From assembly GCF_024298845.1 (NCBI RefSeq), contig NZ_CP101156.1:2232001-2296000 (forward strand): a stretch of 64,000 nt of DNA, in the 5' to 3' direction. Origin of the DNA: Natronosalvus amylolyticus (GTDB lineage Archaea > Halobacteriota > Halobacteria > Halobacteriales > Natrialbaceae). Shown piece by piece: positions 1-64,000 of the stretch; position 1 is the first letter of the stretch, and every line of letters starts with the position of its first letter. The position numbers were made by a program, and so were the translations under genes. Below the pieces are notes generated by a model. The model was given only the letters and a program-made list of their open reading frames with translations. It was not told where the DNA came from and made no database searches.

Positions 1-1
1 C

Positions 2-2380
2 ACTGCCCGAGCGATTAATAGCGGGCGAGAATCACTGGGCGCGCTGTTCTCGAGCGCCCAGGAAAACCTCCAGAAGGTGTTTATCGTCTTCGTGATCGGG
101 TTTATCGGCTCGTTTTACGCGCTCAGACTCTACATCTGGGATTTTTTGGAGGCGACCGCGAAAGCCGAGATGGCCACGTACGTCGCCGACAGTACGGACA
201 TCATCACGCGGACGCCGTTCGAGGTCATCCTGTTACAGGCGAAAATCGGGATGATCGTCGGGATCATCGTCGCTATCCCGGCACTGCTGTATCTCTCCCG
301 GCAGAAGCTTCGTGAGCGTGGGATTCAGAGCGTCGTCCCGATCTCGAAGACCTACGCTGCTGGCTTCATCGTCACATCGATTGTTCTCTTCGTCATCGGA
401 TTGGTCTATGCGTACGTCGTCTTCTTCCCCTATGCGTTCGATTTCCTCGCCGGGAACGCCGTCAGCATGAGTATCAAACCCAGCTTCGGCATCACGGAGT
501 TCACCGAATTCATCGCGCTATTGACCCTCTCTTTCGGACTGGCCGCCCAACTGCCGCTGTTTATGGGGGCGCTCTCGTACACCGAAATCGTCCCCTACGA
601 AACGTTCCGCGAAAAGTGGCGCCACGCTATCGTCGGCATCACCGTCTTCGGCGCACTGTTCTCTCCGCCCGATCCGTTCACGTTGATCATGTGGGCGACG
701 CCCATGATCGTCCTCTACGTGTTCAGCCTTGGGCTGGCGAAACTCGTCGCCAACATCCGTCGGAAAGGCGCGGCCGAACTCGACGGGGGCACTGCGTTAG
801 TCAAGCGACGCGCTCTCCAGTTCGTGCTCGCGATTGCCGCCGTCTCTACCGCGGCCGCCGTCGCCATCACCTACGGCGCGTTCGACTACCTCGAGGCCGA
901 AATCTACCCCTCATTCCCCGCCTGGATGAGACCCAGTGGCTCCTCGATTGTCGAAACGCTCCCGGAAACCTACGGGATCGCGGGCACGATCGCCTCTGGA
1001 GTGGCAATCGGGTTGACGATCAGCTTGCTGGTGTTGATCGTCTACACGCTCAAGGTCCTCCAGAGCCCGGTCTATCCGCGTGAATCGGCGCTCAGGACGG
1101 CGACCGACCCCTCGGAGATCGATCTGAGCGTTCTCGATGCCGAGGCCATCGAACGCGCCCCGGCACAGGTCTTCCTCGCGATGAGCGAAGAACAGGCCAT
1201 GGAGGAAGCCCGGGAAGCGATGTACGATGACGAGAAGGAGAAAGCCCAGGCGATCCTCAACCGATTCGATACGCTCAATGCGGCAGCAGAGGCCGAAGAC
1301 GAAGGCGAGACTGGGGGTGCCGAGGCAAGTGGCGACGGGGCCGCAGCCGCAGCCGAAGAAGAAGACGACTCGAGCATCTTCTCGAGCACGGCCGCGGGGA
1401 TGCTCGACCCGTTCACCGAAGACGAGACCACCGAAGAGGACATCGGAGGCTACGCCTACGACCTGGCGTTCATTTTCAACAGTTTGACCTCCAAGATGTT
1501 CCGGCTGGTCGGCCTGTTCATGGTCGTCATGGCCGGGACGTTCTTCTGGCTGTACCAGGGCGGCGTCGGTGACGTGCTCAAACTGTTCTTGAGCCGCGTC
1601 CCACAGGACGTCCTCGACGAGGTTGCCCGCAACGCCGGTCCACAACAGACCGGCTTCCTCGCGCGACTCCCACAGGAACACTTCGAGCAACTCGTTCCCG
1701 ACGACGAGTTGTATCAGCCCGAGATGGGGCTTGACGCGTTCCTCCAGCAAACTGATCTGGTCATCGCCCTTCACCCCGTCGAAGTGTTGATCTTCGCCGT
1801 GAAAGTGAGCGTGCTCGCGGGCTTCGTCGCCGTCCTCCCGCTCTTGCTCTATTACGCCTGGCCGGCGGCCAAAGAACGCGGCCTGGTTCGCGGAGACCAG
1901 CGCGTGTTCCTCGTCTGGGGTGGCACCCTCGCCGTTGGATTCGCTGTGGGAACCTACCTCGGCTTCTTCTGGGTCGCCCCCGCCATCATCTCGTATCTGG
2001 TCACCGACGCGGTAACCAACGGGATGGTGGTCTCTTACCGCATCAAGAGCTTCTTCTGGCTCGTGATCTACACCACCGTCGGCATCGGCTTCCTGTTCAA
2101 CATCATCGTCACGATGGCGCTATTCCACGTCGGCAACATCATCAGTTACCGAACGATGCTCCGGCGCTGGCGACCCGTCGTCGTCGGTATCTTCGCTTTC
2201 GCCGCCTTCGCAAGTCCCAAAGGCATCCTGACGATGATCTTGCTCGCCACCCCACTCGCGCTGACGTATCTGCTCGGGCTGGCCGTCCTCTACGTCCTCA
2301 CCGCCGGTGGCCGACTGTTCGGTGGCAAGGGCGGCTCGAGAACGAGTCCCGAACCTGAGACCGACGCCGTCGCCGAATAA
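2..2380 (+). CDS. tatC: Double TatC fusion (TatCt-type), 5' truncated by window edge
   Basis: Core subunit of the twin-arginine translocase, which binds RR signal peptides and exports folded proteins. The frame is open from base 2; a GTG at 77 is internal, so the true start lies upstream of the window. Numbered from 77, two TatC-like membrane halves can be seen. Residues 1-230 have hydrophobic segments with the ATPMIVLYVFSLGLA end. About 470-750 has a second set ending ATPLALTYLLGLAVLYVLT; both halves carry a SPP or SPK motif near their last helices. They are joined by an acidic, Ala/Glu-rich linker (about 340-450). Haloarchaea are known to encode such fused TatC proteins of roughly 700-800 aa beside a single TatC, and they send a large share of their secretome through Tat. 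Several predicted Tat substrates lie downstream. It ends 99 bases before the next gene on the same strand. Confidence 0.93.
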   Translation, partial: TARAINSGRESLGALFSSAQENLQKVFIVFVIGFIGSFYALRLYIWDFLEATAKAEMATYVADSTDIITRTPFEVILLQAKIGMIVGIIVAIPALLYLSRQKLRERGIQSVVPISKTYAAGFIVTSIVLFVIGLVYAYVVFFPYAFDFLAGNAVSMSIKPSFGITEFTEFIALLTLSFGLAAQLPLFMGALSYTEIVPYETFREKWRHAIVGITVFGALFSPPDPFTLIMWATPMIVLYVFSLGLAKLVANIRRKGAAELDGGTALVKRRALQFVLAIAAVSTAAAVAITYGAFDYLEAEIYPSFPAWMRPSGSSIVETLPETYGIAGTIASGVAIGLTISLLVLIVYTLKVLQSPVYPRESALRTATDPSEIDLSVLDAEAIERAPAQVFLAMSEEQAMEEAREAMYDDEKEKAQAILNRFDTLNAAAEAEDEGETGGAEASGDGAAAAAEEEDDSSIFSSTAAGMLDPFTEDETTEEDIGGYAYDLAFIFNSLTSKMFRLVGLFMVVMAGTFFWLYQGGVGDVLKLFLSRVPQDVLDEVARNAGPQQTGFLARLPQEHFEQLVPDDELYQPEMGLDAFLQQTDLVIALHPVEVLIFAVKVSVLAGFVAVLPLLLYYAWPAAKERGLVRGDQRVFLVWGGTLAVGFAVGTYLGFFWVAPAIISYLVTDAVTNGMVVSYRIKSFFWLVIYTTVGIGFLFNIIVTMALFHVGNIISYRTMLRRWRPVVVGIFAFAAFASPKGILTMILLATPLALTYLLGLAVLYVLTAGGRLFGGKGGSRTSPEPETDAVAE

Positions 2381-2439
2381 GACGGCAGCGTTTGTCGCCA
2401 ACTATCCAATTGCCGTCGACTGTTCCTTCGAGAGCAAAG

Positions 2440-2480
2440 CCGACCAACAATATAAGAATCACGGGCAGCAACGTCCAGTA
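2440..2480 (+). promoter_or_regulatory. TATA box of a leaderless promoter for the RHH gene
   Basis: The sequence CAATATAAGAATC lies around 2448-2460, with its centre about 28 bases before the ATG at 2480. That spacing puts transcription start at or next to the start codon. No Shine-Dalgarno sequence is visible, which fits a leaderless mRNA. Confidence 0.5.
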
Positions 2481-2659
2481 TGCCCAAGATCAGCGTCGAA
2501 ATTCCACAGGAGTTGCTCGACGATCTCGATGAACACGTCGGCGACGACGGGAAGTTCGTCAATCGTAGCGACGCGATTCGATCGTCGATCCGAAAAACGC
2601 TCGACCTGCTCGACGAAATCGACGCCAGACACGACCGCCTCGATGTCGACGACTCGTAG
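2480..2659 (+). CDS. Small ribbon-helix-helix (CopG-type) regulator, 59 aa
   Basis: Reads MPKISVEIPQELLDDLDEHV, then GKFVNRSDAIRSSIRKTL and a short acidic tail. This is the classic RHH layout: one basic/hydrophobic strand (KISVEIP) that would insert in the DNA major groove as a dimer, then two helices, with the NRSDAIR turn typical of CopG/NikR-like proteins. It is probably a DNA-binding dimer, but its target is unknown. It sits between tatC and the convergent rlmE, 18 bases from the rlmE stop. The start is the only ATG with a TATA box at leaderless distance. Confidence 0.85.
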   Translation: MPKISVEIPQELLDDLDEHVGDDGKFVNRSDAIRSSIRKTLDLLDEIDARHDRLDVDDS

Positions 2660-2677
2660 TATTCCCTCTCGAAAAGA

Positions 2678-3460
2678 CTACTCCTCGAGTCGCTCGGCAA
2701 ACCCGAAGTTGGGTTTGACGTCCTCGATACGGATACGGACGGTTTCACCAGCGTCCACGTCGGAGACGAACACTCGGTAGCCCTCGATCGAGGCGATGCC
2801 GTCACCTTCCGAACCGGTGTCGACGATCTCGACCTCGAGCGTCTCCCCGACTTCCACGGGGGCAGTCAACAGTCCTTTAGCGATGAGATAGATTTCCGAG
2901 GACGATTTTCGAGAGGCGTCCGGACTCGTCGCTCGAACGTACTGGAACTCGTCTTCGAGGTCGGCCCGGAGCGCGTCGACGTCGGGGCCTTCGAACACCT
3001 TGACTGCGAAGTTCCCCCCGGTGTCGAGTATCTCGAGGGCCGTTTCGAACGCCATCCGGGCGAGGTGCAACGAACGAGCCTGGTCGAGGGAGTACTCACC
3101 GGACATGTTCGGCGCCATGTCCGAAATGACGCAGTCGACCGGCCCTTCGGCCGCATCGAGCACCCGCTTTCTGGTCTTGTCCTGGGTCATGTCCCCGCGG
3201 AGGGTTTCGGTTCGCTCGGCGAGGTCAGTCTGCTCGAGGTCCTTGATTCGCTGGAGGTCGACGCCGATGACGCGGCCCCGCGGGCCGACTTTCTCGGCGG
3301 CGACCTGAAGCCAGCCACCCGGTGCTGCACCCAGGTCGACGACCGTGTCGCCGCCCTCGATCAGCCCCTCGAGGTCGTCGAGTTGTTTGAGTTTGTACGC
3401 CGCCCTCGAGCGATATCCCTGTTGTTTCGCCCGATTGTAGTAGTCGTCTTTTCGTGTCAT
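2678..3460 (-). CDS. rlmE: 23S rRNA (uridine-2'-O)-methyltransferase with TRAM domain
   Basis: FtsJ/RrmJ family enzyme, 260 aa, that methylates the 2'-OH of a uridine in the 23S rRNA A-loop using SAM. The SAM-binding motif VDLGAAPGGW is at 41-50. The K-D-K-E catalytic residues are visible in RAAYKL, SDMAPNMSG, AVKVFEG and SSEIYL. A C-terminal TRAM domain (about 203-260, VEVGETLEVEIVDTGSEGDG) is an RNA-binding addition usual in haloarchaeal members. The start MTRKDDYYNRAK is chosen because the family begins this way; the frame is open 65 codons further upstream, but that extension has no family resemblance. Transcribed towards the RHH gene. Confidence 0.95.
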   Translation of the reverse strand: MTRKDDYYNRAKQQGYRSRAAYKLKQLDDLEGLIEGGDTVVDLGAAPGGWLQVAAEKVGPRGRVIGVDLQRIKDLEQTDLAERTETLRGDMTQDKTRKRVLDAAEGPVDCVISDMAPNMSGEYSLDQARSLHLARMAFETALEILDTGGNFAVKVFEGPDVDALRADLEDEFQYVRATSPDASRKSSSEIYLIAKGLLTAPVEVGETLEVEIVDTGSEGDGIASIEGYRVFVSDVDAGETVRIRIEDVKPNFGFAERLEE

Positions 3461-3621
3461 TGATTGGGTGACATAGTGCGGGAAGCCGTTTACAGGCTTC
3501 GGACTGCGTTGAGACTCGAGAGTCGGACTGAGTGGATTTTTAGTGATTGCCGACACGACCTGCGTGCTATACACTGTGCGAACGCAGATGAAGTGTGGGT
3601 GAAGCTGCAAAGGAGGGGTGT

Positions 3622-5580
3622 TCAAAACGCCGCTGTGAATAGATTCCAGTACCACGCTTGCCAGAGTAAGACGAGGAGTGCCATTACCAGAGTGGTCAGA
3701 TACACCAGACCGTACCGGCTAGTTGATCCTGCATCGAGGTCGCGGGCGACGAAAACTCGTTGCCACTCAATGCCAACCGCGACCACCGTGGCTACGGCTC
3801 CGATGGCCAAGACGTACAGTAGCGCGAACGTCAGCCGTTGCCAGAGCGAGAAGCCGTACACCCAGGACGCCATATCGAACGGCGGATTCAACGCGACGCC
3901 ACCGATAAACGTCACCAGAAGAGCAACACATCCCAGGATTGCGAGGCGAGGACGGTTCAGATACCCACGCATCGCTCCCCAACCGCGGTGTCGGTAGGCG
4001 TTGATCGGCCAGATGACAATCGTTGAGAGGAGCGTCACAATAACTGCGCCGGCGAGACCGACCTGGAAACCCGCCGTCTCATACCACGAGAGACGTTCGA
4101 ATGGTGGCGCTGGTGCGTTCATGTAGAGGTAGCCATCTTCGATCGCCACGCTCGTCTGTCCGAAACTTGCATCATCGTCGGTTTTGGGCTCGAAAACGCC
4201 CGGTTCGACCTCGACCCATCGAGTCTTCTCACCTGCTGGTGATGTGAGTTCGAGCACGCCGTCATCGGTCACGGAGGCCGTCACTGTCCCTTGAGCCAGT
4301 CCCAGGAACTTTTCGTGTGTCGTCTGGAACGTTGTCATCCGGTACTCCCCGGCGTACTCGTCCGCTCGGTCAGCCGTCGTCGGATCCGATTCGATCGAAC
4401 TCTCGACCGGTTCGAATCGCTCGTCCATGAATCCGTCGAGGACATCGTCGAACGGTGCCATCGAATTGAAACTCACGAAGAGACCAACGTCGTGTTCGGG
4501 AAACAAGACGAACAACGTGTGAAAGTACTCGGTTCCACCGGTATGCACGACAAGTTGCTCGCCACGATATTCGCTCAACATATACCCGTAGCCCAATCCT
4601 TGTACACCCGGATGGTTCGTCGCCTGCTGATCGAACATCTCCGCGACTGACGTAGGCTCGAGGATCTGGACATTCTCACCGTCGTGTTCGACTGCCCCGT
4701 CTTGGAGTTTAGCGAGCGCAAACGCGCCCATGTCGGGTGCGGTGGAGCTCATCGAACCAGCTGGTGGAATACCGACGATCGCCGGGTCACGTGTTTCGAA
4801 CCCGTCATCGACCGGGACGTGCCCCTTCGAAAGCGTTCGGTCTTCTGGAGCGGGTTGGACAAACGTGGCGCTGTCCATCCCCAGTGGGTTGAAAATTTCG
4901 TCCTCAATGTGGGACTCGAGGGGTTTGCCGTACGCTTCCTGAACGACGAGGCCGGCAAGGACGGTACCGTGGTTCGAATATGAGATCGTCTCGCCAGGCT
5001 CCCAGATCTGTGGCGGCATCTCCGATTCGAGTTTTCCTTCCCATTCATCGATCTCACTGTGTTCCTGGACGAAGATCCCTTTGAAGCGGTCATCGTATCC
5101 TCCTGAGTGCGTTGCAAGGTGTGCAAGCGTTACTTCGTCGTCGCCTTCGAACTCGTAGGCATCGAGGTACGTCCCGACTGGCTCATCGAGGTCGAGCGTG
5201 CCATCTTCTACGCCCTGCATTACCGCGGTCCAGACCAGCAATTTCGAGACCGATCCGATCATGAAGGAGGTTTCATCCGGATCGACAGACTCACCCGTCT
5301 CGTAGTCGGCATGCCCATAGCCCTCGGTGTAGACGATCTCGTCTCCCTCCACGTACGCGACCGTTGCCCCTGCCACGTCGTGTTCAGCCATCGTCTCCTC
5401 AATCACCGCATCGATAACCATTGGTTCAAGTGGTGGTTCAACTGGTTCGTCACCAGTGTGTAGTGTATCCACTTTTTGTACATCCGCAGCGTCCCCGGTA
5501 CCCACTGCGAATGGACCAATCATAGCCATTGCGAGAAGCACACAAATCGTTAGAACGATTGTAGTAGAGTTGAACTGCAT
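3622..5580 (-). CDS. Membrane-anchored serine hydrolase, class C beta-lactamase/PBP family
   Basis: 652 aa starting MQFNSTTIVLT, with an N-terminal signal sequence or anchor (residues 6-27). The extracytoplasmic beta-lactamase-related domain (about 50-430) shows the three active-site motifs: S110-V-S-K113, Y201-S-N203 and H346-T-G-G349. Families with this fold act as esterases, D-aminopeptidases or amidases. Haloarchaea lack murein, so the substrate is unknown. A spacer of beta-rich sequence (about 430-530) is followed by four or five membrane helices at the C terminus (about 540-652). The upstream frame to 5706 has no signal-like start and is rejected. A 161-base gap separates it from rlmE; the divergent pcn gene starts 304 bases away. 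Confidence 0.9.
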   Translation of the reverse strand: MQFNSTTIVLTICVLLAMAMIGPFAVGTGDAADVQKVDTLHTGDEPVEPPLEPMVIDAVIEETMAEHDVAGATVAYVEGDEIVYTEGYGHADYETGESVDPDETSFMIGSVSKLLVWTAVMQGVEDGTLDLDEPVGTYLDAYEFEGDDEVTLAHLATHSGGYDDRFKGIFVQEHSEIDEWEGKLESEMPPQIWEPGETISYSNHGTVLAGLVVQEAYGKPLESHIEDEIFNPLGMDSATFVQPAPEDRTLSKGHVPVDDGFETRDPAIVGIPPAGSMSSTAPDMGAFALAKLQDGAVEHDGENVQILEPTSVAEMFDQQATNHPGVQGLGYGYMLSEYRGEQLVVHTGGTEYFHTLFVLFPEHDVGLFVSFNSMAPFDDVLDGFMDERFEPVESSIESDPTTADRADEYAGEYRMTTFQTTHEKFLGLAQGTVTASVTDDGVLELTSPAGEKTRWVEVEPGVFEPKTDDDASFGQTSVAIEDGYLYMNAPAPPFERLSWYETAGFQVGLAGAVIVTLLSTIVIWPINAYRHRGWGAMRGYLNRPRLAILGCVALLVTFIGGVALNPPFDMASWVYGFSLWQRLTFALLYVLAIGAVATVVAVGIEWQRVFVARDLDAGSTSRYGLVYLTTLVMALLVLLWQAWYWNLFTAAF

Positions 5581-5884
5581 GTGCGTAGACCCCATTGGGA
5601 CTGAGTTGGTGAATGAAATCGATATAGGGCACTTCTGGTTCTCATCGTATAGGAAATGCAGAAAGCATCGGAGTGAAACCCTATTCCTCAGCCGTATTGT
5701 CAGCATGCGATGATTCTACAAGCGCCCCTCGAGTGACAACGGACAGGATTTCGAGAACAACCTGAACTGGACTCTCGGCAGTCCCGGATGCGGTTTTCTC
5801 AACGGACCTCCACAACGCATCACCGAGCCTCCGAGAGAGAATAAAGGGTGCCTTTTTGTACCGACCGTTCGTACCACGACCTAT
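5581..5884. other. Divergent intergenic region, serine hydrolase / pcn
   Basis: 304 bases with no convincing gene. A T-rich element CCTTTTTGTA at 5851-5860 lies about 28 bases before the pcn ATG and may be its TATA-type box, giving a leaderless pcn transcript. No inverted repeat stands out. Confidence 0.4.
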
Positions 5885-6628
5885 ATGTTCAAGGCCATCG
5901 TGAGCGCGGCAACGCTCACCAGTGCGCTCGATTCTGTGAGCGTGCTGGTCGACGAGTGTAAGATTCACCTCGAGGAAGAGGGGCTCTCCATTCGAGCGGT
6001 CGACCCCGCCAACGTCGGTATGGTAGACCTCACCCTCGATGCCGCCGCCTTCGAATCCTACGAGGCCGACGGCGGCCTCATCGGTGTCGACCTCTCGAGA
6101 CTCGAAGACATAGCTGGCATGGCCGAATCCGGCCAGCTCATCCAGCTCGAACTCGACGAAGAAACGCGCAAACTCCACATCCAGATCGACGGCCTCGAGT
6201 ACACCCTCGCGCTGATCGACCCCGACTCGATCCGCCAGGAGCCGGACATTCCGGACCTCGACTTGCCAGCCCGCGTCGTCCTCGAGGGCAAAGACGTCAA
6301 CCGTTCGGTGAAAGCCGCCGATATGGTCTCCGACCACATCGCACTCGGTGTCGACGACGCCGAGGAGTTCTTTTACGTCAACGCCGAGGGTGACACCGAC
6401 GACGTCCACCTCGAGTTGACCAAAGACGACCTGATCGACCTGCAGGTCGGCCCGGCCCACTCGCTGTTCTCGCTGGATTACCTGAAAGACATGAACAAGG
6501 CGATTCCCGGCGATACCGAAGTGACCCTGGATCTAGGTGAGGAGTTCCCGATTAAGCTGTATTTCGGCTTTGCAGAAGGTCAGGGCCAGGTAACGTACAT
6601 GCTGGCACCGCGGATTCAGAGCGACTAG
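5885..6628 (+). CDS. pcn: DNA polymerase sliding clamp PCNA
   Basis: 247 aa, the normal length of archaeal PCNA, with the family start [19 protein letters not shown]. It has the domain-1 pattern [22 protein letters not shown] and a C terminus reading [12 protein letters not shown]. It forms the homotrimeric ring that tethers replicative polymerases, FEN1 and ligase to DNA through PIP motifs. The surface is strongly acidic, as in other haloarchaeal clamps. A T-rich terminator follows. The gene stands alone and is not part of an operon here. Confidence 0.97.
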
Positions 6629-6637
6629 CAGCGGTTC

Positions 6638-6660
6638 CGTTTTTTCGGGTGCGTTTTCTC
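6638..6660 (+). terminator. T-rich terminator after pcn
   Basis: Ten bases after the pcn stop come TTTTTT (6640-6645) and then TTTT (6654-6657). Runs of T in the RNA-like strand are typical archaeal intrinsic terminators. No stem is needed or clear. Confidence 0.5.
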
Positions 6661-6759
6661 GAGCAATCTCGAGCGAAAGCGCTAGACTGCAGACTGGGCC
6701 GATCCCTGCAGAGTATAAACGGGAATAAATATAACAGAAGTTGTATATGTTTTTATACA

Positions 6760-6835
6760 CGGTCAGAACACATATAAAATCCTTTTGGAGTCAGAATAAT
6801 TTACTGCCTTTTTACTTCGTATAATTATAAGTCAA
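6760..6835 (+). promoter_or_regulatory. AT-rich promoter region of the S8 protease gene
   Basis: About 100 bases of AT-rich DNA in a GC-rich background hold several TATA-like elements: ATATAAAA near 6772 and TATAATTATAAG at about 6821-6832. The second lies about 40 bases before the ATG at 6866, allowing a short leader of roughly 10-15 bases. Several TATA-like boxes suggest strong or regulated expression. Confidence 0.5.
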
Positions 6836-6865
6836 TCCAGTCCTGCGATAGGTATAGACACACGA

Positions 6866-9800
6866 ATGTCAATACGTACAGGGTTAGGGACCGCACTCGT
6901 ACTCATTATGGCGTTGTTGATGGCAACCTCTCCGGTTGCGATGGCAGCGCCCGGCCTCGCCAGCACGGACGGCGAGGTCGACGACGAGTTCAGTGTGGAT
7001 GAGGTGCTTACACAATCGACAAGTGAGGTAACGATCTCCTCGGAACTCGAGGCGGAAGCAAACAGTGGCGAGACAGTCGATGTCTTCGTTCGAATGGACG
7101 CCACAGAGTCACACACGTTCGCCGAAGTGACCGGCGACGCAACACCAGCGAGTGACTCACAGGCTGCACTCGAAGAGGAAGCCGAGATTACGCAGGCCCA
7201 ACTCGAGTTACACGCAGAGCGACTCGATGGCCTCACGATCAAAAACGAGTTCTGGATCACGAACGCCGTGCTGGTCGAAGTCGACACCAGTCAGGTCAAC
7301 CTCGATGATCTCGCACGCATAGACGGAGTGACTGAACTCCATCCGAACTACGAAGTGGACCTGATCGAGCCTGAGGCAGTCAGCACCAGTGCTGGTGACG
7401 TCTCCACGAATCAGGACGCAAATCACACCTACGGCCTCGAGCAGATCAACGCACCCGAAGCCTGGGAGGCGTTCGGCACTCGAGGCGAGGGCGTCAAAGC
7501 GGCCGTCATCGACACGGGCGTGAATCCGGACCATGAAGCGTTCGACGACTACAACACCTCGAACTGGGCGGCGTTCGATTTCGACGGAAACGAACGCAAC
7601 GTCACTCCGTACGACAATAACGGGCATGGCACTCACGTTGCCGGAACGGTGCTCGGCAACGATGCAAGCGGCAAGCACATCGGTGTTGCTCCCGACGCTG
7701 AGTTGCTCGCGATCAACGTCTTCCCCGAAGAAGGCGGAACGACGCTCGCAGCGATCGTCGCGGGAATGCAGAAAGCCGTCGATGAGGACGCAGATGTCGC
7801 CAACCTGAGCCTCGGTGGGAGCGGGTACGCTGGCATCTACATCGACGTGATCAAGAACGCGAAAGCAGCGGGAACCCACATCGTCTCTTCGTCGGGCAAC
7901 TCGGGCCCGGGAAGTGAGGGGACGCCAGGAAACGTCTACAACGGGACTGCTGTCGGTGCAACTGACATCGATCGCCAGGTGACCGGCTTCTCGACGGGGA
8001 CCGAAATCGATACCGCCGAGGAGTGGGGCTTCATCGCCCCCGATGACTGGCCGGACCACTACGTCACGCCTGACGTCTCCGCACCCGGTGCCGCCGTTAA
8101 CAGCTCCTACGTCGGTGGTGACGATGCGTACGCCGAACTCAGCGGAACGAGTATGGCCGCACCACACGTCACCGGTGCCGTTGCGCTGTTGATGGCACAG
8201 GACGATGATCTGACGCCAACCGAAGCGAAGAACGTCCTCGAGGAGACGGCGACGAAACCGGCACCGAACCAGATCAGTGACGCCACGGCTGGTGATGCTT
8301 TCAGTGTATCTGAGGACCAATTCGTCAATCTCCATTTCGATTCAGTTGCCGATGTCCGGTACGGAACAGGCATCATCGACGTGTACGCTGCCGCTGCAGC
8401 AGTCAACGACAGTAGCTCGACGGTGTCGGTACAAGTTGTCGATGAGGACGGTAATCCGATAACTGATAATAGCTATCCGCAGGCGCTACCTGACGGCAGC
8501 GGTGCACTCGTCACCCTTGGTGACGCCGACAGACAACAGTACGCACTCGACGGTACGGCGGCCTTTGAGGCCGTTGACGGTACGTACCAACTCGAGGTCT
8601 CTGATGCCTTCGGCTACGGACCCGCCAGCACGAACGTGACAGTCGACGACGGTGACGAATACGTCGAAGTCACGCTCGAGTCACAAATCGACGTTGCGCT
8701 CGTGCAGGGACAGCCAGCAGAGGTTCCGAGCGGTGAGAGGTTCGATATCGAGGTTGACGTGGCAAATCTCGAAGCGCTGACGGTCGAGTTACACGAACAG
8801 GCGACCGCCAACGCTTCGAACGTCAGTGTCATGTACGAGGGCGAAGACATCCTCGGGACCACCGAAGAGTTTGACCGACTCAATGGGACCGCGACGCTGA
8901 CCGTTGAGAACGACGCGGCAGCCGGAGAACTGATCGGGTTCAATCACACCTTTGAAGGACTCAATGACAGCCTCGAGGTGACGACCGGTCCAACAGTCGT
9001 CCTCGAATCGGATTCCGAGCCTGTACCCGTGCAGATCACCGCCACGGACTTCCCAGCTGAAGACTTCTACCTCAATCCGATCGATGGGGGCGAAGTGACG
9101 ATCGAAAACACCGGTGACTTCACCGAAACTGCGACCCTCGACCATATCATCGGTGGGGTACAAGGGACGTCCGGAGCCTTCGAACTCGGCCCAGGCGAAA
9201 ACGTGACGATTCCGTTGAGCTATACGGCACCGTGGGCGGTCCTCGGTGAGCCAGGAGATGACATCGATCAGTTCGTTACGATCACTCAGGATGGTCAAAT
9301 CGTCGATTTCGCCGTGGGAACGACGACCCTGACCGGTGCCGGCACGCTGAGCGGGACCGTGACCGACACCGACGGCGAACCGCTTGGCGGTGTCGAAGTG
9401 ACAGCAACTGACGGATTCGACACGTTCACCACGATTACTGACAGCCAAGGCCAGTACAGCCTCGATCCGGCGTTCCCCGGTCAGTACGACGTGACCGCTG
9501 GCTCAGGCAGTTACGGAGATGTTACCGAAACTGTCGTCATGGACGATCAGTTGACGCCGGTCGAACAGGACTTCGAGCTCGGTAGTGACCCAACGTTCAC
9601 CTTCACGCTGGAAGCCGACGAGACCTACTCGCTCGGTGTCCCAGCCGACATCGAAGGTGGTACCGTTGGTGACGTCTTCTCGAGTGAAGCCGAACTCGTC
9701 GTCTGGAAGTACGACGCGGCGAACAACAGTTGGGCTTCGACGACGAGTGAAACGGAAGTCAGCGCGCTTGATGCACTGGTCGTAACGACGAACGAAGACA

Positions 9801-11389
9801 CGACCGCAACGGTCGAATTCGCCGGTACACCCGGTCAGGACGAGACGTCCACGCCAGCACAGCGCGACGTCAGCGCTGGCTGGAACTTCGTCGCACCGTC
9901 GGTGTACGACGAACCCGAAGACGCCTTCGTGTCCACCGCAAGCGAAGACCGCGTCATCCAGATCCAGGATGAAGCGGGCTCGCAAATGGTGCCCGATGGT
10001 GGCTTCGACGGCGTGCAAACACTCTCGGGTCACGACAACTACGTCAACCCGTTCGCGGGCTACTTCGTGTTCGTCGACGACGACGCCACGATGGCCGGCG
10101 CAACGTACGACGGAATGACGCTCAACGAAGCCTACGACAACCTGAACATCGACGCAAGCGCGCTCGACGGTCAGGTCACGAGTGCCGTGACCGGCGAGCC
10201 AATCGAAGGTGCCCAGGTGTACGTTGCAGGAACGTCTCTGAGCGCGCAGACGGCTGACGACGGAAGCTACGTCATCCCTGCCTTGCTCGGCGGAGAGACC
10301 CAGAACGTCTACATCGACGCTGAGGGCTACGAAGGCACAGTCGTCGAAACCGGACCCGGGACGGCCAGTGTCGCGTTGCAAGACGAGGTGTACTTCAACG
10401 TGACCGACCTCGAGGTCGACCCGACCGAGTTTGCCGTCGGTGATACGTTCACCGCCAACTACACGATCGAGAACGAAGGTACCGAGTCGGCGTCCCAGAT
10501 TGTCACCTCGACGTTCGGACCGGCCGACGTACTGCCACGAGCGTCCGGTGACGCCTACGAACTCAACGCATCGGTAGTCGAACTCGAGCCTGGAGTGACT
10601 GAAACTATCGAAATTGAAGCCACGGTTGGCGACTTCGTCGCTGTCGGCGACCAGCAGGTGACGGTTTACACTGCTGATGACAGCGAGGCAGTCAACGTGA
10701 CTGTCGAGTACGGATCGGTCGACTTCATCCAGCAGGCTGCAGGCGATGACGAAGGAACGGCATACGTCGGTGCTGATGTCGAAGCGAACGTCGAGAGCGC
10801 CGTCGTCGTCACCTACGAGAGTGGCGAAGACCTCACGATTGCAGGACTCGACACGTTCGCTGCCGACGAACTCGACGGAACGACCCAGTTGATCGACGTC
10901 GAAGACGCCGGTGGCTTCCCCGGTGACCACACCGTTCACGTGATCCCGGTCGACGGGTTGAGCGAGTCGTACGCAGTCGGTGATACCGTTTCGGCTGAAA
11001 CCGCAGACGCGGTCTTCGATGCCGACACCGCGACCGTCCACGCCGCATCCGTCTCGATGGATGACCAGGAAGCGACCAACGGCAACCAGACCGTCGAGGT
11101 CAACACCTCCTCGGTCGAACCAGTGCCGGGCGATGGCTACTCCATCGCGATTCACAACGCCTCTGACCCGAGCGATATCCTCGGCTACAGTGACGTTCTC
11201 ACGGCAGATGGAGACAACGTGACGGTCACCCTCGAGGACCCACTCGAGGACGACACGGAGGTCTTCGCGATGCTCCACGTTGCTGCGAGCGAGAGCGATC
11301 CAGAGGGACCACCGATCACGCAGTACAACACAGACGGTGCAGCGGAAACGGTCATTTCGGAAGCCGTCACCGTCACGGTAACCGAATAA
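6866..11389 (+). CDS. Large secreted subtilisin-like serine protease (S8 family), multidomain
   Basis: 1507 aa. It has a signal peptide (about 1-28, hydrophobic core ending AMAAPG), an I9-like propeptide region (about 60-165) and an S8 catalytic domain (about 180-490). The triad is D216 (VIDTG), H254 (GHGTHVAG) and S429 (GTSMAAPH), with the oxyanion Asn in SSSGNSGPGS. A long beta-rich tail follows: two carboxypeptidase-regulatory-like folds (about 825-890, GTLSGTVTDTDGEPLGGVEV, and about 1105-1170), a CARDB-like stretch (about 1175-1280) and a DUF7282-like repeat (about 1285-1360). There is no PGF-CTERM and no C-terminal membrane helix, so it is likely released or held by a partner. The next gene on the same strand, 70 bases on, encodes a membrane-anchored surface protein. 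Substrate unknown. Confidence 0.95.
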   Translation: MSIRTGLGTALVLIMALLMATSPVAMAAPGLASTDGEVDDEFSVDEVLTQSTSEVTISSELEAEANSGETVDVFVRMDATESHTFAEVTGDATPASDSQAALEEEAEITQAQLELHAERLDGLTIKNEFWITNAVLVEVDTSQVNLDDLARIDGVTELHPNYEVDLIEPEAVSTSAGDVSTNQDANHTYGLEQINAPEAWEAFGTRGEGVKAAVIDTGVNPDHEAFDDYNTSNWAAFDFDGNERNVTPYDNNGHGTHVAGTVLGNDASGKHIGVAPDAELLAINVFPEEGGTTLAAIVAGMQKAVDEDADVANLSLGGSGYAGIYIDVIKNAKAAGTHIVSSSGNSGPGSEGTPGNVYNGTAVGATDIDRQVTGFSTGTEIDTAEEWGFIAPDDWPDHYVTPDVSAPGAAVNSSYVGGDDAYAELSGTSMAAPHVTGAVALLMAQDDDLTPTEAKNVLEETATKPAPNQISDATAGDAFSVSEDQFVNLHFDSVADVRYGTGIIDVYAAAAAVNDSSSTVSVQVVDEDGNPITDNSYPQALPDGSGALVTLGDADRQQYALDGTAAFEAVDGTYQLEVSDAFGYGPASTNVTVDDGDEYVEVTLESQIDVALVQGQPAEVPSGERFDIEVDVANLEALTVELHEQATANASNVSVMYEGEDILGTTEEFDRLNGTATLTVENDAAAGELIGFNHTFEGLNDSLEVTTGPTVVLESDSEPVPVQITATDFPAEDFYLNPIDGGEVTIENTGDFTETATLDHIIGGVQGTSGAFELGPGENVTIPLSYTAPWAVLGEPGDDIDQFVTITQDGQIVDFAVGTTTLTGAGTLSGTVTDTDGEPLGGVEVTATDGFDTFTTITDSQGQYSLDPAFPGQYDVTAGSGSYGDVTETVVMDDQLTPVEQDFELGSDPTFTFTLEADETYSLGVPADIEGGTVGDVFSSEAELVVWKYDAANNSWASTTSETEVSALDALVVTTNEDTTATVEFAGTPGQDETSTPAQRDVSAGWNFVAPSVYDEPEDAFVSTASEDRVIQIQDEAGSQMVPDGGFDGVQTLSGHDNYVNPFAGYFVFVDDDATMAGATYDGMTLNEAYDNLNIDASALDGQVTSAVTGEPIEGAQVYVAGTSLSAQTADDGSYVIPALLGGETQNVYIDAEGYEGTVVETGPGTASVALQDEVYFNVTDLEVDPTEFAVGDTFTANYTIENEGTESASQIVTSTFGPADVLPRASGDAYELNASVVELEPGVTETIEIEATVGDFVAVGDQQVTVYTADDSEAVNVTVEYGSVDFIQQAAGDDEGTAYVGADVEANVESAVVVTYESGEDLTIAGLDTFAADELDGTTQLIDVEDAGGFPGDHTVHVIPVDGLSESYAVGDTVSAETADAVFDADTATVHAASVSMDDQEATNGNQTVEVNTSSVEPVPGDGYSIAIHNASDPSDILGYSDVLTADGDNVTVTLEDPLEDDTEVFAMLHVAASESDPEGPPITQYNTDGAAETVISEAVTVTVTE

Positions 11390-11427
11390 TCACCGAGCCT
11401 ATACCCTTCCACTAACGTCTACAACCA

Positions 11428-11463
11428 ATGACACACAATACAACGGAGGACGCCACCAGATGA
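11428..11463 (+). CDS. 11-codon leader ORF overlapping the next start codon
   Basis: ATG at 11428 opens MTHNTTEDATR and stops with TGA at 11461-11463, sharing ATGA with the ATG (11460) of the following gene. A GGAGG at 11445-11449 lies inside it, 10 bases before the downstream ATG. The layout fits translational coupling or a regulatory leader peptide, but it may be coincidence. No protein evidence. Confidence 0.25.
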   Translation: MTHNTTEDATR

Positions 11464-13343
11464 GGGAGACACGCACTCGAGTGTGTGCCATCGCCCTCGC
11501 GGTGGTACTGGTGCTTTCGGTGATTTCTGTCGGTGCGGCAGCCCCGGCACTTGCTGATGACTCGCCACCTGAGGTGCCCGCAGCGTATTACGGCGAGGTC
11601 ACGCTCAACGGCGAACCGGCACCCGTCGGGACCGAGATCGTCGCCCTCGTCGATGGCGAAGAACGCGGCTCGGTTACGGTTACCGAACCCGGGCAGTTTG
11701 GTGGGCCGAGTATCGACGACGACAAACTCGAAGTGCCCGGCTCCAGTGACGATGCGGGCGAGTCGGTGACCTTCGAAGTCAACGGTCAGGAACTCGAGGC
11801 CGATCCGGCCGTCGAGTGGGAATCGGCGGACCTTCAGGAGGTCACGCTCACCGGTGACGACATCGGCTTCCCGTTCATCGCGGCAACGATCGACGAAGAC
11901 GAGTCGACACTCGAGGTCGAACCGAACGAAACCGCGACTGTCGTGGCCGAGATAGAAAACACCGGTGACGCGCCCGGCGAGAGCGCGGTCGAGTTCGAAC
12001 TCGACGGCAGCCTCGAGGAAGCCGTCGAACTCGAGCTTGCTGACGGCGAGACTGAAACCGTCAGTTTCGACGTGACACTCGCCGAAGAAGGCGAGTACGA
12101 GGCACTCGTCCGGACGGTCGACGACGAGGCGACCGCAACGGTTTCGGTTGCAACAGCAGACCCCGAACCGGTACCAGCGCCGCCGGCACCGCCAGCGCCG
12201 CCGGATGAGCCGGACGAACCGACAGACCCACCAGCAATCCCGGTCGAGCCCGATCCGAACGCCGACTATAGCGAAGAACGCAGAGCAGCGTTCGATCCTG
12301 AGGTCGGTGCCTCGACGGTCACATTTGGCGACGACTCCCCGGTCACGTCAATCACGTTCCAGAGCGAGGAGACGATCGACGTGCTGGTCCAGCGATATGA
12401 CGTCGCTGCTCCACCGAAAGGGGTCAGACAGGTGCCTGGTGATGGACTCACCCTCCAGCGAATCAGCGTCTCAGAAGGATTCGAGAAAACCGCCGGAACG
12501 ATCCGTCTCACGATCTCGGGCGACGAATTCGACGATGACGTCGATACCGATGCGCTGACTGCGTACCGGTTCGACGACGTTGACGGTGTGTGGGACCCAC
12601 TCGAGAGCGATGTCGTCGAAGTCGGCGATGACCGAATCGTTCTCGACGTCGAAACGCCGCGGTTCTCGTATTTCGCGGTTGCAGAAACTGCCCAGCCGAC
12701 GGCAGTGATCGATGTCCACCCGGACACAACGTTCGAGGAAGGTGAAACGGTCACCCTCTCGGCGGAAAACGCAGAACCGGGAAGCGGTGAGATAGAATCG
12801 TACGAGTGGATACTCGACGGCACGGACGTCGGCGATACGGAGACTGTAGAAGTCGGCAGTGACCTCGAGCCGGGTACCTACGAGGTCGAACTCACGGTCA
12901 CGAACGACGCTGGCAACAGCGACACCGCGACTGAAACGCTGACCGTCGAAGAAGATGAGCCACCCGTCGACGATCCACCGGAAGATGAAGCCTACGAGAC
13001 CGAGATCGTCGTGACCGACAGTGACGGCGAGCCGATCGCCGGTGCTACCGTCGAGATCGACGGCGAGACGTACACCACCGACGAGGACGGTGTCGTCACC
13101 GTCGAACTCGCAGACGGCGAGTACACGGCGACGATCACCGCAGATGGGTTCGAGGACATGACCCAGGACATCACCGTCGATGGTGAAGACGTGGCGGTCG
13201 CGACTGAACTCGCCAGCGTCGAGGAAGATGATGGCACCTCGTGGCTCACCTGGCTCGTCGTCTTGCTGGTCATCGTGGCGCTCATCGCTGGCGCGTACTA
13301 CGTCTACACCGATCGCAGCGACGAGTCGTCCAGAAATCAGTAA
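11460..13343 (+). CDS. Membrane-anchored PGF-pre-PGF / PKD domain surface protein
   Basis: 627 aa. Signal peptide about 1-31. A beta-sandwich domain starting YYGEVTLNGEPAPVGTEI (about 40-130) is followed by a CARDB-like domain (about 140-225) and a Pro-rich hinge (about 230-265). The PGF-pre-PGF domain (about 280-410) contains AFDPEVGASTVTFGDDSPV and ends FSYFAVAE. Then come a PKD domain (about 416-500), a carboxypeptidase-regulatory-like domain (about 515-590) and one C-terminal membrane helix (about 597-618, WLTWLVVLLVIVALIAG) with a short charged tail. PGF-pre-PGF domains usually precede a PGF-CTERM; here a conventional helix replaces it. A clear GGAGG ribosome site lies 10 bases upstream. 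Co-directional with the protease gene, so it may display or retain that enzyme. Confidence 0.9.
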   Translation: MRETRTRVCAIALAVVLVLSVISVGAAAPALADDSPPEVPAAYYGEVTLNGEPAPVGTEIVALVDGEERGSVTVTEPGQFGGPSIDDDKLEVPGSSDDAGESVTFEVNGQELEADPAVEWESADLQEVTLTGDDIGFPFIAATIDEDESTLEVEPNETATVVAEIENTGDAPGESAVEFELDGSLEEAVELELADGETETVSFDVTLAEEGEYEALVRTVDDEATATVSVATADPEPVPAPPAPPAPPDEPDEPTDPPAIPVEPDPNADYSEERRAAFDPEVGASTVTFGDDSPVTSITFQSEETIDVLVQRYDVAAPPKGVRQVPGDGLTLQRISVSEGFEKTAGTIRLTISGDEFDDDVDTDALTAYRFDDVDGVWDPLESDVVEVGDDRIVLDVETPRFSYFAVAETAQPTAVIDVHPDTTFEEGETVTLSAENAEPGSGEIESYEWILDGTDVGDTETVEVGSDLEPGTYEVELTVTNDAGNSDTATETLTVEEDEPPVDDPPEDEAYETEIVVTDSDGEPIAGATVEIDGETYTTDEDGVVTVELADGEYTATITADGFEDMTQDITVDGEDVAVATELASVEEDDGTSWLTWLVVLLVIVALIAGAYYVYTDRSDESSRNQ

Positions 13344-13349
13344 CGCCTC

Positions 13350-13362
13350 AGTCCTTTTTATC
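13350..13362 (+). terminator. T-rich terminator after the surface protein gene
   Basis: CAGTCCTTTTTATC follows the stop codon by about 8 bases. The T-run is 13355-13359, a typical archaeal T-rich stop signal. Confidence 0.4.
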
Positions 13363-13498
13363 GGGTCATGGACGTATCGTTCCACCACAGCTTCGAGTGA
13401 TCGGTACAGTCGCCATAAATGAAATATTACCGACCATTTTTTAAAGGAAGAACTGGTGGAGCCGACCCCCTATACCCGGCGAGTTCAGCGGGTAAAAC

Positions 13499-13708
13499 GT
13501 GATTACTCGTAGCGAACCGACGGCGCGAAACGATACTGATGGCGAATCGGAATCGGAGGTCACGACCGAGTCTCGTATGGGACGGCGTTCGGCACTCACA
13601 CTGCTGGGTATCGCCGCGATTCCACTGGCTGCACAATCGGCGACGGCCTCGAGCGGGTCGGGGTACGGTGCTGACCCCTACGGAGCGGACGCCTACGGTT
13701 CGCAGTGA
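13499..13708 (+). CDS. Tiny Tat-exported peptide with YGxxx repeats, 69 aa
   Basis: GTG start at 13499; a later in-frame ATG begins MGRRSALTLLGIAAIPLAAQSATASS, which is a good Tat signal peptide (RR then a moderately hydrophobic core). After cleavage only about 19 residues remain, holding YGADPYGADAYG, two period-5 YGxxx units and a final YG. A TATA-like TTTTTTAAAG at 13438-13447 lies upstream. The 3' end overlaps the convergent gene by 16 bases. It is either a secreted short peptide or the stump of a longer YG-motif protein; the function is unknown. Two neighbouring Tat proteins carry the same motif. Confidence 0.6.
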   Translation: MITRSEPTARNDTDGESESEVTTESRMGRRSALTLLGIAAIPLAAQSATASSGSGYGADPYGADAYGSQ

Positions 13709-14520
13709 TCGTTCGAGTCGTCACTCTCATCGCCCGTGTCTGCGTTCTGGCGAAGACGCTCGAGTGCGAGCGCCGTTCCCGTAACGCCGACGGCCGTGAC
13801 TCCAGCCCCGAACCCGGGTGAGCCGTCGGCTGAGACGTTCGTTGCAGTGTTGTCATCGGTGTCGTTCGACTGATTGTCTGTAGCATCCGCGTTCGATGAG
13901 TCGTCCGATTCCGGTGTGGAGCCATCGTCGGAGTTCGTACTCGAGTCGTTTCCACCGTGCTCACTCGAGTCGTTGCCACTGTGCTCACTCGAGTCGTCCC
14001 CACTGGATTCACTCGAGTCGTCATCCACGATATCGTCTGCGTTCTCGTTACCGTCGGCAACCGATTCATCGGAACCTGAGTCACCATCATCATCGACTGG
14101 GGATGCATCTGCACTGTCGTCTGTGACCTTCTCCGAGTCGGTGTCTTCATCCGATCGGTCTGCACCAGCCGAGTCGTCATCCTCGAGGGCATCGCTATCA
14201 TCGTCTCGAGGTGGATAGACGCCGGTCCCACCGCTGTCGCCACTGTTGCTGTCATCACTCTCACTCGAGTCCTCGTCACCGTTCTCACTCGAGTCCTCGT
14301 CGGATGCATCGCCGTCGGATCCGGTACCCCCGGTATCATCGTGCTCGTCAGTATCCCCCTCTGGCAGGGTACCGTATGCACTCATCCCGTATCCACCCGC
14401 TCCATACGTTCCTTCGACAGTGCCATCGGTTGCACCGACACCGGCCGAGTGATACGCCACACCGTACGTCGCAGGGAGACCGACACCGACTGCCAACAGA
14501 TCTCGTCGAGTAAACCGCAT
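13693..14520 (-). CDS. Tat-exported Ser/Asp-rich protein with PGF-CTERM-like tail
   Basis: 275 aa. N terminus MRFTRRDLLAVGVGLPATYG is a Tat signal. It is followed within 20 residues by YGAGGYGMSAYG (period-5 YGxxx). Residues about 60-225 are low-complexity Ser/Asp/Glu/Asn with repeated DDSSE/NDSSEH units, a natural site for heavy O- or N-glycosylation. About 228-255 reads SPGFGAGVTAVGVTGTALAL followed by ERLR, a PGF-CTERM-like sorting tail that archaeosortase A would cleave while adding a lipid anchor. A short acidic extension follows the basic cluster, which is unusual for CTERM proteins. A TATA-like GTTTATACGTAC lies on this strand near 14585. Likely a cell-surface stalk or cover protein. 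Confidence 0.75.
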   Translation of the reverse strand: MRFTRRDLLAVGVGLPATYGVAYHSAGVGATDGTVEGTYGAGGYGMSAYGTLPEGDTDEHDDTGGTGSDGDASDEDSSENGDEDSSESDDSNSGDSGGTGVYPPRDDDSDALEDDDSAGADRSDEDTDSEKVTDDSADASPVDDDGDSGSDESVADGNENADDIVDDDSSESSGDDSSEHSGNDSSEHGGNDSSTNSDDGSTPESDDSSNADATDNQSNDTDDNTATNVSADGSPGFGAGVTAVGVTGTALALERLRQNADTGDESDDSNDHCEP

Positions 14521-14739
14521 ACAGTAGCGACACCTGTCGTCGACCTTACCGTCGTGGGTGAATATGTGTTCGTTTGAAAAGTACGTATAAACATACTATC
14601 ATGAAGATGTGATAGACAAGAGAGAAGGAGGGTAAGAATTTCCTGAGAGTATGATTGTAAAGAATATATCAAATGTGTGAAGGTCGGTTCACTCGAGCGA
14701 TCCGTCTCCGGAAGAGTGGCTCAAAACCCGTCACACGGA

Positions 14740-16926
14740 TCAAGATCGTGACTCGGTGTCCTTCCCATCGGTGCCGTTCGTCTTCGAGGAGAGGCGATTG
14801 CACAATCGGGCGGCCAGCACGAACAGCGATTCAGCGCGGTCTCGTTCGATCGGTTCGGTGTCGAACGTCGATCGCTCGTAGCCCACAGTGAGGTCGTACA
14901 ACAACGATACGTCGTCCGCATCGAAAGCAGACTCACTGGAGACCTGCTCGAAAAACTCCCAGTGAGTCCGGTCCCGCGCCTCGAGTGTCGGGTCGATGGT
15001 TCGTCGAACGGCCCCGTAACTGAATTGCATCGCGTCATCCGTCCGGCCGTCAGCGAGTGCGTCTCTCGCCTGTGAGAGCATGGTCGAGACGAGCCGCGAC
15101 TCAGTCGGTGGCCGCTGGCGTTGCGTACTGGTCGGGGAAAACTCCTCGAGAGAGCGATTCGAGCCCGAACGGCGCTCACGATACCACCATCCGCCCGCGA
15201 TAACCGCCGCGAGACCGAGCCCGCCCCAGACCCAAACCGGAACACTGACCGACGAATCACTCGAGGTGGCTGCCGTACCGACGGTCGTTTCGGCACTCGA
15301 GGAGGCGAGATTCGAGCCGGGGTCGTCGTAGGTCACCGACAGCGTTCGTTGGCCGTCGGTTGTCGGCACGCTCTCGAGGGTTTCGTCGAAGTGGCCGTCA
15401 GCGTCGGTTTCGATGATGCCGGCGCTCGTCCCATCGAGTGTCACAGTGACTGTTTCGTTCTCGAGAGCCGCTCCGTCCGCCGTCTCGAGTGTACCAGTAA
15501 CGTGGATGGCGTCGTCATCCTCGGCTGTCGCGTCCATGGAAATCGTCGTGTCGGTCTCGCGGATGGTTATCTCAGTTGTGTCACCCACAGGAGCCAGGGC
15601 TCGCTCTTCGAAGGCGAGCGTCACCTCGAGGTCGTGGTCACCGGCCGGTACCGCCCGTGGGAGGAGAAACTCGCCCTCGAACGAGCCGTTTTCGGCCTGA
15701 ATCGTCCCCAGCTGTTGGCCAGCGATAGAGACTGCTACCGGGACGGTGTCGACCGGAACCGACTCGGCGGAGATCGTTCCCTCGAGTGTTACCGTCTCGT
15801 CGTAGGCGCCAAATTCCGTCGTCGTCAGCTCCGAAATCGTGGGCTCGATCTGTTCGACCGAAACGTCGATTGCGGCTTCACTCTCGAGGTAGACGGAGCC
15901 GTTTGTGGGGACGGCCTCGATCGTCAGCGCAGTCGTTTCGAGGGGAAGTGCCGTCGGCCGGTACTCGAAGTCGAACGTACCGTCGCTATCGGTTTCGGTA
16001 CGGACCGTCTGGTTACCGACCTCGATACGGAGCGGTTCGTTGGCGACTGGCGAACCGTTCACCGTCCGAAGTTCACCCGTGGCGTTGAGCGGGTCGAGAA
16101 AGGAAATCGTTTCATCCGCACTCGAGAGTTCGAGCGTGGTTTCGACGAACTGTTCGCTCTGAATCTCGGTTCGGTCCGCCTGCACATCTTGAGTAACGGT
16201 GGCGAGACCGTCTCGAGACTCACTGAGGTTTCCGTCGGTTTCCTCCTCGAGGTCAGCGTGCTGGTCGTCGAGATCCTCGGCCAGCGATTCGATTTCGTCG
16301 CCGAGTTCGAGCAGACGACGGGCGTGTTGGCGCGCCTCACGGTCGTTACCGGCAGCCTGTGCTTCCTCGTATGCCTCCTTTACCGCGTCGTACTCCTCGA
16401 GCGTGTCGATCAGTTCGGTCTGTTCGTCCTGTGCGGTTTCGAAACCGTTGGGCTCGTCGTCCTCCTCGTCGGCAACCTCCACGTACTGGCCAGCGAGATC
16501 GCGGTACTCGTCGTCGAGATACGAACGAGCGAGATCGTACTGGCCATCGCTCAACGCGACCGTACTGCCAGCCAGCCGATCAGCCAACTGGTCGCCGAGC
16601 CACTGTCGAAGCCCATCCTGGTCACCACTACCCTCGTACTCATCCGGGTTTTGATGGCGAGGGGTCTCGTTTTCGGCATCGTCATCGGTGTCCGCTTGGA
16701 CCGACTGCTGACCCACGAGGGTCGTCGATACGAACAACTGGTTCGTGCTCGAGGGCACGTTCGCCGTCGTTTCAGGGAGTACGCTGGCGCTCGGTTCACT
16801 CGACGCACTCGAGACAGTGCTCACCTCACCGGTCGTTGCGGTGGCGAAACCACCACCGGCGACGGTAGCGAGGGCTACGCCTACCCCGAGCACACACACG
16901 AGAGTCGCTCCTCGAGCGGTAACCAC
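14740..16926 (-). CDS. Surface protein with cytoplasmic DUF4129-like tail (module A)
   Basis: About 728 aa from the GTG at 16926 (MVTARGATLVCVLGVGVAL, a clean signal peptide). A TTG at 16953 would add nine basic residues. After an acidic linker comes ETPRHQNPDEY, then an all-helical, coiled-coil-prone region (about 95-240) and several Ig/beta-sandwich repeats (about 260-545, GELRTVNGSPVANEP-like). One membrane helix (about 560-580, VPVWVWGGLGLAAVIAGGWW) leads to a cytoplasmic tail (about 610-700) with the DUF4129-like pattern ARDALADGRTDDAMQFSYGA...THWEFFEQ. It is a clear paralog of the protein at 54283-56397. Divergent from the DUF58 gene. In such modules the DUF4129 protein is thought to sense or transmit across the membrane, but the role is unproven. 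Confidence 0.85.
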   Translation of the reverse strand: MVTARGATLVCVLGVGVALATVAGGGFATATTGEVSTVSSASSEPSASVLPETTANVPSSTNQLFVSTTLVGQQSVQADTDDDAENETPRHQNPDEYEGSGDQDGLRQWLGDQLADRLAGSTVALSDGQYDLARSYLDDEYRDLAGQYVEVADEEDDEPNGFETAQDEQTELIDTLEEYDAVKEAYEEAQAAGNDREARQHARRLLELGDEIESLAEDLDDQHADLEEETDGNLSESRDGLATVTQDVQADRTEIQSEQFVETTLELSSADETISFLDPLNATGELRTVNGSPVANEPLRIEVGNQTVRTETDSDGTFDFEYRPTALPLETTALTIEAVPTNGSVYLESEAAIDVSVEQIEPTISELTTTEFGAYDETVTLEGTISAESVPVDTVPVAVSIAGQQLGTIQAENGSFEGEFLLPRAVPAGDHDLEVTLAFEERALAPVGDTTEITIRETDTTISMDATAEDDDAIHVTGTLETADGAALENETVTVTLDGTSAGIIETDADGHFDETLESVPTTDGQRTLSVTYDDPGSNLASSSAETTVGTAATSSDSSVSVPVWVWGGLGLAAVIAGGWWYRERRSGSNRSLEEFSPTSTQRQRPPTESRLVSTMLSQARDALADGRTDDAMQFSYGAVRRTIDPTLEARDRTHWEFFEQVSSESAFDADDVSLLYDLTVGYERSTFDTEPIERDRAESLFVLAARLCNRLSSKTNGTDGKDTESRS

Positions 16927-17126
16927 CCGGGGGGATTCTCGACGGCGACACAAAAGCTAGCCACTCGGGTCGACGTGACAATCCCTCGTTGTGAGTGTCC
17001 AGACTGTGAAAATGTGGAGTGGGAATCAGCCACTCGAGGATAACACGTGGTTGAACTGTACGACTCGGCGTAATCGGTCGTTTCCGCCCCGCACATTCAA
17101 ACGGGCGAGCGGTGTAGGGGCCGAAA

Positions 17127-18623
17127 ATGCATCTGACGGGCCGGTCGTGGACGATCGTTTCGCTCGTCGCAGTGCTCGCGGTTTTGGCGGGCGTCTTCGC
17201 ACAGCCCGTGTTGCTGGCCGGGGGCGCGCTAGTCGGAGCCTGGTGGCTGGGAATGCAGTACCGATTCACCAGGGAGGTCACACACCTTACCGGGTCGCTC
17301 ACCGTTTCCCAGTGGCCCGAGCGCTCGGGCATCCGGGTTGGTGAACAGACGCCAGTGACGCTGACTGTTCGTCTGGAAGAACCCGTCTCACTGTCGGTGA
17401 GCGTCGATGCAGGGATACCAACCGCGGCGACGGGAGCCCAGATATCGGTGGCTCTCGCGTCGGGCGAACGGGAGAGCGAGCGAACCGAATCGGTCACCTG
17501 GCCGGTCGCTGGCCGCCACGGGTTCGATTCCGCGACGGTGACAGTGTCGGATGACTTTTTCCTCGAGCGATTTCCGTTCGGACAGTGCCCCACAGTTACC
17601 GTCGAACCGGTGGGTCCGCGTCGGGTACACGTTGGCGAAGGTGGTGATCGATTCGCCATCGCCTCCGGCGACCACCGATCAGGCGGGCTCGGTTCCGGGT
17701 ACGAACCGGCCGAACTGCGCGAGTACCAGCCTACCGATTCGGCCGCCAGAATCGACTGGAAAGCCACGGCCCGACTGGCGACCCCGCACGTTCGTGCGTT
17801 CGAAGCTGAGACACACCGACGCACCCTGCTCGTCGTAGACCACAGAACACCACTCACAAGGGGGCCGTCCGGCGAGACGAAACTCGACTACCTCCGCGAG
17901 GTTGCGCTGTCGCTGGCCTCGAGTGCCAGTACACATAGTGACCCGGTCGGGTTGCTCACGATCGGTGACGACGGCATCACCGAGCGACTCGAGATATCGA
18001 CCGGACCGGAGCAGTACACACTCGTTCGCCGCTCGTTACTCGAACTCGAGGCGACGAACGACCACGCAGGCATCGATACCCCACAGGCCAGTACGTCGGG
18101 CGCCTCGGCGTGGCACGATCAGCAGGTCACCCCACGGACCGTCAGACGAGCACGTGATCACCTCGAGACGGACGTGAGAAGATCCGCTGGCACGATCGAT
18201 GGGGTAGGTGACGGTGACCGGTTCGCCGATCGCCTGTTACCGTTCTATCGCGTTCGAGCATCCGCACAGCCACGAATCGAATCAAACCCCCTCTTTCGCG
18301 CCCTCCGAGCCGAACTCTCGAGAGAGCCGGGAACCACCTGGACGGTCGTGTTAACCGACGACTCGAACCTCGCCGAACTGCACGAAGCCGTCACGCTAGC
18401 CCGGTCGAACGGGAACGATGTCCTGCTCCTCCTCACACCCTCGCCACTGTTCGAATCGGACGGACTCACCGGAATCGAACGTACTTACGACCGCTACCGG
18501 ACGTTCGAATCACACCGGCGAGACCTCGCCAGTATGGACCGAGTCTCCGCACTCGAGGTCGGCCCCAGTGATCGACTCTCGAGTATCCTCGCGGCGGGGA
18601 CGCGTCGGGAGGTCGCTCGATGA
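17127..18623 (+). CDS. DUF58 protein (module A)
   Basis: 498 aa. Two N-terminal membrane helices (about 8-45), a beta-rich extracellular-like domain (about 55-185), then the DUF58 signature REYQPTDSAARIDWKATAR from R198 and a vWA-like fold behind it (TLLVVDHRTPL, VVLTDDSNL). DUF58 proteins are partners of MoxR AAA+ ATPases, and MoxR-DUF58 pairs act as metal-dependent chaperone-like systems for surface or membrane complexes. The ATG at 17127 follows a 200-base divergent gap. Its stop overlaps the next start as ATGA. It is paralogous to 56493-57920. Confidence 0.9.
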   Translation: MHLTGRSWTIVSLVAVLAVLAGVFAQPVLLAGGALVGAWWLGMQYRFTREVTHLTGSLTVSQWPERSGIRVGEQTPVTLTVRLEEPVSLSVSVDAGIPTAATGAQISVALASGERESERTESVTWPVAGRHGFDSATVTVSDDFFLERFPFGQCPTVTVEPVGPRRVHVGEGGDRFAIASGDHRSGGLGSGYEPAELREYQPTDSAARIDWKATARLATPHVRAFEAETHRRTLLVVDHRTPLTRGPSGETKLDYLREVALSLASSASTHSDPVGLLTIGDDGITERLEISTGPEQYTLVRRSLLELEATNDHAGIDTPQASTSGASAWHDQQVTPRTVRRARDHLETDVRRSAGTIDGVGDGDRFADRLLPFYRVRASAQPRIESNPLFRALRAELSREPGTTWTVVLTDDSNLAELHEAVTLARSNGNDVLLLLTPSPLFESDGLTGIERTYDRYRTFESHRRDLASMDRVSALEVGPSDRLSSILAAGTRREVAR

Positions 18624-19297
18624 GCTGGGAGGTTCTCGAGAGGCGTGTTGACTGGCTGGAGCCGTTCGATTCACCGACCGGGCTTGCATTTGTGTTTCTC
18701 ATCGGGACGATGAGTGTGTTCGGCGGCGTGGCTGGGTTCGCTGCCGGGCTCCTCACGGCCGCAACCTGGCGCGCGTTCGGCGTCCCGTTCGCCATCGCGG
18801 TCGGCCACGTCGTGGTGGTCGGTCTCGTTCCCAACGGCCTCGGCATCGTTTCACTGCTCGTCTTCGAAGGCGCCTTCCTCGCCATCGTTCTTTTCGAGTT
18901 GTCCTGGGAGGCGTCATCACCCAGCGTGTGGGAGCGAATCCGAGCGCTCGAGCGACCATCGCAACCCGGGCAAACCGAACCGCTCGAGTGGCCCCGGTCG
19001 CTGCTCGAGCACTCGAATGTCGGAGACGTGACGGAGAGCTGGCAATCGGCTCCGACGCGAGTTATCGGGGTGACCGTCGGTGGCTACTGCCTGCTGGCGG
19101 GCGGTATCTGGGCAGGCCTCCGAGCGGATTCGGTGTGGCTCGCTGCAGGGGCGTTCCTTGTCGTGTTTTTCATGGTCGGCTACGGGATTCACAGATACCA
19201 GCGAGTTGCATTAGACATCGCCAATGAGGAAACCGCCAGATCAGATTACGAGCCCACCGATGAGACGGCGCACGATCCTTCCGGTGAGGCGGTATGA
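18620..19297 (+). CDS. Polytopic membrane protein of MoxR-DUF58 module A
   Basis: 225 aa with about six hydrophobic segments (FVFLIGTMSVFGGVAGFAAG, FGVPFAIAVGHVVVVGLV, VSLLVFEGAFLAIVLFEL, then two helices near 155-195) and a charged C-terminal tail. Starts inside the DUF58 stop (ATGA) and ends in the same way on the next gene, so the three are translationally coupled. The motif GVPFAIAVGHV is matched by GTPYAFAVGHV in the module B protein at 57917-58459, and VGYGIHRYQRVAL by VSYGIHRLELVRL. No enzymatic motif seen; function unknown. Confidence 0.85.
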   Translation: MSWEVLERRVDWLEPFDSPTGLAFVFLIGTMSVFGGVAGFAAGLLTAATWRAFGVPFAIAVGHVVVVGLVPNGLGIVSLLVFEGAFLAIVLFELSWEASSPSVWERIRALERPSQPGQTEPLEWPRSLLEHSNVGDVTESWQSAPTRVIGVTVGGYCLLAGGIWAGLRADSVWLAAGAFLVVFFMVGYGIHRYQRVALDIANEETARSDYEPTDETAHDPSGEAV

Positions 19298-20193
19298 GTT
19301 CCGAGCGCGTCGGGACCGATACCGAATCGGGACAATCGACATCATCGGAGGCGAGCGAAACGGCGCCGCCGGCGGAGGATGGAACGAAAGCGGACGACGT
19401 CGAACGTCGCGCCCAACTCGAGGTACTCGCCGAGGAGAACCGACAGCTACGCGAGGCCTACGTCAGCGCTCGCCAGTCACCGTATCGGAAAACGGCACAG
19501 GGGCTCGTGGTTCTCGGCCTCGTTGCGGGCCTCGGTGGTCTCTTGCTGCCCGATGGTCGTGACGTGCTGTTCGCACTCGCCGGAACCGGACTGTTCGGTG
19601 GCCTGCTCACGTACTACCTCACCCCGGAGCGCTTCGTCACCGCGGACGTCAGCGAGAACGTGTACGGGACGATGGCAGCGAACGAAGCCGCCATCGCCGC
19701 GGAACTCGGCTTGCAAGACGAACACGTCTACCTCCCGACGGGCGACTCTCGTCTGGCACGACTGTTCGTCCCCCAGCGACCCGAAACCGAACATCCGTCG
19801 ACGCTTACGACGCCGCTGGTGACCGACTCAACCCATCGTGGGGTAGTGCTCGAGGCGACGGGAACCGAACTGTTGCGCTCAGTGAGGCGAACGCTCAAGG
19901 ACGAGTTCGCCCGCTCACCGACAGAACTCGGCGACCAGCTGGCAGATGGTCTCGTCGAAACGCTCGAACTGGCCCGGAGTGCGGAGGTCGACGTCGATGC
20001 CGACGACGGACGGGCGACGGTCGCGGTCGCTAAAAACGAGTTCGGCGACCTCGAACAGTTCGACCACCCGGTGGCCTCGTTTTTCGCCGTCGGATTCGCG
20101 GTTGGCCTCGAGCGGGTAGTGACACTCGAGGTCGACGCTGACGCCGGGTTAGTCACCTGTCGGTGGGAGCCACAGAGCGAAACCGACGAGTGA
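19294..20193 (+). CDS. Coiled-coil plus two-helix membrane protein of module A
   Basis: 299 aa. An N-terminal acidic region and coiled coil (about 35-65, QLEVLAEENRQLREAY) precede a two-helix membrane hairpin (about 68-110, GLVVLGLVAGLGGLLLP...LFGGLLTYYLTPERFV). A long soluble alpha/beta domain (about 120-299) ends VTCRWEPQ. The order coiled coil, hairpin, LTPERFVTADV is shared almost exactly with the module B protein at 58456-59313. It is coupled to the preceding gene by ATGA. Probably the last gene of a three-gene operon with DUF58; no known function. Confidence 0.85.
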   Translation: MSSERVGTDTESGQSTSSEASETAPPAEDGTKADDVERRAQLEVLAEENRQLREAYVSARQSPYRKTAQGLVVLGLVAGLGGLLLPDGRDVLFALAGTGLFGGLLTYYLTPERFVTADVSENVYGTMAANEAAIAAELGLQDEHVYLPTGDSRLARLFVPQRPETEHPSTLTTPLVTDSTHRGVVLEATGTELLRSVRRTLKDEFARSPTELGDQLADGLVETLELARSAEVDVDADDGRATVAVAKNEFGDLEQFDHPVASFFAVGFAVGLERVVTLEVDADAGLVTCRWEPQSETDE

Positions 20194-20409
20194 GCGGAAG
20201 GGGAGTTCGCCCTGTCAAAACCTCAGAAGCACCGTCACTCGAGGGCACTTTCTCGAGATTCGGCCCCGTCGAGTGTGCACTCATCCCATTCGAAGAGAGC
20301 GTCTTTTTTCGGTGAGCGTCCGTGACAAATCCGAGGGGAGAAAAAGTCACAACATGTGTTCGTCACGAAATATAGGTAGTCAGGAAAACGTGACAGTGTC
20401 GTTCTCTCT

Positions 20410-21477
20410 ATGGAACCTACCCATCTTTCACGAACGGAACAGAATGAATCGACGACGCAAGACCGCCGGACTTCTACTGCCGACCGCTCTGATGGTGGAA
20501 GAACACCACCCTCGTCGAGGCTCGAGCGGCGATCGGTGCTCAAAGGACTCGCTACCTGTGCCGTTCCGCTCGTGGCCGGACAGACCGTCGCCGGCGACTC
20601 GAGCGGTGACGATGCGACCTATGGGAACGGAGCCTACGGTGCGGGCAGCTATGGCGGGACTGACAGCGGCGATCCGGTTACGGACGAACCGGACTCCCTC
20701 GAGCGGACGATTCTCATCGACGGCATCGGGACGACGGGTGAAAGCCAGTACGAAATCGAGGTCGACGGCTCCATCGAACCCTCGACGTACAAGGGCGCAT
20801 CTATCGACGACTCGACGGTCATCGAGGACGACCACGTCTCGGGGACGGTAACTGGCTGGCGAGATGCCTACCGGTTTTCCGGCGAGATCCAGTCGCTCAC
20901 CGTCGATGGGAGCGCACGCGTGTCCGTCGACGACGACCAAATCGACCCCGCCGAGTACGGTGGTGAAAGCGTGTCAGTCGTGACGGTCGTCGGCAACGGC
21001 GTCCCCTCACGATACCGGGTGACTGTCGAAAGTGACCTCGAGGTCCTCGAGGGCGACGCCGAACTGACGGTCTTGGGTGACACAGCCATCGGTGAAATCG
21101 AGACCGGCGTCCACCGCCTCAAGTTCACCGGCGACCTCCTCGAGTGTACCTTCGAGGAAGGTGGCACACAGGTCTACCTGGACGACGAACGTATCGACCC
21201 CGAGGAGTACGACGGTACCGAGCAACTTCCACACCTGATCGTCTTCGACGGAACGGACGCCGACGACTCGAGTCAGTACGCGTTCAGCGTCAGCGAAGGC
21301 GTCGAGCAATCGACCGACGACGGCGCCACGAAAACAACCGGTAGCGTGATCGACGGGAACGAGGTCCGTGGAAGCGTCGAAGCAGGCGAGAAAACGGCCT
21401 ACCGGTTCGACGGCGAGATCGAGACGTTCAGCCTCGTCGGAACCGCCGACGTCGACGTTTCCTACGACAGGTGGTGA
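20410..21477 (+). CDS. Tat-exported protein with YGxxx motif and three tandem beta repeats
   Basis: 355 aa. A long polar N region is followed by a Tat signal, ERRSVLKGLATCAVPLVAG. Directly after comes YGNGAYGAGSYGG. The rest is three tandem repeats of about 95 residues: about 95-190, 190-275 and 275-355. Each has a start like ILIDGIGTTGESQYEIEVDG, a middle like AYRFSGEI and an end like RVSVDDDQIDPAEYGG. The third repeat stops early at VDVSYDRW. Similar repeats are familiar as C-terminal modules of haloarchaeal beta-helix proteins; here they stand alone. A TATA-like GAAATATAGG lies near 20369. It has no counterpart in module B, so it is an insertion relative to that copy. Confidence 0.8.
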   Translation: MEPTHLSRTEQNESTTQDRRTSTADRSDGGRTPPSSRLERRSVLKGLATCAVPLVAGQTVAGDSSGDDATYGNGAYGAGSYGGTDSGDPVTDEPDSLERTILIDGIGTTGESQYEIEVDGSIEPSTYKGASIDDSTVIEDDHVSGTVTGWRDAYRFSGEIQSLTVDGSARVSVDDDQIDPAEYGGESVSVVTVVGNGVPSRYRVTVESDLEVLEGDAELTVLGDTAIGEIETGVHRLKFTGDLLECTFEEGGTQVYLDDERIDPEEYDGTEQLPHLIVFDGTDADDSSQYAFSVSEGVEQSTDDGATKTTGSVIDGNEVRGSVEAGEKTAYRFDGEIETFSLVGTADVDVSYDRW

Positions 21478-21533
21478 TATCCTCCCCTGCGTGAACGCCG
21501 AGGAGTTACCGCGTCTTCGCGTCCGGCAGGGTC

Positions 21534-22166
21534 TCAACCGAGCAGATTCCGGAGCGTCAGGACGGCGAAGATGACAATCACCGCCTCGGAGATGATCCAC
21601 GAGTTGTCGTTCATCCAATCGCGAATGTGCGGGAGTGCTGTTTCGGCTCGTTTGCCGAGTATGACCACTCCAAGCGACGGAAGCGCCAACAGAAAGAGTG
21701 TGAGCAGAACGAATCCCGCCGCGTCCGTAACAGGTGCACCGTTGGCCGCAAGGTAGGTTCCGACGGTGATCGAAGTGACGACGTTGGTCGGGAAAAAGCC
21801 CAGCAAGAGAAAGCCGAGTCGAAACGAAAACTGCGGCGCCGCGCTGGTCAACTCACCCATCCACTTCGGCGGCTCAGAGACGGTTCGGTTTCGATAGGTA
21901 TCCACCCCTGCGTAGACGAGGAGAGCGAGGACGACGACGTAAAGGAGTTGTCGTGCACTCGCACCTAACAGACCGCCATCACTCCCGAGACTATTCCCCA
22001 GGAGGTACGCGATGGCGACGACGAGGCTGATAGAGAGAGCTGCACCGAAGACGTAGGCCGTAGCGTTCGCGCGCCACCGTTCACTCGTGGACAGGAAGAT
22101 TGATGAGATGATCTGTGGACCCGCGATCATCACGATAGCCAACGGGAGAACGTCAACGAAGCTCAT
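21534..22166 (-). CDS. GAP (Sap)-family six-helix membrane protein
   Basis: 210 aa, six hydrophobic helices: LPLAIVMIAGPQIISSIFL, AYVFGAALSISLVVAIAYLL, LLYVVVLALLVYAGVDTY and three more. The spacing and the late FFPTNVVTSITVGTYL segment match the GAP family (peptidoglycolipid addressing protein, LysE-like superfamily), thought to export or position lipids or small molecules. It lies 18 bases after the MoxR stop on the same strand, so it is probably the last gene of the module A MoxR operon. Module B has no such gene. Confidence 0.75.
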   Translation of the reverse strand: MSFVDVLPLAIVMIAGPQIISSIFLSTSERWRANATAYVFGAALSISLVVAIAYLLGNSLGSDGGLLGASARQLLYVVVLALLVYAGVDTYRNRTVSEPPKWMGELTSAAPQFSFRLGFLLLGFFPTNVVTSITVGTYLAANGAPVTDAAGFVLLTLFLLALPSLGVVILGKRAETALPHIRDWMNDNSWIISEAVIVIFAVLTLRNLLG

Positions 22167-22184
22167 CGTTCGTACTCGAGTGGT

Positions 22185-23207
22185 TCAACCGGCATCATCG
22201 CCCCCGTCACCCACGGCCGTGCTGGCATCGAGTTCGCCAGACGGTGGTTCGATCATCTCGAGCAGGTCCCGGACCACGCTTGCCGGGGAGACGTTCCCCA
22301 GTTCGGCGTCGGTACTCAACACGAGTCGATGGACGAGCGTCGGCTCAGCGAGCGATTTCACGTCGTCCGGAATCACGTACGACCGACCGTGAATCGCTGC
22401 CCGCGCCTTGCCAGCGTGGAGAAACGCCAGCGTCGCTCGCGGCGACCCGCCGTGTGCAACGTCCGAATGCGTTCGACTGGCCGTCACGAGATCGATGATG
22501 TACTCTTTGACCGGCGGCGCAACGTACACCGACGAGACAGCCGCTCGGGCAGCGAAGATGTCGTCGGTATCGATGACCTGTTCGACGGCGTCGGCCTCGA
22601 GTTCGGGATTGTCGTCGAATCGGTCGAGCAGTTCTCGTTCGTCCGATCGGGGTGGGATATCGACGGTGAGTTTGAACTGGAAGCGGTCACGCTGGGCTTC
22701 GGGCAGTTCGAACACCCCCTCCATCTCGATCGGGTTTTGCGTCGCGACGACGAGAAACGGCGTCGGAAGCGCCAGCGTCTCACCCTCTATCGAGACGTGG
22801 CGTTCTTGCATCGCCTCGAGCAGTGCACTCTGAGTTTTGGGCGTCGCTCGGTTGATCTCGTCGGCGACGACGACGTTGGCGAAGATAGGGCCGCGCTGGA
22901 GGTCGAACTCGCCGACGTGCTGGCGATACACGGTCGTCCCGGTGATGTCGGCCGGCAGGATATCCGGCGTCATCTGAATTCGCCGGTGCTCGAGACCAGT
23001 TGTGCGAGCGAACAGCGTCGCAATCGTCGTCTTGGCCACACCCGGAACGCCCTCGAGCAGGACGTGCCCACGTGTCAACAACGCAATCGTGAGGTGCTCG
23101 ATAATCGTCTCGTTGCCGACCAGGACGCGTTCGGCTTCGTTCTTGATAGCTTCATAACAGGCCTGTGGCGTCCCACGCCCGTCGTCTGCCGGTGGCGTCG
23201 ACGTCAT
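22185..23207 (-). CDS. MoxR-family AAA+ ATPase (module A)
   Basis: 340 aa. Walker A GVPGVAKT (53-60), Walker B VVVADEINR (112-120) and sensor region VVATQNPIEMEG followed by FELPEAQRDRFQFK, then a C-terminal helical lid. This is the standard MoxR architecture, a hexameric ATPase that works with DUF58/vWA partners to activate or assemble membrane or surface complexes. The start codon overlaps the DUF4350 gene by ATGA (23204-23207). It is strongly similar to 59323-60330 along its whole length, including identical Walker positions. Confidence 0.95.
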   Translation of the reverse strand: MTSTPPADDGRGTPQACYEAIKNEAERVLVGNETIIEHLTIALLTRGHVLLEGVPGVAKTTIATLFARTTGLEHRRIQMTPDILPADITGTTVYRQHVGEFDLQRGPIFANVVVADEINRATPKTQSALLEAMQERHVSIEGETLALPTPFLVVATQNPIEMEGVFELPEAQRDRFQFKLTVDIPPRSDERELLDRFDDNPELEADAVEQVIDTDDIFAARAAVSSVYVAPPVKEYIIDLVTASRTHSDVAHGGSPRATLAFLHAGKARAAIHGRSYVIPDDVKSLAEPTLVHRLVLSTDAELGNVSPASVVRDLLEMIEPPSGELDASTAVGDGGDDAG

Positions 23208-24316
23208 GGGTTCGACTCACCATCCGATCGGTCGAGGTGGCTCGCTTTGGCAACGCGCTGGACTCGTTGCTCGTCCCACTCCGGATACCGGCGTCGGAGA
23301 TAGGCAACGCGTTCCTCTGCCGTGAGTCGCGGAATCGAGTGGTCATCCTCGAGTGACGGCGACCGGTTCCGGTGGAGCGCTCGAGCGATGGACGCCCACT
23401 GGGTCTGATCTCGGTGACGCAGCGCCACGAGCGTGCCGACGGCGCCCAGCCCGAGGAGAACCTGCAATAGTGGATTACCACGAACGGCGAGCAAGACGCT
23501 CATCACTGGGGGTAGATCACCAGCGTTCGAAACGTCGAGCAAGACGCGTTCGTTCCCGGTGGTGAGTCCACGGACGAACGCAGCGTTGTCCGGTTCGTCG
23601 ATCATGGCATTAATCACGATGCTGGGATCGCTGACGACGACGACCTCCCCCGCACCTCTGTCTTCGACCGTCACGACCGGATACGACTCGAGGCCGTCTA
23701 CGTCCTCGATATCGGTCGTTTCGTCACCGAGGTACGCGTACTCGCTCGTCCAAACCAGTACCGTGGCGTTGCCGGGTTGAACAGCGCTCGCGTAGTTGAG
23801 TGATAGCTGGTCGACGCCGTCGGTAGTCCGGTGCTCGGTCACGTTCGTCGCGACGGGCATCGTCTGCCCCTGTTGGTGGCTTCGTTCGTCGTACAGGAGT
23901 TGGCCGTCGAGACGCGCCTCTGTGTCTAGCTCGAAGAGTAGTTCCTGACCGCTCGAGCCGAAATTCTCGAGAACCACGAGCGTCCCCCCTCGATCGACGA
24001 ACTGTCTTACGCGCTGGGCCTCCGTCTCGTCGTACGGTTCGTCCGGTGCGATGACGAACGATACCGTTTCGTTCGGGTCGGTAGTGTCGTAGTCAGTCGT
24101 ATCGGTGATGAGTTCGACGTCGGTGTCCGGGTCGTCCTCGAGTTGGCCCCGGAACTCGCTCGTCCCGTCCCACGACGGGTTGTAGGGGGCAAACCCCGTT
24201 GCGGACGTCGTCGCGTACACGCCCAGTGCGAGGAGAAGGGTGACGAAAAGGGCGATCAACAGGACTCGAGGCCAGTGGATTCGGTCGCGCTCGAGGAGGA
24301 GGGTTTGTAGATTCAT
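23204..24316 (-). CDS. DUF4350 membrane protein (module A)
   Basis: 370 aa starting MNLQTLLLERDRIHWPRVLL. One N-terminal helix (about 17-38), then an extracellular domain with YNPSWDG, FVIAPDEPYDETEAQRVRQF and GGTLVVLENFG. This GATase-like fold is characteristic of DUF4350 proteins but lacks an obvious catalytic Cys. It continues as VVVVSDPSIVINAMIDEPDNA, a second helix (about 277-297) and an acidic/basic cytoplasmic tail. DUF4350 genes commonly accompany MoxR-DUF58-DUF4129. Both ends overlap neighbours by ATGA. The frame upstream to 24418 overlaps the next gene and is rejected. Confidence 0.88.
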   Translation of the reverse strand: MNLQTLLLERDRIHWPRVLLIALFVTLLLALGVYATTSATGFAPYNPSWDGTSEFRGQLEDDPDTDVELITDTTDYDTTDPNETVSFVIAPDEPYDETEAQRVRQFVDRGGTLVVLENFGSSGQELLFELDTEARLDGQLLYDERSHQQGQTMPVATNVTEHRTTDGVDQLSLNYASAVQPGNATVLVWTSEYAYLGDETTDIEDVDGLESYPVVTVEDRGAGEVVVVSDPSIVINAMIDEPDNAAFVRGLTTGNERVLLDVSNAGDLPPVMSVLLAVRGNPLLQVLLGLGAVGTLVALRHRDQTQWASIARALHRNRSPSLEDDHSIPRLTAEERVAYLRRRYPEWDEQRVQRVAKASHLDRSDGESNP

Positions 24317-24591
24317 GCGAATAGCTCTGGTGGCAGGATCTCGAGGAGGCGTCGAACGATCACGTACGCAAACCCGACGAGTCCGAAGACGATGAGCCAT
24401 CGGAGCCGCGTCCGCCATTCGGGTGAGACGTTAGTCGGTGCGGTCAGTTCCATCAGGATCACGAGGCCGAGAAGCGATAGAAGAAAAAACAGGCTATATG
24501 AGAGCGAACCGAGCGCTGCGAGGACGAGCACTGTCGCCACCATCCACGCGAGTTGACCGTGGATGAACCGAATTCGGCGCTGGAGAGCCAT
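24313..24591 (-). CDS. Small three-helix membrane protein heading module A MoxR operon
   Basis: 92 aa from MALQRRIRFIHGQLAWMVAT. Hydrophobic helices at about 12-32, 33-52 and 65-82, and a conserved tail RRLLEILPPE. It matches 61512-61793 closely (RFIHGQLAWM, SLSY, ELTAP, ILPPE), so it is a fixed part of the module. First gene of the minus-strand operon: small protein, DUF4350, MoxR, GAP protein. The ORF can be extended to 24633, but the paralog starts near the chosen ATG. Confidence 0.82.
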   Translation of the reverse strand: MALQRRIRFIHGQLAWMVATVLVLAALGSLSYSLFFLLSLLGLVILMELTAPTNVSPEWRTRLRWLIVFGLVGFAYVIVRRLLEILPPELFA

Positions 24592-24839
24592 CGTGGACCG
24601 CCTACAGTGAGAGATAACGTAAAACCACCACACCCGAAAGCGAGAAAAGTGTCGTTACGTGTCTCCCTTTTTATTTGCCCACTGTTACCGTGGCTTGTTT
24701 TTCTCCTCGTTCACGGTGGCACATTCTCGAACCAGTCTCGTCGGAATGGCGAATGTACGTGATTATGATTCACATTCGGTGCCAATCTATTTTGGGAACC
24801 ATCGCGTTGGACTGGTAGATTCGACAGCACCACTCAGAT

Positions 24840-25847
24840 ATGACCATGGAAATAAGCGCCCTCAAAAGTATCGAGCAAACGAACCGGAACCAGTGGAACC
24901 ACGTGGTCGAAACTGCACCGCATGGAACCCTTTTCCACCGCTACGAGTGGCTCCAGGCAGTCGAAGATGGAACCGATAGGGAGCCGAGACACCTGGTTGC
25001 GAGTAAAAAAGGCAATCCTGTCGGTGTCTTTCCCAACGTTATCACCTCAATCGGGCCAGTCAAACGGCTCGATTCCTTGTATCCAGGATTCGGCGGTCCA
25101 CTGGCTATCACCGACGAAGAAACCGTACTCGAGACATTCCTCGAAGTCGTCCCAGAACTCTGTGACGGGCGAACGCTGTTCAATCGAATCCGAACCTACG
25201 ACCAGGCGGCGATTCGAAATCACGCTCTCTTTCGGGAATTCGGCTACGAAATCGACGTCAAGTGGTGTCGAGTTGCCCTTGATCTCACACAAGGCTGGGA
25301 GTCGTTACTCGAAGGAATGGACCGAACGCGTCGTCGGGGAATCAAACGCGGGCACGACCAGTCGCTCGAGATCAGTGAAGAACCAGTCACAGTCCGGTCG
25401 CTGTCTCAGTTTTACGAAGACTACGAAGCAGTAATGACACGGGCCGATTTGCCCGTCTTATCGCACACATTTTTTATCGCACTCCGACACCTCGCTAATC
25501 GTCTCAAACTGTTCGCAATCGACATCGACGGTGTCCGTCGTGGCTGGATGCTGTGTTACTGTGACGAGGAACAATCGACGCTTCATTACGCGTATTCAGG
25601 CGTTCGGTCGGAACACTTCGAGTACCACGCCTCGGAACTTCTCCACGAGCACGCGATACAGTGGGGCATTGAACACGGCTTCGAAACCTATGATTTGCTC
25701 AGAACGCCGCCCGATTTCCGAGACGGGTTGTTCAACTTTAAAACACAATTCGGCGGCCAAACGGTGCCTCTCCTCAGTTGGGAACGAGGCGTCCCAAAAC
25801 CGGCCCTTCCCGCATTGAAACTCGCTCGAACGATCGCAGCCAGGTGA
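24840..25847 (+). CDS. FemAB/CelD-like acyltransferase (GNAT fold)
   Basis: 335 aa. Opening APHGTLFHRYEWLQAVEDGT and central MDRTRRRGIKRGHDQSL are typical of the BioF2-like/FemAB-like acetyltransferase family, two GNAT folds in tandem. The C-terminal half has LHYAYSG, ELLHEHAIQWGIEHGF, YDLL and LFNFKTQFGG. Bacterial relatives add aminoacyl or acyl groups to cell-wall or capsule precursors; in a haloarchaeon the acceptor is probably a surface glycan. Starts ATG at 24840 or two codons later at 24846. First gene of the plus-strand glycan group. Paralogous in layout to 30406-31455. Confidence 0.85.
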   Translation: MTMEISALKSIEQTNRNQWNHVVETAPHGTLFHRYEWLQAVEDGTDREPRHLVASKKGNPVGVFPNVITSIGPVKRLDSLYPGFGGPLAITDEETVLETFLEVVPELCDGRTLFNRIRTYDQAAIRNHALFREFGYEIDVKWCRVALDLTQGWESLLEGMDRTRRRGIKRGHDQSLEISEEPVTVRSLSQFYEDYEAVMTRADLPVLSHTFFIALRHLANRLKLFAIDIDGVRRGWMLCYCDEEQSTLHYAYSGVRSEHFEYHASELLHEHAIQWGIEHGFETYDLLRTPPDFRDGLFNFKTQFGGQTVPLLSWERGVPKPALPALKLARTIAAR

Positions 25848-26092
25848 ACGAAATTAGCGTCAGACCATTCGGGCGGATGCAGATCTACCGAAAACAGCGA
25901 GTAGCTGTATTTTGCAGGCCACGACGGCAAAAACACGAAGGACCCCTCACTCGAGTTGATTCAGACAGTTCGACTGTGGCTACGAAACGGGGCCAGTATG
26001 CAGGGTCGACAGCATCCGTAATGATGAAACGGTCGCTAACACCTATGTAACCGGCCAGTGGCTTCCCTCTCGACGGTACCGGATGTTTTCCC

Positions 26093-26824
26093 ATGCCACC
26101 CGACAAACACAGTCGAACTCCAGAGACACCGGGTTCGACACCATATCAACAGGCACAGGTCGCACAGCATTACGAAACCCTCGCGGAGACCGAAGGGCTT
26201 CGAGAACGTGAGGAAAAAGTGGTGGGCCGGTATTTTCGACCGGAAGGCGGTCGCGTTCTTGATATCGGCTGCGGTGCTGGACGAACGACGAGAGCCTTAA
26301 CAGATCGAGGATTCGACGTCATCGGAATCGATATCAGCGAGGAGATGGTCGAGCGAGCGAATAGACTCTTCGACGATCTCGATATCCGGACCGGCACTGC
26401 AACTGACCTCGAGTTCCCCGATGACTCGTTCGACTTCGTCCTCTTTTCGTGGGTTGGCATCGATTCGATTCGACCGCCCTGGTTACGGCGACAGGCGCTG
26501 CACGAAATACGTCGTGTTCTGAAGCCCGGTGGCGTCTTCGCGTTCAGTTCACACAACTCCTGGTACACGCTGCCCGCTATCGTCGTTGATCACAATCATC
26601 TCAGAAACTGGTACCTCGAGAACGACAACACGAAAAATATCGGCTCGAGGTACAAGTACGACGGAACGGATTTCGGCGTCAAAAAGTACATCTCTAATCC
26701 ACTACACCAACGACGACAATTACGTCGTCACGGATTTATCCATATTCAGTACGTGGGAAAACGAGATACTGTTGGAAAATACTTCGAGCGGCAACCGTAC
26801 TACGTAGCGAGGAAGCCGTTGTGA
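26093..26824 (+). CDS. Class I SAM-dependent methyltransferase
   Basis: 243 aa. Motif I VLDIGCGAGRT at 55-65, motif II FDVIGIDISEEMVERA, post-motif FDFVLFSWVGIDSI and LKPGGVFAFSSHNS. This is the Methyltransf_11/25 pattern used for small molecules and sugars. Its position between a FemAB-like gene and a flippase suggests methylation of a glycan or lipid carrier, by inference only. A 245-base gap precedes it, with no gene seen. Confidence 0.88.
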   Translation: MPPDKHSRTPETPGSTPYQQAQVAQHYETLAETEGLREREEKVVGRYFRPEGGRVLDIGCGAGRTTRALTDRGFDVIGIDISEEMVERANRLFDDLDIRTGTATDLEFPDDSFDFVLFSWVGIDSIRPPWLRRQALHEIRRVLKPGGVFAFSSHNSWYTLPAIVVDHNHLRNWYLENDNTKNIGSRYKYDGTDFGVKKYISNPLHQRRQLRRHGFIHIQYVGKRDTVGKYFERQPYYVARKPL

Positions 26825-27044
26825 GATAATGTGTCGCTGTCTGGTGAAACTCAGAAGCCGATGGTCTGAAAACGCGATTACTCGAGGCGTTTGTACTCAT
26901 TTACTATGCCACCAACGCTCCAGCAATCGATGCGTGAATAGCCGACTACGTCGCAGCCAAATGTGGATGTCCGCCTCACCTCACGTGTGGCCAGAGAATA
27001 GGCAGTACAGGCACCACCAGGGCTATGGAAACGAGTGAATTGAC

Positions 27045-28043
27045 ATGAGTTCGATACCAAAACCAATCAAAGGACGCATTCCAGAACCGGTTCTCGAGCG
27101 GTGGGGGGCAATGACCGACGAGATGGAAACGCTGCCGGGAGCTGTGTACGACCGTATACCTGACCCGATGAAACCTGCGATCAAACACGGCTATCACATC
27201 GTCAGTCCCACAGCCTCCTGGTCGTACCTCAGACGCCGTGAAAGAGCTCGGTCACAGTTTGCCGAGGACTTCTTTGGCCAAGAGCGCTACGATCAACTCT
27301 GGACGGAGTTTTTCGACGAGAGCGATATCGTCGATATTGTGATGAGTGGCCTCGAGGAAGTTGGAGATCAGAAAGTCGTCTTCGATACACATCGAGGGGT
27401 TGCTGCACACGTGTATGCGCTCATCCGGACGTGGAAGCCTGACCGAATTGTCTCGAGCGGGGTCTACAGCGGTGTCGGCACTGCATCGATGCTGCTGGCA
27501 TTACGAGAGAACGAACACGGCACCCTGTATACGGTTGATGATGCCCAGACGCGAGCACAGGCCATCGATGATGGGATGCGAACTGATGGCAACGGAACCA
27601 CTCCTTCTGACGGTACGCGAGCTACAATGCTCGAACACATTGCACGCGGACGACCGTCGTGTTCCGAACACCGCAGCCACCTGCTTCCAGAAGGGAAAGA
27701 ACCGGGATGGATCGTTCCCGATGAACTGAAAGACCGTTGGGTTTCACGGCTGGGGTCACCTCGGGACGAACTGCCGAAACTCTATTCCGAACTCCCCGAT
27801 ATCGATATATATTATCACGATTCGGAGTATTCAACCTCCGGTATGCTGTTCGAATATGAACTCGCGTGGGAATGGCTCAAGCCAGGTGGGATGTTAATCT
27901 CTCCCCACATCGATCGGAACGACGCATTTGAGACGTTCGTAACCGAACGAGAAGCGCCCCACGGCCTGCTTGAGTTTGATTACCTGGCGAGCAGCGAGTA
28001 CGATGTTCCGTGTAGTTGTGGGTACGTCATGAAATCGGCCTAA
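27045..28043 (+). CDS. Class I SAM-dependent methyltransferase, Methyltransf_24 type
   Basis: 332 aa. A variant SAM loop SSGVYSGVGTASMLLALREN (about 136-155) is followed by GTLYTVDDA. Later IDIYYHDSEYSTSGMLFEYE and LKPGGMLISPHI match the O-methyltransferase-like group that acts on cephalosporin-type or sugar substrates. The first 100 residues are an extra N-terminal helix-rich region with MTDEMETLPGAVYDRIPDP. It lies in the plus-strand glycan group, 140 bases before the flippase gene. The exact substrate cannot be read from sequence. Confidence 0.75.
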   Translation: MSSIPKPIKGRIPEPVLERWGAMTDEMETLPGAVYDRIPDPMKPAIKHGYHIVSPTASWSYLRRRERARSQFAEDFFGQERYDQLWTEFFDESDIVDIVMSGLEEVGDQKVVFDTHRGVAAHVYALIRTWKPDRIVSSGVYSGVGTASMLLALRENEHGTLYTVDDAQTRAQAIDDGMRTDGNGTTPSDGTRATMLEHIARGRPSCSEHRSHLLPEGKEPGWIVPDELKDRWVSRLGSPRDELPKLYSELPDIDIYYHDSEYSTSGMLFEYELAWEWLKPGGMLISPHIDRNDAFETFVTEREAPHGLLEFDYLASSEYDVPCSCGYVMKSA

Positions 28044-28183
28044 TACAGTCGTGCTAGCACCGATATCGCCTGACGGCGTTCGAGCTCAAATCAGTTCGTA
28101 GGCAGGTCATTCGAACAGGACGATCACGCCTATGAAACGTTTCACACATCGGAAACCACGGATCAGCCAATGATACACTGACG

Positions 28184-29713
28184 ATGGCAAGCTCTTTCCA
28201 GTCAGCCATCCTGACAGTACTTTTTTCGAAAGTTTCGATTCTCGCATTGAGCGTTCTTTTTACTCCCTTACTCGTTCGCCTGCTCGGACCAACGCTGTAT
28301 GGACAGTATGCAATTATTTTGTCGGTGTTTGCAATCACCGCTATTTTCATGATGTCAGGGACGACCGAAGCGGTTCGAAAATACGTGTCAGAGCAAGACG
28401 ATGTGGAATGGCAAGTCGCCGTAATCAAGCAGACCTATCAGCCAGCGTTTCTCATCGGTATCCTCGCTGCAGTGGCCTTTGCACTTCTTGCCTGGTCGGG
28501 TGTCGTGGCCACGCTTTTCGGGGAGGCGTTCACCCCACTGTTCTATCTTCTGAGCGCATACGCAATCGGTCGACAGCTTAGGGTCCACATTTTGTGGACG
28601 TTGATGGGACTCCAACTCGAGTCGTGGTCCGAGCCGCTCAAGGTCGTCCAGAAAGTGGTATTCGTCGTACTAGCCCTCACGCTTGTATATATTGGGTACG
28701 GTGTAGCCGGCGTCCTCATCGCAGATATTATCACGAGCGTGATGACGGTTTTGATCGGTGGGGTTCTCATCGGTAGACACCTCCCACTCACTGCGTTCCG
28801 GAATCCGCCAACGGTCGATTTGCCGATCAAACAGATTCGAAAGTACGCGGTCAGTACCGTGATATTTTATCTATTTCTTATGTCACTATACCACGTCGAC
28901 GTTCTGTTACTCCAAATATGGGTTGCCGACCGCACAGTTGGCTACTACAAGGGTGCGTTGGTCATTGCCGAGGTGCTCTGGGTGGCACCCCTAGCCGTCC
29001 AATTAGCGCTCTTACAGCGCGTCTCGAGTCTATGGGAGTCCGGTGATATCGAAACGATCGAGGTACGTGCACAGCGGGTGACATACTACGTATTATTGCT
29101 CACATCGCTCCTCGCCCTTGGGGTGGGTGCCCTCGCTTTCGACGTCGTCCCACTCTATCTCGGAGAGTCATTTACACCAGCCATCGTACCGTTGATCCTC
29201 CTCCTTCCAGGGGTACTCGGATTTGCCGTCGCGAGACCGTCACTCGCGATTAACCAGGCCCGACGCTCGTTACGACCACTACTGCTCGCTACCGGAGCGA
29301 GTTCTGTGCTCAACGTATTATTAAATCTGTTACTCATACCGAGGTATGGGATGGCAGGAGCAGCGATTGCAACGTCGATTGGGTATGGGAGTCTGGTTGT
29401 GTTCCAATCCGCTATTGCACGAGACCTGGGCTATCAGCCACTCGGTGGCATCCGATGGGGGCCAACGCTCGCGTCAGTTACCGTCACCGCGGCCGTCATT
29501 GTACCACTCTCGGTAATTATCACATCGCCAGTTCTGTCCCTGCTAATCGTCCCACCGATTGGCGCACTCGTCTTTACAGTGTGTATTTTCGGTCTCGGAG
29601 CGATTACTTTCGACGAACTCCAGTCGCTCGTCGATACTGTCGGAGTCTTACCAACAAGACTCGAAAGGGGATTACTGGTAACGGTTAAACGGGTGACCGA
29701 TCTTAGCAAATGA
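28184..29713 (+). CDS. Oligosaccharide flippase, Wzx/MATE-like (MOP superfamily)
   Basis: 509 aa with about 14 hydrophobic segments. The N terminus (KVSILALSVLFTPLLVRLLGPTLYG) has the Wzx-like LxxRxLGPxxYG pattern. Internal repeats include YAVSTVIFYLFLMSLYHVDVLLL and a late RYGMAGAAIATSIGYG. Such proteins flip lipid-linked oligosaccharides across the membrane (AglR-like in haloarchaeal N-glycosylation, or polysaccharide export). Convergent with the GNAT gene, with 36 bases between stops. Confidence 0.92.
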   Translation: MASSFQSAILTVLFSKVSILALSVLFTPLLVRLLGPTLYGQYAIILSVFAITAIFMMSGTTEAVRKYVSEQDDVEWQVAVIKQTYQPAFLIGILAAVAFALLAWSGVVATLFGEAFTPLFYLLSAYAIGRQLRVHILWTLMGLQLESWSEPLKVVQKVVFVVLALTLVYIGYGVAGVLIADIITSVMTVLIGGVLIGRHLPLTAFRNPPTVDLPIKQIRKYAVSTVIFYLFLMSLYHVDVLLLQIWVADRTVGYYKGALVIAEVLWVAPLAVQLALLQRVSSLWESGDIETIEVRAQRVTYYVLLLTSLLALGVGALAFDVVPLYLGESFTPAIVPLILLLPGVLGFAVARPSLAINQARRSLRPLLLATGASSVLNVLLNLLLIPRYGMAGAAIATSIGYGSLVVFQSAIARDLGYQPLGGIRWGPTLASVTVTAAVIVPLSVIITSPVLSLLIVPPIGALVFTVCIFGLGAITFDELQSLVDTVGVLPTRLERGLLVTVKRVTDLSK

Positions 29714-29749
29714 CCTTCACGCTGTGACAAGTAGGCAACACGGACGGTT

Positions 29750-30409
29750 TTACGTCGACGGCAATGGTGGATGATCAACAAGGGGATCCCAGCGCCCGTA
29801 TCGTTTTACACCGATAGCGGGATGTCCAGCTCGATAGATGCGGAGCGCGCCGTCAGGTTCGAACCCGACAGAGATCATCGAAAACCGAGAGGGGTTCTCG
29901 TACACCGTATCAGTAAAGATGTCTGCATCCGGCACCGTCTCGAGAATACGTATCACCCGCTGTGAAAGAAGGTATTTGTGCCATCCTCGGCCTCGGTAGT
30001 TTTCCTTCGTCCGGGCGTAAAACATCCAGTAGAGATCCATCTCGAGCATCCACTCCGGCAGATGATAGGGCACAGCTGTCGACGATGGAGTGTGAGTCCA
30101 CCCGTACGCAATCCACTGATCGGAATCTGTCGCGATGAGACCCTGGTGACCATCTTCTAATAGTGATGAAAATCGATTTCGTAACTGCTCGTCTTGAATC
30201 ACCCGATCTATCAGTTGGGGTGTAATCGATTCGAGAGAACACTGCTTATCTGGAATCGCTACAGCCGGTTTGCCACCTCGATACCGGTAGACGTAAGATA
30301 GAATGAAAAACTTGCGTACAGCCTGACGGACTGGCTCTCGCCAGAGTAGACTTCGCAGCTCGACCCGTGGCATATTGGAGATAGGAGCCGGCAACCGGTC
30401 GGGAATCAT
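29750..30409 (-). CDS. GNAT family N-acetyltransferase in glycan operon
   Basis: 219 aa. After an N-terminal region, the stretch WMFYARTKENYRGRGWHKYLLSQ has the GNAT acetyl-CoA loop (RGRGW in place of the usual Q/RxxGxG/A). It is followed by DADIFTDTVYENPSRFSMIS, and FEPDG resembles the final strand of the family. Its start overlaps the stop of the FemAB-like gene by ATGA (30406-30409), so the two are translated together and probably modify the same surface molecule. Confidence 0.75.
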   Translation of the reverse strand: MIPDRLPAPISNMPRVELRSLLWREPVRQAVRKFFILSYVYRYRGGKPAVAIPDKQCSLESITPQLIDRVIQDEQLRNRFSSLLEDGHQGLIATDSDQWIAYGWTHTPSSTAVPYHLPEWMLEMDLYWMFYARTKENYRGRGWHKYLLSQRVIRILETVPDADIFTDTVYENPSRFSMISVGFEPDGALRIYRAGHPAIGVKRYGRWDPLVDHPPLPST

Positions 30410-31455
30410 ACCTCTCTAGCCGGTCCCATCCTCGAGACCAGCGACGAGCGATCGCGCAGTGTCGTATACAGGTTCTCGGCAACTTCGCCACCTGGTGACG
30501 AGCGTTTCACTCGATAGTACGTCTGAATATCCGGGCTGAACTTCGCCTTCCACTTGTTGAGGCGTGGCGTGTTGCCACCAACAATCTCGAAAAAAGACAC
30601 TCCTCGATCGAGTGCATCACACATCATGTGCCACTCGAGTAAATCGTTCGCGGGAATGTCGACATCGGGTGTTGCACCACCCACCCAACTTCTGGCGATC
30701 GAACCGTTCTCGAGTAGGACCGTTCCCGTTGCCTTCTCGCCATCGACGCTCAACACGTACGGACGGACAGTTCCCTCGGGAAGCCGGTCGTACAGCTCTT
30801 CGATAAATGTAGTCGGGATAGGTGGCGCCCTACCCTGTTCTTCGTATCGTTCGTGTAACTCATCGAGAATCCATCGAATCTCTCGCTGTCCACCTTGCGA
30901 GATCGTGTACGATGCATCAGTATTATTCCGAACGTTTTGTCGGGCGCTTTTGCTGAACCGAGAGATGACTGCGTCTTTTCCATCACGAAGGTCAATCGTG
31001 TACGTGTACGCCGGTGTGACGTCGAATTCATTCCAGAGAAACGGACGGGCATCATCGTACTGCCACCCCGTCTGGATCGATACGTAGTTGGGACCACGCT
31101 CGTCGTCGATCCACTCGATACACCCTTCGATGAATCGCCTGTGTCTTTTTTCCTGTTTTCGCTGCTTCAGCTGATCCATATGGACAAGTGCCGGCCCGAG
31201 ATTCGGTACCCCAAGTTCTGATGGCGGGGAAAATACGAGCGTGAGCGGCCCCTTTCCAAATTCGAATAATGGAAAGATGCCAACGGGCTCCTCACCTTTG
31301 TAGCCGACCAACGGGTGAAGCGTCGAATCCGTCGCATCCGCCTGTGCTTCAAGGGCATCGTAGCGATGAAACAGGGTGCCTCCAGGAGATCGTTCGACGT
31401 ACGTATCCCACCTATTGCGTTCGTCCGAGTCCAGTGTTGTTATTGTTACACTCAT
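30406..31455 (-). CDS. Second FemAB/CelD-like acyltransferase
   Basis: 349 aa from MSVTITTLDSDERNRWDTYV. It shares the family opening (RSPGGTLFHRYDALEAQADA), the basic mid-motif FSKSARQNVRNN, and the C-terminal HMMCDALDRGVSFFEIVGGN then LNKWKAKFSP with the protein at 24840-25847 and with bacterial FemAB-like GNATs. The frame extends 66 codons upstream, but no relatedness is visible there and the ATG at 31455 aligns with the paralog. Likely transfers an acyl or aminoacyl group to a glycan or lipid intermediate. Confidence 0.85.
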   Translation of the reverse strand: MSVTITTLDSDERNRWDTYVERSPGGTLFHRYDALEAQADATDSTLHPLVGYKGEEPVGIFPLFEFGKGPLTLVFSPPSELGVPNLGPALVHMDQLKQRKQEKRHRRFIEGCIEWIDDERGPNYVSIQTGWQYDDARPFLWNEFDVTPAYTYTIDLRDGKDAVISRFSKSARQNVRNNTDASYTISQGGQREIRWILDELHERYEEQGRAPPIPTTFIEELYDRLPEGTVRPYVLSVDGEKATGTVLLENGSIARSWVGGATPDVDIPANDLLEWHMMCDALDRGVSFFEIVGGNTPRLNKWKAKFSPDIQTYYRVKRSSPGGEVAENLYTTLRDRSSLVSRMGPAREV

Positions 31456-31662
31456 AATCAAACGTCTCTCCTCGTGAGTCTGGTACTCCGTGAGTGAGCG
31501 ACAGATACCACGCCGACACACCATATTGTAAACCCACACGTACACGAGTTTCACCGTCGTAGCCGGAATCGATTCGCCGGTAGTGACCCATTGACAGAAG
31601 GGCCGTGTCGTCATTTCCTGGCGATCATCAATCTGTGTTGGCGATTGGTTCACCGTTCCGTA

Positions 31663-32541
31663 TCAGTCTCCGTATGAGACCTGTCTGGAGAGGGTTTGTT
31701 CATACCAGTCACGGCACGGACCAACCCACGCACCCATCGCTTTCGCCTCGCGAATCAACCGCTCGTAGATCGTTCGATATCCTGGAAACTCCGCCTCGTT
31801 CAGGTACCGTGGGTGCCAGAGAACGGTCATCACTGCCTCGTTTCGAGCGGCTTCCTCGAGTACCTCGAGACACGCCTGCCAGCTTTCTTCGACCGACGAG
31901 TGGCCCTCGAGCAACGGCCGTTCCATGATCGTCAGCGGGAATACGACAAATTCGTCGTCGAATGGACGGAGGACATCGTAGTGGCCGTCGAAGCCGTACG
32001 TTTCGCTCGAGCCCAGACTGGCATCGTACTGGAGGCCGATTTCTCGATGGTAGGCCCACGTTCGGGGCTGCTCGAGATTCAGGTAGTGCTGTCGCCCGCC
32101 AACGATTGGTGCATCTACGAGATCTTCCAGGGCCGCCTTTTCATATCGTAGTCGCTCGAGGTCGTCAAACGATTCGTACGATCCGTGTAAGCCCACCTCC
32201 CAGCCGCCGCGCTCGAGAGCCCCGGTTATCTCGACGATTTCCTCGTCAGTGATGTCGTACCGGCCGGCGAACAGTTGCCAGTTTTTTGGTTGTAACCATT
32301 CCCAGGGGGGCTTCTCCCGAAGCAGGTTTTTCTCGTTGAGGAAGTACCACGACGATCGGACCCCAAGGCGGTCCTCCAGGGCCATCGCCTCCTCGAACTG
32401 CCAGTATGGACGGTCTCGTGAAAAGAACGACGTGAGGTGGCTAGGGTCCCGATCAGAGACGGCATAATAGAGGTGTTGATAGGTCTTGTACGGACGATCA
32501 ACGTCGTGGGTGAGACACAGTGCGAACTCGTAGTCGTCCAT
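31663..32541 (-). CDS. NodB-like polysaccharide deacetylase family protein
   Basis: 292 aa. It begins MDDYEFALCLTHDVDRPYKT; the THDVD at 11-15 supplies the metal-binding/base Asp pair. Further motifs are SSWYFLNEKN, WEVGLHGSYES (H119) and TVLWHPRYL late in the barrel. This is the NodB (CE4) fold used to remove N-acetyl groups from amino sugars, though many archaeal members are uncharacterised. There is no signal peptide, so it would act in the cytoplasm on lipid- or nucleotide-linked sugars. A 207-base gap separates it from the FemAB-like gene downstream. Confidence 0.85.
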   Translation of the reverse strand: MDDYEFALCLTHDVDRPYKTYQHLYYAVSDRDPSHLTSFFSRDRPYWQFEEAMALEDRLGVRSSWYFLNEKNLLREKPPWEWLQPKNWQLFAGRYDITDEEIVEITGALERGGWEVGLHGSYESFDDLERLRYEKAALEDLVDAPIVGGRQHYLNLEQPRTWAYHREIGLQYDASLGSSETYGFDGHYDVLRPFDDEFVVFPLTIMERPLLEGHSSVEESWQACLEVLEEAARNEAVMTVLWHPRYLNEAEFPGYRTIYERLIREAKAMGAWVGPCRDWYEQTLSRQVSYGD

Positions 32542-32617
32542 CCGAGTACCCTACACCCTCGAGGAAAATAATCCACAGTCGTCTCAGATCAGACTGTCAC
32601 TTCGAGGTGAACGATTC

Positions 32618-34444
32618 TCACCGAGTATACATTGCCACCGATCCCGAGTCGTACGGCTTGTTCCGTAACTCGAGGTTCGCCGCCGTGATTTCGTCTTCGT
32701 AGACGTACCTCGAGAACTGAAGCGGCCGTTTCTCGTTTTCGTGATGTCGGAGCAAGACGGTGTCGTACTCGTCGAACATTTCTCCCTCACCGTCGACAGA
32801 AATCCGTTCACATTCCGTTGCCTCGAACGAGCGAAGATACCGACAGGCAGGGCGATCAGCTGCCATCGGTTCCTCGAACGTTGCACCGACGTGCTCGAGC
32901 GAACTGCGTTCGTGTTCGGTAAAGTAGAACGTATAGAACGGGCGCTCGACGATCGGGTTGTCCGAGGCGACGAAGTCGTTCGAAACGGCGGTAAAAGACA
33001 GACACGAGACCAAGACGAGGATCAGGAGAAACGTTCTGATGTTGCCTCGTCGGACCAGTTCGTACAGTCCGTAGCCGCCAGTCAGTGCGACGAACATGAA
33101 GCTGTAGTGGCCGAAGCGTCCGACGTTGACGCCCACGAGTGAGTCGAGTAATAATGTGGGGCCGGGAAAGACGAGCGGAACGATCAGGACTGAAAAAAGC
33201 GCTAACGAGGCAAATGTTGAACGAGACAGCGTTGGCTGTTGGTACCAGAAGAGAAAGCCGAGCAAGAGCAACAGTATCAAAAACGAATAGGGGACGTAGT
33301 TCGCAACCTCCACCCATGGGCTGAGTTCAACACTTTCCGGGCCAGTCGAGGGAGACGGTCCAGTGAACATGCCAATGATCGATGCAGTCAACCTCCCGAT
33401 GATAAATTCGGCCCGATAAAACCAGTAAATGGTCGTGAATCCGGCTGCGACTCCGAGTACGTACGTGTCGATAATAGGCCCTCGAGTATCGAGAAAACGT
33501 TCGATCAACGCTACTCCGGCGAGCAATACGAGGACAAACGGAATCGAAACCGGGTGGTAGATGACGATGGCGACGATCAAGAGCAACACGACGACTCGCT
33601 GAGAATCCGACCGCCTAATCATCAGGGTCAACAAAAGCAGCAAGAACAATACCGATGTAACGCTGCGGGCGATTGAGTACATTCCATAGAAGAGGTACAA
33701 CGGGAAGCAGATCATTACAAAAGCCGAAAAAAGCGCGTATTTTTTGCTGGACAGTACCCGCAAGCCGAGTGCGTACATCCCCAGAATCCCGGCGGCAAAT
33801 ATGAAGCCGCTGAGAAGATACATCGAGGTGTGCGTCTCGACCCATCCACCCGAGAGCAGTGTGGACTCAGCAACGAACACGTGCCATAACGGAAACGGTT
33901 CGTACGTTGGTGAAAGTCCAACAGTCGATCCCGTTTCGAGGACGTGATTTGCATAGGCGATGTGCCCCGAGAGGTCCGTTCGCCCCACGAACAAGGCGTA
34001 GTTTAGCGTGACGCTGAAGACGACAAGTGTGTACGCCACAATCATTTGATACAGGACGACCAGTTCCTGACCGTCGGCCGTGGCCGCCTGAAAGAATGTC
34101 AACGCATACAACACGGCAACGCCAACGTAGAATATGATTGGTCGAACCGAAGTGAGTACAAGAACGACGACGAGAACGGCGAATGTACAGTGAAACAGTA
34201 TTGAAGGAATCCTCCAGTCGAGATCGTACTCAGTAAAGCCGTACGCGTAAGTAGCCGTTCGTGTTTTTCGAACAATAATCGAACCAGCTACCATCGGAAC
34301 CGCAAGATACAGACCCAGTATAGAGAGGTTGGGCTGTCCAATCAGCAGTGGTCCGAGAATACCGAGAACTGCTGCTGTAGGGAGGGCAACAACTCCCACG
34401 CTGTAAAGATGCTCCGGGGCGTCGAAATCACGAGTGAACGACAT
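32618..34444 (-). CDS. Polytopic membrane protein, possible GT-C type glycosyltransferase
   Basis: 608 aa with about 12-14 membrane helices filling residues 15-510, then a soluble C-terminal tail (about 515-608). The first large outer loop, between helices 5 and 6, carries GRTDLSGHIAYANHVLETGS. An acidic residue in the first outer loop is a GT-C feature, and H-x-YANH could serve that role, but no signature clinches the family. In context it could be a lipid-carrier-dependent glycosyltransferase or a polymerase. The tail ends YDSGSVAMYTR. Unrecognised beyond fold level. Confidence 0.7.
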   Translation of the reverse strand: MSFTRDFDAPEHLYSVGVVALPTAAVLGILGPLLIGQPNLSILGLYLAVPMVAGSIIVRKTRTATYAYGFTEYDLDWRIPSILFHCTFAVLVVVLVLTSVRPIIFYVGVAVLYALTFFQAATADGQELVVLYQMIVAYTLVVFSVTLNYALFVGRTDLSGHIAYANHVLETGSTVGLSPTYEPFPLWHVFVAESTLLSGGWVETHTSMYLLSGFIFAAGILGMYALGLRVLSSKKYALFSAFVMICFPLYLFYGMYSIARSVTSVLFLLLLLTLMIRRSDSQRVVVLLLIVAIVIYHPVSIPFVLVLLAGVALIERFLDTRGPIIDTYVLGVAAGFTTIYWFYRAEFIIGRLTASIIGMFTGPSPSTGPESVELSPWVEVANYVPYSFLILLLLLGFLFWYQQPTLSRSTFASLALFSVLIVPLVFPGPTLLLDSLVGVNVGRFGHYSFMFVALTGGYGLYELVRRGNIRTFLLILVLVSCLSFTAVSNDFVASDNPIVERPFYTFYFTEHERSSLEHVGATFEEPMAADRPACRYLRSFEATECERISVDGEGEMFDEYDTVLLRHHENEKRPLQFSRYVYEDEITAANLELRNKPYDSGSVAMYTR

Positions 34445-34807
34445 ACTACTGGTTGTGCAGGCGTCTACGGTTCAACCGGTCAGTCAAAGGCGTCTCTATT
34501 ACACGATTGACACCGTAAATTCCCGTCACCGACGGGCCCACCATTTGCTGCTCAGTATGCTATCCAGATGCAAAAACTACCACTCTACAATCACTTTATC
34601 GAGAACTATCAATTAACAATATTACTTTCGTAGGCATTTTGGAAAAGAGGCGAGAGGGTGAGTTTGTACTCTATAATCGCTCTGTGAACACTATCGAATT
34701 AAAGTATCTCAGTATGCTGGTACTGGACCTCCGAAGACAGGTCCCGATATAAAGGCTGCCCAATATCAGGAGAACGGATATGCGGTGAGCGCCACTCACT
34801 CGAGTTG
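34445..34807. other. AT-rich intergenic region between divergent glycan-locus genes
   Basis: 363 bases with no clear gene. Base composition is markedly more AT-rich than its surroundings (for example around 34590-34640). TATA-like GAATTAAAGTATC lies near 34695 and GATATAAAGG near 34748; either could drive the plus-strand genes that follow. No strong inverted repeat seen. Confidence 0.5.
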
Positions 34808-34996
34808 ATGGTAGTCGAAACCACGTGTTTCGCCAGCGGAAAAACGGTACTTTCCACTGACGGAACACCGGTTGGTCAGTATATCGACCAGGATGTGACT
34901 ATCGAAAACAATCTACCCTCCGTTGTTGCATCCACTGGCCCCGACGGTTTCCAGGATGAGACATCTGAATCTACGAAAAATCTACAATACCTATGA
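34808..34996 (+). CDS. Possible small protein of 62 aa, unrecognised
   Basis: ATG at 34808 (MVVETTCFASGKTVLSTDGT). The only support is a stop (TGA 34994-34996) that overlaps the next gene's ATG as ATGA, and a reading frame free of stops. No signal peptide, helix or known motif. It could be non-coding leader. Confidence 0.3.
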   Translation: MVVETTCFASGKTVLSTDGTPVGQYIDQDVTIENNLPSVVASTGPDGFQDETSESTKNLQYL

Positions 34997-35184
34997 GTGA
35001 TAGATACAACACCCCCGAACCCGGTAGCAGCGACTGGCACGTCCCACTTAACGAAAACTTCGAACAGATTGGGAGCGATATCGACGACCTCGAGGAATCA
35101 GCTCAGTTCTGGGGAGAATACGAACTCGTCTTCGACGACGAAACGCCCGAATCAGACACCTACATTCGCTTCAAGACGGAGTGA
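34993..35184 (+). CDS. Small acidic protein with NTPxxGxxDWxxPLNENF motif, 63 aa
   Basis: MSDRYNTPEPGSSDWHVPLN then ENFEQIGSDIDDLEE. This opening is widespread at the N terminus of haloarchaeal beta-helix and LamG proteins and of some virus tail-fibre-like proteins, where it probably acts as an attachment or trimerisation segment. Here it is a separate small gene. Its stop overlaps a GTG (35181) and lies 5 bases before the ATG (35190) of the LamG protein, so the two are translationally coupled and likely form one complex. Confidence 0.7.
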   Translation: MSDRYNTPEPGSSDWHVPLNENFEQIGSDIDDLEESAQFWGEYELVFDDETPESDTYIRFKTE

Positions 35185-35189
35185 TCTCA

Positions 35190-36788
35190 ATGAGTATTTA
35201 CGTTAATAACGGCGACGGCGAGCGGGAGCTGCGCGAAATAGAGACACCCCATGGTGTCGTCACGAGCGTTTCGGTCAATCACGGTGACGGCGACGGTGAA
35301 CAAACAGTGTGGTCGTCACTCTCGCAAATGGCTCTCCAGTTCGATGCTCGGCAGTTGGCTTTGGATGATGGGGACCCAGTTGCCGAATGGGAAACGACAG
35401 CCGGCGATCTGACTGCCGACCAGTCCAGTACGGATAGTCAGCCAACGTACGTGAGCGATGGTGTTGGTGGAAACCCATCTGTTCAGTTCGACGGCGAGCA
35501 GTATCTCGAGGTAGGGTATTTTGACGAAGACGATATCCTCGAGCAGCCATACACATGGGCAGCAGTCCTCCAACACGACCCAACGGGTGAGTACGATTAC
35601 GTCTTTTACGGAGCTGATGCCGATGAGCGATCGTTCCTCGAGTTCACTCCGGAAAACACTACTAGGCTCTGGGCAGGTGAGCCCGGTGGAATCAAGACCG
35701 GTATTCAGGGTCAGATCATCATCGGCGTAGTCGACGGTGGGGAAAGTGTCTTACATGTCGTTGATCCAGCAACCGGTGAAGAAGAATCGGTAAACGGCGA
35801 TGCCGGGTCGCTTTCTCATGCGGGACTGACAATCGGCGCCCATAGCGATAGCTCACGTGGATTTCAAGGACTTATCGCGGAATTGCGCGGCTATGATCGT
35901 CGCTTGACGTACGATGAACGTGACCAGTTGGTAAGGGGCCTCAAGGAGAGTTGGGAACCAGACTACGAACCAGATACACAGGGGGCTGACGCTACCTTCG
36001 CTTTCGATTTCGACGAACATAGCGACCCCAGTGAGATATATAGAGTCTGGACAGGGGCAGGTGATGCAAAATTCGTCAATTCACCGGCAGTAACTGGAAA
36101 ACAGTCCATGGCGATAGAAATCGAACCAACTGGACAGGGTGGTACGAATGCACATTTCAACCTGGAAGAAGCTCTAGGGTATCAGCCAACAGAATTGTAC
36201 GTCACTTACTGGTATCGGCTGGAAGATGACTTCTACATGGGAAATAACGATCAGATGAAAATCGCCCGAACTGGCCTTTCGTATTCTGCTGGTGGCGGTC
36301 ATTCTGGAGGGGGTAACAGTGAAGGTGATAATGGTTGGTCAGCTGGTATTGTTGCCGCGAATCGATTATCAGGTTCGGGCAACAGCGGACCATACAATAC
36401 GACGGCTTATCTATATCATATGGACGAGTACTCACAAGATGCCGATCGAAATGTTGAGTTTGAAGGCGGCCACCTCTATCCAGGCCAATGGCACTACTTC
36501 GAACAACACATTAAATTGAACACAGTCAGTAACGGAGTTGCCAACAATGATGGAGAGTATCGGTGGTGGATCAACGGCGATCTGATCTATGAGCGTACAA
36601 ACCTACGGTGGACTCACGATTTAGAGAACAACGCCATCGAGTATTCCGGACCGTACATTGGTTACGGTGGCGGAGAAGAATCACCACAATACCAAGAAGT
36701 CTACCACGACGAACATCGAATATTTGTCGATGCAGACGTCCCCACCCCGGATAAGCGACCACTCTTCACCGAGACTAATCGACAATAG
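35190..36788 (+). CDS. LamG-like plus polysaccharide-lyase-14-like protein
   Basis: 532 aa from MSIYVNNGDGERELREIETP; a GTG three codons earlier is also possible. Residues about 45-255 form a LamG/concanavalin-like jelly roll (VQFDGEQYLEVGYFDEDD, FQGLIAELRGYDRRLT). About 262-525 resembles a polysaccharide-lyase-14-type jelly roll (ELYVTYWYRLEDDF, GQWHYFEQHIKLN, GEYRWWINGDLIY, EVYHDEHRIFVD). No signal peptide, Tat motif or CTERM is visible, which is odd for a carbohydrate-active protein. Coupled to the 63-aa gene before it; ends 1 base before the convergent DUF354 gene. Binding or cleaving a surface polysaccharide is an inference. Confidence 0.75.
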   Translation: MSIYVNNGDGERELREIETPHGVVTSVSVNHGDGDGEQTVWSSLSQMALQFDARQLALDDGDPVAEWETTAGDLTADQSSTDSQPTYVSDGVGGNPSVQFDGEQYLEVGYFDEDDILEQPYTWAAVLQHDPTGEYDYVFYGADADERSFLEFTPENTTRLWAGEPGGIKTGIQGQIIIGVVDGGESVLHVVDPATGEEESVNGDAGSLSHAGLTIGAHSDSSRGFQGLIAELRGYDRRLTYDERDQLVRGLKESWEPDYEPDTQGADATFAFDFDEHSDPSEIYRVWTGAGDAKFVNSPAVTGKQSMAIEIEPTGQGGTNAHFNLEEALGYQPTELYVTYWYRLEDDFYMGNNDQMKIARTGLSYSAGGGHSGGGNSEGDNGWSAGIVAANRLSGSGNSGPYNTTAYLYHMDEYSQDADRNVEFEGGHLYPGQWHYFEQHIKLNTVSNGVANNDGEYRWWINGDLIYERTNLRWTHDLENNAIEYSGPYIGYGGGEESPQYQEVYHDEHRIFVDADVPTPDKRPLFTETNRQ

Positions 36789-36789
36789 A

Positions 36790-37821
36790 TTACATAACGG
36801 TATTGCGTATCTCTTGGAGGAGAAAACTAGTGGTGTCAATTTTGTCGTTCAAGAGTTTCGAACGACGTTGTTGCCACACAGAAGGATCACTCATTCGTAA
36901 AATTTCGAGTGCCTTTTCAAGACCAAGTGTATGCTTGTTTGGTCCATCGAACTGGTAAACAAGACCATATCGTTCCGAGAGTTCCTTGATAACCCCTGCA
37001 CTTATCGAAGAAATGAAGATTGCTGGTGTACCGAGTACTGCGCTCTCGATTGCCATCGTGGCACTCTCACCAATAAAAAGATCCGAGTAGTACAGCAAAT
37101 CGTGTACCTCGTGTACTGGAACCGTCACCTCGTAACTTTCGAGCCCAATAGGGAGGTCCCCCTCCGTTGAAAGTAAAACCGTTGCTCCAGCGTCCTCGAG
37201 TTGTTTGATCGCATCGACCACGTCATCAAATCCACTCTGACCGATATCATGGGGTGCATCCCAAGAAACCAGACGGACAAAGACGAGAGTCTCATCTCGG
37301 CTGATACCGAGATTACGCAACACGTTCGGGTCAGCATTGAACCGATTCGGATGAAGGTAGGCAAGTTCGTGATAACCGTCATATCGTCGCTGTTTAGATC
37401 CTAGGTTACGATAAAAGCTGCAAGGTGTATAGATACGATCAGCACACGGGTAGGTGATTGACCGAAGCACTGCTGGTTTGGTCTCAGTATCATCAAACAA
37501 TAAGAACTCACAGTTCACAACCGTAGAAACGAACGCTGATGCCGGGTTAAAACGACTTACAATAATATCAGGTTTGAATGAATAAGTGAGTTGTAATAAC
37601 CGGATTCCACGTAACGACCATTCTCCGAGCATACCTGACATCCGTTTTGATTTGCTCGAGAGAACGCGATGTGGAATATTGTAATAATCTAGTAAATCAA
37701 CGGTGACATCCTTCTCCCTCGATGTAACGAGCGTTTTCGCGCCACTTGCAGAAAGGTCATCGATAGCGTGCCGAAAGAGGTGGACGTGAGCAGGGTGTGT
37801 CAAATCGAATGAAACTCGCAT
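36790..37821 (-). CDS. DUF354 family protein, GT-B-like glycosyltransferase
   Basis: 343 aa. MRVSFDLTHPAHVHLFRHAI is the hallmark DUF354 start, with FIGESATMAIESAVLGTPAI as the second-domain nucleotide-sugar site (GT-B type, like UDP-GlcNAc 2-epimerase/MurG folds). Last gene of the five-gene minus operon, one base after the upstream stop. The family is tied to archaeal and bacterial surface polysaccharide loci; the donor and acceptor are unknown. The sequence is less GC-rich than the average of the window. Confidence 0.85.
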   Translation of the reverse strand: MRVSFDLTHPAHVHLFRHAIDDLSASGAKTLVTSREKDVTVDLLDYYNIPHRVLSSKSKRMSGMLGEWSLRGIRLLQLTYSFKPDIIVSRFNPASAFVSTVVNCEFLLFDDTETKPAVLRSITYPCADRIYTPCSFYRNLGSKQRRYDGYHELAYLHPNRFNADPNVLRNLGISRDETLVFVRLVSWDAPHDIGQSGFDDVVDAIKQLEDAGATVLLSTEGDLPIGLESYEVTVPVHEVHDLLYYSDLFIGESATMAIESAVLGTPAIFISSISAGVIKELSERYGLVYQFDGPNKHTLGLEKALEILRMSDPSVWQQRRSKLLNDKIDTTSFLLQEIRNTVM

Positions 37822-37822
37822 A

Positions 37823-39382
37823 TTATTCGAGATAGCCGAGGTCAGCTAATCGTTCCGCAATTTCATTTGTCTCACTCAACGTGGAATGATGGTCCCTTTC
37901 GAGTGGAGGACCATACTCAACTGGCCGATTGTATGTCGTGGAGAACACATCGAGGACCTTTCCGTCCATGTCCTCCGGGATAGGAAGGTCGAACAAGTGA
38001 AGTATCGTTGGAGCAATATCTACGATATTGGCTCGTTGGTTGAGCCCGCCGTTTCGGAAGCTTGGGCCGTTCATCAAAAAGAGCCCATCCGGCATATTTC
38101 CGCCCTTCCAAACCCCTGAAGAAGCGTACCAGTTAGCTGGGCCAACGGCATCACTTATATGTACATTCGGCCCCTGTTCAAGTAACAGATCCGGAGCATT
38201 CGAAGCATACGATCCGGTGTAGTACTCTTCACCACGGTGGACATCGTTTATTAGGACTGTTCCAGTCTCAGGATGAGAAAGCTCGGTTAATTCAGTAATA
38301 AGTGTTTCCCGAAGGCGTTCAAACTCCGGTGTCTCCGAGGTCGGAGTTAGATAGACAGGACCCTGTGTGCTGGCTACAGCGTCCGTTTTCTCCCAATCGA
38401 TGATCGATAAGATTCGATCACGTTTGATACCTTCTTCCCAAGGGACCATTTTTTGCAACTGTTCTGGAACATGCGTGCTAAGCCCATCAACTAAGCCGAA
38501 TCGTTTGGCGACCGAGAGTGCCCGTTCTCGTGTGATACCGACTGTTCGGAGGACATTATCGATATTTCGTTGTGTCGCAAGGTAGCCTCGTTCCGCAAGC
38601 CAAACATTGATGTAAAAAACGGATTCAACTTTGCAGGTCCCGTGGTCAGACATGATGATCAGATCATGTCCATCGTTCATAAACCGGGAAAGGTTCTGAT
38701 CAATTACCTCCCAAGCCCTACGTACTGGTTCGTCGCGCCAAAAATAATGTTGAAGTGCCATGTTGTAAAATGCAGTCATATGAAGAAAATCGACCGAACT
38801 CTGCTTGAGAAGGTATTCTGCAGCGTCGAACCGAGAACTTATCAGTTCGAGAATAGCCGCAACCTCATCCTCGCCTTTTTCGGATGGAGAAATCATCGGC
38901 GAAGGATGTACCGAATAATCGAGTGAGTCACGCAATTCATCAGCAAGATCTGCAGGGTACGTAAATCCGGAATCGAGCGTTCGGAACTCTGAATTGGAAG
39001 CATCAGGTCCGCCAGCGATCACGAAGCCATCAACTGGTTTTGGTGGGTACGTGGATGGTTTGTTGATAATCCCCGTCGTGTAACCGCCTTCATTGAGATA
39101 TTCCCAGAGTTCAGCACTCTTAAAATCCGTCGCGTCGTGAAACGTGTGCTCTCTTGCATCAGTATTGATTTTATCGAATCGAAACACATCGAGTTTTCCA
39201 GGGTTCTTTCCCGTCGAATAACACTTCCAATTGGGGACAGTCAAAGGCGGTAAACAACTTTCGGAAATACCTCCAATACCAGTATCAATTAACTGACTGA
39301 GATTGGGAAGAATTCCGTCTTCGATCCACTGGTCGATCATCTGCCAGTTCGCCCCGTCCAATCCGATTACAATTGTCGTCAT
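37823..39382 (-). CDS. Alkaline phosphatase superfamily protein (phosphodiesterase/PGM-like)
   Basis: 519 aa. It opens MTTIVIGLDGANWQMIDQWI with metal ligand D in GLDG. A second metal site is IIMSDHGTCKVES, and late PTILHLFDLPIPEDMDGKVL is typical of type I phosphodiesterase/nucleotide pyrophosphatase and sulfatase-like enzymes. No signal peptide or membrane helix. Archaeal glycan loci often carry one such gene, perhaps to hydrolyse or transfer phospho-sugar groups. Start overlaps the deacetylase stop by ATGA. Confidence 0.85.
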   Translation of the reverse strand: MTTIVIGLDGANWQMIDQWIEDGILPNLSQLIDTGIGGISESCLPPLTVPNWKCYSTGKNPGKLDVFRFDKINTDAREHTFHDATDFKSAELWEYLNEGGYTTGIINKPSTYPPKPVDGFVIAGGPDASNSEFRTLDSGFTYPADLADELRDSLDYSVHPSPMISPSEKGEDEVAAILELISSRFDAAEYLLKQSSVDFLHMTAFYNMALQHYFWRDEPVRRAWEVIDQNLSRFMNDGHDLIIMSDHGTCKVESVFYINVWLAERGYLATQRNIDNVLRTVGITRERALSVAKRFGLVDGLSTHVPEQLQKMVPWEEGIKRDRILSIIDWEKTDAVASTQGPVYLTPTSETPEFERLRETLITELTELSHPETGTVLINDVHRGEEYYTGSYASNAPDLLLEQGPNVHISDAVGPANWYASSGVWKGGNMPDGLFLMNGPSFRNGGLNQRANIVDIAPTILHLFDLPIPEDMDGKVLDVFSTTYNRPVEYGPPLERDHHSTLSETNEIAERLADLGYLE

Positions 39383-40155
39383 TTAAACGTTTGAATACCG
39401 ATTTTAGCGATGTTGGTCGCCAGGTCTTTGGTCGTTTCTACAACAAGTTCCGATCTCGTTTTCGCCCATCGATTTGGGTGAGTAAGTATGCAGTAGCGTG
39501 GAATTGATCGAGATTGGATAAGATCTGTTAGCTCCGAAGTCGATCGGACTTGCCGACTTTTTCCATCAATTCCGATAGCATGATCTTTAATTTTCAACAG
39601 GCCATCCTTCCACGTCCGGCCAGTATCCGAAAAGTACGAAACCGTCTCGAATGACATCGAGAGGTACGCCTCACCGTCAAGGTCATACTGTCTGAAAAAC
39701 GGGACAGTTCGAGTCCACATATCCCTATTATCATAACTCGTCAACGGGTTTCCATGCATACACACCGTATCCACGGTTACATGGGAACGTACCTTCTCGA
39801 GTTCCCTCGAGAAAGACTCATGAGCCGCATCCACGTCACCACTGGCTCGGTCGAGGTCTTCATAATGATATCCAATCTCGTGGCCCAGAGATTCGATCTC
39901 GCGTATGATCTTCGGCTTAAACGTTTTTTCAATTGTTCTGAAATAATATGTACTTGAGATACCATACCTTGCCTCGAGACGTGCCATGGCCAGCGAATTC
40001 TCTGGTTTCCGATCAACGTCATGGCGATGGATGATGAACCGTTCAGGCAAGTTGTCACGAGAGAGGTACTCTCGCACCGTCAGATGGTGATATCCGGCCT
40101 CGAGGCCAGCCTGAAGGAGTTTCTCGTACATTTCGAAGGTGAAGTCTCTAGTCAT
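39379..40155 (-). CDS. NodB-like deacetylase family protein, second copy
   Basis: 258 aa. HRHDVD (43-48) and GHEIGYHYED (91-100) are the metal and catalytic motifs of the NodB barrel. Then come VCMHGNPLTSYDN and a final ILTHPNRWA, the latter providing the terminal His of the fold. It differs strongly from the deacetylase at 31663-32541, so it is not a recent duplicate. No signal peptide. Overlaps GT2 by 8 bases upstream and the phosphatase gene by 4 bases downstream. Confidence 0.82.
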   Translation of the reverse strand: MTRDFTFEMYEKLLQAGLEAGYHHLTVREYLSRDNLPERFIIHRHDVDRKPENSLAMARLEARYGISSTYYFRTIEKTFKPKIIREIESLGHEIGYHYEDLDRASGDVDAAHESFSRELEKVRSHVTVDTVCMHGNPLTSYDNRDMWTRTVPFFRQYDLDGEAYLSMSFETVSYFSDTGRTWKDGLLKIKDHAIGIDGKSRQVRSTSELTDLIQSRSIPRYCILTHPNRWAKTRSELVVETTKDLATNIAKIGIQTFK

Positions 40156-41173
40156 ATACCTGCACCTCTCGACCCTCGTTCGCCTGCATATCGAACAGCA
40201 TCGCGAACATCAGGAACATACTGCCAGTCGCAAACAGCAAACCACTAAGCGCGATTCGGACGAACAGTGGGTTCTCGAGCCGTTTCCAGGAATACAAAGA
40301 CCATCCCACCCCAATCGTCCCAAGCGTCGCTGCGGCCGCCCCGAACAGGTAAAACAACGCGAGCGGATGGAAATCCAACACCAGATATCTCGTTTTGAGT
40401 CGCCACAGGAAGTTCCGGAGCAACATCCCCGAAACCTTTCGGATGTAGGTGGGGTACTCAATATGCGATTTCTCGTCGCCGTACTGGGCTGGCATCGCAA
40501 CGTCGGCGACACGCATGCCTTTGGCGTTCAGCTTGACAAGCAGATCGTTGCAGTAGCCGTAGTACTCGTACAACTCGTCGATGCCGACGTTCTCGAGGGC
40601 GTGTCTCGAGATGGCCGTGTAGCCGTTCTGTGGGTCCATCATCTTCCAGTAGCCCGAGGCGATTTTGGTCAGGAAGGTCAGTACCGAGTTGCCCAGGAAC
40701 CGCCAGGAAGACATGCCCTGCCGGTACTCTTTGTACAGCAAGCGGTTTCCTTTGGTGTAGTCTGCCTGGCCCTCGACAATCGGATCGAGAAACCGAGGGA
40801 GGAGTTCGGGATCCATCTGGCCGTCACCGCCCATGACGGCCGTAATATCGATTTCGTCCTCGAGTGAATGCTGATAGCCGGTTTTGATCGCGCCGCCAAC
40901 GCCACGGTTTTGCTCGTGTTGGATGGGAACGACGCGTTGGTCGAAGGCCAGTCCGCCGTCGGTCGAGGTGGCTTCGTGTGTGTCGACGACCAGTGCGTGC
41001 TCGTTGACGCGGCTGGCAGCTTGTTGAATCTCCGCCCAGGTGTCGTCCGTCGAGCCGTCGTCGATAACGTATATGCGGTCGACAAACGCCGGCACGGTCT
41101 CGATGACCTCCCCGACGAATCCCTCCTCGTTGTACGCTGGAACGACCACGCCGACAGTGTGCTCTCTATACAT
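40148..41173 (-). CDS. GT2 family glycosyltransferase, polyprenyl-phosphate type, membrane anchored
   Basis: 341 aa from MYREHTVGVVVPAYNEEGFV. GT-A fold with IDDGSTDD (37-44), GVGGAIKTGY (91-100) and the metal-binding GGDGQMDP (115-122). Two membrane helices close to the C terminus (about 265-290 and 303-325). This layout belongs to dolichol-/polyprenyl-phosphate sugar transferases that charge the lipid carrier (Dpm1/AglJ-like). The upstream frame to 41269 overlaps the dehydrogenase gene and is rejected. Confidence 0.9.
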   Translation of the reverse strand: MYREHTVGVVVPAYNEEGFVGEVIETVPAFVDRIYVIDDGSTDDTWAEIQQAASRVNEHALVVDTHEATSTDGGLAFDQRVVPIQHEQNRGVGGAIKTGYQHSLEDEIDITAVMGGDGQMDPELLPRFLDPIVEGQADYTKGNRLLYKEYRQGMSSWRFLGNSVLTFLTKIASGYWKMMDPQNGYTAISRHALENVGIDELYEYYGYCNDLLVKLNAKGMRVADVAMPAQYGDEKSHIEYPTYIRKVSGMLLRNFLWRLKTRYLVLDFHPLALFYLFGAAAATLGTIGVGWSLYSWKRLENPLFVRIALSGLLFATGSMFLMFAMLFDMQANEGREVQVYD

Positions 41174-42557
41174 TGTGGCCACCACCAATAGTGTAGACGC
41201 GCTGTGCAGCCGACTCGAGCGACGAGGGTTCGATCGAATCTCGCCCATCGACGATGACCGTCCGATCATCAGCTTCGAGTTCCGACCATCGAATCGTCTC
41301 GAACTCTTTGTGTGGCGTGACGAGGACGATGCCGTCCAATGTCAGTTCCCCCATCCCCTCGAGCGTGATCAGTTCGAGCGCAAATTCCTCGGCTGACTCG
41401 AGCATCGGGTCGACGCCGTACACTTCTGTCCCCGCCTGCGAGAGTCGCTCTGCGATAGCGAGCGACGGCGAGGCGCGAATCTCTTCGACACCAGGCCGAT
41501 AGGTTAGCCCGAGTACCAGGACGGTGGCATCCGCGAGCGTGCGTCCAGTCACCTCGAGTCCTTCCCGAAGTTTCTCGACGGTAAAGCCGGGCATCGAGTC
41601 GTTGACGCCTCGAGCCGTCTCGAGCAACGGTGCGTCCGTCTCGAAGGGGTCGATCAGGAAGTACGGATAGAACGGAATGCAGTGCCCGCCAACGCCAGGA
41701 CCGGGTTCGTGGATGTCACAGTACGGTTGGGTGTTGGCGACATCGATCGCCTCGCGAACGTCGATACCGAGTTCGTCAGTAAACGTCGCGAGTTCGTTCG
41801 CCAGCGCGATATTGACGTCGCGATAGACGCCTTCGAACACTTTCACGGCTTCTGCAGTCGTCGCGTCGCCCACGGGGATGACACCGGTATCGTTGATTTC
41901 ATCGTAGATGACCTCGGCAACACGCGTACTTTCGTCGTCGATACCGCCGACGACTTTCGGGTACGCGCCCCGGATATCCTCGAGGGCCCGACCGCTCGAG
42001 GTTCGTTCGGGACAGACCGAGACGCCGAACTCGTCACGTGTGAGACCGGAGACCGTCTCGAGTCGTGGCACTACCCGGTCGCGTGTTGTTCGCGGTGGTA
42101 CGGTACACTCGATGAGAACGAGGTCGCCCGCCTCGAGTCCATGGCCGATATCCTCGACGACGGTATCCAGTATCGACAGGTCGGGTTCGTTATCGTCCGT
42201 GATCGGGGTCGGGACGATAACGACGTGAATCGTGGCCTCCTTCGCGGCGTCTCGTGGGTCCGTCGTCGCAACCAGCGCCTCGTTCGCGACCGATCGTTCG
42301 ACTAACGATGGCAACCCAGGTTCTCGCTTGACGTGGCACCGACCGTCGTTGACAGCGTCGACGATCGATGGATCGATATCGACGCCACGGACGTTGCCCG
42401 TCACGTCGGCGAAGACGGCAGCCAGTGGCAGTCCCATCTTGCCGAGGCCGTAGACCGAAACGGGGAACGTCCCCGTGGTAAACGCATCCTGCAGCCGCTC
42501 ATTCGAGTGGAACGCGTCGTAGACGCCGTCTGTACGGTCGGTGATCGCATCACTCAT
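41166..42557 (-). CDS. Nucleotide-sugar dehydrogenase (UDP-ManNAc/UDP-Glc dehydrogenase family)
   Basis: 463 aa. Rossmann VYGLGKMGLPLAAVF (35-49), the VIVPTPITDDNEPDLS substrate loop, the catalytic Cys C293 in GVGGHCIPFYPYF and the C-terminal TYRPGVEEIRASPS. It oxidises the C6 hydroxyl of a UDP-sugar twice to give a uronic acid, probably UDP-N-acetylmannosaminuronate (WecC-like) or UDP-glucuronate. Uronic acids are common in haloarchaeal N-glycans and capsules. First gene of the operon. The start at 42557 is the ATG nearest the Rossmann domain. Confidence 0.9.
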   Translation of the reverse strand: MSDAITDRTDGVYDAFHSNERLQDAFTTGTFPVSVYGLGKMGLPLAAVFADVTGNVRGVDIDPSIVDAVNDGRCHVKREPGLPSLVERSVANEALVATTDPRDAAKEATIHVVIVPTPITDDNEPDLSILDTVVEDIGHGLEAGDLVLIECTVPPRTTRDRVVPRLETVSGLTRDEFGVSVCPERTSSGRALEDIRGAYPKVVGGIDDESTRVAEVIYDEINDTGVIPVGDATTAEAVKVFEGVYRDVNIALANELATFTDELGIDVREAIDVANTQPYCDIHEPGPGVGGHCIPFYPYFLIDPFETDAPLLETARGVNDSMPGFTVEKLREGLEVTGRTLADATVLVLGLTYRPGVEEIRASPSLAIAERLSQAGTEVYGVDPMLESAEEFALELITLEGMGELTLDGIVLVTPHKEFETIRWSELEADDRTVIVDGRDSIEPSSLESAAQRVYTIGGGHNV

Positions 42558-43127
42558 ACACCGGCCTCCAGAGGCGAACGCTCGAGGTGAGCGGCCACCG
42601 TTGATTCGTGTAACTGTCGGTCTTGCAGCCACACGAGTGACCGTCTCGTGTCTCTCGGTGTCGTCCCGTCGCCCATATTCTGCCACGAAAGACAGAACTC
42701 GGTATAAGCGGCGCCGACCGTTCCACCGGTTAATCCACAATCTGGCTAGTGATTCCTGTCAGTATGCGATCGGAATACGTCAAAACGGACGCCGAAAGTC
42801 GAGTAACGGGAGAGTCGAAATCCGAGCAGATCGGTTGATCGAGTTATGACCCGGACCGGTTCGGAGAATGCAAAACCGAGTGGAACCTCACAGACGGATC
42901 GGTTTCCTGCCAATAGGAGATCTCGGTCTGCCCCGAACGAACTCCTGTGGTGACCGTGACTCGCTGTGGGCAACAGTGCACCAGCGATTCCACTGGCTGC
43001 TATCCTGCCAGAGAACCGTTTCGGACACCCGCCTCGAGACGACGTAATCGAGGATTATCTCCGTTCACTCGAGTTCAGGTATCGTAAGCATCGATTGGAC
43101 TCGCTGCACGTTCGAGGAAGCGTCCCC
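42558..43127. other. Intergenic region, dehydrogenase operon / YdjM gene
   Basis: 570 bases. Open frames occur on both strands but without start context, family resemblance or a consistent codon pattern, so I call no gene. It must contain the promoter of the minus-strand glycan operon; no confident TATA box is seen within 40 bases of 42557. Confidence 0.5.
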
Positions 43128-43748
43128 TCACGTCGAGTCCCCACGCCAGTATTTTCTGAGTTGCCGCGTGGACCAGACTACCGCCTGACGGAGTGCGAGA
43201 TACCCTTCACGAACGATTGGCATGCCGTCGTACACCCAGAGGAGGAACCCACCGAGCATCAAGAGTGCCACCGCCTGCATGTACGGAGACTGATTGAGCT
43301 CGGCCAGCGATTGAAGATACTGGTCGTTCGTGGCGGCAAACGCCTCGGTGAATCCGACCTCGCTTCGCCCATCGAGCGAACTCATCGGCCACAGTATCCG
43401 CTCGAGTGGCATCCGTCCTTCCTGTACGTAGATCGGGATGACGTCGGCGGGCAGGTGGAGCAGGTACCCTATCCCGAACGCCCACCCGAATCGTGGGCGA
43501 CCAACGACGAGTGTGAGAAGAAAAACGGCAGTACTCAGCGGCACGGCGAAGAAGATCGAGTGCCCGAGAGCATACCCACTCGAGAAGATCCCGAACTCCC
43601 AGGCGAGCGGTTTGTCGATGACGTCGGGTAATACGGACGCGACCAGCACGACGACCGTTTCGGCCCCCGTTGGCGCGGACCGGTAAACGATATGCGTAAA
43701 CAGCGAATATGCGATGTAGCCGACGATAGCGTGTTCCCAGGGCATCAT
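43128..43748 (-). CDS. YdjM-like (LexA-binding/metal-dependent hydrolase) membrane protein
   Basis: 206 aa from MMPWEHAIVGYIAYSLFTHI; a second ATG is three bases on. The pattern H near the start, LPDVIDKPLAW, GHSIFFAVP and GYLLHLPADVI follows the YdjM family, membrane proteins with four or more helices and conserved His/Asp residues that probably bind metal. Despite the family name, no catalytic role is shown. It ends with a Trp/Arg-rich tail. Stands alone, divergent from the reductase gene. Confidence 0.82.
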   Translation of the reverse strand: MMPWEHAIVGYIAYSLFTHIVYRSAPTGAETVVVLVASVLPDVIDKPLAWEFGIFSSGYALGHSIFFAVPLSTAVFLLTLVVGRPRFGWAFGIGYLLHLPADVIPIYVQEGRMPLERILWPMSSLDGRSEVGFTEAFAATNDQYLQSLAELNQSPYMQAVALLMLGGFLLWVYDGMPIVREGYLALRQAVVWSTRQLRKYWRGDST

Positions 43749-44011
43749 GGGTGAAAATCGTGGTACTCGTTGTACGGACGAGAGCCCCAAATACACCGTA
43801 CCAACGGGTCAGAATCCACGATAGTCACCGATTGTGGAATAGGACTCGAGTGGATGGTCACCTCCAGAGCGCTAGCACCTCGAGGCACTCGCCTTGCTTA
43901 TCTGTAGACCGAAATCTCGAGCGTGCCTCCGTTGATTGCCCCACCCCGTCGGCAGGAGTTGTGTGTGAAACGGCCCCTTCGATTCATGGCATTCGACAGT
44001 GTTCACTCGCC

Positions 44012-44824
44012 ATGGAGTACGCCACCGTTCGTGGCGAAGCCGTGCCAGCCATCGGTTTTGGAACCTATCGGCTTCGAGGAAGCGAGTGTCGCGAGACAGT
44101 ACAGACCGCACTCGAGATTGGCTATCGACACATCGACACTGCAGAGTTCTACGAGAATCAGGCCGAGATCGGGACGGCAATCGACACAGCCACCGTCTCC
44201 CGTGAGGACCTGTTCGTGACGACCAAGGTGTGGAAGACGAACCTCGAAGCCGAAGCCGTACACCGTTCGTTCACGAACAGCCTCGAGGCACTCGACCTCG
44301 AGTACGTCGACCTGTTGTTGATTCACTGGCCAAACGAGGCCGTGCCGGTCGAAGAAACGCTCGAGGCGATGAATCGTCTGCAAGCAGAGGGACTGGTTCG
44401 ACACGTCGGCGTCAGTAACTTCTCGATTTCCCAGCTCGAAGCGGCAATGAATACGTCAGAGACGCCAATACTGACGAATCAGGTCGAGTACAATCCTTAC
44501 GTCGATCGGGACGAACTCCTCACCTACTGTCGTAACCAGGACGTGTTGCTCACGGCCTACAGCCCGCTTGCGAAAGGTAACGTGCTCGAGGACGATACAC
44601 TCGCAGAGATCGGAGACCGCTACGGCAAATCGCCTGCACAGGTAGCGCTGCGCTGGCTCGTCCAGCAGGAGGGCGTTGTCGCGATTCCCAAAGCCTCGAG
44701 TCGCGAGCATCTCGAGGCGAACCTGGACGTGTTCGATTTCAAATTGAGCCGCGAAGAGATGGCACAGGTCGGTTCACTTCGACGAGGATTCATCACTCGA
44801 GCGCGCGACACACTTGGCCTCTGA
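44012..44824 (+). CDS. Aldo/keto reductase
   Basis: 270 aa from MEYATVRGEAVPAIGFGTYR. The catalytic tetrad D42, Y47, K72 and H105 lies in HIDTAEFYENQ, TTKVW and LIHWPNEA. NADPH-site motifs follow: VGVSNFSISQLE, NQVEYNPYVDRD and IPKASSREHLEANL. It reduces aldehydes or ketones with NADPH; the substrate is not predictable (2,5-diketogluconate-reductase-like branch). The frame is open to 43751, but the ATG at 44012 aligns with the family start. Confidence 0.92.
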   Translation: MEYATVRGEAVPAIGFGTYRLRGSECRETVQTALEIGYRHIDTAEFYENQAEIGTAIDTATVSREDLFVTTKVWKTNLEAEAVHRSFTNSLEALDLEYVDLLLIHWPNEAVPVEETLEAMNRLQAEGLVRHVGVSNFSISQLEAAMNTSETPILTNQVEYNPYVDRDELLTYCRNQDVLLTAYSPLAKGNVLEDDTLAEIGDRYGKSPAQVALRWLVQQEGVVAIPKASSREHLEANLDVFDFKLSREEMAQVGSLRRGFITRARDTLGL

Positions 44825-44866
44825 TCGACCGGCAGGCCGCAGTTCAAGCGGCGTGAAAACGAGCTA

Positions 44867-45196
44867 TCACGTTCCGGAATCGAGCAATTCCGCCTGTCCA
44901 TGGGTGTCGTCGACGGAGACGACGCGAACCCTGGCCTGGAGGGGCGAAGCCGTCTCCTCCTCGAGGAAGAGGACGAAACCGCTCTCGGTTTTGCACACGA
45001 GCGTTCCATCGTGTTTCTCGTCGACGATGTCAACCGTCAGTTCGTCCCCCGGTTCGGGCTTCCCGCCTAAGGGTTCACCACAGCGCCAGCACTCGTTGTC
45101 GTAGGCTGTCGTTCCTTCCGGCGCGTTGTTCGCCCCACATCGAGGGGTATCGCATTTCAGAAACGAATCGTGTTCGCCTGGTAAATAACGTCCCAC
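44867..45196 (-). CDS. Zinc-ribbon protein with TRAM/OB-like C-terminal half
   Basis: About 109 aa from the GTG at 45196 (a TTG at 45301 would give 144). The N-terminal half has a four-Cys ribbon, KCDTPRCGANN then NECWRCGEPLGG. The C-terminal half (PGDELTVDIVDEKHDGTLVC and ARVRVVSVDDTHGQAELL) has the spacing of a TRAM/OB fold, usual in RNA-binding proteins. Together they suggest an RNA-binding or translation-associated protein. Tail to tail with the reductase gene. The start is uncertain. Confidence 0.65.
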   Translation of the reverse strand: MGRYLPGEHDSFLKCDTPRCGANNAPEGTTAYDNECWRCGEPLGGKPEPGDELTVDIVDEKHDGTLVCKTESGFVLFLEEETASPLQARVRVVSVDDTHGQAELLDSGT

Positions 45197-45371
45197 GGCG
45201 CTACCGACGACACTGGGAGGTAAAAGGATGGTCCTTCCGCAGAGATCTAACAATCGATCTGACGAGTGTTGATACAGATCTGCGTTGTCTGATGATTGCA
45301 ACCCACTTCTGACAACAGTTCGGTAGCTCGTTGAGATGCAAGCCTGAACAGGTAGATCCTTGAAGGATCAT

Positions 45372-46778
45372 TCAGGAGGTGGAGGACTCGGCGAGTTCTT
45401 TGAGTCGCTCAAGGTTGGCAATCGCCGGTTCGCGGTGTTCATCGATCCGCTCGAGGGCGTCCTGCATGCGTGGGTCATCGAAGTGATCGTCGATACCCTG
45501 AACGAAGCCGATCCGACAGTGTTGAAGCCAGTCCTGGATGTCGGGTTCCTCTCGCCACGCAGCGCGAGCCCGTTGGCCGACGAGGGTATATCGAATCATG
45601 TCCTCCGCGTCGCTGGGAAAGGAAGTGGGCGGACACAGCCGGTTTTTCTCCGCATCGTCGTTGCGGGTCGCCTCGATGTAGGCGATGATAGCGGCGCTGA
45701 ACGAAACAGGGGTCTCGATATACTGCAGGGCGATTCGGGCGGGCTCGAAGACGGGCCTCGTCGGGGGTGTCTTGACTCCGTGGGCGGTGCAGTCGACGTG
45801 CACATGCTGTGGGTCGGTGGGCACGGTCCCATCGTCGAGCACGATTCGGTCGTCGTCAAGACGCTGGACGTATCCCTTGCGGATGACGTTGCGGATCTGA
45901 CGCAGGTCGTTGCGTTCGTCCTGGCTGAGGATCGCCCCACGATAGGTTTCAGGTTCGATTTCGGGGTCGAGCGGGACGACCAGCCCGCTGGCTTCAAGCC
46001 GTCGGAAAAAGTCGGGGACGTCTTCGGCCTTCGCGGCGGCTTCCGTTCTCAGCGAAACCCACTCCATTAACCACGGCACCAGCTCCAGGGTTTGCATATG
46101 ACGCCTTGGGAGCGTCCACGGGTCGTGTGGTCGAATCCACCGGATCTCCGCCGGTGGAACGCCGTGGTTGAGCAGCCAGCCGCAGGTGTCCATTGACGTC
46201 TTCCCCGCCCCGATAACAGTGAACCCCTCAGCTGGGTCGGTGAGCTCGACGAGCTCGTTGGGGGTGACCAGCCGCACGTCCGGGTCGGCCTCGAACGGTG
46301 GCGTATGAGTTGCGGGGATGGACGATTCCACGTACGTAGCGTCCACGATCCGGCGTCTGACTTGCACCCCGGTCGTCTCGCCGGTCAGTCGCGACTCGAA
46401 CCGATAGCGACCAGCATTGGGACCGATGTAGTTGGACATGCCGAAAAAGCGGACCTGCCCCGACCCAAGCAGCTCCTCGTCCAGCACGCGGCGGTAGTAA
46501 CCACAGATCTCCGCGCCGGTTGCCCGCTCGTAGAACCCCGCGTTGGGGCCGACCTCGTCAATCGTGTCATTGCCGAGTTGCCGCGAGTTGACCCCGTAGA
46601 CCGCAGATGGCTGGTGGAGCCGCACGAATGGATAGGCGTCGTTCCAGTGGCCACCCGGATTCGCCCGCCGATCCACCATCACGACATCGGCGTCCGACTC
46701 GTCGATCAGCGTATCAGTAAACGCCATCCCCGACGCCCCGGCACCCACCACCAGGTAATCCGTCTTAACCGTCTTCAC
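45372..46778 (-). CDS. FAD/NAD(P)-binding oxidoreductase, flavin-monooxygenase-like
   Basis: 468 aa, GTG start. An N-terminal FAD Rossmann site VVGAGASGMAF (10-20) is followed by VDRRANPGGHWNDAYPFVRL, the conserved cofactor-entry region of this family. A second nucleotide-binding motif FTVIGAGKTSMDTCGWLLN lies near 190 for NAD(P). The FMO fingerprint FxGxxxHxxxW is not seen, so classical FMO activity is not assured. Similar proteins are common in actinobacteria, so horizontal gain is possible. Stands alone with no operon partner. Confidence 0.8.
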   Translation of the reverse strand: MKTVKTDYLVVGAGASGMAFTDTLIDESDADVVMVDRRANPGGHWNDAYPFVRLHQPSAVYGVNSRQLGNDTIDEVGPNAGFYERATGAEICGYYRRVLDEELLGSGQVRFFGMSNYIGPNAGRYRFESRLTGETTGVQVRRRIVDATYVESSIPATHTPPFEADPDVRLVTPNELVELTDPAEGFTVIGAGKTSMDTCGWLLNHGVPPAEIRWIRPHDPWTLPRRHMQTLELVPWLMEWVSLRTEAAAKAEDVPDFFRRLEASGLVVPLDPEIEPETYRGAILSQDERNDLRQIRNVIRKGYVQRLDDDRIVLDDGTVPTDPQHVHVDCTAHGVKTPPTRPVFEPARIALQYIETPVSFSAAIIAYIEATRNDDAEKNRLCPPTSFPSDAEDMIRYTLVGQRARAAWREEPDIQDWLQHCRIGFVQGIDDHFDDPRMQDALERIDEHREPAIANLERLKELAESSTS

Positions 46779-46924
46779 GTCGAATCACTCCGATAGTCGG
46801 ACGCTCAGTGTGGTCGCTCCCGGAAGAATCCTTACTGATCTGTCCCTCTTCGGTTTCGAACTGGTCACTAGTTCCTATCATTTTATGAATTACTCTATAC
46901 GAAACAGCCACATAGAATCACTCT

Positions 46925-46967
46925 ATGACAGATCTGCAAGGGCTGAGCAATCTGCAGGGGCTGAGCA
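46925..46967. repeat. Short direct repeat of about 18 bases, two copies
   Basis: TCTGCAAGGGCTGAGCAA (46931-46948) is followed directly by TCTGCAGGGGCTGAGCAG, so the two units differ at two positions. It lies in the 258-base gap between the FAD oxidoreductase and ABC permease genes. An upstream CTCTATACGA at about 46888 is TATA-like. The role is unknown. Confidence 0.5.
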
Positions 46968-47036
46968 GGAACTTCCCCGTTCAAGTCGATCGGTTAGTGA
47001 AGAATATACGCGGTAGTTTTGTGACGGGACGGTCGT

Positions 47037-48266
47037 TCACAGATCCTCGAGCACCGGCGTCCGCCCCACTCGCCAACCGGCGATCGCTGCGGCCAACGTC
47101 CCAATGCCGACGGCGATCAAGAGCCCGGCCAGTGAGACCCATGTGGCAGTCCGAACCAGGTCATCGAAGCCGACGACTGCGCCGCCGAGTCGATTCAACA
47201 GGGCAACGGCCGGTGGCGTGAGCGCGAGGCCGAGGAGGCCGCCGAGGAGTCCGATCGTCACCCCCTGCCAGATAACGGCGACGGAGGTCACCAGCGGCGA
47301 GAGACCGATCGCTCTGAGCGCAGCAAGCGTCTTGCGTTGCTGGGCGACGACGAGTGAGAGCAGCGTCAGTGTGAGCGCAATTCCGGCGCCGATAGCGAGT
47401 ACCACGAGCGTCCCGGCAGCCGCGAGGATGAGCACCTGTTCTTGCAGGACGGCCTCGAGTTGTTCCTGATTCGTTCTGATTTCGTACTCCGGATAGGATG
47501 CCTCGAGGTCGCGCTGGACGGCTTCGGCGTCGGCGTCGTCCTCGAGAGTGATCGTGATGAACGTGGCCGGTTCGAACACCGTTTCGCCCGTCACGGCGTG
47601 CAGTTCACTCAGCGGAACCGTGATCGTCGGGGTTCCGAGGAGCTGTTCGAACGTGGGAGAGATACCGACGACCGTCATCTCGTTGTTCCGAGCCGACGCA
47701 AGCGACCCACCGACGTACAGCGTGTCGCCGACGCCGACGTCGAGTTGGCGAGCCGTTTCCTCGTCGATCAGTATCTCGTTCGTTCGCTCACCGTCGTACG
47801 TCCCGCCGGCGTAGTGTGGATCACCGGAAAGCGATTCGCCATCAGTGATGGTGACCGAAGCCCCGCTCCCGGGAACGCCCGTCGCAACGATCGTCCGGAA
47901 CTCGGCGTCGGGGCTGGTCGCAACGTACACCGTCTCGAAGGCGAGTGGGGCGGCGTTTCTCACCCCATCGTGTGCTTCCATTTCAGCGGCCACCGAGCGC
48001 GAGTCATACAGGCTGTTCTCGAACCCGCCACCGCCAGCAGAGGTGATTCGAGTCTCGCCAGCCGTCACCCACAGATCTCGATCGGCCGATTCGAACTGCT
48101 GTGTACCCGTCTCGAGGACGCCGATGCCGGCACCGGCGAGCAAGGTCACGGCGAGGACGGCGAGTGCAACCCCGACGATAGCCAATCCGAGCCGCAGCCG
48201 ATGGTGTCGAAGTTGGGCAGTGCTGAGGGCGAGGCCACCCCGGATACGAGTGAGCAACCGGCGCAC
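47037..48266 (-). CDS. ABC transporter permease, MacB/FtsX type (second)
   Basis: 409 aa, GTG start. One N-terminal helix (about 26-50), a large extracytoplasmic MacB-PCD-like domain (about 55-265), then three C-terminal helices (about 278-310, 322-352, 372-400) with the FtsX core LTLLSLVVAQQRKTLAALRAIGLS. With the next permease and the ATPase it forms a type VII mechanotransmission exporter. 25 bases after the other permease. These transporters act on lipoproteins, peptides or envelope enzymes; the substrate is unknown. Confidence 0.9.
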   Translation of the reverse strand: MRRLLTRIRGGLALSTAQLRHHRLRLGLAIVGVALAVLAVTLLAGAGIGVLETGTQQFESADRDLWVTAGETRITSAGGGGFENSLYDSRSVAAEMEAHDGVRNAAPLAFETVYVATSPDAEFRTIVATGVPGSGASVTITDGESLSGDPHYAGGTYDGERTNEILIDEETARQLDVGVGDTLYVGGSLASARNNEMTVVGISPTFEQLLGTPTITVPLSELHAVTGETVFEPATFITITLEDDADAEAVQRDLEASYPEYEIRTNQEQLEAVLQEQVLILAAAGTLVVLAIGAGIALTLTLLSLVVAQQRKTLAALRAIGLSPLVTSVAVIWQGVTIGLLGGLLGLALTPPAVALLNRLGGAVVGFDDLVRTATWVSLAGLLIAVGIGTLAAAIAGWRVGRTPVLEDL

Positions 48267-48291
48267 TATCGCTCACCTCGTTCGGTCGCCA

Positions 48292-49500
48292 TCAGGGAAC
48301 ACCTCGAGCGAGTCGGTTCGTGACCAGGAGTAAAAACGGGAGCGTGAGCACGCCGATCACCACCGAGGCGACGAGGCCGTAGACGACGAAGCCAGGGTGG
48401 ACGAGGGCGATCGGGCCACTGGTGAGAAATCGCAAAGCCAGTTCGTTGACGCCGAGGGTCGCGGCGAAGCCAGCGATGCCACCGAGCAGACCACCAGCCG
48501 TTGTCGTCGCCAGGGCCCAGATGGCAACGAGCCGTAGCTGGCTGGTGAGTGAGATGCCAAGCGCGTTGAGCGTCGTCACCCGCCGTCTGTCGGCGACGAG
48601 TTCCAGTCCCATCGTGGTCGTCACGAAGAGCGTGCCGATGGCGACAGCGACGACGAATCCGGTGAGTGCTAGTGCCAGCGGCAGATCGGAATCCATCGTC
48701 TCACGTGCGGTGAGTTCCGTCCGTGAGAGAACGGCCGATTGAGGATATACTGTTTCCAGATCGGATTTGACCGACGGTGAGTTCGTCCCGACGACGAACT
48801 GATCGGCCAGGTCGTACTCGTCGCTTCCGGTAAGGACCTGCAGTTCGTGTAACTGGACCAGTGCAATCGGGAACGTCGGTGCCCCTGACGTCGAGTCGAC
48901 CCCGACGACCGTGAAATTCTCGTTGCCGGCCAACCGCAGCGTATCCGATTCCTCTGCCTCGAGTAACGACCCGGCACTGTCAGAGAGAACGACCTCGCCG
49001 GTCCACTCATCCCGGGTGTAGTAGGGGTCGTTGGGAGAGAGTAATTCGGCATCGAGCCCGGCGATCTCACCGATACCGGGTGTCGAAATGACGCCGATAA
49101 CCAGCACGTACTCCGAGCGGTCGCCGTGTTCGATCCGGACCACCTCGGTCTTGACCGGCGAGACGTACTCGATGTCCGGATGGGAGTCGAGTTCGGCGGC
49201 CGTTTCGTGTGCACCTCCGAAGGACGGCCCGTCAGTTGCAATCAGTGGAGAGCTCCCGCCGTCGGTCTCCGGGACGATCCAGTAATCGACGTCATCATCG
49301 TACACCGAGGTGCTCGTCGCCAACCCGACGCCGACAGCGGTGACCACGACGAGGAGACTGATTGCCACCGCAACGCCGAGAATGCTGAGTAAGACGCGCT
49401 TTCGACCGGTACCGGTCAGTTGTGACCAGAGTTGTGAGAAGGCGACCGCCCCGTATCCCCGCCATCGCGTAAACATCGCTCGGAGTCTCGAGTCACGCAC
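48292..49500 (-). CDS. ABC transporter permease, MacB/FtsX type (first)
   Basis: 402 aa from a GTG 6 bases after the ATPase stop (ATG at 49476 is an alternative). Same design as the companion permease: helix about 37-62, extracytoplasmic domain about 65-270, three late helices with GLELVADRRRVTTLNALGIS, and a final FLLLVTNRLARGVP. The two permeases are distant paralogs and would form a heterodimer. Confidence 0.9.
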   Translation of the reverse strand: MRDSRLRAMFTRWRGYGAVAFSQLWSQLTGTGRKRVLLSILGVAVAISLLVVVTAVGVGLATSTSVYDDDVDYWIVPETDGGSSPLIATDGPSFGGAHETAAELDSHPDIEYVSPVKTEVVRIEHGDRSEYVLVIGVISTPGIGEIAGLDAELLSPNDPYYTRDEWTGEVVLSDSAGSLLEAEESDTLRLAGNENFTVVGVDSTSGAPTFPIALVQLHELQVLTGSDEYDLADQFVVGTNSPSVKSDLETVYPQSAVLSRTELTARETMDSDLPLALALTGFVVAVAIGTLFVTTTMGLELVADRRRVTTLNALGISLTSQLRLVAIWALATTTAGGLLGGIAGFAATLGVNELALRFLTSGPIALVHPGFVVYGLVASVVIGVLTLPFLLLVTNRLARGVP

Positions 49501-49506
49501 TTTCGA

Positions 49507-50307
49507 TCACTCTACCTTCGCCTGGGTCTGCTGGTCGTGAGTTTCGGCCGTGTCGGTTCCCTCGACGATCGATCCGTCCTGTAATCGAATGCGCCGATCG
49601 CCGATCGCCAGCGCCGACTGGTCGTGTGAGGCGAGCACGACGGCGTGGTCGGCCGTAAGCCCCTGAAACGTCTCGAGGACGCGTTGTCCGGTTTCCGAAT
49701 CGAGTTCGCCGGTCGGTTCGTCGGCGATGACGAGCGCGGGGTCGGTGACCAACGCGCGGGCGATAGCCACCCGCTGTTGTTCGCCGCCGCTGAGTTCACC
49801 AGGGCGGTGATCGAGTCGGTCGCCGAGTTCGACCCGTTCGAGGAGTTCGGTCGCTCGACGCCTGCGTTCGCTCGCGGGCACCCCGAGTTCGACCAGTGGA
49901 AGGGCAACGTTCGCCCGCGCTGAGAGCGACTCGACGAGATGGAAGTGCTGGAAAACGATCCCGACCTGTTCGAGTCGGAGGCGCGTTCGTCGTTTTCGAG
50001 AGAGCGAACTGGTCGACTGGCCACGGATCGTCACAGTGCCCGTATCCGGGACTTCGAGGCCAGCCAGGTGGTGTAACAGCGTCGATTTCCCGCTGCCGCT
50101 CGGCCCGCTAATAGCGACGATTTCACCGGCGTCGATACTGAGCGAGACGTCCTCGAGAGCAGTGACCGTCGGCGGTTCACGACGGCCGAGAAGTCGGCCG
50201 AAAAAACCCGGTGTCGTCCCGCGCGTATACCGTTTCGTCACGCCCTCCGCACGGACGATTGGACTCGAGTCGTCGGTATCGGTCGCTCGAGTCGAGCCGG
50301 AATCCAT
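49507..50307 (-). CDS. ABC transporter ATP-binding protein, LolD/MacB type
   Basis: 266 aa. Walker [10 protein letters not shown] (68-76), Q-loop [11 protein letters not shown], signature LSGGEQQR (172-179), Walker [14 protein letters not shown] (191-203) and H-loop [10 protein letters not shown]. The short 22-residue insert before [12 protein letters not shown] ([17 protein letters not shown]) is unlike the bacterial LolD enzymes. It powers the two permeases that follow. Preceded on the same strand by a DUF1616 gene, 116 bases upstream. Confidence 0.95.
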
Positions 50308-50352
50308 TAGCGAAAGACACCTCTAGAGCCAATTAACTGTCCCGGTTCATTT

Positions 50353-50460
50353 CATTCGGACTTGCCTTCCGCGGTCTCGAGCACAACTCATTCAGATTCG
50401 TCTTCCCCAGCCTCGAGCACAACTCATTCGGACTCGCCTTCCGCAGCCTCGAGCACATCG
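50353..50460. repeat. Three tandem 36-base copies of the DUF1616 gene end
   Basis: Units at 50353-50388, 50389-50424 and 50425-50460. Read on the minus strand, each would encode a version of VLEAAEGESE followed by TGA. Only the first (50425-50460) belongs to the gene; the other two lie behind the stop, in the same frame, with a few substitutions (VLEAGEDESE and VLETAEGKSE). Because 36 is a multiple of 3, each copy keeps frame and its own stop. Confidence 0.85.
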
Positions 50461-51503
50461 ATCCACAGGTGAACGCTATAGTCGGTATCGTCCATCGACG
50501 GTTCGTCTGGGACGTCCCCATCGGGGAACAAGAGCCACACGACCCGAATGTCCTCTCCGGTGAAAGTGGGTGAGATTTCGTGTGAGTGCAGCCAGGATTC
50601 GTTGTGTGCGAGTTCCGGCTGGAAGTGTGCTAACTCTCGTTGGTCGGTGACTGTCGTCTGGTTCCCCTCGAACTCGATCTGTTGTTCGACGACCACCACC
50701 GAATACTCGACCGTTCGGTGCTCGTTGTTGTCCACGCCGACGACGATGTCTGCTGCCTCACCGTGGACGAGTTCCGGGGGATAGTTTGCGGCGACGTACT
50801 CGCCGTCATCGTCCTCCGTCAGGATGTAGACGGCCGAGAACTGCTCACCGTCCGGCGGAACGAGTATCGCAAACGAAACCGTCCCGATGGCGAGGAGGAT
50901 CGAGAGAGCCAACAACACGTTCAACGCGCCATCGAGTCGCGTGTCGGGTTCGAAGACCTCACTGTGTGCCTGTTCGTACCACGTCCGGTACGGGACAGCG
51001 AACCGTTCGTCGGCCGGGAGTTGCCAGCGACGAACGGCCGCAACGACTGTCGACGCGAGGACGAAGCCAGTCACGGCAACCATGATCGGCCCCAGCCGAA
51101 TACCCCACGGCGTGAAGTTCAACACCAGCCCGATCAACGGGACGATAGCGATACTCAGACCGAACGAGAGTGCGACGCGTTCGATGCCGTCGATTCCCGA
51201 CCGGTCGTGTGTCTCGAACAGTGATGCGTCGTCGGCGTCATCATCCGCTGTGGATTCCTCGAGGGAATCCGCATCGGCAGGAGGCTCGCCTGCCTCGGGA
51301 AAGAGCGCCGCGATGAAAACGTAGCCAGGAACGAAGAGCACGAAAAGCAAGCCGAGCGGGACGCGAAGCGGTGTGTCCCTAATGATCGGGACGAAGACGG
51401 CGATGTTGACCAGCGCAGTCACCACGAGCATCGCCGCGAGATCGGCGGGAAGCCGTCGAACTGGTTCGGGGAGGAGTAACCAGAGCGCCCGTCGATCAAC
51501 CAT
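50424..51503 (-). CDS. DUF1616 membrane protein
   Basis: 359 aa. Two N-terminal helices (about 19-40, 45-65), an acidic loop (about 72-105), two more (about 108-128, 132-155), then a fifth (about 190-210) and an extracytoplasmic domain with YILTEDDDGEYVAANYP. The latter has VDNNEHRTVEYSVVVVEQQI, the DUF1616 signature beta region. Known archaeal and bacterial members sit in surface-glycan or ABC exporter neighbourhoods; function unknown. ABC genes follow on the same strand. A CTTTTAGGGC TATA-like box centred near 51531 lies 28 bases upstream of the ATG, so leaderless. Confidence 0.85.
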   Translation of the reverse strand: MVDRRALWLLLPEPVRRLPADLAAMLVVTALVNIAVFVPIIRDTPLRVPLGLLFVLFVPGYVFIAALFPEAGEPPADADSLEESTADDDADDASLFETHDRSGIDGIERVALSFGLSIAIVPLIGLVLNFTPWGIRLGPIMVAVTGFVLASTVVAAVRRWQLPADERFAVPYRTWYEQAHSEVFEPDTRLDGALNVLLALSILLAIGTVSFAILVPPDGEQFSAVYILTEDDDGEYVAANYPPELVHGEAADIVVGVDNNEHRTVEYSVVVVEQQIEFEGNQTTVTDQRELAHFQPELAHNESWLHSHEISPTFTGEDIRVVWLLFPDGDVPDEPSMDDTDYSVHLWIDVLEAAEGESE

Positions 51504-51629
51504 TTATCCGTACATTAGCACTATGCCCTAAAAGTCAGTCGATAGCCGGACAGCGGAAACCGAAGATTCTGACAGGGTAGCAACTGAGTAACGAGTGCGA
51601 ACGGCCTCGAGTGAGCGGATTCGTTGTCT

Positions 51630-51959
51630 TCACTCTGGCTGCTCGAGAACCTGTGCAACTGTGAGTATCAGGTCGAACGTCGGTGGCGAATCGAGGAGTC
51701 TGATTTCACCGGATTGCCGATCGTACTCGATGAACTCATACGAATCAGCTTTTTCCAGGTGATTATGATGGAGGGAAATCGCGACATCGGTTTCGATGCC
51801 TGTCGGTTCAGTATTTGTTTCAGGCTCCGTTTCCATTTCCGCGACGGCCTCCGCCAACTCCTCGATTGCCACCGGTTCATCTGCTTGCTCGAGATAGTAG
51901 AGGGCAAATCGTCGACGGGGGGAGTTGAGCAACGAAAACACGTCATCTACAGCGACCAT
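51630..51959 (-). CDS. DUF7344-type winged-helix-like small protein
   Basis: 109 aa. VDDVFSLLNSPRRRFALYYL, then the PVAIEELAEAVA helix-turn-helix region and LHHNHLEKADSYEFIEYDRQ SG, is the haloarchaeal wHTH pattern used in small regulators. Followed by an acidic insertion (TEPETNTEP). It lies upstream of the regulatory pair at 52344-53307, but has its own start; the target is unknown. Confidence 0.75.
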   Translation of the reverse strand: MVAVDDVFSLLNSPRRRFALYYLEQADEPVAIEELAEAVAEMETEPETNTEPTGIETDVAISLHHNHLEKADSYEFIEYDRQSGEIRLLDSPPTFDLILTVAQVLEQPE

Positions 51960-52343
51960 GTCGTCAACAGCATGCGACGGTTGCGTAAAAGCATATTGGC
52001 AGTAAAAGAGATTTTTCCAGCCTTATTTCATCATAATAGGACGGTAAAATGTCAATACCTGGAAAGGGCGTTCTGTGGAGAGAAAGAATGGCGCCTCGAG
52101 TGATGGCGCTATTCTCCGTCGAAATCTCGAAATTGGTGAAATCCGTACACTGGATCGGAAAGTTGGCCTTGTTGAAATCCTCAATCAGTGATAGGTCTCA
52201 GCAACCGTGCTGCATACACAACGCGAATGCATCACACTCCTCGGTCAGAATACCTGGCGGATTCCATAAGCAACACCCGAACTGATCAGTCGTGCCCACT
52301 GACGTTCCACCACAGGAATCGTGACACGGGAACGGCTATAGAG
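51960..52343. other. Intergenic region, 384 bases, no gene seen
   Basis: AT-richer than the flanks, with short frames only. The stretch 52160-52260 (TTGAAATCCTCAATCAGTG and after) looks like degenerate repeat-type DNA. No inverted repeat or transposase frame is visible that would identify an insertion sequence. Confidence 0.5.
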
Positions 52344-52595
52344 TCACTTCACCGTGACTGTCTGGTCCGAGTCTACGGTGATGCGATAGCCAGCGTAGTC
52401 GAATGATACGGATACCATGTTCTCCGTGGACGATTCGTTTGTGAACAACGCATCGAGGGCGTCGGGGTCGATGACCTCGAACAACGGTGGTTGGAGTTCC
52501 TTCTCGGGAACACCCTCGCGTTTCGCAACTTCAGAGACGATTGTTAGTGACGTGGACTTTCGGCTCGTCGCATTCATCTGTTCGTGTCTTCCCAT
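52344..52595 (-). CDS. HalOD1 output domain protein
   Basis: 83 aa from MGRHEQMNATSRKSTSLTIV (ATG at 52577 also possible). LTIVSEVAKREGVPEKELQP, LFEVIDPDALDALF, VSVSFDYAGYRITVDSDQ and TVTVK follow the HalOD1 fold, a small haloarchaeal output domain found alone or attached to sensor proteins. It lies directly after the HTH_10 gene and is probably its partner in a signalling pair. Confidence 0.82.
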   Translation of the reverse strand: MGRHEQMNATSRKSTSLTIVSEVAKREGVPEKELQPPLFEVIDPDALDALFTNESSTENMVSVSFDYAGYRITVDSDQTVTVK

Positions 52596-52653
52596 ACACG
52601 TGGACAGGCGCTGTCTCCGCAAGACGCTTGGTCTTACCCATGTAAGATGCAAA

Positions 52654-53307
52654 TCACGCTGTGGCGTCAGCGAACTCCTCTGTCAGGAGAGTTCGGATCC
52701 CGCGCCTGAGGCGGCCACCGAACGCTTGGCGGGTGATTCCAACCTCCGCAGCAAGTTCATCCAAGCTACATCCTCGTGGCTCATTGAAATAACCACGCTT
52801 CAATGCAAGTCGCAACGCCTCGAGTTGTGAGCTGGTCAGTTGGCTGAGGGCGTGTTCGTGGCTTGCCTCCATCTCATAAAGTTTCATCAGTGACGCCCGG
52901 ATTCCATCCGCTTGTAGGTCTTCCTGAAAGTCGGAGAGTGGTTGTTTGTTCGATGCCCGAAACTCGAACCGCCACGCGTCTGAGGTCCCTCTTCCTGACA
53001 AGAGCGTAATATTTGCTTCGGCGATACCGACTGCTGTATCACGGAAATCTCGGTTCCAAACGACGCGGTACAGGACTGAACTATCCGTCTCCTTGCTGAG
53101 AATATTGATCTGCTCTACAGCCCGTTCCTCCTTTGTGACTCGTAGGACGTCACTCGGGTCAGCACCTTGGACCCAAACATACGGAATCACCGCATCTCCA
53201 GTTGGTACGACCCGTTCTAGTTCCACCTCCACGTCGGACAACTGACGGAATGCTCGGCCGATTCTGAACCCGTCTGCTGGGATTTTGTATTCGGCATAGA
53301 CAGCCAT
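52654..53307 (-). CDS. Bacterio-opsin-activator-type HTH regulator (HTH_10)
   Basis: 217 aa from MAVYAEYKIPADGFRIGRAF. N-terminal Bat-associated domain (about 1-150), then HTH_10 (about 158-212: LTSSQLEALRLALKRGYFNE and CSLDELAAEVGITRQAFGGR). This family regulates transcription in response to light, oxygen or other signals, often through a coupled HalOD1 protein. The frame is open to 53622, but the ATG at 53307 matches the usual start. Confidence 0.9.
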   Translation of the reverse strand: MAVYAEYKIPADGFRIGRAFRQLSDVEVELERVVPTGDAVIPYVWVQGADPSDVLRVTKEERAVEQINILSKETDSSVLYRVVWNRDFRDTAVGIAEANITLLSGRGTSDAWRFEFRASNKQPLSDFQEDLQADGIRASLMKLYEMEASHEHALSQLTSSQLEALRLALKRGYFNEPRGCSLDELAAEVGITRQAFGGRLRRGIRTLLTEEFADATA

Positions 53308-53742
53308 ACGTCCCTCTATGTGGTCGCGGATCAAAGGACCAGTCCTGACTGGATGAAGATTGTCATTGGGTTCTGAATGGTGAGAATAACTACGTTCGTG
53401 GTGCTGCACCCATCCTCTGTATCTCGGACGCAGTTCTTGACAGGATTCGAGTAAAAGGTTCAGCCGCTGCTGAATCCATAGCGCGAATGTGGCACGACTT
53501 GAGAAGCGATTAACGCGGGAGGTCGAATGCTCAGTACAGATGGAGCAGTTACCGGAGCGATTATCGATATTCCTGAATGCTGTCAGAATACGGCTGCTGC
53601 ATACAGAGAAGGAGTTTAGCACTACTGAATCGGATCTTTTACTTTGAATCTGTATAACCGAGGGGCCATTACTGTGCCAATTTAGAGTGTAATATTGTTA
53701 GCTCACCAGAAAGTACTTGCTGGTGACTCCAAGAAAATAGAT
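53308..53742. other. Intergenic region, 435 bases, no intact gene
   Basis: Contains an open extension of the HTH gene frame (to 53622) with no resemblance to known proteins, and AT-rich DNA near 53630-53690. TATA-like elements (CTGTATAACC near 53650) could serve either strand. Appears to be decayed sequence. Confidence 0.45.
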
Positions 53743-53817
53743 ATGAAGCGACGAAACATCCTCACTGGGGTAGGTGTTACTGAACTTATATGTGATCTAA
53801 CCGACCATAGGCAATGA
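53743..53817 (+). pseudogene. Remnant of a Tat-signal protein gene, 24 codons
   Basis: ATG at 53743 starts MKRRNILTGVGVT, a near-perfect haloarchaeal Tat/lipoprotein signal start, but instead of the expected hydrophobic core and lipobox it reads into polar sequence and stops at TGA 53815-53817. No downstream frame continues a recognisable secreted protein. It looks like the 5' end of a gene lost by deletion or frameshift. Confidence 0.55.
53783..53814 (+). promoter_or_regulatory. TATA box placed for leaderless start at 53814
   Basis: CTTATATG at 53785-53792 is centred about 26 bases before the ATG at 53814. It lies inside the Tat remnant. Confidence 0.4.
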
Positions 53818-54026
53818 CAATGATTACTGTAAATGCTGTAGAGAACATTGTCGTGAATAGCGCAACTGTGAATGCTGTAGAAAATACCGTGATGCACTCT
53901 GGTAATTCGGGATATGAGAGTGTGCTAGGTTTGCTCTTTATTATCGGATTCTTGTTTGTCATGGGTGTAGTCTTGTTTATCGGCTTTTTGTTTGTCATGA
54001 AGTTACTAGTCATAGTCATGGCGTGA
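53814..54026 (+). CDS. Small hydrophobic protein with internal repeats, 70 aa
   Basis: MTMITVNAVENIVVNSATVN then a second VNAVEN copy, followed by two helix-like copies: LLFIIGFLFVMG and VVLFIGFLFVMK. The duplicated DNA (TTATCGG followed by TTGTTTGTCATG) shows recent internal duplication. Predicted single- or double-pass membrane protein, unrecognised. Support comes from a TATA box at leaderless distance and a stop-free frame in a stretch with no other gene; AT-rich repeats could also be non-coding. Confidence 0.4.
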   Translation: MTMITVNAVENIVVNSATVNAVENTVMHSGNSGYESVLGLLFIIGFLFVMGVVLFIGFLFVMKLLVIVMA

Positions 54027-54282
54027 GCTGACACTCGAGAGCAGTTTTTACACGAGTTATAAATTATTACTTACCAACCGCTTCATACCCGTGTGTATTC
54101 AGCAATCCGTCCTCATGATCTGTACTGACTGGCAGATTCTTTAGCGATCAATACGCAGACCTATGTAGCGGTTGGTTTCGTCTTGAGTGTATGAAATAAA
54201 CAGTGCCACTGTGCTGAACTCATGCTCTGTACGCAGCACCCCCTCTTATCAGGTCGTGAGGGGTTCAACAGAGCCGGAAAGA

Positions 54283-56397
54283 TCAATCGTCGGCCGAAAC
54301 CGGCGACTCGGTCTCGCTGGCCACGCCACAGAGTTTTCGGGCACACTCGAGGGCGCGCTTTGCCTTCTCAACTGGCACGCCCTCAGGCGTATAAACCGCC
54401 TGTTCGTAGGTTTCCGTCATCGTCTGTAGGGGTTCGTCAGTCGGGTCCCCGCGGTAGTGATTGAAGAATTCCCAGTGGGTCAGTTGCGTCGACGAATCGG
54501 TATCGGCGAGCGCGCGTCTGACAGCCCCGTAGCCGGTGGCGACCGCTTCGTCCGGACGACCGTTTGTCAGGTGCGAACGGGCGTCGGCGAGGAGAGTTCG
54601 ACTCACGACAACGGATTCGTCGTGGTCAGTGGAGGTATCCTCCGACGTCGGCGTGTGTGCCGGTTGGCCCGTGGAATCTGCCTCAGGGTTACGACGCCAC
54701 CACCAGACACCGGTTCCGAGTGCCAACAGCGTGAGGACGCCGACGCCGACCCACAGGAGCGGTGACGTCCAGAGTGGGTCCCCATCGGTGGCCGGTTGTG
54801 CGCTGGCCGTAAGTTGCACATCCGTCGTCCCGGTCGTCTCGGCAAGGTTCGTCCCGTCACCCTCGAAGAGTGCACCCACCGTGACGGTTCCGGCGGCCGT
54901 CGTCTCGAGTGGAATCTCCGCCGACAGTACACCGTCTTCTTCCGTCGTGACGGTTTCGAATGGCTCGCCGTCGATCATGATCGTGACGGTGTATCCCTCG
55001 AGACCCGCTCCATCGATCGTCTCGAGTTCGCCCTCGAGTGAAAGGGTCTCTCCATCGTGGCTGCCCTCGAGAGAGAGCGCCGTTTCGGTTTCGGTCACGG
55101 TAACGTCGGTGCTGGCACTCACATTGGCGAGCGCCCGGTCTTCCATGGGTAACGAGACTTCGAGGGTGTGTTCACCCGCTGGAACCGATGCGGGGACGGG
55201 AACCGTCCCATCGACGGTACCGTTTTCGACCGGCAGTTCGCCCAGCGTTTGGTCGCCCAGGGTGATGGTGACCGGGACGCCGTCGACTGGTTCGCCCGCA
55301 ACGAGCACGTCGGCGCTGACCGACAGCTGGTCGTCGTACGCGACGCTATCAGTCGTCTCGAGGGCCGAAATCGTCGGCCCGAGTTGATGTATCGAAACGG
55401 GAAGCGACGCCGAACTGCCCAGATAGGTCGAGTTCCTCGCGGGTTCGTACTGGACTGGAACCGTCTCGGTCGAGAGCGGTTTGTCCGCCGCTGGCTGGTA
55501 GTCGAAGGTGAAGGAGCCGTTGGCGTCGGTTTCGACGGTCTGGGGTTCGCCGTCGATGAGGAGTCGGATCGTTTCGTTAGCAATCGTGGAGTTGTCCGCC
55601 GTCTCGATGGTACCAGTGGCCTGTAACGGATCGACATACGAGACGTTTTCAGCGTCGGCTTCGACCGAAAGCCGTGTCTGGACGAAAACCGCGTCACGTA
55701 CCTCGGTCTGTTGTTGTTGGGTCGATTCGTTCACCTGGGAGATCGAGTCTTTGGCATCCGTAAAGTCGATATCCGTTCGAACGCTGATGAGGTCGTACGT
55801 TTCGTCGAGTTCGTCAGCCAGAACGGCAATCTCGTCGGCGAGTACCTCGAGTTCGCGGGCGATTTCTCGTGCTCGCTCTTCGTCACCGGCTTCGATCGCC
55901 GCCTCGTAGTCGGCAAAGAGTTCCTCGTATTCCTCGAGGAGGGTTGCGAGCCGTTCTTGCTTCTCGGCGGCCTCTTCGAAGGCCTCCTCGGTGGTTTTCT
56001 CCTCTTCCTCGTCGTCGTCATCGGCCGTGTCTTCGTCGGTCTCACCAGCGACCTCGACGTACTGGCCGAGTCGCTCCCGGTACTCCTCGCCGACGTAGTC
56101 CTTGGCGAAGTCGTACTCGCCCTCGCTCAAGGAAATCGCGCCGTCGCCCAATTGCTCAGCAAGCCGGTTTTCGAGCCAGCCAGCGGCGCCGTCACCGTCT
56201 TCGTCGTATCCATCCGGGTTCTGGTGTCGGGGGGTCTCGTTGCCCTCGTCGTCTTCGTCAGCGACGACGGTGCTGATGGCCGGTGTCGGTTGTGGCTCGA
56301 TAGGGTCGGATGCGCCGAGTGCCACACCGCTCACTGGCAGCGCCACGAGGCACAACACACACACGAGAATCAGCACGCGCCCGGACCTGTCGTTCAC
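54283..56397 (-). CDS. Surface protein with cytoplasmic DUF4129-like tail (module B)
   Basis: 704 aa from the GTG at 56397 (MNDRSGRVLILVCVLCLVAL signal peptide; GTG at 56448 adds 17 polar residues). Shares NETPRHQNPDGYDEDGDG, a long helical region (about 85-245), Ig-like beta repeats (about 260-545), one helix (about 560-582, WTSPLLWVGVGVLTLLALG) and a cytoplasmic tail (about 610-690) with LADARSHLTNGRPDEAVATG and HWEFFNHYRG, the same architecture as 14740-16926. The acidic loop DTADDDDEEEEKTTEE in the helical region is longer here. Divergent from DUF58; 95 bases between chosen starts. Confidence 0.85.
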   Translation of the reverse strand: MNDRSGRVLILVCVLCLVALPVSGVALGASDPIEPQPTPAISTVVADEDDEGNETPRHQNPDGYDEDGDGAAGWLENRLAEQLGDGAISLSEGEYDFAKDYVGEEYRERLGQYVEVAGETDEDTADDDDEEEEKTTEEAFEEAAEKQERLATLLEEYEELFADYEAAIEAGDEERAREIARELEVLADEIAVLADELDETYDLISVRTDIDFTDAKDSISQVNESTQQQQTEVRDAVFVQTRLSVEADAENVSYVDPLQATGTIETADNSTIANETIRLLIDGEPQTVETDANGSFTFDYQPAADKPLSTETVPVQYEPARNSTYLGSSASLPVSIHQLGPTISALETTDSVAYDDQLSVSADVLVAGEPVDGVPVTITLGDQTLGELPVENGTVDGTVPVPASVPAGEHTLEVSLPMEDRALANVSASTDVTVTETETALSLEGSHDGETLSLEGELETIDGAGLEGYTVTIMIDGEPFETVTTEEDGVLSAEIPLETTAAGTVTVGALFEGDGTNLAETTGTTDVQLTASAQPATDGDPLWTSPLLWVGVGVLTLLALGTGVWWWRRNPEADSTGQPAHTPTSEDTSTDHDESVVVSRTLLADARSHLTNGRPDEAVATGYGAVRRALADTDSSTQLTHWEFFNHYRGDPTDEPLQTMTETYEQAVYTPEGVPVEKAKRALECARKLCGVASETESPVSADD

Positions 56398-56492
56398 GGA
56401 GGAAGATTCGTCGGAAAACCCAAAAGTCTGTCTGCTCGAGGGTGGCACCGATAACCAGTAACTTCAACACGCCCTCGGAAAATTTGTGAACT

Positions 56493-57920
56493 ATGCGACC
56501 AACGCGCCGAACACTGGCTGTGGGTGGGCTTGTCGCCTTTTTCACAGCACTTGCCGTCCTCTTTGCCCATCCAGCGCCCCTCGTGGGGGCCGTGGGGATC
56601 GGCGCGTGGCTCTGTGTCCGACAGTATCTGTTTTATCGTGAACTGGTGAGAGCGACCAATGTCCTCGAACTTCGACAGACACCAGCCCTGACGGGCCTCA
56701 AAACGGGAGAGTCGACGACGGTAACGATCGGCGCAACGCTCGAGCGCCCAAGTTCGCTCTCACTGTCGATCGAGGCGGGTTTGCCTGTGAGCACCGTCAC
56801 CGAAGCCGACTCGACGCTGACTCTCGAGCCCGAAAAACGAGAAGCGACCCGCACCATGGAGGTGAGTTGGCCGGTTGCCGGTCGACACGAATTCGAGCCC
56901 GCACGCGTCACCGCGAGTGACGGGCTGTTCACCGAAACGCTCACGCTGGGTTCGACACCGACCGTGACGGTCCAACCACGCGGGCCTCGGTCGATACACG
57001 TCGGCTCGGGTGGGAACCGCGTTCCCGTTCGTCAGGGGAATCATCCAGCCGGGAAGAGTGGCTCCGGTCTCATTCCAGCAGAACTCAGAGAGTACATGCC
57101 CGGCGAAACGGCCGCCCGAATCGACTGGAAAGCCACGGCCAGGCTGGTGACACCCCACGTCCGAACGTACGACGCCGAAACGGACCGACTGACGGTGTTG
57201 GTGGTCGATCACTCCAGTACGCTCGCGACTGGTCCCGATGGCGAGACACAGCTCGACTATCTGCGAGAAGTCGCCCTCTTGCTGGCCGAAAGCGCACACG
57301 GCCTCGGCGACCCGGTCGGGCTCTGGACGGTCGACGAGTCGGCCATCACGTCACAGTACCCGCCTTCGACCGGGCCGATCAAACGGATTCGACGCCGCTT
57401 GCTCGACCTCGAGGCCGCATCCGAGGGGACACGAACGCCTCGACAGCAGTCGGCTGGAAGCGGCGATCCGACGGCGGCATTCAGAGAACTTCGTCGCGGT
57501 GGCGACGATTCGTTGACGGCGACGCTCGAGCCCTACATCGGCGCACGCACTGGGAACGAGCGCTTCGAGACGAGTGGACCGGCACTGTCCAAAGCCGTGC
57601 AAAAAGCCCTGAGCCAGCAGCGCTCGAGTGCGTGGGTCGTTCTGTTGACGAACGACACCAACCCGTCGGCAGTCCGTCGGAGCGTCCGCCGAGCACGGGA
57701 GGCCGAAAGCGACGTGCTGGTGTTGTTGACACCGACCGTCCTGTTCGAACCCGGCGAACTCGTCGACCTCGAGGCGGCCTACGAACGGTACCTGGAGTTC
57801 GAGGAGTTCCGTCGGAGCCTCGATCGACTCGATCGCGTCACCGCACTCGAAGTCGCACCCGACGAGACGTTGACGACGGTGCTTTCGGTTGGACGAAGCC
57901 GGCGAGGGGTGACACAATGA
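56493..57920 (+). CDS. DUF58 protein (module B)
   Basis: 475 aa. Two N-terminal helices (about 8-50), beta domain (about 60-185), then REYMPGETAARIDWKATAR from R199 and the vWA-like TVLVVDHSSTL and VVLLTNDTNPS motifs. Homologous to 17127-18623 throughout. Partner of the MoxR ATPase encoded nearby; the pair is expected to act on a surface complex. Ends in ATGA overlap. Confidence 0.9.
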   Translation: MRPTRRTLAVGGLVAFFTALAVLFAHPAPLVGAVGIGAWLCVRQYLFYRELVRATNVLELRQTPALTGLKTGESTTVTIGATLERPSSLSLSIEAGLPVSTVTEADSTLTLEPEKREATRTMEVSWPVAGRHEFEPARVTASDGLFTETLTLGSTPTVTVQPRGPRSIHVGSGGNRVPVRQGNHPAGKSGSGLIPAELREYMPGETAARIDWKATARLVTPHVRTYDAETDRLTVLVVDHSSTLATGPDGETQLDYLREVALLLAESAHGLGDPVGLWTVDESAITSQYPPSTGPIKRIRRRLLDLEAASEGTRTPRQQSAGSGDPTAAFRELRRGGDDSLTATLEPYIGARTGNERFETSGPALSKAVQKALSQQRSSAWVVLLTNDTNPSAVRRSVRRAREAESDVLVLLTPTVLFEPGELVDLEAAYERYLEFEEFRRSLDRLDRVTALEVAPDETLTTVLSVGRSRRGVTQ

Positions 57921-58459
57921 GCCGATTCCTTCCAGGGAGCCATCTCGAGGCCAGCCCGCTACTCGGCGAGGGGGCAATCGACTGCTGGCCGGAAGCGCTC
58001 GCTCTGACGGCCCTGCTAGTCGTCTTCGGACTCACTGCAGGACCGGTCGGTGTTCTGGTGGGTCTCCTGACCGCAGCCGTCTGGTACGCACTGGGAACAC
58101 CCTACGCGTTTGCCGTCGGACACGTCGGTATCGTCGTCGCGTTCAGCGATGGCATCGACCCGCTCATGCTCGCCCTCCTCGAAGTGCCGTTCGTGGCGTT
58201 GCTCCTCGCGCCGCTCGTTCGCCACCACGCTCGAGTGCGTGCGATTGGGGTCGCCCTGACAGTCGTCCTCGCCGGGAGTGCGTTGGTCTGGGTCGGGACC
58301 AGCCAGCTGTCCCTGTCAGTGACCGTCCTGCTGGTCCTCGGCTTCCTGGTGATCGTGAGTTACGGAATCCACCGCCTCGAGCTCGTGCGTCTGGGGCTCG
58401 TCAGGGATGACCGGGACCGAACTGCACGCGAGACGGCAACCGAGGGGAGAACACAATGA
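57917..58459 (+). CDS. Polytopic membrane protein of module B
   Basis: 180 aa from MSRFLPGSHLEASPLLGEGA. Hydrophobic segments at about 28-50, 55-75, 78-98, 112-132 and 135-155 with GTPYAFAVGHVG, LALLEVPFVALLLA and VSYGIHRLELVRL. Shorter than its module A relative (225 aa) because the acidic cytoplasmic loop is reduced. Coupled to DUF58 and to the next gene by ATGA overlaps. No enzymatic motif. Confidence 0.85.
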   Translation: MSRFLPGSHLEASPLLGEGAIDCWPEALALTALLVVFGLTAGPVGVLVGLLTAAVWYALGTPYAFAVGHVGIVVAFSDGIDPLMLALLEVPFVALLLAPLVRHHARVRAIGVALTVVLAGSALVWVGTSQLSLSVTVLLVLGFLVIVSYGIHRLELVRLGLVRDDRDRTARETATEGRTQ

Positions 58460-59313
58460 GTACGGTAATCGACTACGACGAGATGAACGACGACACGCCG
58501 ACGACTGACGATTCGGAGACGGTGAGTGAATACAAAGCACAACTCGAGGTGCTGACGGCCGAAAACCGTCGGCTGCGAGCGGAGTACGCGCGTGCTCGAA
58601 CCAGTGCCTATCGGCGAACGGCCGCTGGAATGGGTGCGATCGGCGTGGTTGCAGTCGCCGGTGGCCTGCTATTTCCCGGCGCTCGAGACGTGTTGTTCAT
58701 CCTCGGTGCGATCGGCCTCTTTGGGGGCCTGCTCACCTACTACCTCACACCTGAACGGTTCGTTGCCGCAGACGTCGGCGAACGCGTGTACGCGGCAGCC
58801 GCCGCGAATCAGGCATCGATCACGGAACACCTCGGGCTTCGCCCTGAACAGTACTACGTGCAGATACGCGATACCGTCTACGTCTTCGTCCCCTTACACG
58901 CCGACGCTGAAGTCCCCGAGAACGCACACGGCCCGTTCGTCCTCGAGGAAGACCAGCGAGGGGTGTTACTGGAGACGGCCGGTGATCGACTCTTTCGGTC
59001 GTTCGAGCAGACCCTCTCGGGTTCGCTCGCCTCGAGTCCCACACCCCTTGCACAGCAACTCTGTGATGGACTCGTCGAACAGTTCGAACTCGCGACGCGT
59101 GCAACCCCGGACGTCGATGGAGAAGATGGCCGCGTGACGATTGCGGTCACTGGCAGCGCGTTCGGTGCCGTCGATCGCTTCGACCACCCAATTCCGTCGT
59201 TTCTGGCAGCCGGTCTCGCGACGGGCCTCGAGCGACCGGTCACGCTCGAGGTCACGCCAGGCGACGAGCGAGCCGACTGGCTGGTCACCTGTCGGTTCGA
59301 ATCCGCGGAGTAG
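58456..59313 (+). CDS. Coiled-coil plus two-helix membrane protein of module B
   Basis: 285 aa. Coiled coil QLEVLTAENRRLRAEYARAR (about 25-50), two-helix hairpin (about 56-100, LFGGLLTYYLTPERFVAADV) and a C-terminal alpha/beta domain (about 115-285) ending WLVTCRFES. Matches 19294-20193 in every part. Ends 9 bases before the convergent MoxR gene. Confidence 0.85.
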   Translation: MSTVIDYDEMNDDTPTTDDSETVSEYKAQLEVLTAENRRLRAEYARARTSAYRRTAAGMGAIGVVAVAGGLLFPGARDVLFILGAIGLFGGLLTYYLTPERFVAADVGERVYAAAAANQASITEHLGLRPEQYYVQIRDTVYVFVPLHADAEVPENAHGPFVLEEDQRGVLLETAGDRLFRSFEQTLSGSLASSPTPLAQQLCDGLVEQFELATRATPDVDGEDGRVTIAVTGSAFGAVDRFDHPIPSFLAAGLATGLERPVTLEVTPGDERADWLVTCRFESAE

Positions 59314-59322
59314 CAGTGTTGA

Positions 59323-60330
59323 CTACGCTTCTTTGGGCGTCGCCATCTCGCTCGGTTCGACGTCCGGAATCGCCGTCTCCTCGAGGACGTCTTCGACGAT
59401 AGCCTGTGGCGTCACGTCGCTCAGTTCGGCGTCGGTCTCCAACACGAGGCGATGGGCAAGAATAGCGGGCGCCAGCGCCTTGACGTCGTCCGGGATGACG
59501 TACGATCGACCGTGTACGGCGGCTCTGGCTTTCGCTCCGTCGATGAACGTGATCGTCGCCCGTGGTGAGGCACCGTGTCTGACATCCGGGTGGCTGCGTG
59601 TCGCCCCAACCAGATCGAGAACGTAGGATTTGACCGGCGGCGCGACGTACGTGTTCGTGACTTGCGTCCGTGCTTCGAGCAGTGCGTCTTCCGTGACCAC
59701 CTGTTCGACCGTGTCCGGCCCGAGATTCGGATTCGTATCGAACCGCTCGAGGAGTTCGGCTTCGTCGTCACGGTCTGGAAGGTCGACGGTGAGTTTGAAC
59801 TGGAAGCGGTCACGCTGGGCTTCTGGCAGTTCGAACACACCCTCCATCTCGATGGGGTTCTGCGTCGCAACGACCATGAACGGCTCCGGGAGGGAGAGCG
59901 TCTCGCCTTCGATCGTCACCTGACGCTCTTGCATCGCCTCGAGGAGTGCGCTCTGGGTTTTCGGCGTTGCTCGGTTGATCTCGTCGGCGACGACGAGGTT
60001 GGCGAACACCGGTCCACGCTGGAGTTCGAACTCCCCCGTGTTCTGTCGATACACGTTCGTGCCAGTGATGTCTGCGGGGAGAATATCAGGCGTCATCTGA
60101 ATCCGTCGGAATCCCAGTCCTGATGCCCGCGCGAAGAGATTTGCAATCGTCGTCTTGGCGACCCCAGGGACACCCTCGAGGAGGAGGTGCCCGCGAGTCA
60201 ACAGGGCGATCGTGAGGTGTTCGACGGTCCCCTCGTTGCCGACGAGTACCTGCTCGACTTCGGTCTGAATAGCCTCGGCGATGGCCTCGGGGTCCCCAGC
60301 CGTCACCAGCCCCGATTCAGTCTCGCTCAT
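59323..60330 (-). CDS. MoxR-family AAA+ ATPase (module B)
   Basis: 335 aa from MSETESGLVTAGDPEAIAEA. Walker A GVPGVAKT (53-60), Walker B LVVADEINR, then ATPKTQSALLEAMQE and VVATQNPIEMEG, FELPEAQRDRFQFK, identical in position to the module A copy. Start overlaps the DUF4350 stop by 14 bases. No GAP-type gene follows it here; the operon ends tail to tail with the three-gene plus-strand set. Confidence 0.95.
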   Translation of the reverse strand: MSETESGLVTAGDPEAIAEAIQTEVEQVLVGNEGTVEHLTIALLTRGHLLLEGVPGVAKTTIANLFARASGLGFRRIQMTPDILPADITGTNVYRQNTGEFELQRGPVFANLVVADEINRATPKTQSALLEAMQERQVTIEGETLSLPEPFMVVATQNPIEMEGVFELPEAQRDRFQFKLTVDLPDRDDEAELLERFDTNPNLGPDTVEQVVTEDALLEARTQVTNTYVAPPVKSYVLDLVGATRSHPDVRHGASPRATITFIDGAKARAAVHGRSYVIPDDVKALAPAILAHRLVLETDAELSDVTPQAIVEDVLEETAIPDVEPSEMATPKEA

Positions 60331-61462
60331 GTTGTCCACCTTTCGAGTCACGCTGGTTAAACACTGTTATCATGCGCTCGATGCGCTCGTCATCCCAGTC
60401 GGGATGGCGCTCACGGAGGAGCGTGGCTCGCTCGACATCCGAGAGCGTCGGCGTCGATTCCTCAGCGGCCTGGACGCTTCGTCGACGACGGCCGACAGGA
60501 AGTCGCTCACGTGTGAGGCGGCCGCTCGAGAAGAGTGCGATCAGCCCGATGCCCACGAAGCCGAGCAGCGCCTGCAAGAAGACCGACCCACGAAGGACCA
60601 ACAGTGCGGCAGTCAGCGGTGGGATCCCATCGCTGTGACTCACGTCGACGACCGCGGTGTTCCCCTCGCGAGCGAGCGCCGTCAGAAACACCTCGTTGTC
60701 CGGTTCGTCTCGCATCGCGTTGGTCGTGATCGAGGGATCGCCGATGACGACCACACGCCCGTCTTCGACCGATTCGATCGTCGCCACGGGCAGGCGCTCG
60801 AGTTCTTTGTCGTCGTCCAGTTCTTCGTCCGGGTCGTCGACACGGTAGGCGAAATCACTGGTCGTGACTAATGTTGTAGCGTTACTCGGTTCGACGGCAG
60901 TCGCGTAATTCAGCGTGAGCTGCTCGACGTCTGCCGTCAGCGTGTGATTTTCCACCCCGGTGGCGACCGGCATCGTCGGCCCCCTGAAGTAATACTCGTC
61001 GTCACGGATGACCTGGCCATCGACGCGGGCACTCGCACCAACGTCCTCGAGCAAGGCGTTCCCCTGTGGTTCGAAGTTCTCGAGGACGACGAGCGTTCCC
61101 CCTGCCTCGACGAATCGCGCGACATCGGCTGCGGATTCGTCGTCGTACGTCTCCTCAGGAGCGATGACGAACGCAACCGTGTTTTCAGGCTCGAGGTCGG
61201 CGTACCTGCTCGTGTCCTGGATGAGGCTAGCCTCGACCTCGGGGTCGTCGTCGAGCGCCGACTGGAAATTACTGGCCCCGTCCCACGACGGGTTGTACGG
61301 GCCGAACGCTGTCGTCGATGTAGAACCTCCCACGACCAACGCGCCGAGGGTGACCAGTACGAGGACCGCGAGGAGCACCGTCGGCCAGGAGAGTCGTGAG
61401 GACGTCAGCGACTCGAGGACGGCTGGGGCGTCGGAACTCGAGCGGTCGGAATCGGCTGTCAT
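60317..61462 (-). CDS. DUF4350 membrane protein (module B)
   Basis: 381 aa. N-terminal helix (about 27-50), extracellular GATase-like domain (FGPYNPSWDGASNF, VIAPEETYDDESAADVARF, GGTLVVLENFEPQG, VVVIGDPSITTNAMRDEPDN), second helix (about 290-310, LLGFVGIGLIALF) and a basic/acidic cytoplasmic tail ending ERHPDWDDERIERMITVF. Matches 23204-24316 at each landmark. 49 bases after the small membrane protein gene. Confidence 0.88.
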   Translation of the reverse strand: MTADSDRSSSDAPAVLESLTSSRLSWPTVLLAVLVLVTLGALVVGGSTSTTAFGPYNPSWDGASNFQSALDDDPEVEASLIQDTSRYADLEPENTVAFVIAPEETYDDESAADVARFVEAGGTLVVLENFEPQGNALLEDVGASARVDGQVIRDDEYYFRGPTMPVATGVENHTLTADVEQLTLNYATAVEPSNATTLVTTSDFAYRVDDPDEELDDDKELERLPVATIESVEDGRVVVIGDPSITTNAMRDEPDNEVFLTALAREGNTAVVDVSHSDGIPPLTAALLVLRGSVFLQALLGFVGIGLIALFSSGRLTRERLPVGRRRRSVQAAEESTPTLSDVERATLLRERHPDWDDERIERMITVFNQRDSKGGQHERD

Positions 61463-61511
61463 CGTGGGGACCCCTCCAGCGTCAGCATATGGGAGGTACC
61501 TTTCGAGGACG

Positions 61512-61793
61512 TCATATTGGGAGCACCTCCGGCGGCAATATCTCGAGGATTCGTCGGACGACGATGACCCCGAAGCCGACCAATCCGATGGCGATGAGCC
61601 AGAACAGTCGGCGACGCCAGCCGGGCGTCACGTTCAGCGGTGCCGTGAGTTCCGTGACGATCAACAGCCCGATCAGCGACAGCACGAAAAACAGCTCGTA
61701 GGATAACGAACCGAGTAACGCGAGTACGAGCGCCGTCGCCAGCATCCAGGCGAGCTGTCCGTGGATAAACCGCTGGCGACGCGTCGTTGGCAT
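61512..61793 (-). CDS. Small three-helix membrane protein heading module B operon
   Basis: 93 aa, MPTTRRQRFIHGQLAWMLAT. Three helices (about 14-32, 34-52, 66-85) and a final RRILEILPPEVLP, matching 24313-24591. It begins the minus-strand operon of small protein, DUF4350, MoxR. ATG at 61793. Confidence 0.85.
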   Translation of the reverse strand: MPTTRRQRFIHGQLAWMLATALVLALLGSLSYELFFVLSLIGLLIVTELTAPLNVTPGWRRRLFWLIAIGLVGFGVIVVRRILEILPPEVLPI

Positions 61794-61907
61794 CTACTCG
61801 AGTGAGTGGTCGGCTGGTATGTAAACCTCTCGGCATCATGATGAAACAGGACCAATCCGGCTGGATGGAACTGGTGCTCGATTTGGGAGAATTGAGCGTC
61901 GAATCCG

Positions 61908-62216
61908 TTAGCGAACGCGCGCTCGAGCCAACGCGATCACGAGGAGGGCACCGATGGCAGCCCCGATACCGAAGCCGGGAACATCATCGTCGAACTCGAA
62001 CTCGGGAGCATCATGAGCGTCACTTTCGTCGTCAGCACTGCCCCCATCGTCAGTGTCGCTTTCGCCAGTACTCTCCTCCCCATCACCGTCATTCGAGTCA
62101 GCCGCAACGTCGATCGAGACACTGGTGACGGAGCGATCGTTACCAGTCTCGAGGTGATAAAAGATGGGAGATTTACACGTGCTGGGTAATAGTGCCAGAG
62201 AGTGAGGTTTGTTCAC
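61908..62216 (-). CDS. PGF-CTERM tail fragment, probable 3' remnant of a surface protein gene
   Basis: 102 aa from a GTG that overlaps the preceding stop (GTGA at 62213-62216). The last 25 residues read VPGFGIGAAIGALLVIALAR plus ARVR, a typical PGF-CTERM sorting signal, preceded by an Asp/Glu-rich linker. There is no signal peptide at the chosen start, so as written it could not reach archaeosortase. The N-terminal part (YHLETGNDRSVTSVSIDVAA) looks like the end of a beta domain. It is most likely the 3' stump of a larger exported protein, or translated by coupling. Confidence 0.5.
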   Translation of the reverse strand: MNKPHSLALLPSTCKSPIFYHLETGNDRSVTSVSIDVAADSNDGDGEESTGESDTDDGGSADDESDAHDAPEFEFDDDVPGFGIGAAIGALLVIALARARVR

Positions 62217-64000
62217 GCCCTTTTACGGAGGCCTAACATACCAGCTGCCAGAAGGGCGAGTACTGCGGTGATGAAACCGAACCCGGGCAAGCTGTCGGAG
62301 CTTCCACCATCGTCGTCATCGCTGGTAGCCATTTCGTCGTCTTCGTCGCTCTCGCCCTCAACGGCGTCATCGTCATCTCCGTCATCATCATCTGCGTCGT
62401 CTTCGTCGCTGCCGTTCTCATCGACGTCATCCTCGTCGCTCTCGACTTCATCTGCGTCGTCTCCGTCACTGTCGTCCTCATCGGCATCACCCTCGTCGAC
62501 ATCATCTTCGTCGCTGTCATCTTCATCTGCGTCGCCTTCGTCACTGTCGTCCTCATCGGCATCACCTTCGTCACTGTCGTCTTCATCTGCGTCGTCTTCG
62601 TCACTGTCGTCCTCGTCACTGTCGTCCTCGTCACTGTCATCTTCATCTGCGTCGTCTTCGTCACTGTCGTCCTCGTCGTCCCCGGACTCGTCATCACCCG
62701 GCCCTGGCGATGACGAAGGCTCGAGGGCATCCGCCGACTCGCTCACCGCGTCTAGTCCCGCAGCCAGCGCTTCGGGTGACGACTGCGATTCCACAAGGTC
62801 GTGCAACTCTGTTACCGCCTCGTCGTAGTCGGCCAGACTCGAGTCTGTCACCTGGCCGTCGATCTCGTCGGATACCTCCTCCAGAAGTGACGTGACGTTG
62901 TCGATAAAGAGGGCGAAATCTCCGTTGTCGTCGTAGATTTCACCCTCGAGGGCCTGGTCGAATTCTTCCACGATCGTCCCTGCTGCAGGGCTGTCGAACT
63001 CCTCGGAAACCCCTTCGAAGCTGGTGCTTGCGTTCTCCAGGGCCGTCTTCGCTACCGGATCGAGTGTTTCTTCCTGCTCTTCGATGGCGACGAACGTCAC
63101 GTCGGTGTCGTCCGGACTCTGGACGACAACTTCGATCGACGGCGCGTCGGCTTGTGTCGTCTCGTACGTGAACTCGCCCTCGAGGGACGTCGAGGCGTCT
63201 ACCGTGTGCGTCTCCGTAGCAACGGTCGATCCGTTCACGAGGAGGTCGACTTGCTGCGTTCCCGATTCGATCCCCGTATTCGTCACTTCGTAGGGGAGCG
63301 TTAGTGTCTCCCCGACAACAACCTCCGTATCGACTGCCTGGAGTTCGACCGCGAAGTACCAGCCCTCGAGTTCCGCTGCCGCGTCGTTCAGCGCATCCAG
63401 TTCGAGAGCGAGGGTCTCTGCGTCGGCATCCTCCTCGAGGGCCGTTTCCAGCGATGAGACGGCGTCGCCGTACGCGCCGAAGCTCGCCGTTGATACGTGG
63501 CCCTCGAGGTCGTCGATAACCGCTTCGGTGTGGGGGTAGACATCCTCGAGCAGCGAGGCATACTCGGACTCGTCCTCGTATGCACCCTCGTCGAGGCCCG
63601 CATCTACCTCGGCGACGAGTGCCTCAGCCGCGGTACTATCGTAGGCGTCGGCCAGTTCATCGAACGCATCGCGCGCGTTCTCCAGCGCTGTTCGCTCGAT
63701 CGGGACGACCTCGCCCTGGACGTCAACGGGGATGGTCTGGAATCCCTGGAAACCACTTTCATCGACGATCACCAAGGTCACGGGGTGCATACCGGGTTCC
63801 TCGAATGTCCAAGTGGTCTCGACGTTTGCAGTCGTTGTGTCAATCGTCCCGTCTCCAGTGAAGTCCCAGCGGTACTCCTCGACGTCACCATGTCGCGGGT
63901 TTGACTCGCCAGCGTCGAAGGTGATCGACTGCCCGGCGACGGGCTCTGCTGGCGCGAACTCGAATGTCGCCAGCGGGTTGCGCTGCCCGGTGTAGGGAAC
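62213..64000 (-). CDS. PKD-domain surface protein with acidic repeat stalk and PGF-CTERM; 5' end outside window
   Basis: Open from the right edge; about 595 residues are visible and the N terminus is missing. In order: a PKD domain (VAGQSITFDAGESNPRHGDV and EYRWDFTGDGTIDT), a helical domain of about 110 residues (from RTALENARDAFDELADAYDS), a CARDB-like beta domain (LTLPYEVTNTGIESGTQQVD), a second copy of the helical domain (from KTALENASTSFEGVSEEFDS), and an acidic stalk of about 120 residues in DSDED/DADED units. It ends in a PGF-CTERM (SLPGFGFITAVLALLAAGML followed by GLRKRA). Anchored by archaeosortase after export; the acidic stalk would hold the domains away from the surface layer. Confidence 0.9.
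   Translation of the reverse strand, partial: VPYTGQRNPLATFEFAPAEPVAGQSITFDAGESNPRHGDVEEYRWDFTGDGTIDTTTANVETTWTFEEPGMHPVTLVIVDESGFQGFQTIPVDVQGEVVPIERTALENARDAFDELADAYDSTAAEALVAEVDAGLDEGAYEDESEYASLLEDVYPHTEAVIDDLEGHVSTASFGAYGDAVSSLETALEEDADAETLALELDALNDAAAELEGWYFAVELQAVDTEVVVGETLTLPYEVTNTGIESGTQQVDLLVNGSTVATETHTVDASTSLEGEFTYETTQADAPSIEVVVQSPDDTDVTFVAIEEQEETLDPVAKTALENASTSFEGVSEEFDSPAAGTIVEEFDQALEGEIYDDNGDFALFIDNVTSLLEEVSDEIDGQVTDSSLADYDEAVTELHDLVESQSSPEALAAGLDAVSESADALEPSSSPGPGDDESGDDEDDSDEDDADEDDSDEDDSDEDDSDEDDADEDDSDEGDADEDDSDEGDADEDDSDEDDVDEGDADEDDSDGDDADEVESDEDDVDENGSDEDDADDDDGDDDDAVEGESDEDDEMATSDDDDGGSSDSLPGFGFITAVLALLAAGMLGLRKRA
62340..62695. repeat. Coding tandem repeat, period 15 bases, acidic stalk
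   Basis: Repeated GTCGTCCTCGTCACT/GTCGTCTTCATCTGC-type units on the plus strand encode DEDDS/DEDDA on the minus strand. Units vary mainly at third positions and at Ser/Ala and Asp/Gly sites, indicating selection on acidity rather than exact sequence. Prone to slippage in length. Confidence 0.85.

Follow-up and report, generated by a model that had tools for sequence, protein, structure and literature searches.

Three exported proteins of Natronosalvus amylolyticus, encoded in the 64,000-nucleotide stretch of DNA analysed here (hereafter the window), carry the motif YG(x3)YG(x3)YG behind a twin-arginine (Tat) signal, and the locus raises the question of what such a motif is for. The three motifs had been noticed in a sequence-only reading of this DNA, and all of them were confirmed in frame, at the noted positions, in Tat-exported proteins (Table 1). 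That reading had also placed them 15–25 residues after the signal. The motifs do follow the signals (MGRRSALTLLG.., MRFTRRDLLAVG.. and LERRSVLKGLA..), but they lie nearer, ~6–16 residues past the likely cleavage site. A search of the whole 4.2 Mb genome with the DNA form of the pattern returned three matches, all inside this one 7 kb, and the reversed control pattern returned none; we therefore concluded that the motif is not due to chance.

Searches of Pfam and NCBIfam assigned no family to any of the three tagged proteins. The open reading frame of the shortest starts with GTG, and translation from its internal ATG leaves the signal and the tag with almost nothing more. A counterpart of this mini-protein is conserved in the same-genus genome L034, and other proteins consisting of signal plus tag only were found at loci L043, L059, L060, L065 and L107. 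The second protein has an acidic stalk, and its C-terminus is weakly PGF-CTERM-like (13.6 bits, below the cut-off of 24.5).

Table 1. Tagged proteins, YG tags and the DWH (candidate partner) locus, in window coordinates.
Feature	Position	Strand	Remarks
Mini-protein, Tat-type signal and YG tag only	13577..13708	+	43 aa from ATG 13577; 69 aa from GTG 13499
YG tag 1, YGADPYGADAYG	13664-13699	+	Two residues before C-terminus
Tat-exported acidic 275-aa protein with YG tag	13693..14520	-	Family in L034, L035 and L036 retains tag
YG tag 2, YGAGGYGMSAYG	14406-14371	-	In frame
Tat-exported 355-aa protein, no recognised fold, YG tag behind signal	20410..21477	+	No Pfam match
YG tag 3, YGNGAYGAGSYG(G) / YGNGAYGAGSYGG	20620-20655, with final G to 20658	+	In frame
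Small ORF	34805..34996	+	End overlaps DWH start
Candidate partner, signal-less 63-aa DWH protein (MSDRYNTPEPGSSDWHVPLNENFEQIG...)	34993..35184	+	Profile match 2.0e-11
Signal-less lectin/polysaccharide-lyase-like protein	35181..36788	+	Start overlaps DWH gene end

The motif was matched in 81 of 391 haloarchaeal genomes. We retrieved 20 kb around most of the coding matches and shorter stretches around the others, and frame accidents and tandem repeats were removed before the matches were sorted into classes. Nearly all coding matches lay at mature termini and fell into two classes, one directly behind a Tat signal and the other in the final 12–19 residues of Tat proteins, often with a lipobox and typically ending ...TTTTPEDDYGEQGYGEYGYGG. 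Proteins tagged at the C-terminus often carried a second element, [FY]GYGG, just past the signal. Internal matches were few: L041 has them in virus-like tail proteins, L073 in a single membrane-protein family, and L094-L097 in a zinc-ribbon-like family that repeats YGADDYG; the remaining locus is L008. The bodies of the tagged proteins were unrelated, comprising CBM6/CBM35, LamG, Fn3, weak H-lectin and ParA/MinD-like ATPase types; these ATPases and viral baseplate proteins are tag bearers that are not exported. The motif is peculiar to mature protein ends and not to Tat signals. A search of haloarchaeal proteomes for Tat signals followed by the motif had been proposed, and the 391 genomes did yield the post-Tat class, alongside the C-terminal one. 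No description of the tag was found among the open-licence papers searched. As a separate observation, the ParA/MinD-like tagged proteins (L043, L070, L071) fit a binding role in the cytoplasm and not an export role.

A terminal position bears on what the tag could do. The earlier suggestion of a processing site fits poorly with a tag that occurs at either terminus, is found on non-exported proteins too, and ends many proteins outright, leaving nothing behind it to cleave. The tag might also be a sorting or cleavage signal for a sortase-like enzyme, as in PGF-CTERM/archaeosortase proteins, whose tag on haloarchaeal surface proteins is likewise terminal and preceded by a Thr/Pro-rich stalk; long stalks of this kind do precede C-terminal YG tags. 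We regard this as very unlikely, since a PGF-CTERM combines a PGF motif, a transmembrane segment and a basic tail, whereas the YG C-tags have neither membrane segment nor basic tail behind them, either terminus is used, and viral structural proteins carry the tag as well. The neighbour clusters inspected contained no recurring sortase family, and only the protein at 13693..14520 gave even a weak PGF-CTERM score. Tyrosine clusters are a feature of bacterial tyrosine kinases such as CpsD, and a reading of the tag as such a cluster was dropped because most tags lie outside the cell.

We then scanned the neighbourhoods of the tag loci, and a single recurring neighbour emerged, a signal-less family here called DWH. 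Its N-terminal domain, the first 72 residues, aligned as YNTPxxGxxDWHxPLNENFxxLDxDVExRD...GAKFLATDTGxVYxGDGSxW. In about two dozen loci the DWH and tag genes share a strand, with the start of DWH 35–160 bp from the tag gene, and a hydrophobic N-terminus was present in 0 of the 74 proteins with DWH at the N-terminus. The converse retrieval, by DWH only, gave 69 loci, from named genomes, all haloarchaea, together with two loci of the present genome. A tag lay within 2.5 kb in 42 of the 69, mostly at the C-terminus of the gene directly upstream, and two further loci (L128 and L144) had degenerate tags. The 53 tags in these DWH-selected loci comprised 45 at the extreme C-terminus, 8 post-Tat and none internal.

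Co-occurrence with one partner family, which the sequence-only reading had put forward as a check, was indeed observed. DWH was present in 52 of the 58 genomes whose tag was terminal or post-Tat compared with 51 of the 333 others (odds ratio 48; 391 genomes), and in 55 of 81 compared with 48 of 310 when every raw pattern match was counted. Because the raw matches were sorted by hand and genomes are not independent, the fairer figure is that by genus (DWH in 31 of 33 tagged and 12 of 53 untagged genera). Six tag genomes had no DWH gene that we could see, and 51 genomes had DWH and no strict tag. Where tag and DWH shared a contig, 50 of 61 tags were within 20 kb and 21 within 1 kb; haloarchaeal DWH loci were mostly in surface-polysaccharide islands, and since the tags occur in such islands too, the proximity at 20 kb is partly confounded.

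The present genome contains two DWH genes. The one in the window sits in a polysaccharide cluster and probably shares an operon with the small upstream ORF; the product of the gene overlapping its end matched Polysacc_lyase (4.7e-5) and Laminin_G_3 (3.6e-4), neither match reaching the Pfam cut-off. The other, on replicon C5, lies between a lone tail-tube-like gene and the overlapping gene of a Tat protein with YGEGGFGVGGFG. Both arrangements are kept in the same-genus genome G253. None of the three tag genes adjoins a DWH gene, and we infer that the three window proteins use the tag/DWH pairing even though the DWH gene is 13.5–21 kb distant. The motif had earlier been read as a possible recognition tag for a partner in the neighbouring module. 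The partner is strongly supported, through gene adjacency and co-occurrence, with DWH as the candidate; the neighbouring module is not, the candidates being at that distance in the polysaccharide cluster and on another replicon. The MoxR/DUF58 module next to the tags is a highly improbable partner. Its genes do stand between or beside tags in the window and at L034, L036, L043, L057 and L070, but MoxR was found in 9 of 61 tag regions, whereas DWH adjoined the tag in most independently drawn loci and was present in every MoxR-linked tag genome checked.

The structure predicted for the 72-residue DWH domain (pLDDT 92.5) suggests what kind of partner this may be. The nearest solved folds were the phage receptor-binding heads Mtd and HylP, together with (collagen) trimerisation domains. 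Scores against the Mtd and HylP heads (Foldseek probability 0.97-0.99, E 0.07-0.2; VIA Z 2.9-4.2) formed a coherent but weak list; no PDB match reached an E-value under 0.001, and Z stayed below 5. Predicted viral structures matching the model were minor tail proteins, and one DWH protein scored to the Pfam family Mtd_N, the Mtd N-terminal domain (1.8e-4). A search of the DWH domain against GenBank phages gave no match at E 0.01. Downstream of the head, DWH proteins carried Peptidase_S74 (9 of 32), beta-helix, polysaccharide lyase 14 and PHROG tail fibre families, that is, the fibre-type domains of tail fibres and receptor-binding proteins. The predicted DWH fold is weakly similar to the heads of phage receptor-binding proteins, including Mtd and the HylP hyaluronate lyase. 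It differs from them in that the Mtd and HylP structures hardly cover the first 25–30 residues of DWH (YNTPxxGxxDWHxPLNENF), and in that most DWH genes are cellular and lie beside Tat proteins.

A similar pair was found in viruses. In the tail-gene run of the halovirus contig L181 a baseplate J-like gene is followed by a DWH fibre, then by a small gene and then by a baseplate-like protein starting MSHVGYGRGGYGSGTYGDGGY, an N-terminal YG tag; this baseplate protein had no match among GenBank phages. In the virus-like run of L041 a Tat-YG gene overlaps a fibre-like DWDDPLNENF gene. When viral contigs were drawn by the YG pattern alone, 7 of 12 C-terminal tags were followed by a gene starting PxxGxxxWxxxLN. 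This rule had been written after three cases were seen, and it was therefore fixed in that form before a further set of viral contigs, selected solely by a C-terminal tag, was examined. The next gene started with PxxGxxxWxxxLN in 29 of 49 (strict) or 37 of 49 (loose), and 15 of 29 non-redundant families passed the strict rule after near-copies were removed; the background, in contigs pulled by a frame-broken pattern, was 3 such motifs per 1.26 Mb. Viral tag bearers included central tail fibre J-like proteins, and the genes after the tags encoded HylP hyaluronidase, tail fibre, tailspike and minor tail proteins. Matches of one tagged protein to Streptomyces phages were set aside, as they were to its body and not to its tag.

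Because the tag is linked to fibre-like genes and the same pair occurs among phage tail genes, it looks like a docking device common to cells and viruses. We consider it probable that YG(x3)YG(x3)YG serves, at protein ends, as a docking peptide for the heads of phage-tail-fibre-like proteins, which in haloarchaea holds, and perhaps co-exports, such proteins at the surface. The presence of both parts in tailed viruses in the same order could also mean that the genes are linked only by shared viral ancestry or operon inheritance, the tag serving, for example, the folding or assembly of its own protein and binding no fibre. An AlphaFold model of tag, linker and DWH as one chain (monomer) is in line with this, the tag being disordered (pLDDT about 35) and undocked. 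Even so, we think this reading unlikely, given that the same head domain adjoins the tag on many unrelated proteins (CBM6/35, LamG, H-lectin-like, Fn3, ParA/MinD-like, baseplate and central tail fibre J) and that mini-proteins of signal and tag only adjoin DWH genes (L059, L060). Fibres need not be involved at all if the YG repeat acts at the surface as an aromatic sticker, binding polysaccharide or associating with itself, as the position of tagged genes in surface-polysaccharide clusters and their frequent carbohydrate-binding domains would allow. This is distinctly unlikely, for it leaves unexplained the strict terminal position, the immediate DWH neighbour and the tag in phage tail genes.

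Under the docking reading, the tag in tailed phages would end a protein of the tail tip or baseplate region, and the next gene would encode the fibre, with PxxGxxxWxxxLN in its head. Haloarchaeal tags would sit on Tat-exported, often lipid-anchored surface proteins, frequently with carbohydrate-binding domains, and the partner would have a DWH head and, behind it, beta-helix, lectin, lyase or S74 chaperone domains. Since the DWH partner lacks a signal, the fibre is probably picked up by the tagged protein while still in the cytoplasm and may pass through Tat as a hitchhiker; the carrier would then hold the fibre at the cell surface, usually beside surface-polysaccharide genes, and signal-plus-tag mini-proteins such as that at 13577-13708 would be bare adaptors. 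Direct binding of the tag to the fibre head is quite likely in our judgement. Co-export of the fibre-like partner with the tagged protein through Tat falls a little short of an even prospect, and the size of a trimeric fibre may exceed what Tat can pass. PDB sequence searches with the tag and the heads returned no solved structure of the pair.

Known systems offer partial parallels. In eCIS anchor domains eBAP1-5 and P2-type gpI, the N-terminal domain of the fibre attaches to a baseplate or Tail_P2_I-type protein encoded nearby (PMC12923769), and L181 is similar in that its J-like gene, its DWH fibre and its YG-tagged baseplate-like gene are near neighbours. The eCIS anchors are helical bundles or DUF6519, and the passages considered mention no short YG peptide (PMC12923769). 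An eCIS fibre gene lies within a sheath/tube/baseplate operon; haloarchaeal DWH loci are not so placed, and the C5 locus has only its lone tail-tube-like gene. In Tat hitchhiker export, as with HybO/HybC and PaoABC, a signal-less partner is encoded beside the partner with the Tat signal (PMC4273604), and DWH proteins lack an export signal in the same way. In those pairs recognition is between folded subunits, whereas a short, modular tag would be shared by many carriers in the present case, where co-export is a possibility.

The finding is real and more general than had been proposed, and the present analysis adds both the partner and the extension to viruses. Tentatively, a docking device widespread in tailed viruses could have been taken over by archaeal cells, in which tagged Tat lipoproteins, membrane mini-proteins and bare adaptors would bring fibre-like lectins and lyases that have no signal through the membrane as cargo, a modular means of display and export in which the cargo requires no signal peptide. 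If the docking reading is true, a 12-residue tag would predict, for many phages, the protein to which a fibre is attached, and it would help to annotate phage tail genes that are now nameless. For archaea, it would explain how signal-less fibre-like proteins could reach the surface, and it would give a testable role to hitherto unannotated Tat mini-proteins.

The first two tag genes of the window were convergent, and their 3' ends shared 16 bases (13693-13708); a large secreted subtilase lay shortly upstream of the tag genes. On replicon C5 of the same genome, a DWH fibre-like gene and its Tat-YG neighbour had a tail-tube-like gene immediately 5' of them, the only tail gene in 20 kb.

Tags of the YGEDGYGEQGFGE type formed the C-terminal ends of small membrane proteins in Haloarcula loci L130, L131, L132, L139, L145 and L153, and in locus L062. 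These proteins were ~70-90 aa long, contained RR followed by a single hydrophobic segment, and had DWH genes a few kb away. In loci L045, L047, L048 and L092, the DWH motif was located at the C-terminal end of the protein. It came after QYGGY, KYGGY or TYGGY, and a short coiled-coil-like stretch behind it closed the protein. The neighbour of the divergent fibre head in a metagenomic virus started with MSDIIRWGTYEWGNDYYWGSEVY, possibly a WG-type variant of the YG tag.

Features of the window and of the retrieved loci (L)
Feature	Location	Strand
Secreted subtilase, 1507 aa, carboxypeptidase-regulatory-like repeats	window 6866-11389	
ParA/MinD-like ATPase, YG-tagged tail	L043:13423-15270	-
ParA/MinD-like ATPase, YG-tagged tail	L070:8439-10094	+
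ParA/MinD-like ATPase, YG-tagged tail	L071:11103-12491	-
Metagenomic virus locus, divergent fibre head and neighbouring protein	L183:9379-10059	
Lone tail-tube-like gene, phrog_4542	L239:9478-9924 (own genome, C5)	

In the three ParA/MinD-like ATPases, the YG tag was the end of a long low-complexity tail, and either the MoxR cluster or Tat proteins with an N-terminal tag were encoded close by. A possible role of these tagged ATPases is the intracellular positioning of fibre-like cargo.

Follow-up and report, generated by a model that had tools for sequence, protein, structure and literature searches.

Two separately inherited copies of a MoxR-DUF58-DUF4350-DUF1616 module in Natronosalvus amylolyticus, a candidate surface-export system with a predicted TRAPP/V4R/H-NOX-fold subunit

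Within the window, i.e. the whole stretch of 64,000 nucleotides that was analysed (contig NZ_CP101156.1, positions 2,232,001 to 2,296,000), the haloarchaeon Natronosalvus amylolyticus carries two copies of one membrane module, which on sequence comparison are older, separately inherited lineages of that module. In the reading to which we give somewhat better than even chances, each block encodes a single complex across the membrane for the assembly or export of surface material, the likeliest such material being glycoproteins of the surface or their glycans. A previous sequence-only reading of this DNA had proposed an undescribed machine, which is too strong, since a matching secretion system with DUF4350, MoxR, vWA and DUF1616 proteins was predicted in 2015 (PMC5898192).

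Seven genes recur in identical order and on identical strands at 14740-24591 (copy A) and 54283-61793 (copy B), as had been noticed earlier (Table 1). The landmarks named at that time (NETPRHQNPD, LTPERFV and IHGQLAW) are all present, and the Walker sites do fall at the same residues, Walker A of MoxR starting at residue 53 in both copies when the start of the copy B gene is taken as 60330. The ATGA couplings, described as matching, match in the left arm (DUF58-polytopic-hairpin) of both copies, but the overlaps joining MoxR, DUF4350 and the small protein are confined to copy A; in copy B, MoxR and DUF4350 overlap by 14 bases, and 49 bases separate DUF4350 from the small protein. Two additional genes between hairpin and MoxR are likewise found in copy A only. 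The DUF4129 label of the Ig-rich protein is weak, as copy B scores below the cut-off and copy A gives no match at E<1. Moreover, the list of seven genes was incomplete, and a DUF1616 gene is to be added as the eighth member; it directly adjoins the Ig-rich gene in B-type loci of sister species, and none lies beside copy A within the 64-kb window.

Table 1. Genes of the two module copies and associated features (positions in the window)
Feature	Position	Strand	Remarks
Copy A secreted Ig-rich 'DUF4129-like' protein	14740..16953	-	one C-terminal transmembrane helix and tail; start codon uncertain
Copy A DUF58 (vWA-like)	17127..18623	+	PF01882 1.1e-18; N-terminal membrane anchor; degenerate MIDAS (DHRTP)
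Copy A polytopic membrane protein	18620..19297	+	ATGA coupling at both ends
Copy A hairpin protein	19294..20193	+	long N-terminal helix, two membrane helices, then predicted TRAPP/V4R/H-NOX-like domain (~residues 115-294)
Copy A-only insert, surface protein	20410..21477	+	Tat-like signal, YGxGxYG motif
Copy A-only insert, SfLAP-family membrane protein	21534..22166	-	PF11139 1.8e-26
Copy A MoxR AAA+ ATPase	22185..23207	-	PF07726 3.8e-60; Walker A/B intact
Copy A DUF4350	23204..24316	-	PF14258 3.8e-31; hydrophobic helix flanks domain on each side
Copy A small three-helix membrane protein	24313..24591	-	
MacB/FtsX-type ABC transporter (two permeases, one ATPase)	47037..50307	-	adjoins DUF1616; recurrent neighbour, outside core set
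DUF1616 protein, five membrane helices	50424..51503	-	PF07760 4.7e-114; eighth member
Copy B secreted Ig-rich 'DUF4129-like' protein	54283..56448	-	DUF4129 15.6 bits, below cut-off (24.8)
Copy B DUF58	56493..57920	+	PF01882 1.7e-18; MIDAS-like DHSST
Copy B polytopic membrane protein	57917..58459	+	
Copy B hairpin protein	58456..59313	+	hairpin domain at residues 98-285; C-terminal domain modelled by itself
Copy B MoxR AAA+ ATPase	59323..60330	-	PF07726 2.8e-62; above cut-off, as in copy A
Copy B DUF4350	60317..61462	-	PF14258 3.2e-26
Copy B small three-helix membrane protein	61512..61793	-	

All seven pairs are paralogous, with blastp identities ranging from 27 to 74%: Ig-rich 36% (657 aligned positions), DUF58 44% (496), polytopic 27% (199; E 5e-13), hairpin 54% (261), MoxR 74% (306), DUF4350 45% (349) and three-helix 71% (90). 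In global alignments their scores lie 12 to 81 standard deviations over 100 shuffles. The earlier proposal that the block was duplicated as a unit stands as far as inheritance as a unit is concerned, but duplication of the block within this lineage is contradicted by the tree and by matches outside the genus. Specifically, both module types have orthologues in sister species (N. hydrolyticus and the genome G005), with which copy B groups in seven and copy A in six of the seven single-gene trees. By bit score, every copy of every gene is matched better by 5 to 40 genes from outside the genus than by its paralogue (43 to 58 such genes were compared per gene, after removal of duplicates and of four rows from the same genome). 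A concatenated tree of 47 modules, in which the split of the copies predates the genus, rejects a single genus-specific A+B clade (p-AU 0.0009 with six rows; p 2e-103 in the four-row version of the test). Pairs closer to the genes of other genomes than to each other had been named beforehand as what would speak against duplication; given the bit scores and the rejected joint clade, this is what is found, module-wise and not gene by gene.

It could still be argued that the blocks stem from a recent tandem-type duplication in the genus and were later separated by the glycan locus, as order and strands are identical at a distance of about 40 kb, the hairpin gene alone is compatible with a joint A+B clade (p-AU 0.11), and by percent identity none of 44 outside-genus MoxR genes exceeds the paralogue for copy A. 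The last comparison is a weak one for MoxR (2 of 44 for copy B), with 2 to 45 outside-genus genes above the paralogue for the other six genes. Against such an origin stand the concatenated tree, the better outside-genus bit-score matches for both copies of all seven genes and the orthologues of both types in the two sister species, and we accord it next to no probability; the concatenated tree rejects it, with the hairpin gene alone indecisive and the MoxR identities not contrary. The spacing of 40 kb is not conserved, A-type and B-type modules being more than 1 Mb apart in G005.

The search profile was found in 160 of 292 genomes of the class and in 74 of 392 genomes of the phylum. Membership was counted where the hairpin gene had 7 kb or more on both sides, which applied to 71 loci from haloarchaea and to 19 of the 20 from other archaea; seven duplicate loci (L020, L067, L068, L076, L077, L084 and L086) were left out, and the fragment loci L063 and L064 were left out of the alignments, the concatenated tree and the flank sample described below. 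All eight genes occur together in 42 of the 71 haloarchaeal loci, where the three-helix protein is present in 62, DUF1616 in 57, and MoxR and DUF4350 in 54 each. MoxR is absent within the locus in 17 of the 71, so the ATPase gene is not always beside the other members, and a minimal form (8 of 71) consists of DUF1616, hairpin and three-helix protein only. In non-haloarchaeal archaea seven of the genes recur as one operon, and the 19 loci hold DUF58, MoxR and DUF4350 throughout, the Ig-rich protein in 18, the three-helix protein in 17 and DUF1616 in 13. The hairpin and three-helix proteins, put forward earlier as fixed members, are thus regular ones across the 90 loci. As a control for chance, 20 regions of 20 kb each, picked at random from related genomes, gave one gene match to the eight profiles (D4129, E<0.01), and their called genes gave none at E<1e-5.

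The glycan-rich surroundings remarked on in the sequence-only reading recur in other loci. Among 140 of 361 flank genes, a non-independent sample from related loci, FtsX (10), ABC (9), MacB (7), SIS of the GlmS type (6), GT2 (5), GT1 (4), Hexapep (4) and flippase (3) families were found, each of which occurs at most once among 139 of 323 genes from random regions (a further protein that reached the region boundary was removed from the original 140). In the window the neighbours differ, with copy A adjoining glycan genes and copy B adjoining DUF1616 and a MacB-type transporter, and the two copies probably serve different surface products. Candidate substrates were also sought. Large genes with PGF-CTERM are found near copy B, and five PGF-CTERM genes lie within about 33 kb of its end, out of 25 matches in the genome at E<=1, but dedicated PGF-CTERM substrates were rejected as a general rule, since at E<=1e-4 only one of 10 other genomes (G064) has such genes no more than 20 kb from a module. 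The YGxGxYG motif, considered as a substrate tag, is carried by only 7 of 732 neighbour genes.

The hairpin subunit has no Pfam label. Its C-terminal domain is predicted from structural models to have the TRAPP-Bet3/V4R/H-NOX fold, a prediction that is new in this analysis. The model of the copy A protein (pLDDT 87.5) gives a best Z of 9.2 over 131 residues, and that of the copy B domain alone (pLDDT 92.6) a best Z of 9.4 over 132 residues; all 50 of the 50 matches listed for the latter are TRAPP subunits, phenol sensors (MopR, PoxR and DmpR are among the structural matches), YslB, BcsD/CesD, H-NOX or guanylate cyclase. Foldseek E-values for the two models are only 0.01 and 0.004, with none under 0.001. 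At the sequence level, no V4R or TRAPP homology is detected: against 22 V4R proteins hhalign gives non-significant probabilities of 1.9 and 0.9 (control A3, 0.04), V4R and TRAPP are absent from the 25 commonest of the 52 Pfam families weakly matched by 67 hairpin members, and a sequence search of the PDB gave 21 matches with E<=10, none of them named TRAPP, V4R or H-NOX. Matches to NCBIfam are weak throughout (e.g. SepX/GlpR, 0.0019, 18.3 of 110 bits). The resemblance to the TRAPP/V4R/H-NOX group lies in the predicted fold, whereas sequence similarity is not detectable, the near-invariant cysteines of the 22 V4R proteins have no counterpart in the invariant or near-invariant hairpin columns, and the hairpin domain sits on a membrane helix hairpin that follows a long N-terminal helix.

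The modelled match to TRAPP subunits could point to membrane remodelling or vesicle formation, in which the TRAPP-like protein would act as the tether. The homology of V4R with Bet3 has already been published, together with a possible role in prokaryotic traffic (PMC2253512), and section 3.2 of PMC5898192 weighs vesicle formation against secretion. However, no GTPase family is found among the 25 commonest of 108 flank families, a fold by itself does not show function, and this explanation is judged quite improbable. The phenol and gas sensors in the same predicted fold group would fit a different role, in which the hairpin protein is a ligand sensor of the V4R/H-NOX type that regulates surface export and the module is primarily a signalling device. 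Such a role is highly improbable in our view, as no regulator gene is a regular member and the eight minimal loci have only three membrane proteins in common.

The preferred reading remains assembly or export at the surface. In place of the canonical vWA MIDAS motif, DxSxS, the DUF58 proteins of 47 haloarchaeal modules mostly have DHRxx, and DxSxT occurs only in the three B-type proteins. With a metal site that is degenerate in most of them, DUF58 proteins probably act as docking scaffolds. The only hydrophobic stretch of DUF58 is near the N-terminus, and its vWA-type domain may be cytoplasmic rather than secreted. MoxR, whose ATPase motifs are intact, would form a cytoplasmic AAA+ ring that acts on membrane-anchored DUF58, and ATP hydrolysis may drive the assembly or switching of a membrane core of DUF1616, three-helix and hairpin proteins. 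The large domain of DUF4350 and the Ig-rich protein would make up the extracellular face. On the presumed cytoplasmic side, the TRAPP/V4R-fold domain of the hairpin protein could be either (i) a scaffold that dimerises in the manner of Bet3 and BcsD or (ii) a gate to which a small ligand binds, in the manner of V4R and H-NOX domains. What the sequences themselves show is which genes belong together, that they are conserved as a unit, and where hydrophobic helices and Ig-like segments occur; ATP-driven assembly or export of surface glycoproteins is the likely, though unproven, role suggested by gene context.

Alternatively, the module may help an enzyme or cofactor to mature, as a chaperone comparable to other MoxR/vWA pairs; MoxR ATPases are reported to act in a chaperone-like way during the maturation of dedicated complexes (PMC3893208). 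This appears unlikely, given that no enzyme is a constant neighbour in the loci and that the regular partners other than MoxR all have membrane helices. A further step beyond the assembly or export reading, which we regard as possible but rather doubtful, is that the membrane-anchored TRAPP/V4R-fold relative, which makes up the minimal set together with DUF1616 and the three-helix protein, is a core subunit of an ancient archaeal surface-export machine, driven by MoxR-DUF58 in its full form, and represents a prokaryotic membrane-traffic use of the fold outside Asgard archaea.

The present results bear on whether TRAPP-like folds already served prokaryotic membrane processes, a possibility raised in PMC2253512. 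A literature search, largely outside bioRxiv and subscription journals, found no functional experiment on any module member or on the 2015 system. The regular members of the predicted DUF4350-MoxR-vWA-DUF1616 system are now defined across 90 loci, a three-gene form is recognised and a subunit without a Pfam label receives a predicted fold, which together make the system directly testable in tractable haloarchaea.

MoxR-DUF58 gene pairs are a general kind in bacteria and archaea. The pairing and the intact Walker motifs are common to these pairs and the module, whereas the module is set apart by the mostly degenerate metal-site motif of its DUF58 and by the regular presence of DUF4350, DUF1616, the hairpin protein and the three-helix protein. 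In Haloferax volcanii, the DUF1616 protein HVO_2173 and HVO_2172, HVO_2167 and HVO_2160 are N-glycoproteins encoded in one cluster (PMC8241124), in which DUF1616 adjoins secreted N-glycoproteins; judging by DUF1616 and context, hvo_2160-hvo_2173 may be this module. The closest known system is the archaeal secretion system that Makarova, Galperin and Koonin (2015) predicted around arCOG01314 (DUF4350). That system, for which secretion or remodelling of the membrane was proposed (PMC5898192), shares with the module DUF4350, a MoxR-family AAA+ ATPase, a vWA protein, an Ig-rich surface protein and pfam07760 (DUF1616), as well as small membrane proteins, some of 2-3 and some of 5 helices; indeed, a DUF4350 with a membrane anchor, MoxR in the locus and a pfam07760 protein are all found here. 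The vWA protein described for the arCOG01314 system is secreted, with an Ig-like domain at its N-terminus and the vWA domain at its C-terminus; its counterpart here belongs to the DUF58 type, and its domain may lie in the cytoplasm. A further difference is that the haloarchaeal module is divided into two arms that converge, so that DUF58 and MoxR stand apart. To the 2015 system the present analysis adds the predicted TRAPP fold of the hairpin protein, the three-gene form and the presence of two separately inherited copies in one genome.

The seven-gene order that the sequence-only reading had seen twice was confirmed on the same strands in both copies, as Ig-rich (-), DUF58 (+), polytopic (+), hairpin (+), MoxR (-), DUF4350 (-) and three-helix (-), with two additional genes between hairpin and MoxR in copy A. 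The seven protein pairs are paralogues throughout (27-74% identity), and Pfam confirms DUF58, MoxR (AAA_3) and DUF4350 for both copies, while the DUF4129 label of the Ig-rich protein is weak, its Pfam score being under threshold. Of the supposedly matching ATGA couplings, the left-arm overlaps are common to both copies, but those of the right arm differ. In the window's genome the hairpin profile matches only the two blocks; the same genome holds six DUF58 matches, five MoxR matches over the cut-off plus one weak, and three DUF1616 matches, and therefore contains further MoxR-DUF58 genes beyond the two blocks.

Features in and around the two module copies (window coordinates unless stated)
Position	Feature	Remarks
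6866-11389	S8 subtilase, 1507 residues, carboxypeptidase-regulatory-like domains	close to copy A; N. hydrolyticus has a relative in the corresponding position (L013)
13693-14520	surface protein, Tat-like signal then Y-G-x-G-x-Y-G motif	beside copy A
14740-24591	copy A	
20410-21477	surface protein, Tat-like signal then Y-G-x-G-x-Y-G motif	inside copy A
32618-34444	608-residue protein, about 13 membrane helices	glycan locus; no Pfam match at E<0.001
43128-43748	YdjM-like membrane protein	
50424-51503	DUF1616	
51630-53622	DUF7344, HalOD1 and Bat/HTH_10 regulator-type genes	separate DUF1616 from copy B
54283-61793	copy B	
61908-64000 and beyond (genome G000:C1:2293914-2326845)	five PGF-CTERM-type matches, one within a 3315-codon frame	clustered on the downstream side of copy B, within about 33 kb

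Genes with the YGxGxYG motif also lie near modules at loci L013, L054, L058 and L069 (7 among 732 neighbour genes).

A scan of named genomes with the hairpin pair returned 54 distinct loci, all in records titled as haloarchaeal. The nearest relative, Natronosalvus hydrolyticus, carries orthologues of copy A (A type, L013; hairpin identity 85%) and copy B (B type, L060) on separate contigs, and another genome of the genus (G005) has both types (L069 and L070) on a 3.84-Mb contig, at positions 2.82 Mb and 0.06 Mb, so that the 40-kb spacing of the window is not conserved. For each copy and all seven genes, between 5 and 40 genes from outside the genus (of 43 to 58, excluding duplicates and rows of the genome itself) have a higher bit score than the paralogue; ranked by percent identity, the MoxR genes above the paralogue are 0/44 (A) and 2/44 (B). 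The phylogeny proposed earlier for dating the split was run here with 47 concatenated modules and with single-gene trees. The concatenated tree sets the A triple apart from the B triple, which groups with Natronococcus and Halopiger modules, and rejects A and B types as one clade (p 0.0009 with six rows, p 2e-103 with four); with only the hairpin gene, a joint clade is not rejected (p 0.11). Of the single-gene trees, 7/7 contain the B triple and 6/7 the A triple, which is missed only with the three-helix gene (93 columns). The first supposition, duplication of the block as a unit, is thus not supported for this lineage, given the rejected clade and the better outside-genus bit scores, and we conclude that the copies are older lineages, inherited separately, whose split lies within Natrialbaceae-type modules and predates the genus. 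Horizontal transfer is a possible source, since hairpin relatives are present on 33 plasmid records. Three other genomes of the genus (G033, G053 and G078) are without types A and B and hold a fast-evolving minimal locus (L072, L074, L075); G033 and G078 additionally carry a third full module type (L071, L073).

DUF1616 came to light as an eighth member when 732 neighbour genes, taken from 68 sources, were clustered; its cluster is represented in 48/68 sources. At L060 it immediately follows the Ig-rich gene, and the three regulator-type genes of the window are missing at that place. No DUF1616 was found beside copy A or L013; a short DUF1616 frame (4952-5557 of L069, E 8e-57) adjoins the A-type module at that locus, and type A may therefore have lost the gene. 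Of 71 haloarchaeal loci that extend 7 kb or more to each side, 42 have all eight genes, 8 the set minus DUF1616, 8 only DUF1616, hairpin and three-helix (the minimal locus), 6 only the left arm with DUF1616 and 7 the remaining subsets; as a control, 20 regions of 20 kb picked at random from related genomes yielded one single-gene match. A 67-row hairpin profile detects the gene in 160/292 class genomes and 74/392 phylum genomes, 34 of the latter sharing no rank below phylum with the window's genome. When 20 loci from 19 of these genomes were compared, most proved to be a single operon (small - Ig-rich - DUF4350 - MoxR - DUF58 - hairpin), some with a small polytopic gene between DUF58 and hairpin; L101 is partial and differently arranged. 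In 9 of the 20 loci DUF1616 is convergent with the hairpin gene and in 4 it runs in the same direction; the others have no DUF1616. Outside haloarchaea the profile of the polytopic gene gave no match (0/19 loci); several of these loci have short polytopic frames in its place.

MacB/FtsX transporters and glycan genes (GlmS-type SIS/GATase, nucleotidyltransferase/hexapeptide, GT2, GT1, flippase) are commoner around the modules than in random regions, in agreement with the earlier guess of glycan assembly. Several of these classes also occur between copies A and B. The cluster of the 608-residue protein also occurs beside minimal loci L049 and L080, and that of the YdjM-like protein in 12 sources, often adjoining the three-helix gene (YdjM: 6/140 sampled flank genes). 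Large PGF-CTERM genes were tested as general module neighbours and not borne out.

TRAPP subunits, MopR/PoxR/DmpR sensors, YslB, BcsD/CesD, H-NOX and guanylate cyclase form one superfamily. The copy A hairpin model (pLDDT 87.5) consists of a long helix at the N-terminus, a helix hairpin and an alpha/beta domain at the C-terminus. Foldseek ranks a TRAPP subunit first among its PDB matches (E 0.01, probability 1.00), and VIA-align matches 131 residues to the Bet3-TPC6B core at Z 9.2, with some kinase helices among the rows from rank 28. The copy B C-terminal domain modelled alone (pLDDT 92.6, pTM 0.89) gives Foldseek E 0.004 and a best Z of 9.4 over 132 residues, its best 50 rows containing only members of that superfamily. 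Models that lack a clear match commonly attain a best Z of 7 to 8 but drop to 4 to 5 by rank 50, where this domain still has Z 6.7 within the same fold group; the two models have most of their alignment rows in common and do not count as independent. V4R and Bet3 are homologous, according to PMC2253512. The modelled C-terminal domain thus likely has a TRAPP/V4R/H-NOX-like fold and may be homologous to that group; sequence-level searches for a TRAPP/V4R link were unsupportive.

Walker motifs of MoxR are intact across the 47 aligned modules, while the DUF58 metal-site motif is degenerate: most of them read DHRxx, and DHSST is confined to the three B-type proteins. Hydrophobic stretches suggest that MoxR, DUF58 and the TRAPP-like domain would be cytoplasmic and turned towards a membrane core, whereas DUF4350 and the Ig-rich protein would lie on the outer side. 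On the best reading, the module would use ATP to assemble or export surface glycoproteins or glycans.

The proposal of an undescribed machine goes too far, as a secretion system of DUF4350, MoxR, vWA, Ig-rich and pfam07760 proteins has been predicted, with Halobacteria marked as partly present, in PMC5898192. HVO_2173 is listed as a predicted component in PMC6393860, and PMC8241124 shows that this protein and its neighbours, from a functionally uncharacterised cluster, are N-glycoproteins. A MoxR-vWA module is noted in every genome of hypha-forming haloarchaea in PMC10067837. This kind of system is therefore known as a prediction. In contrast to the system of PMC5898192, the haloarchaeal architecture is split and a minimal trio exists in addition. 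As far as literature searches reach, these two features are new here, along with the dating of copies A and B and the predicted TRAPP-like fold.
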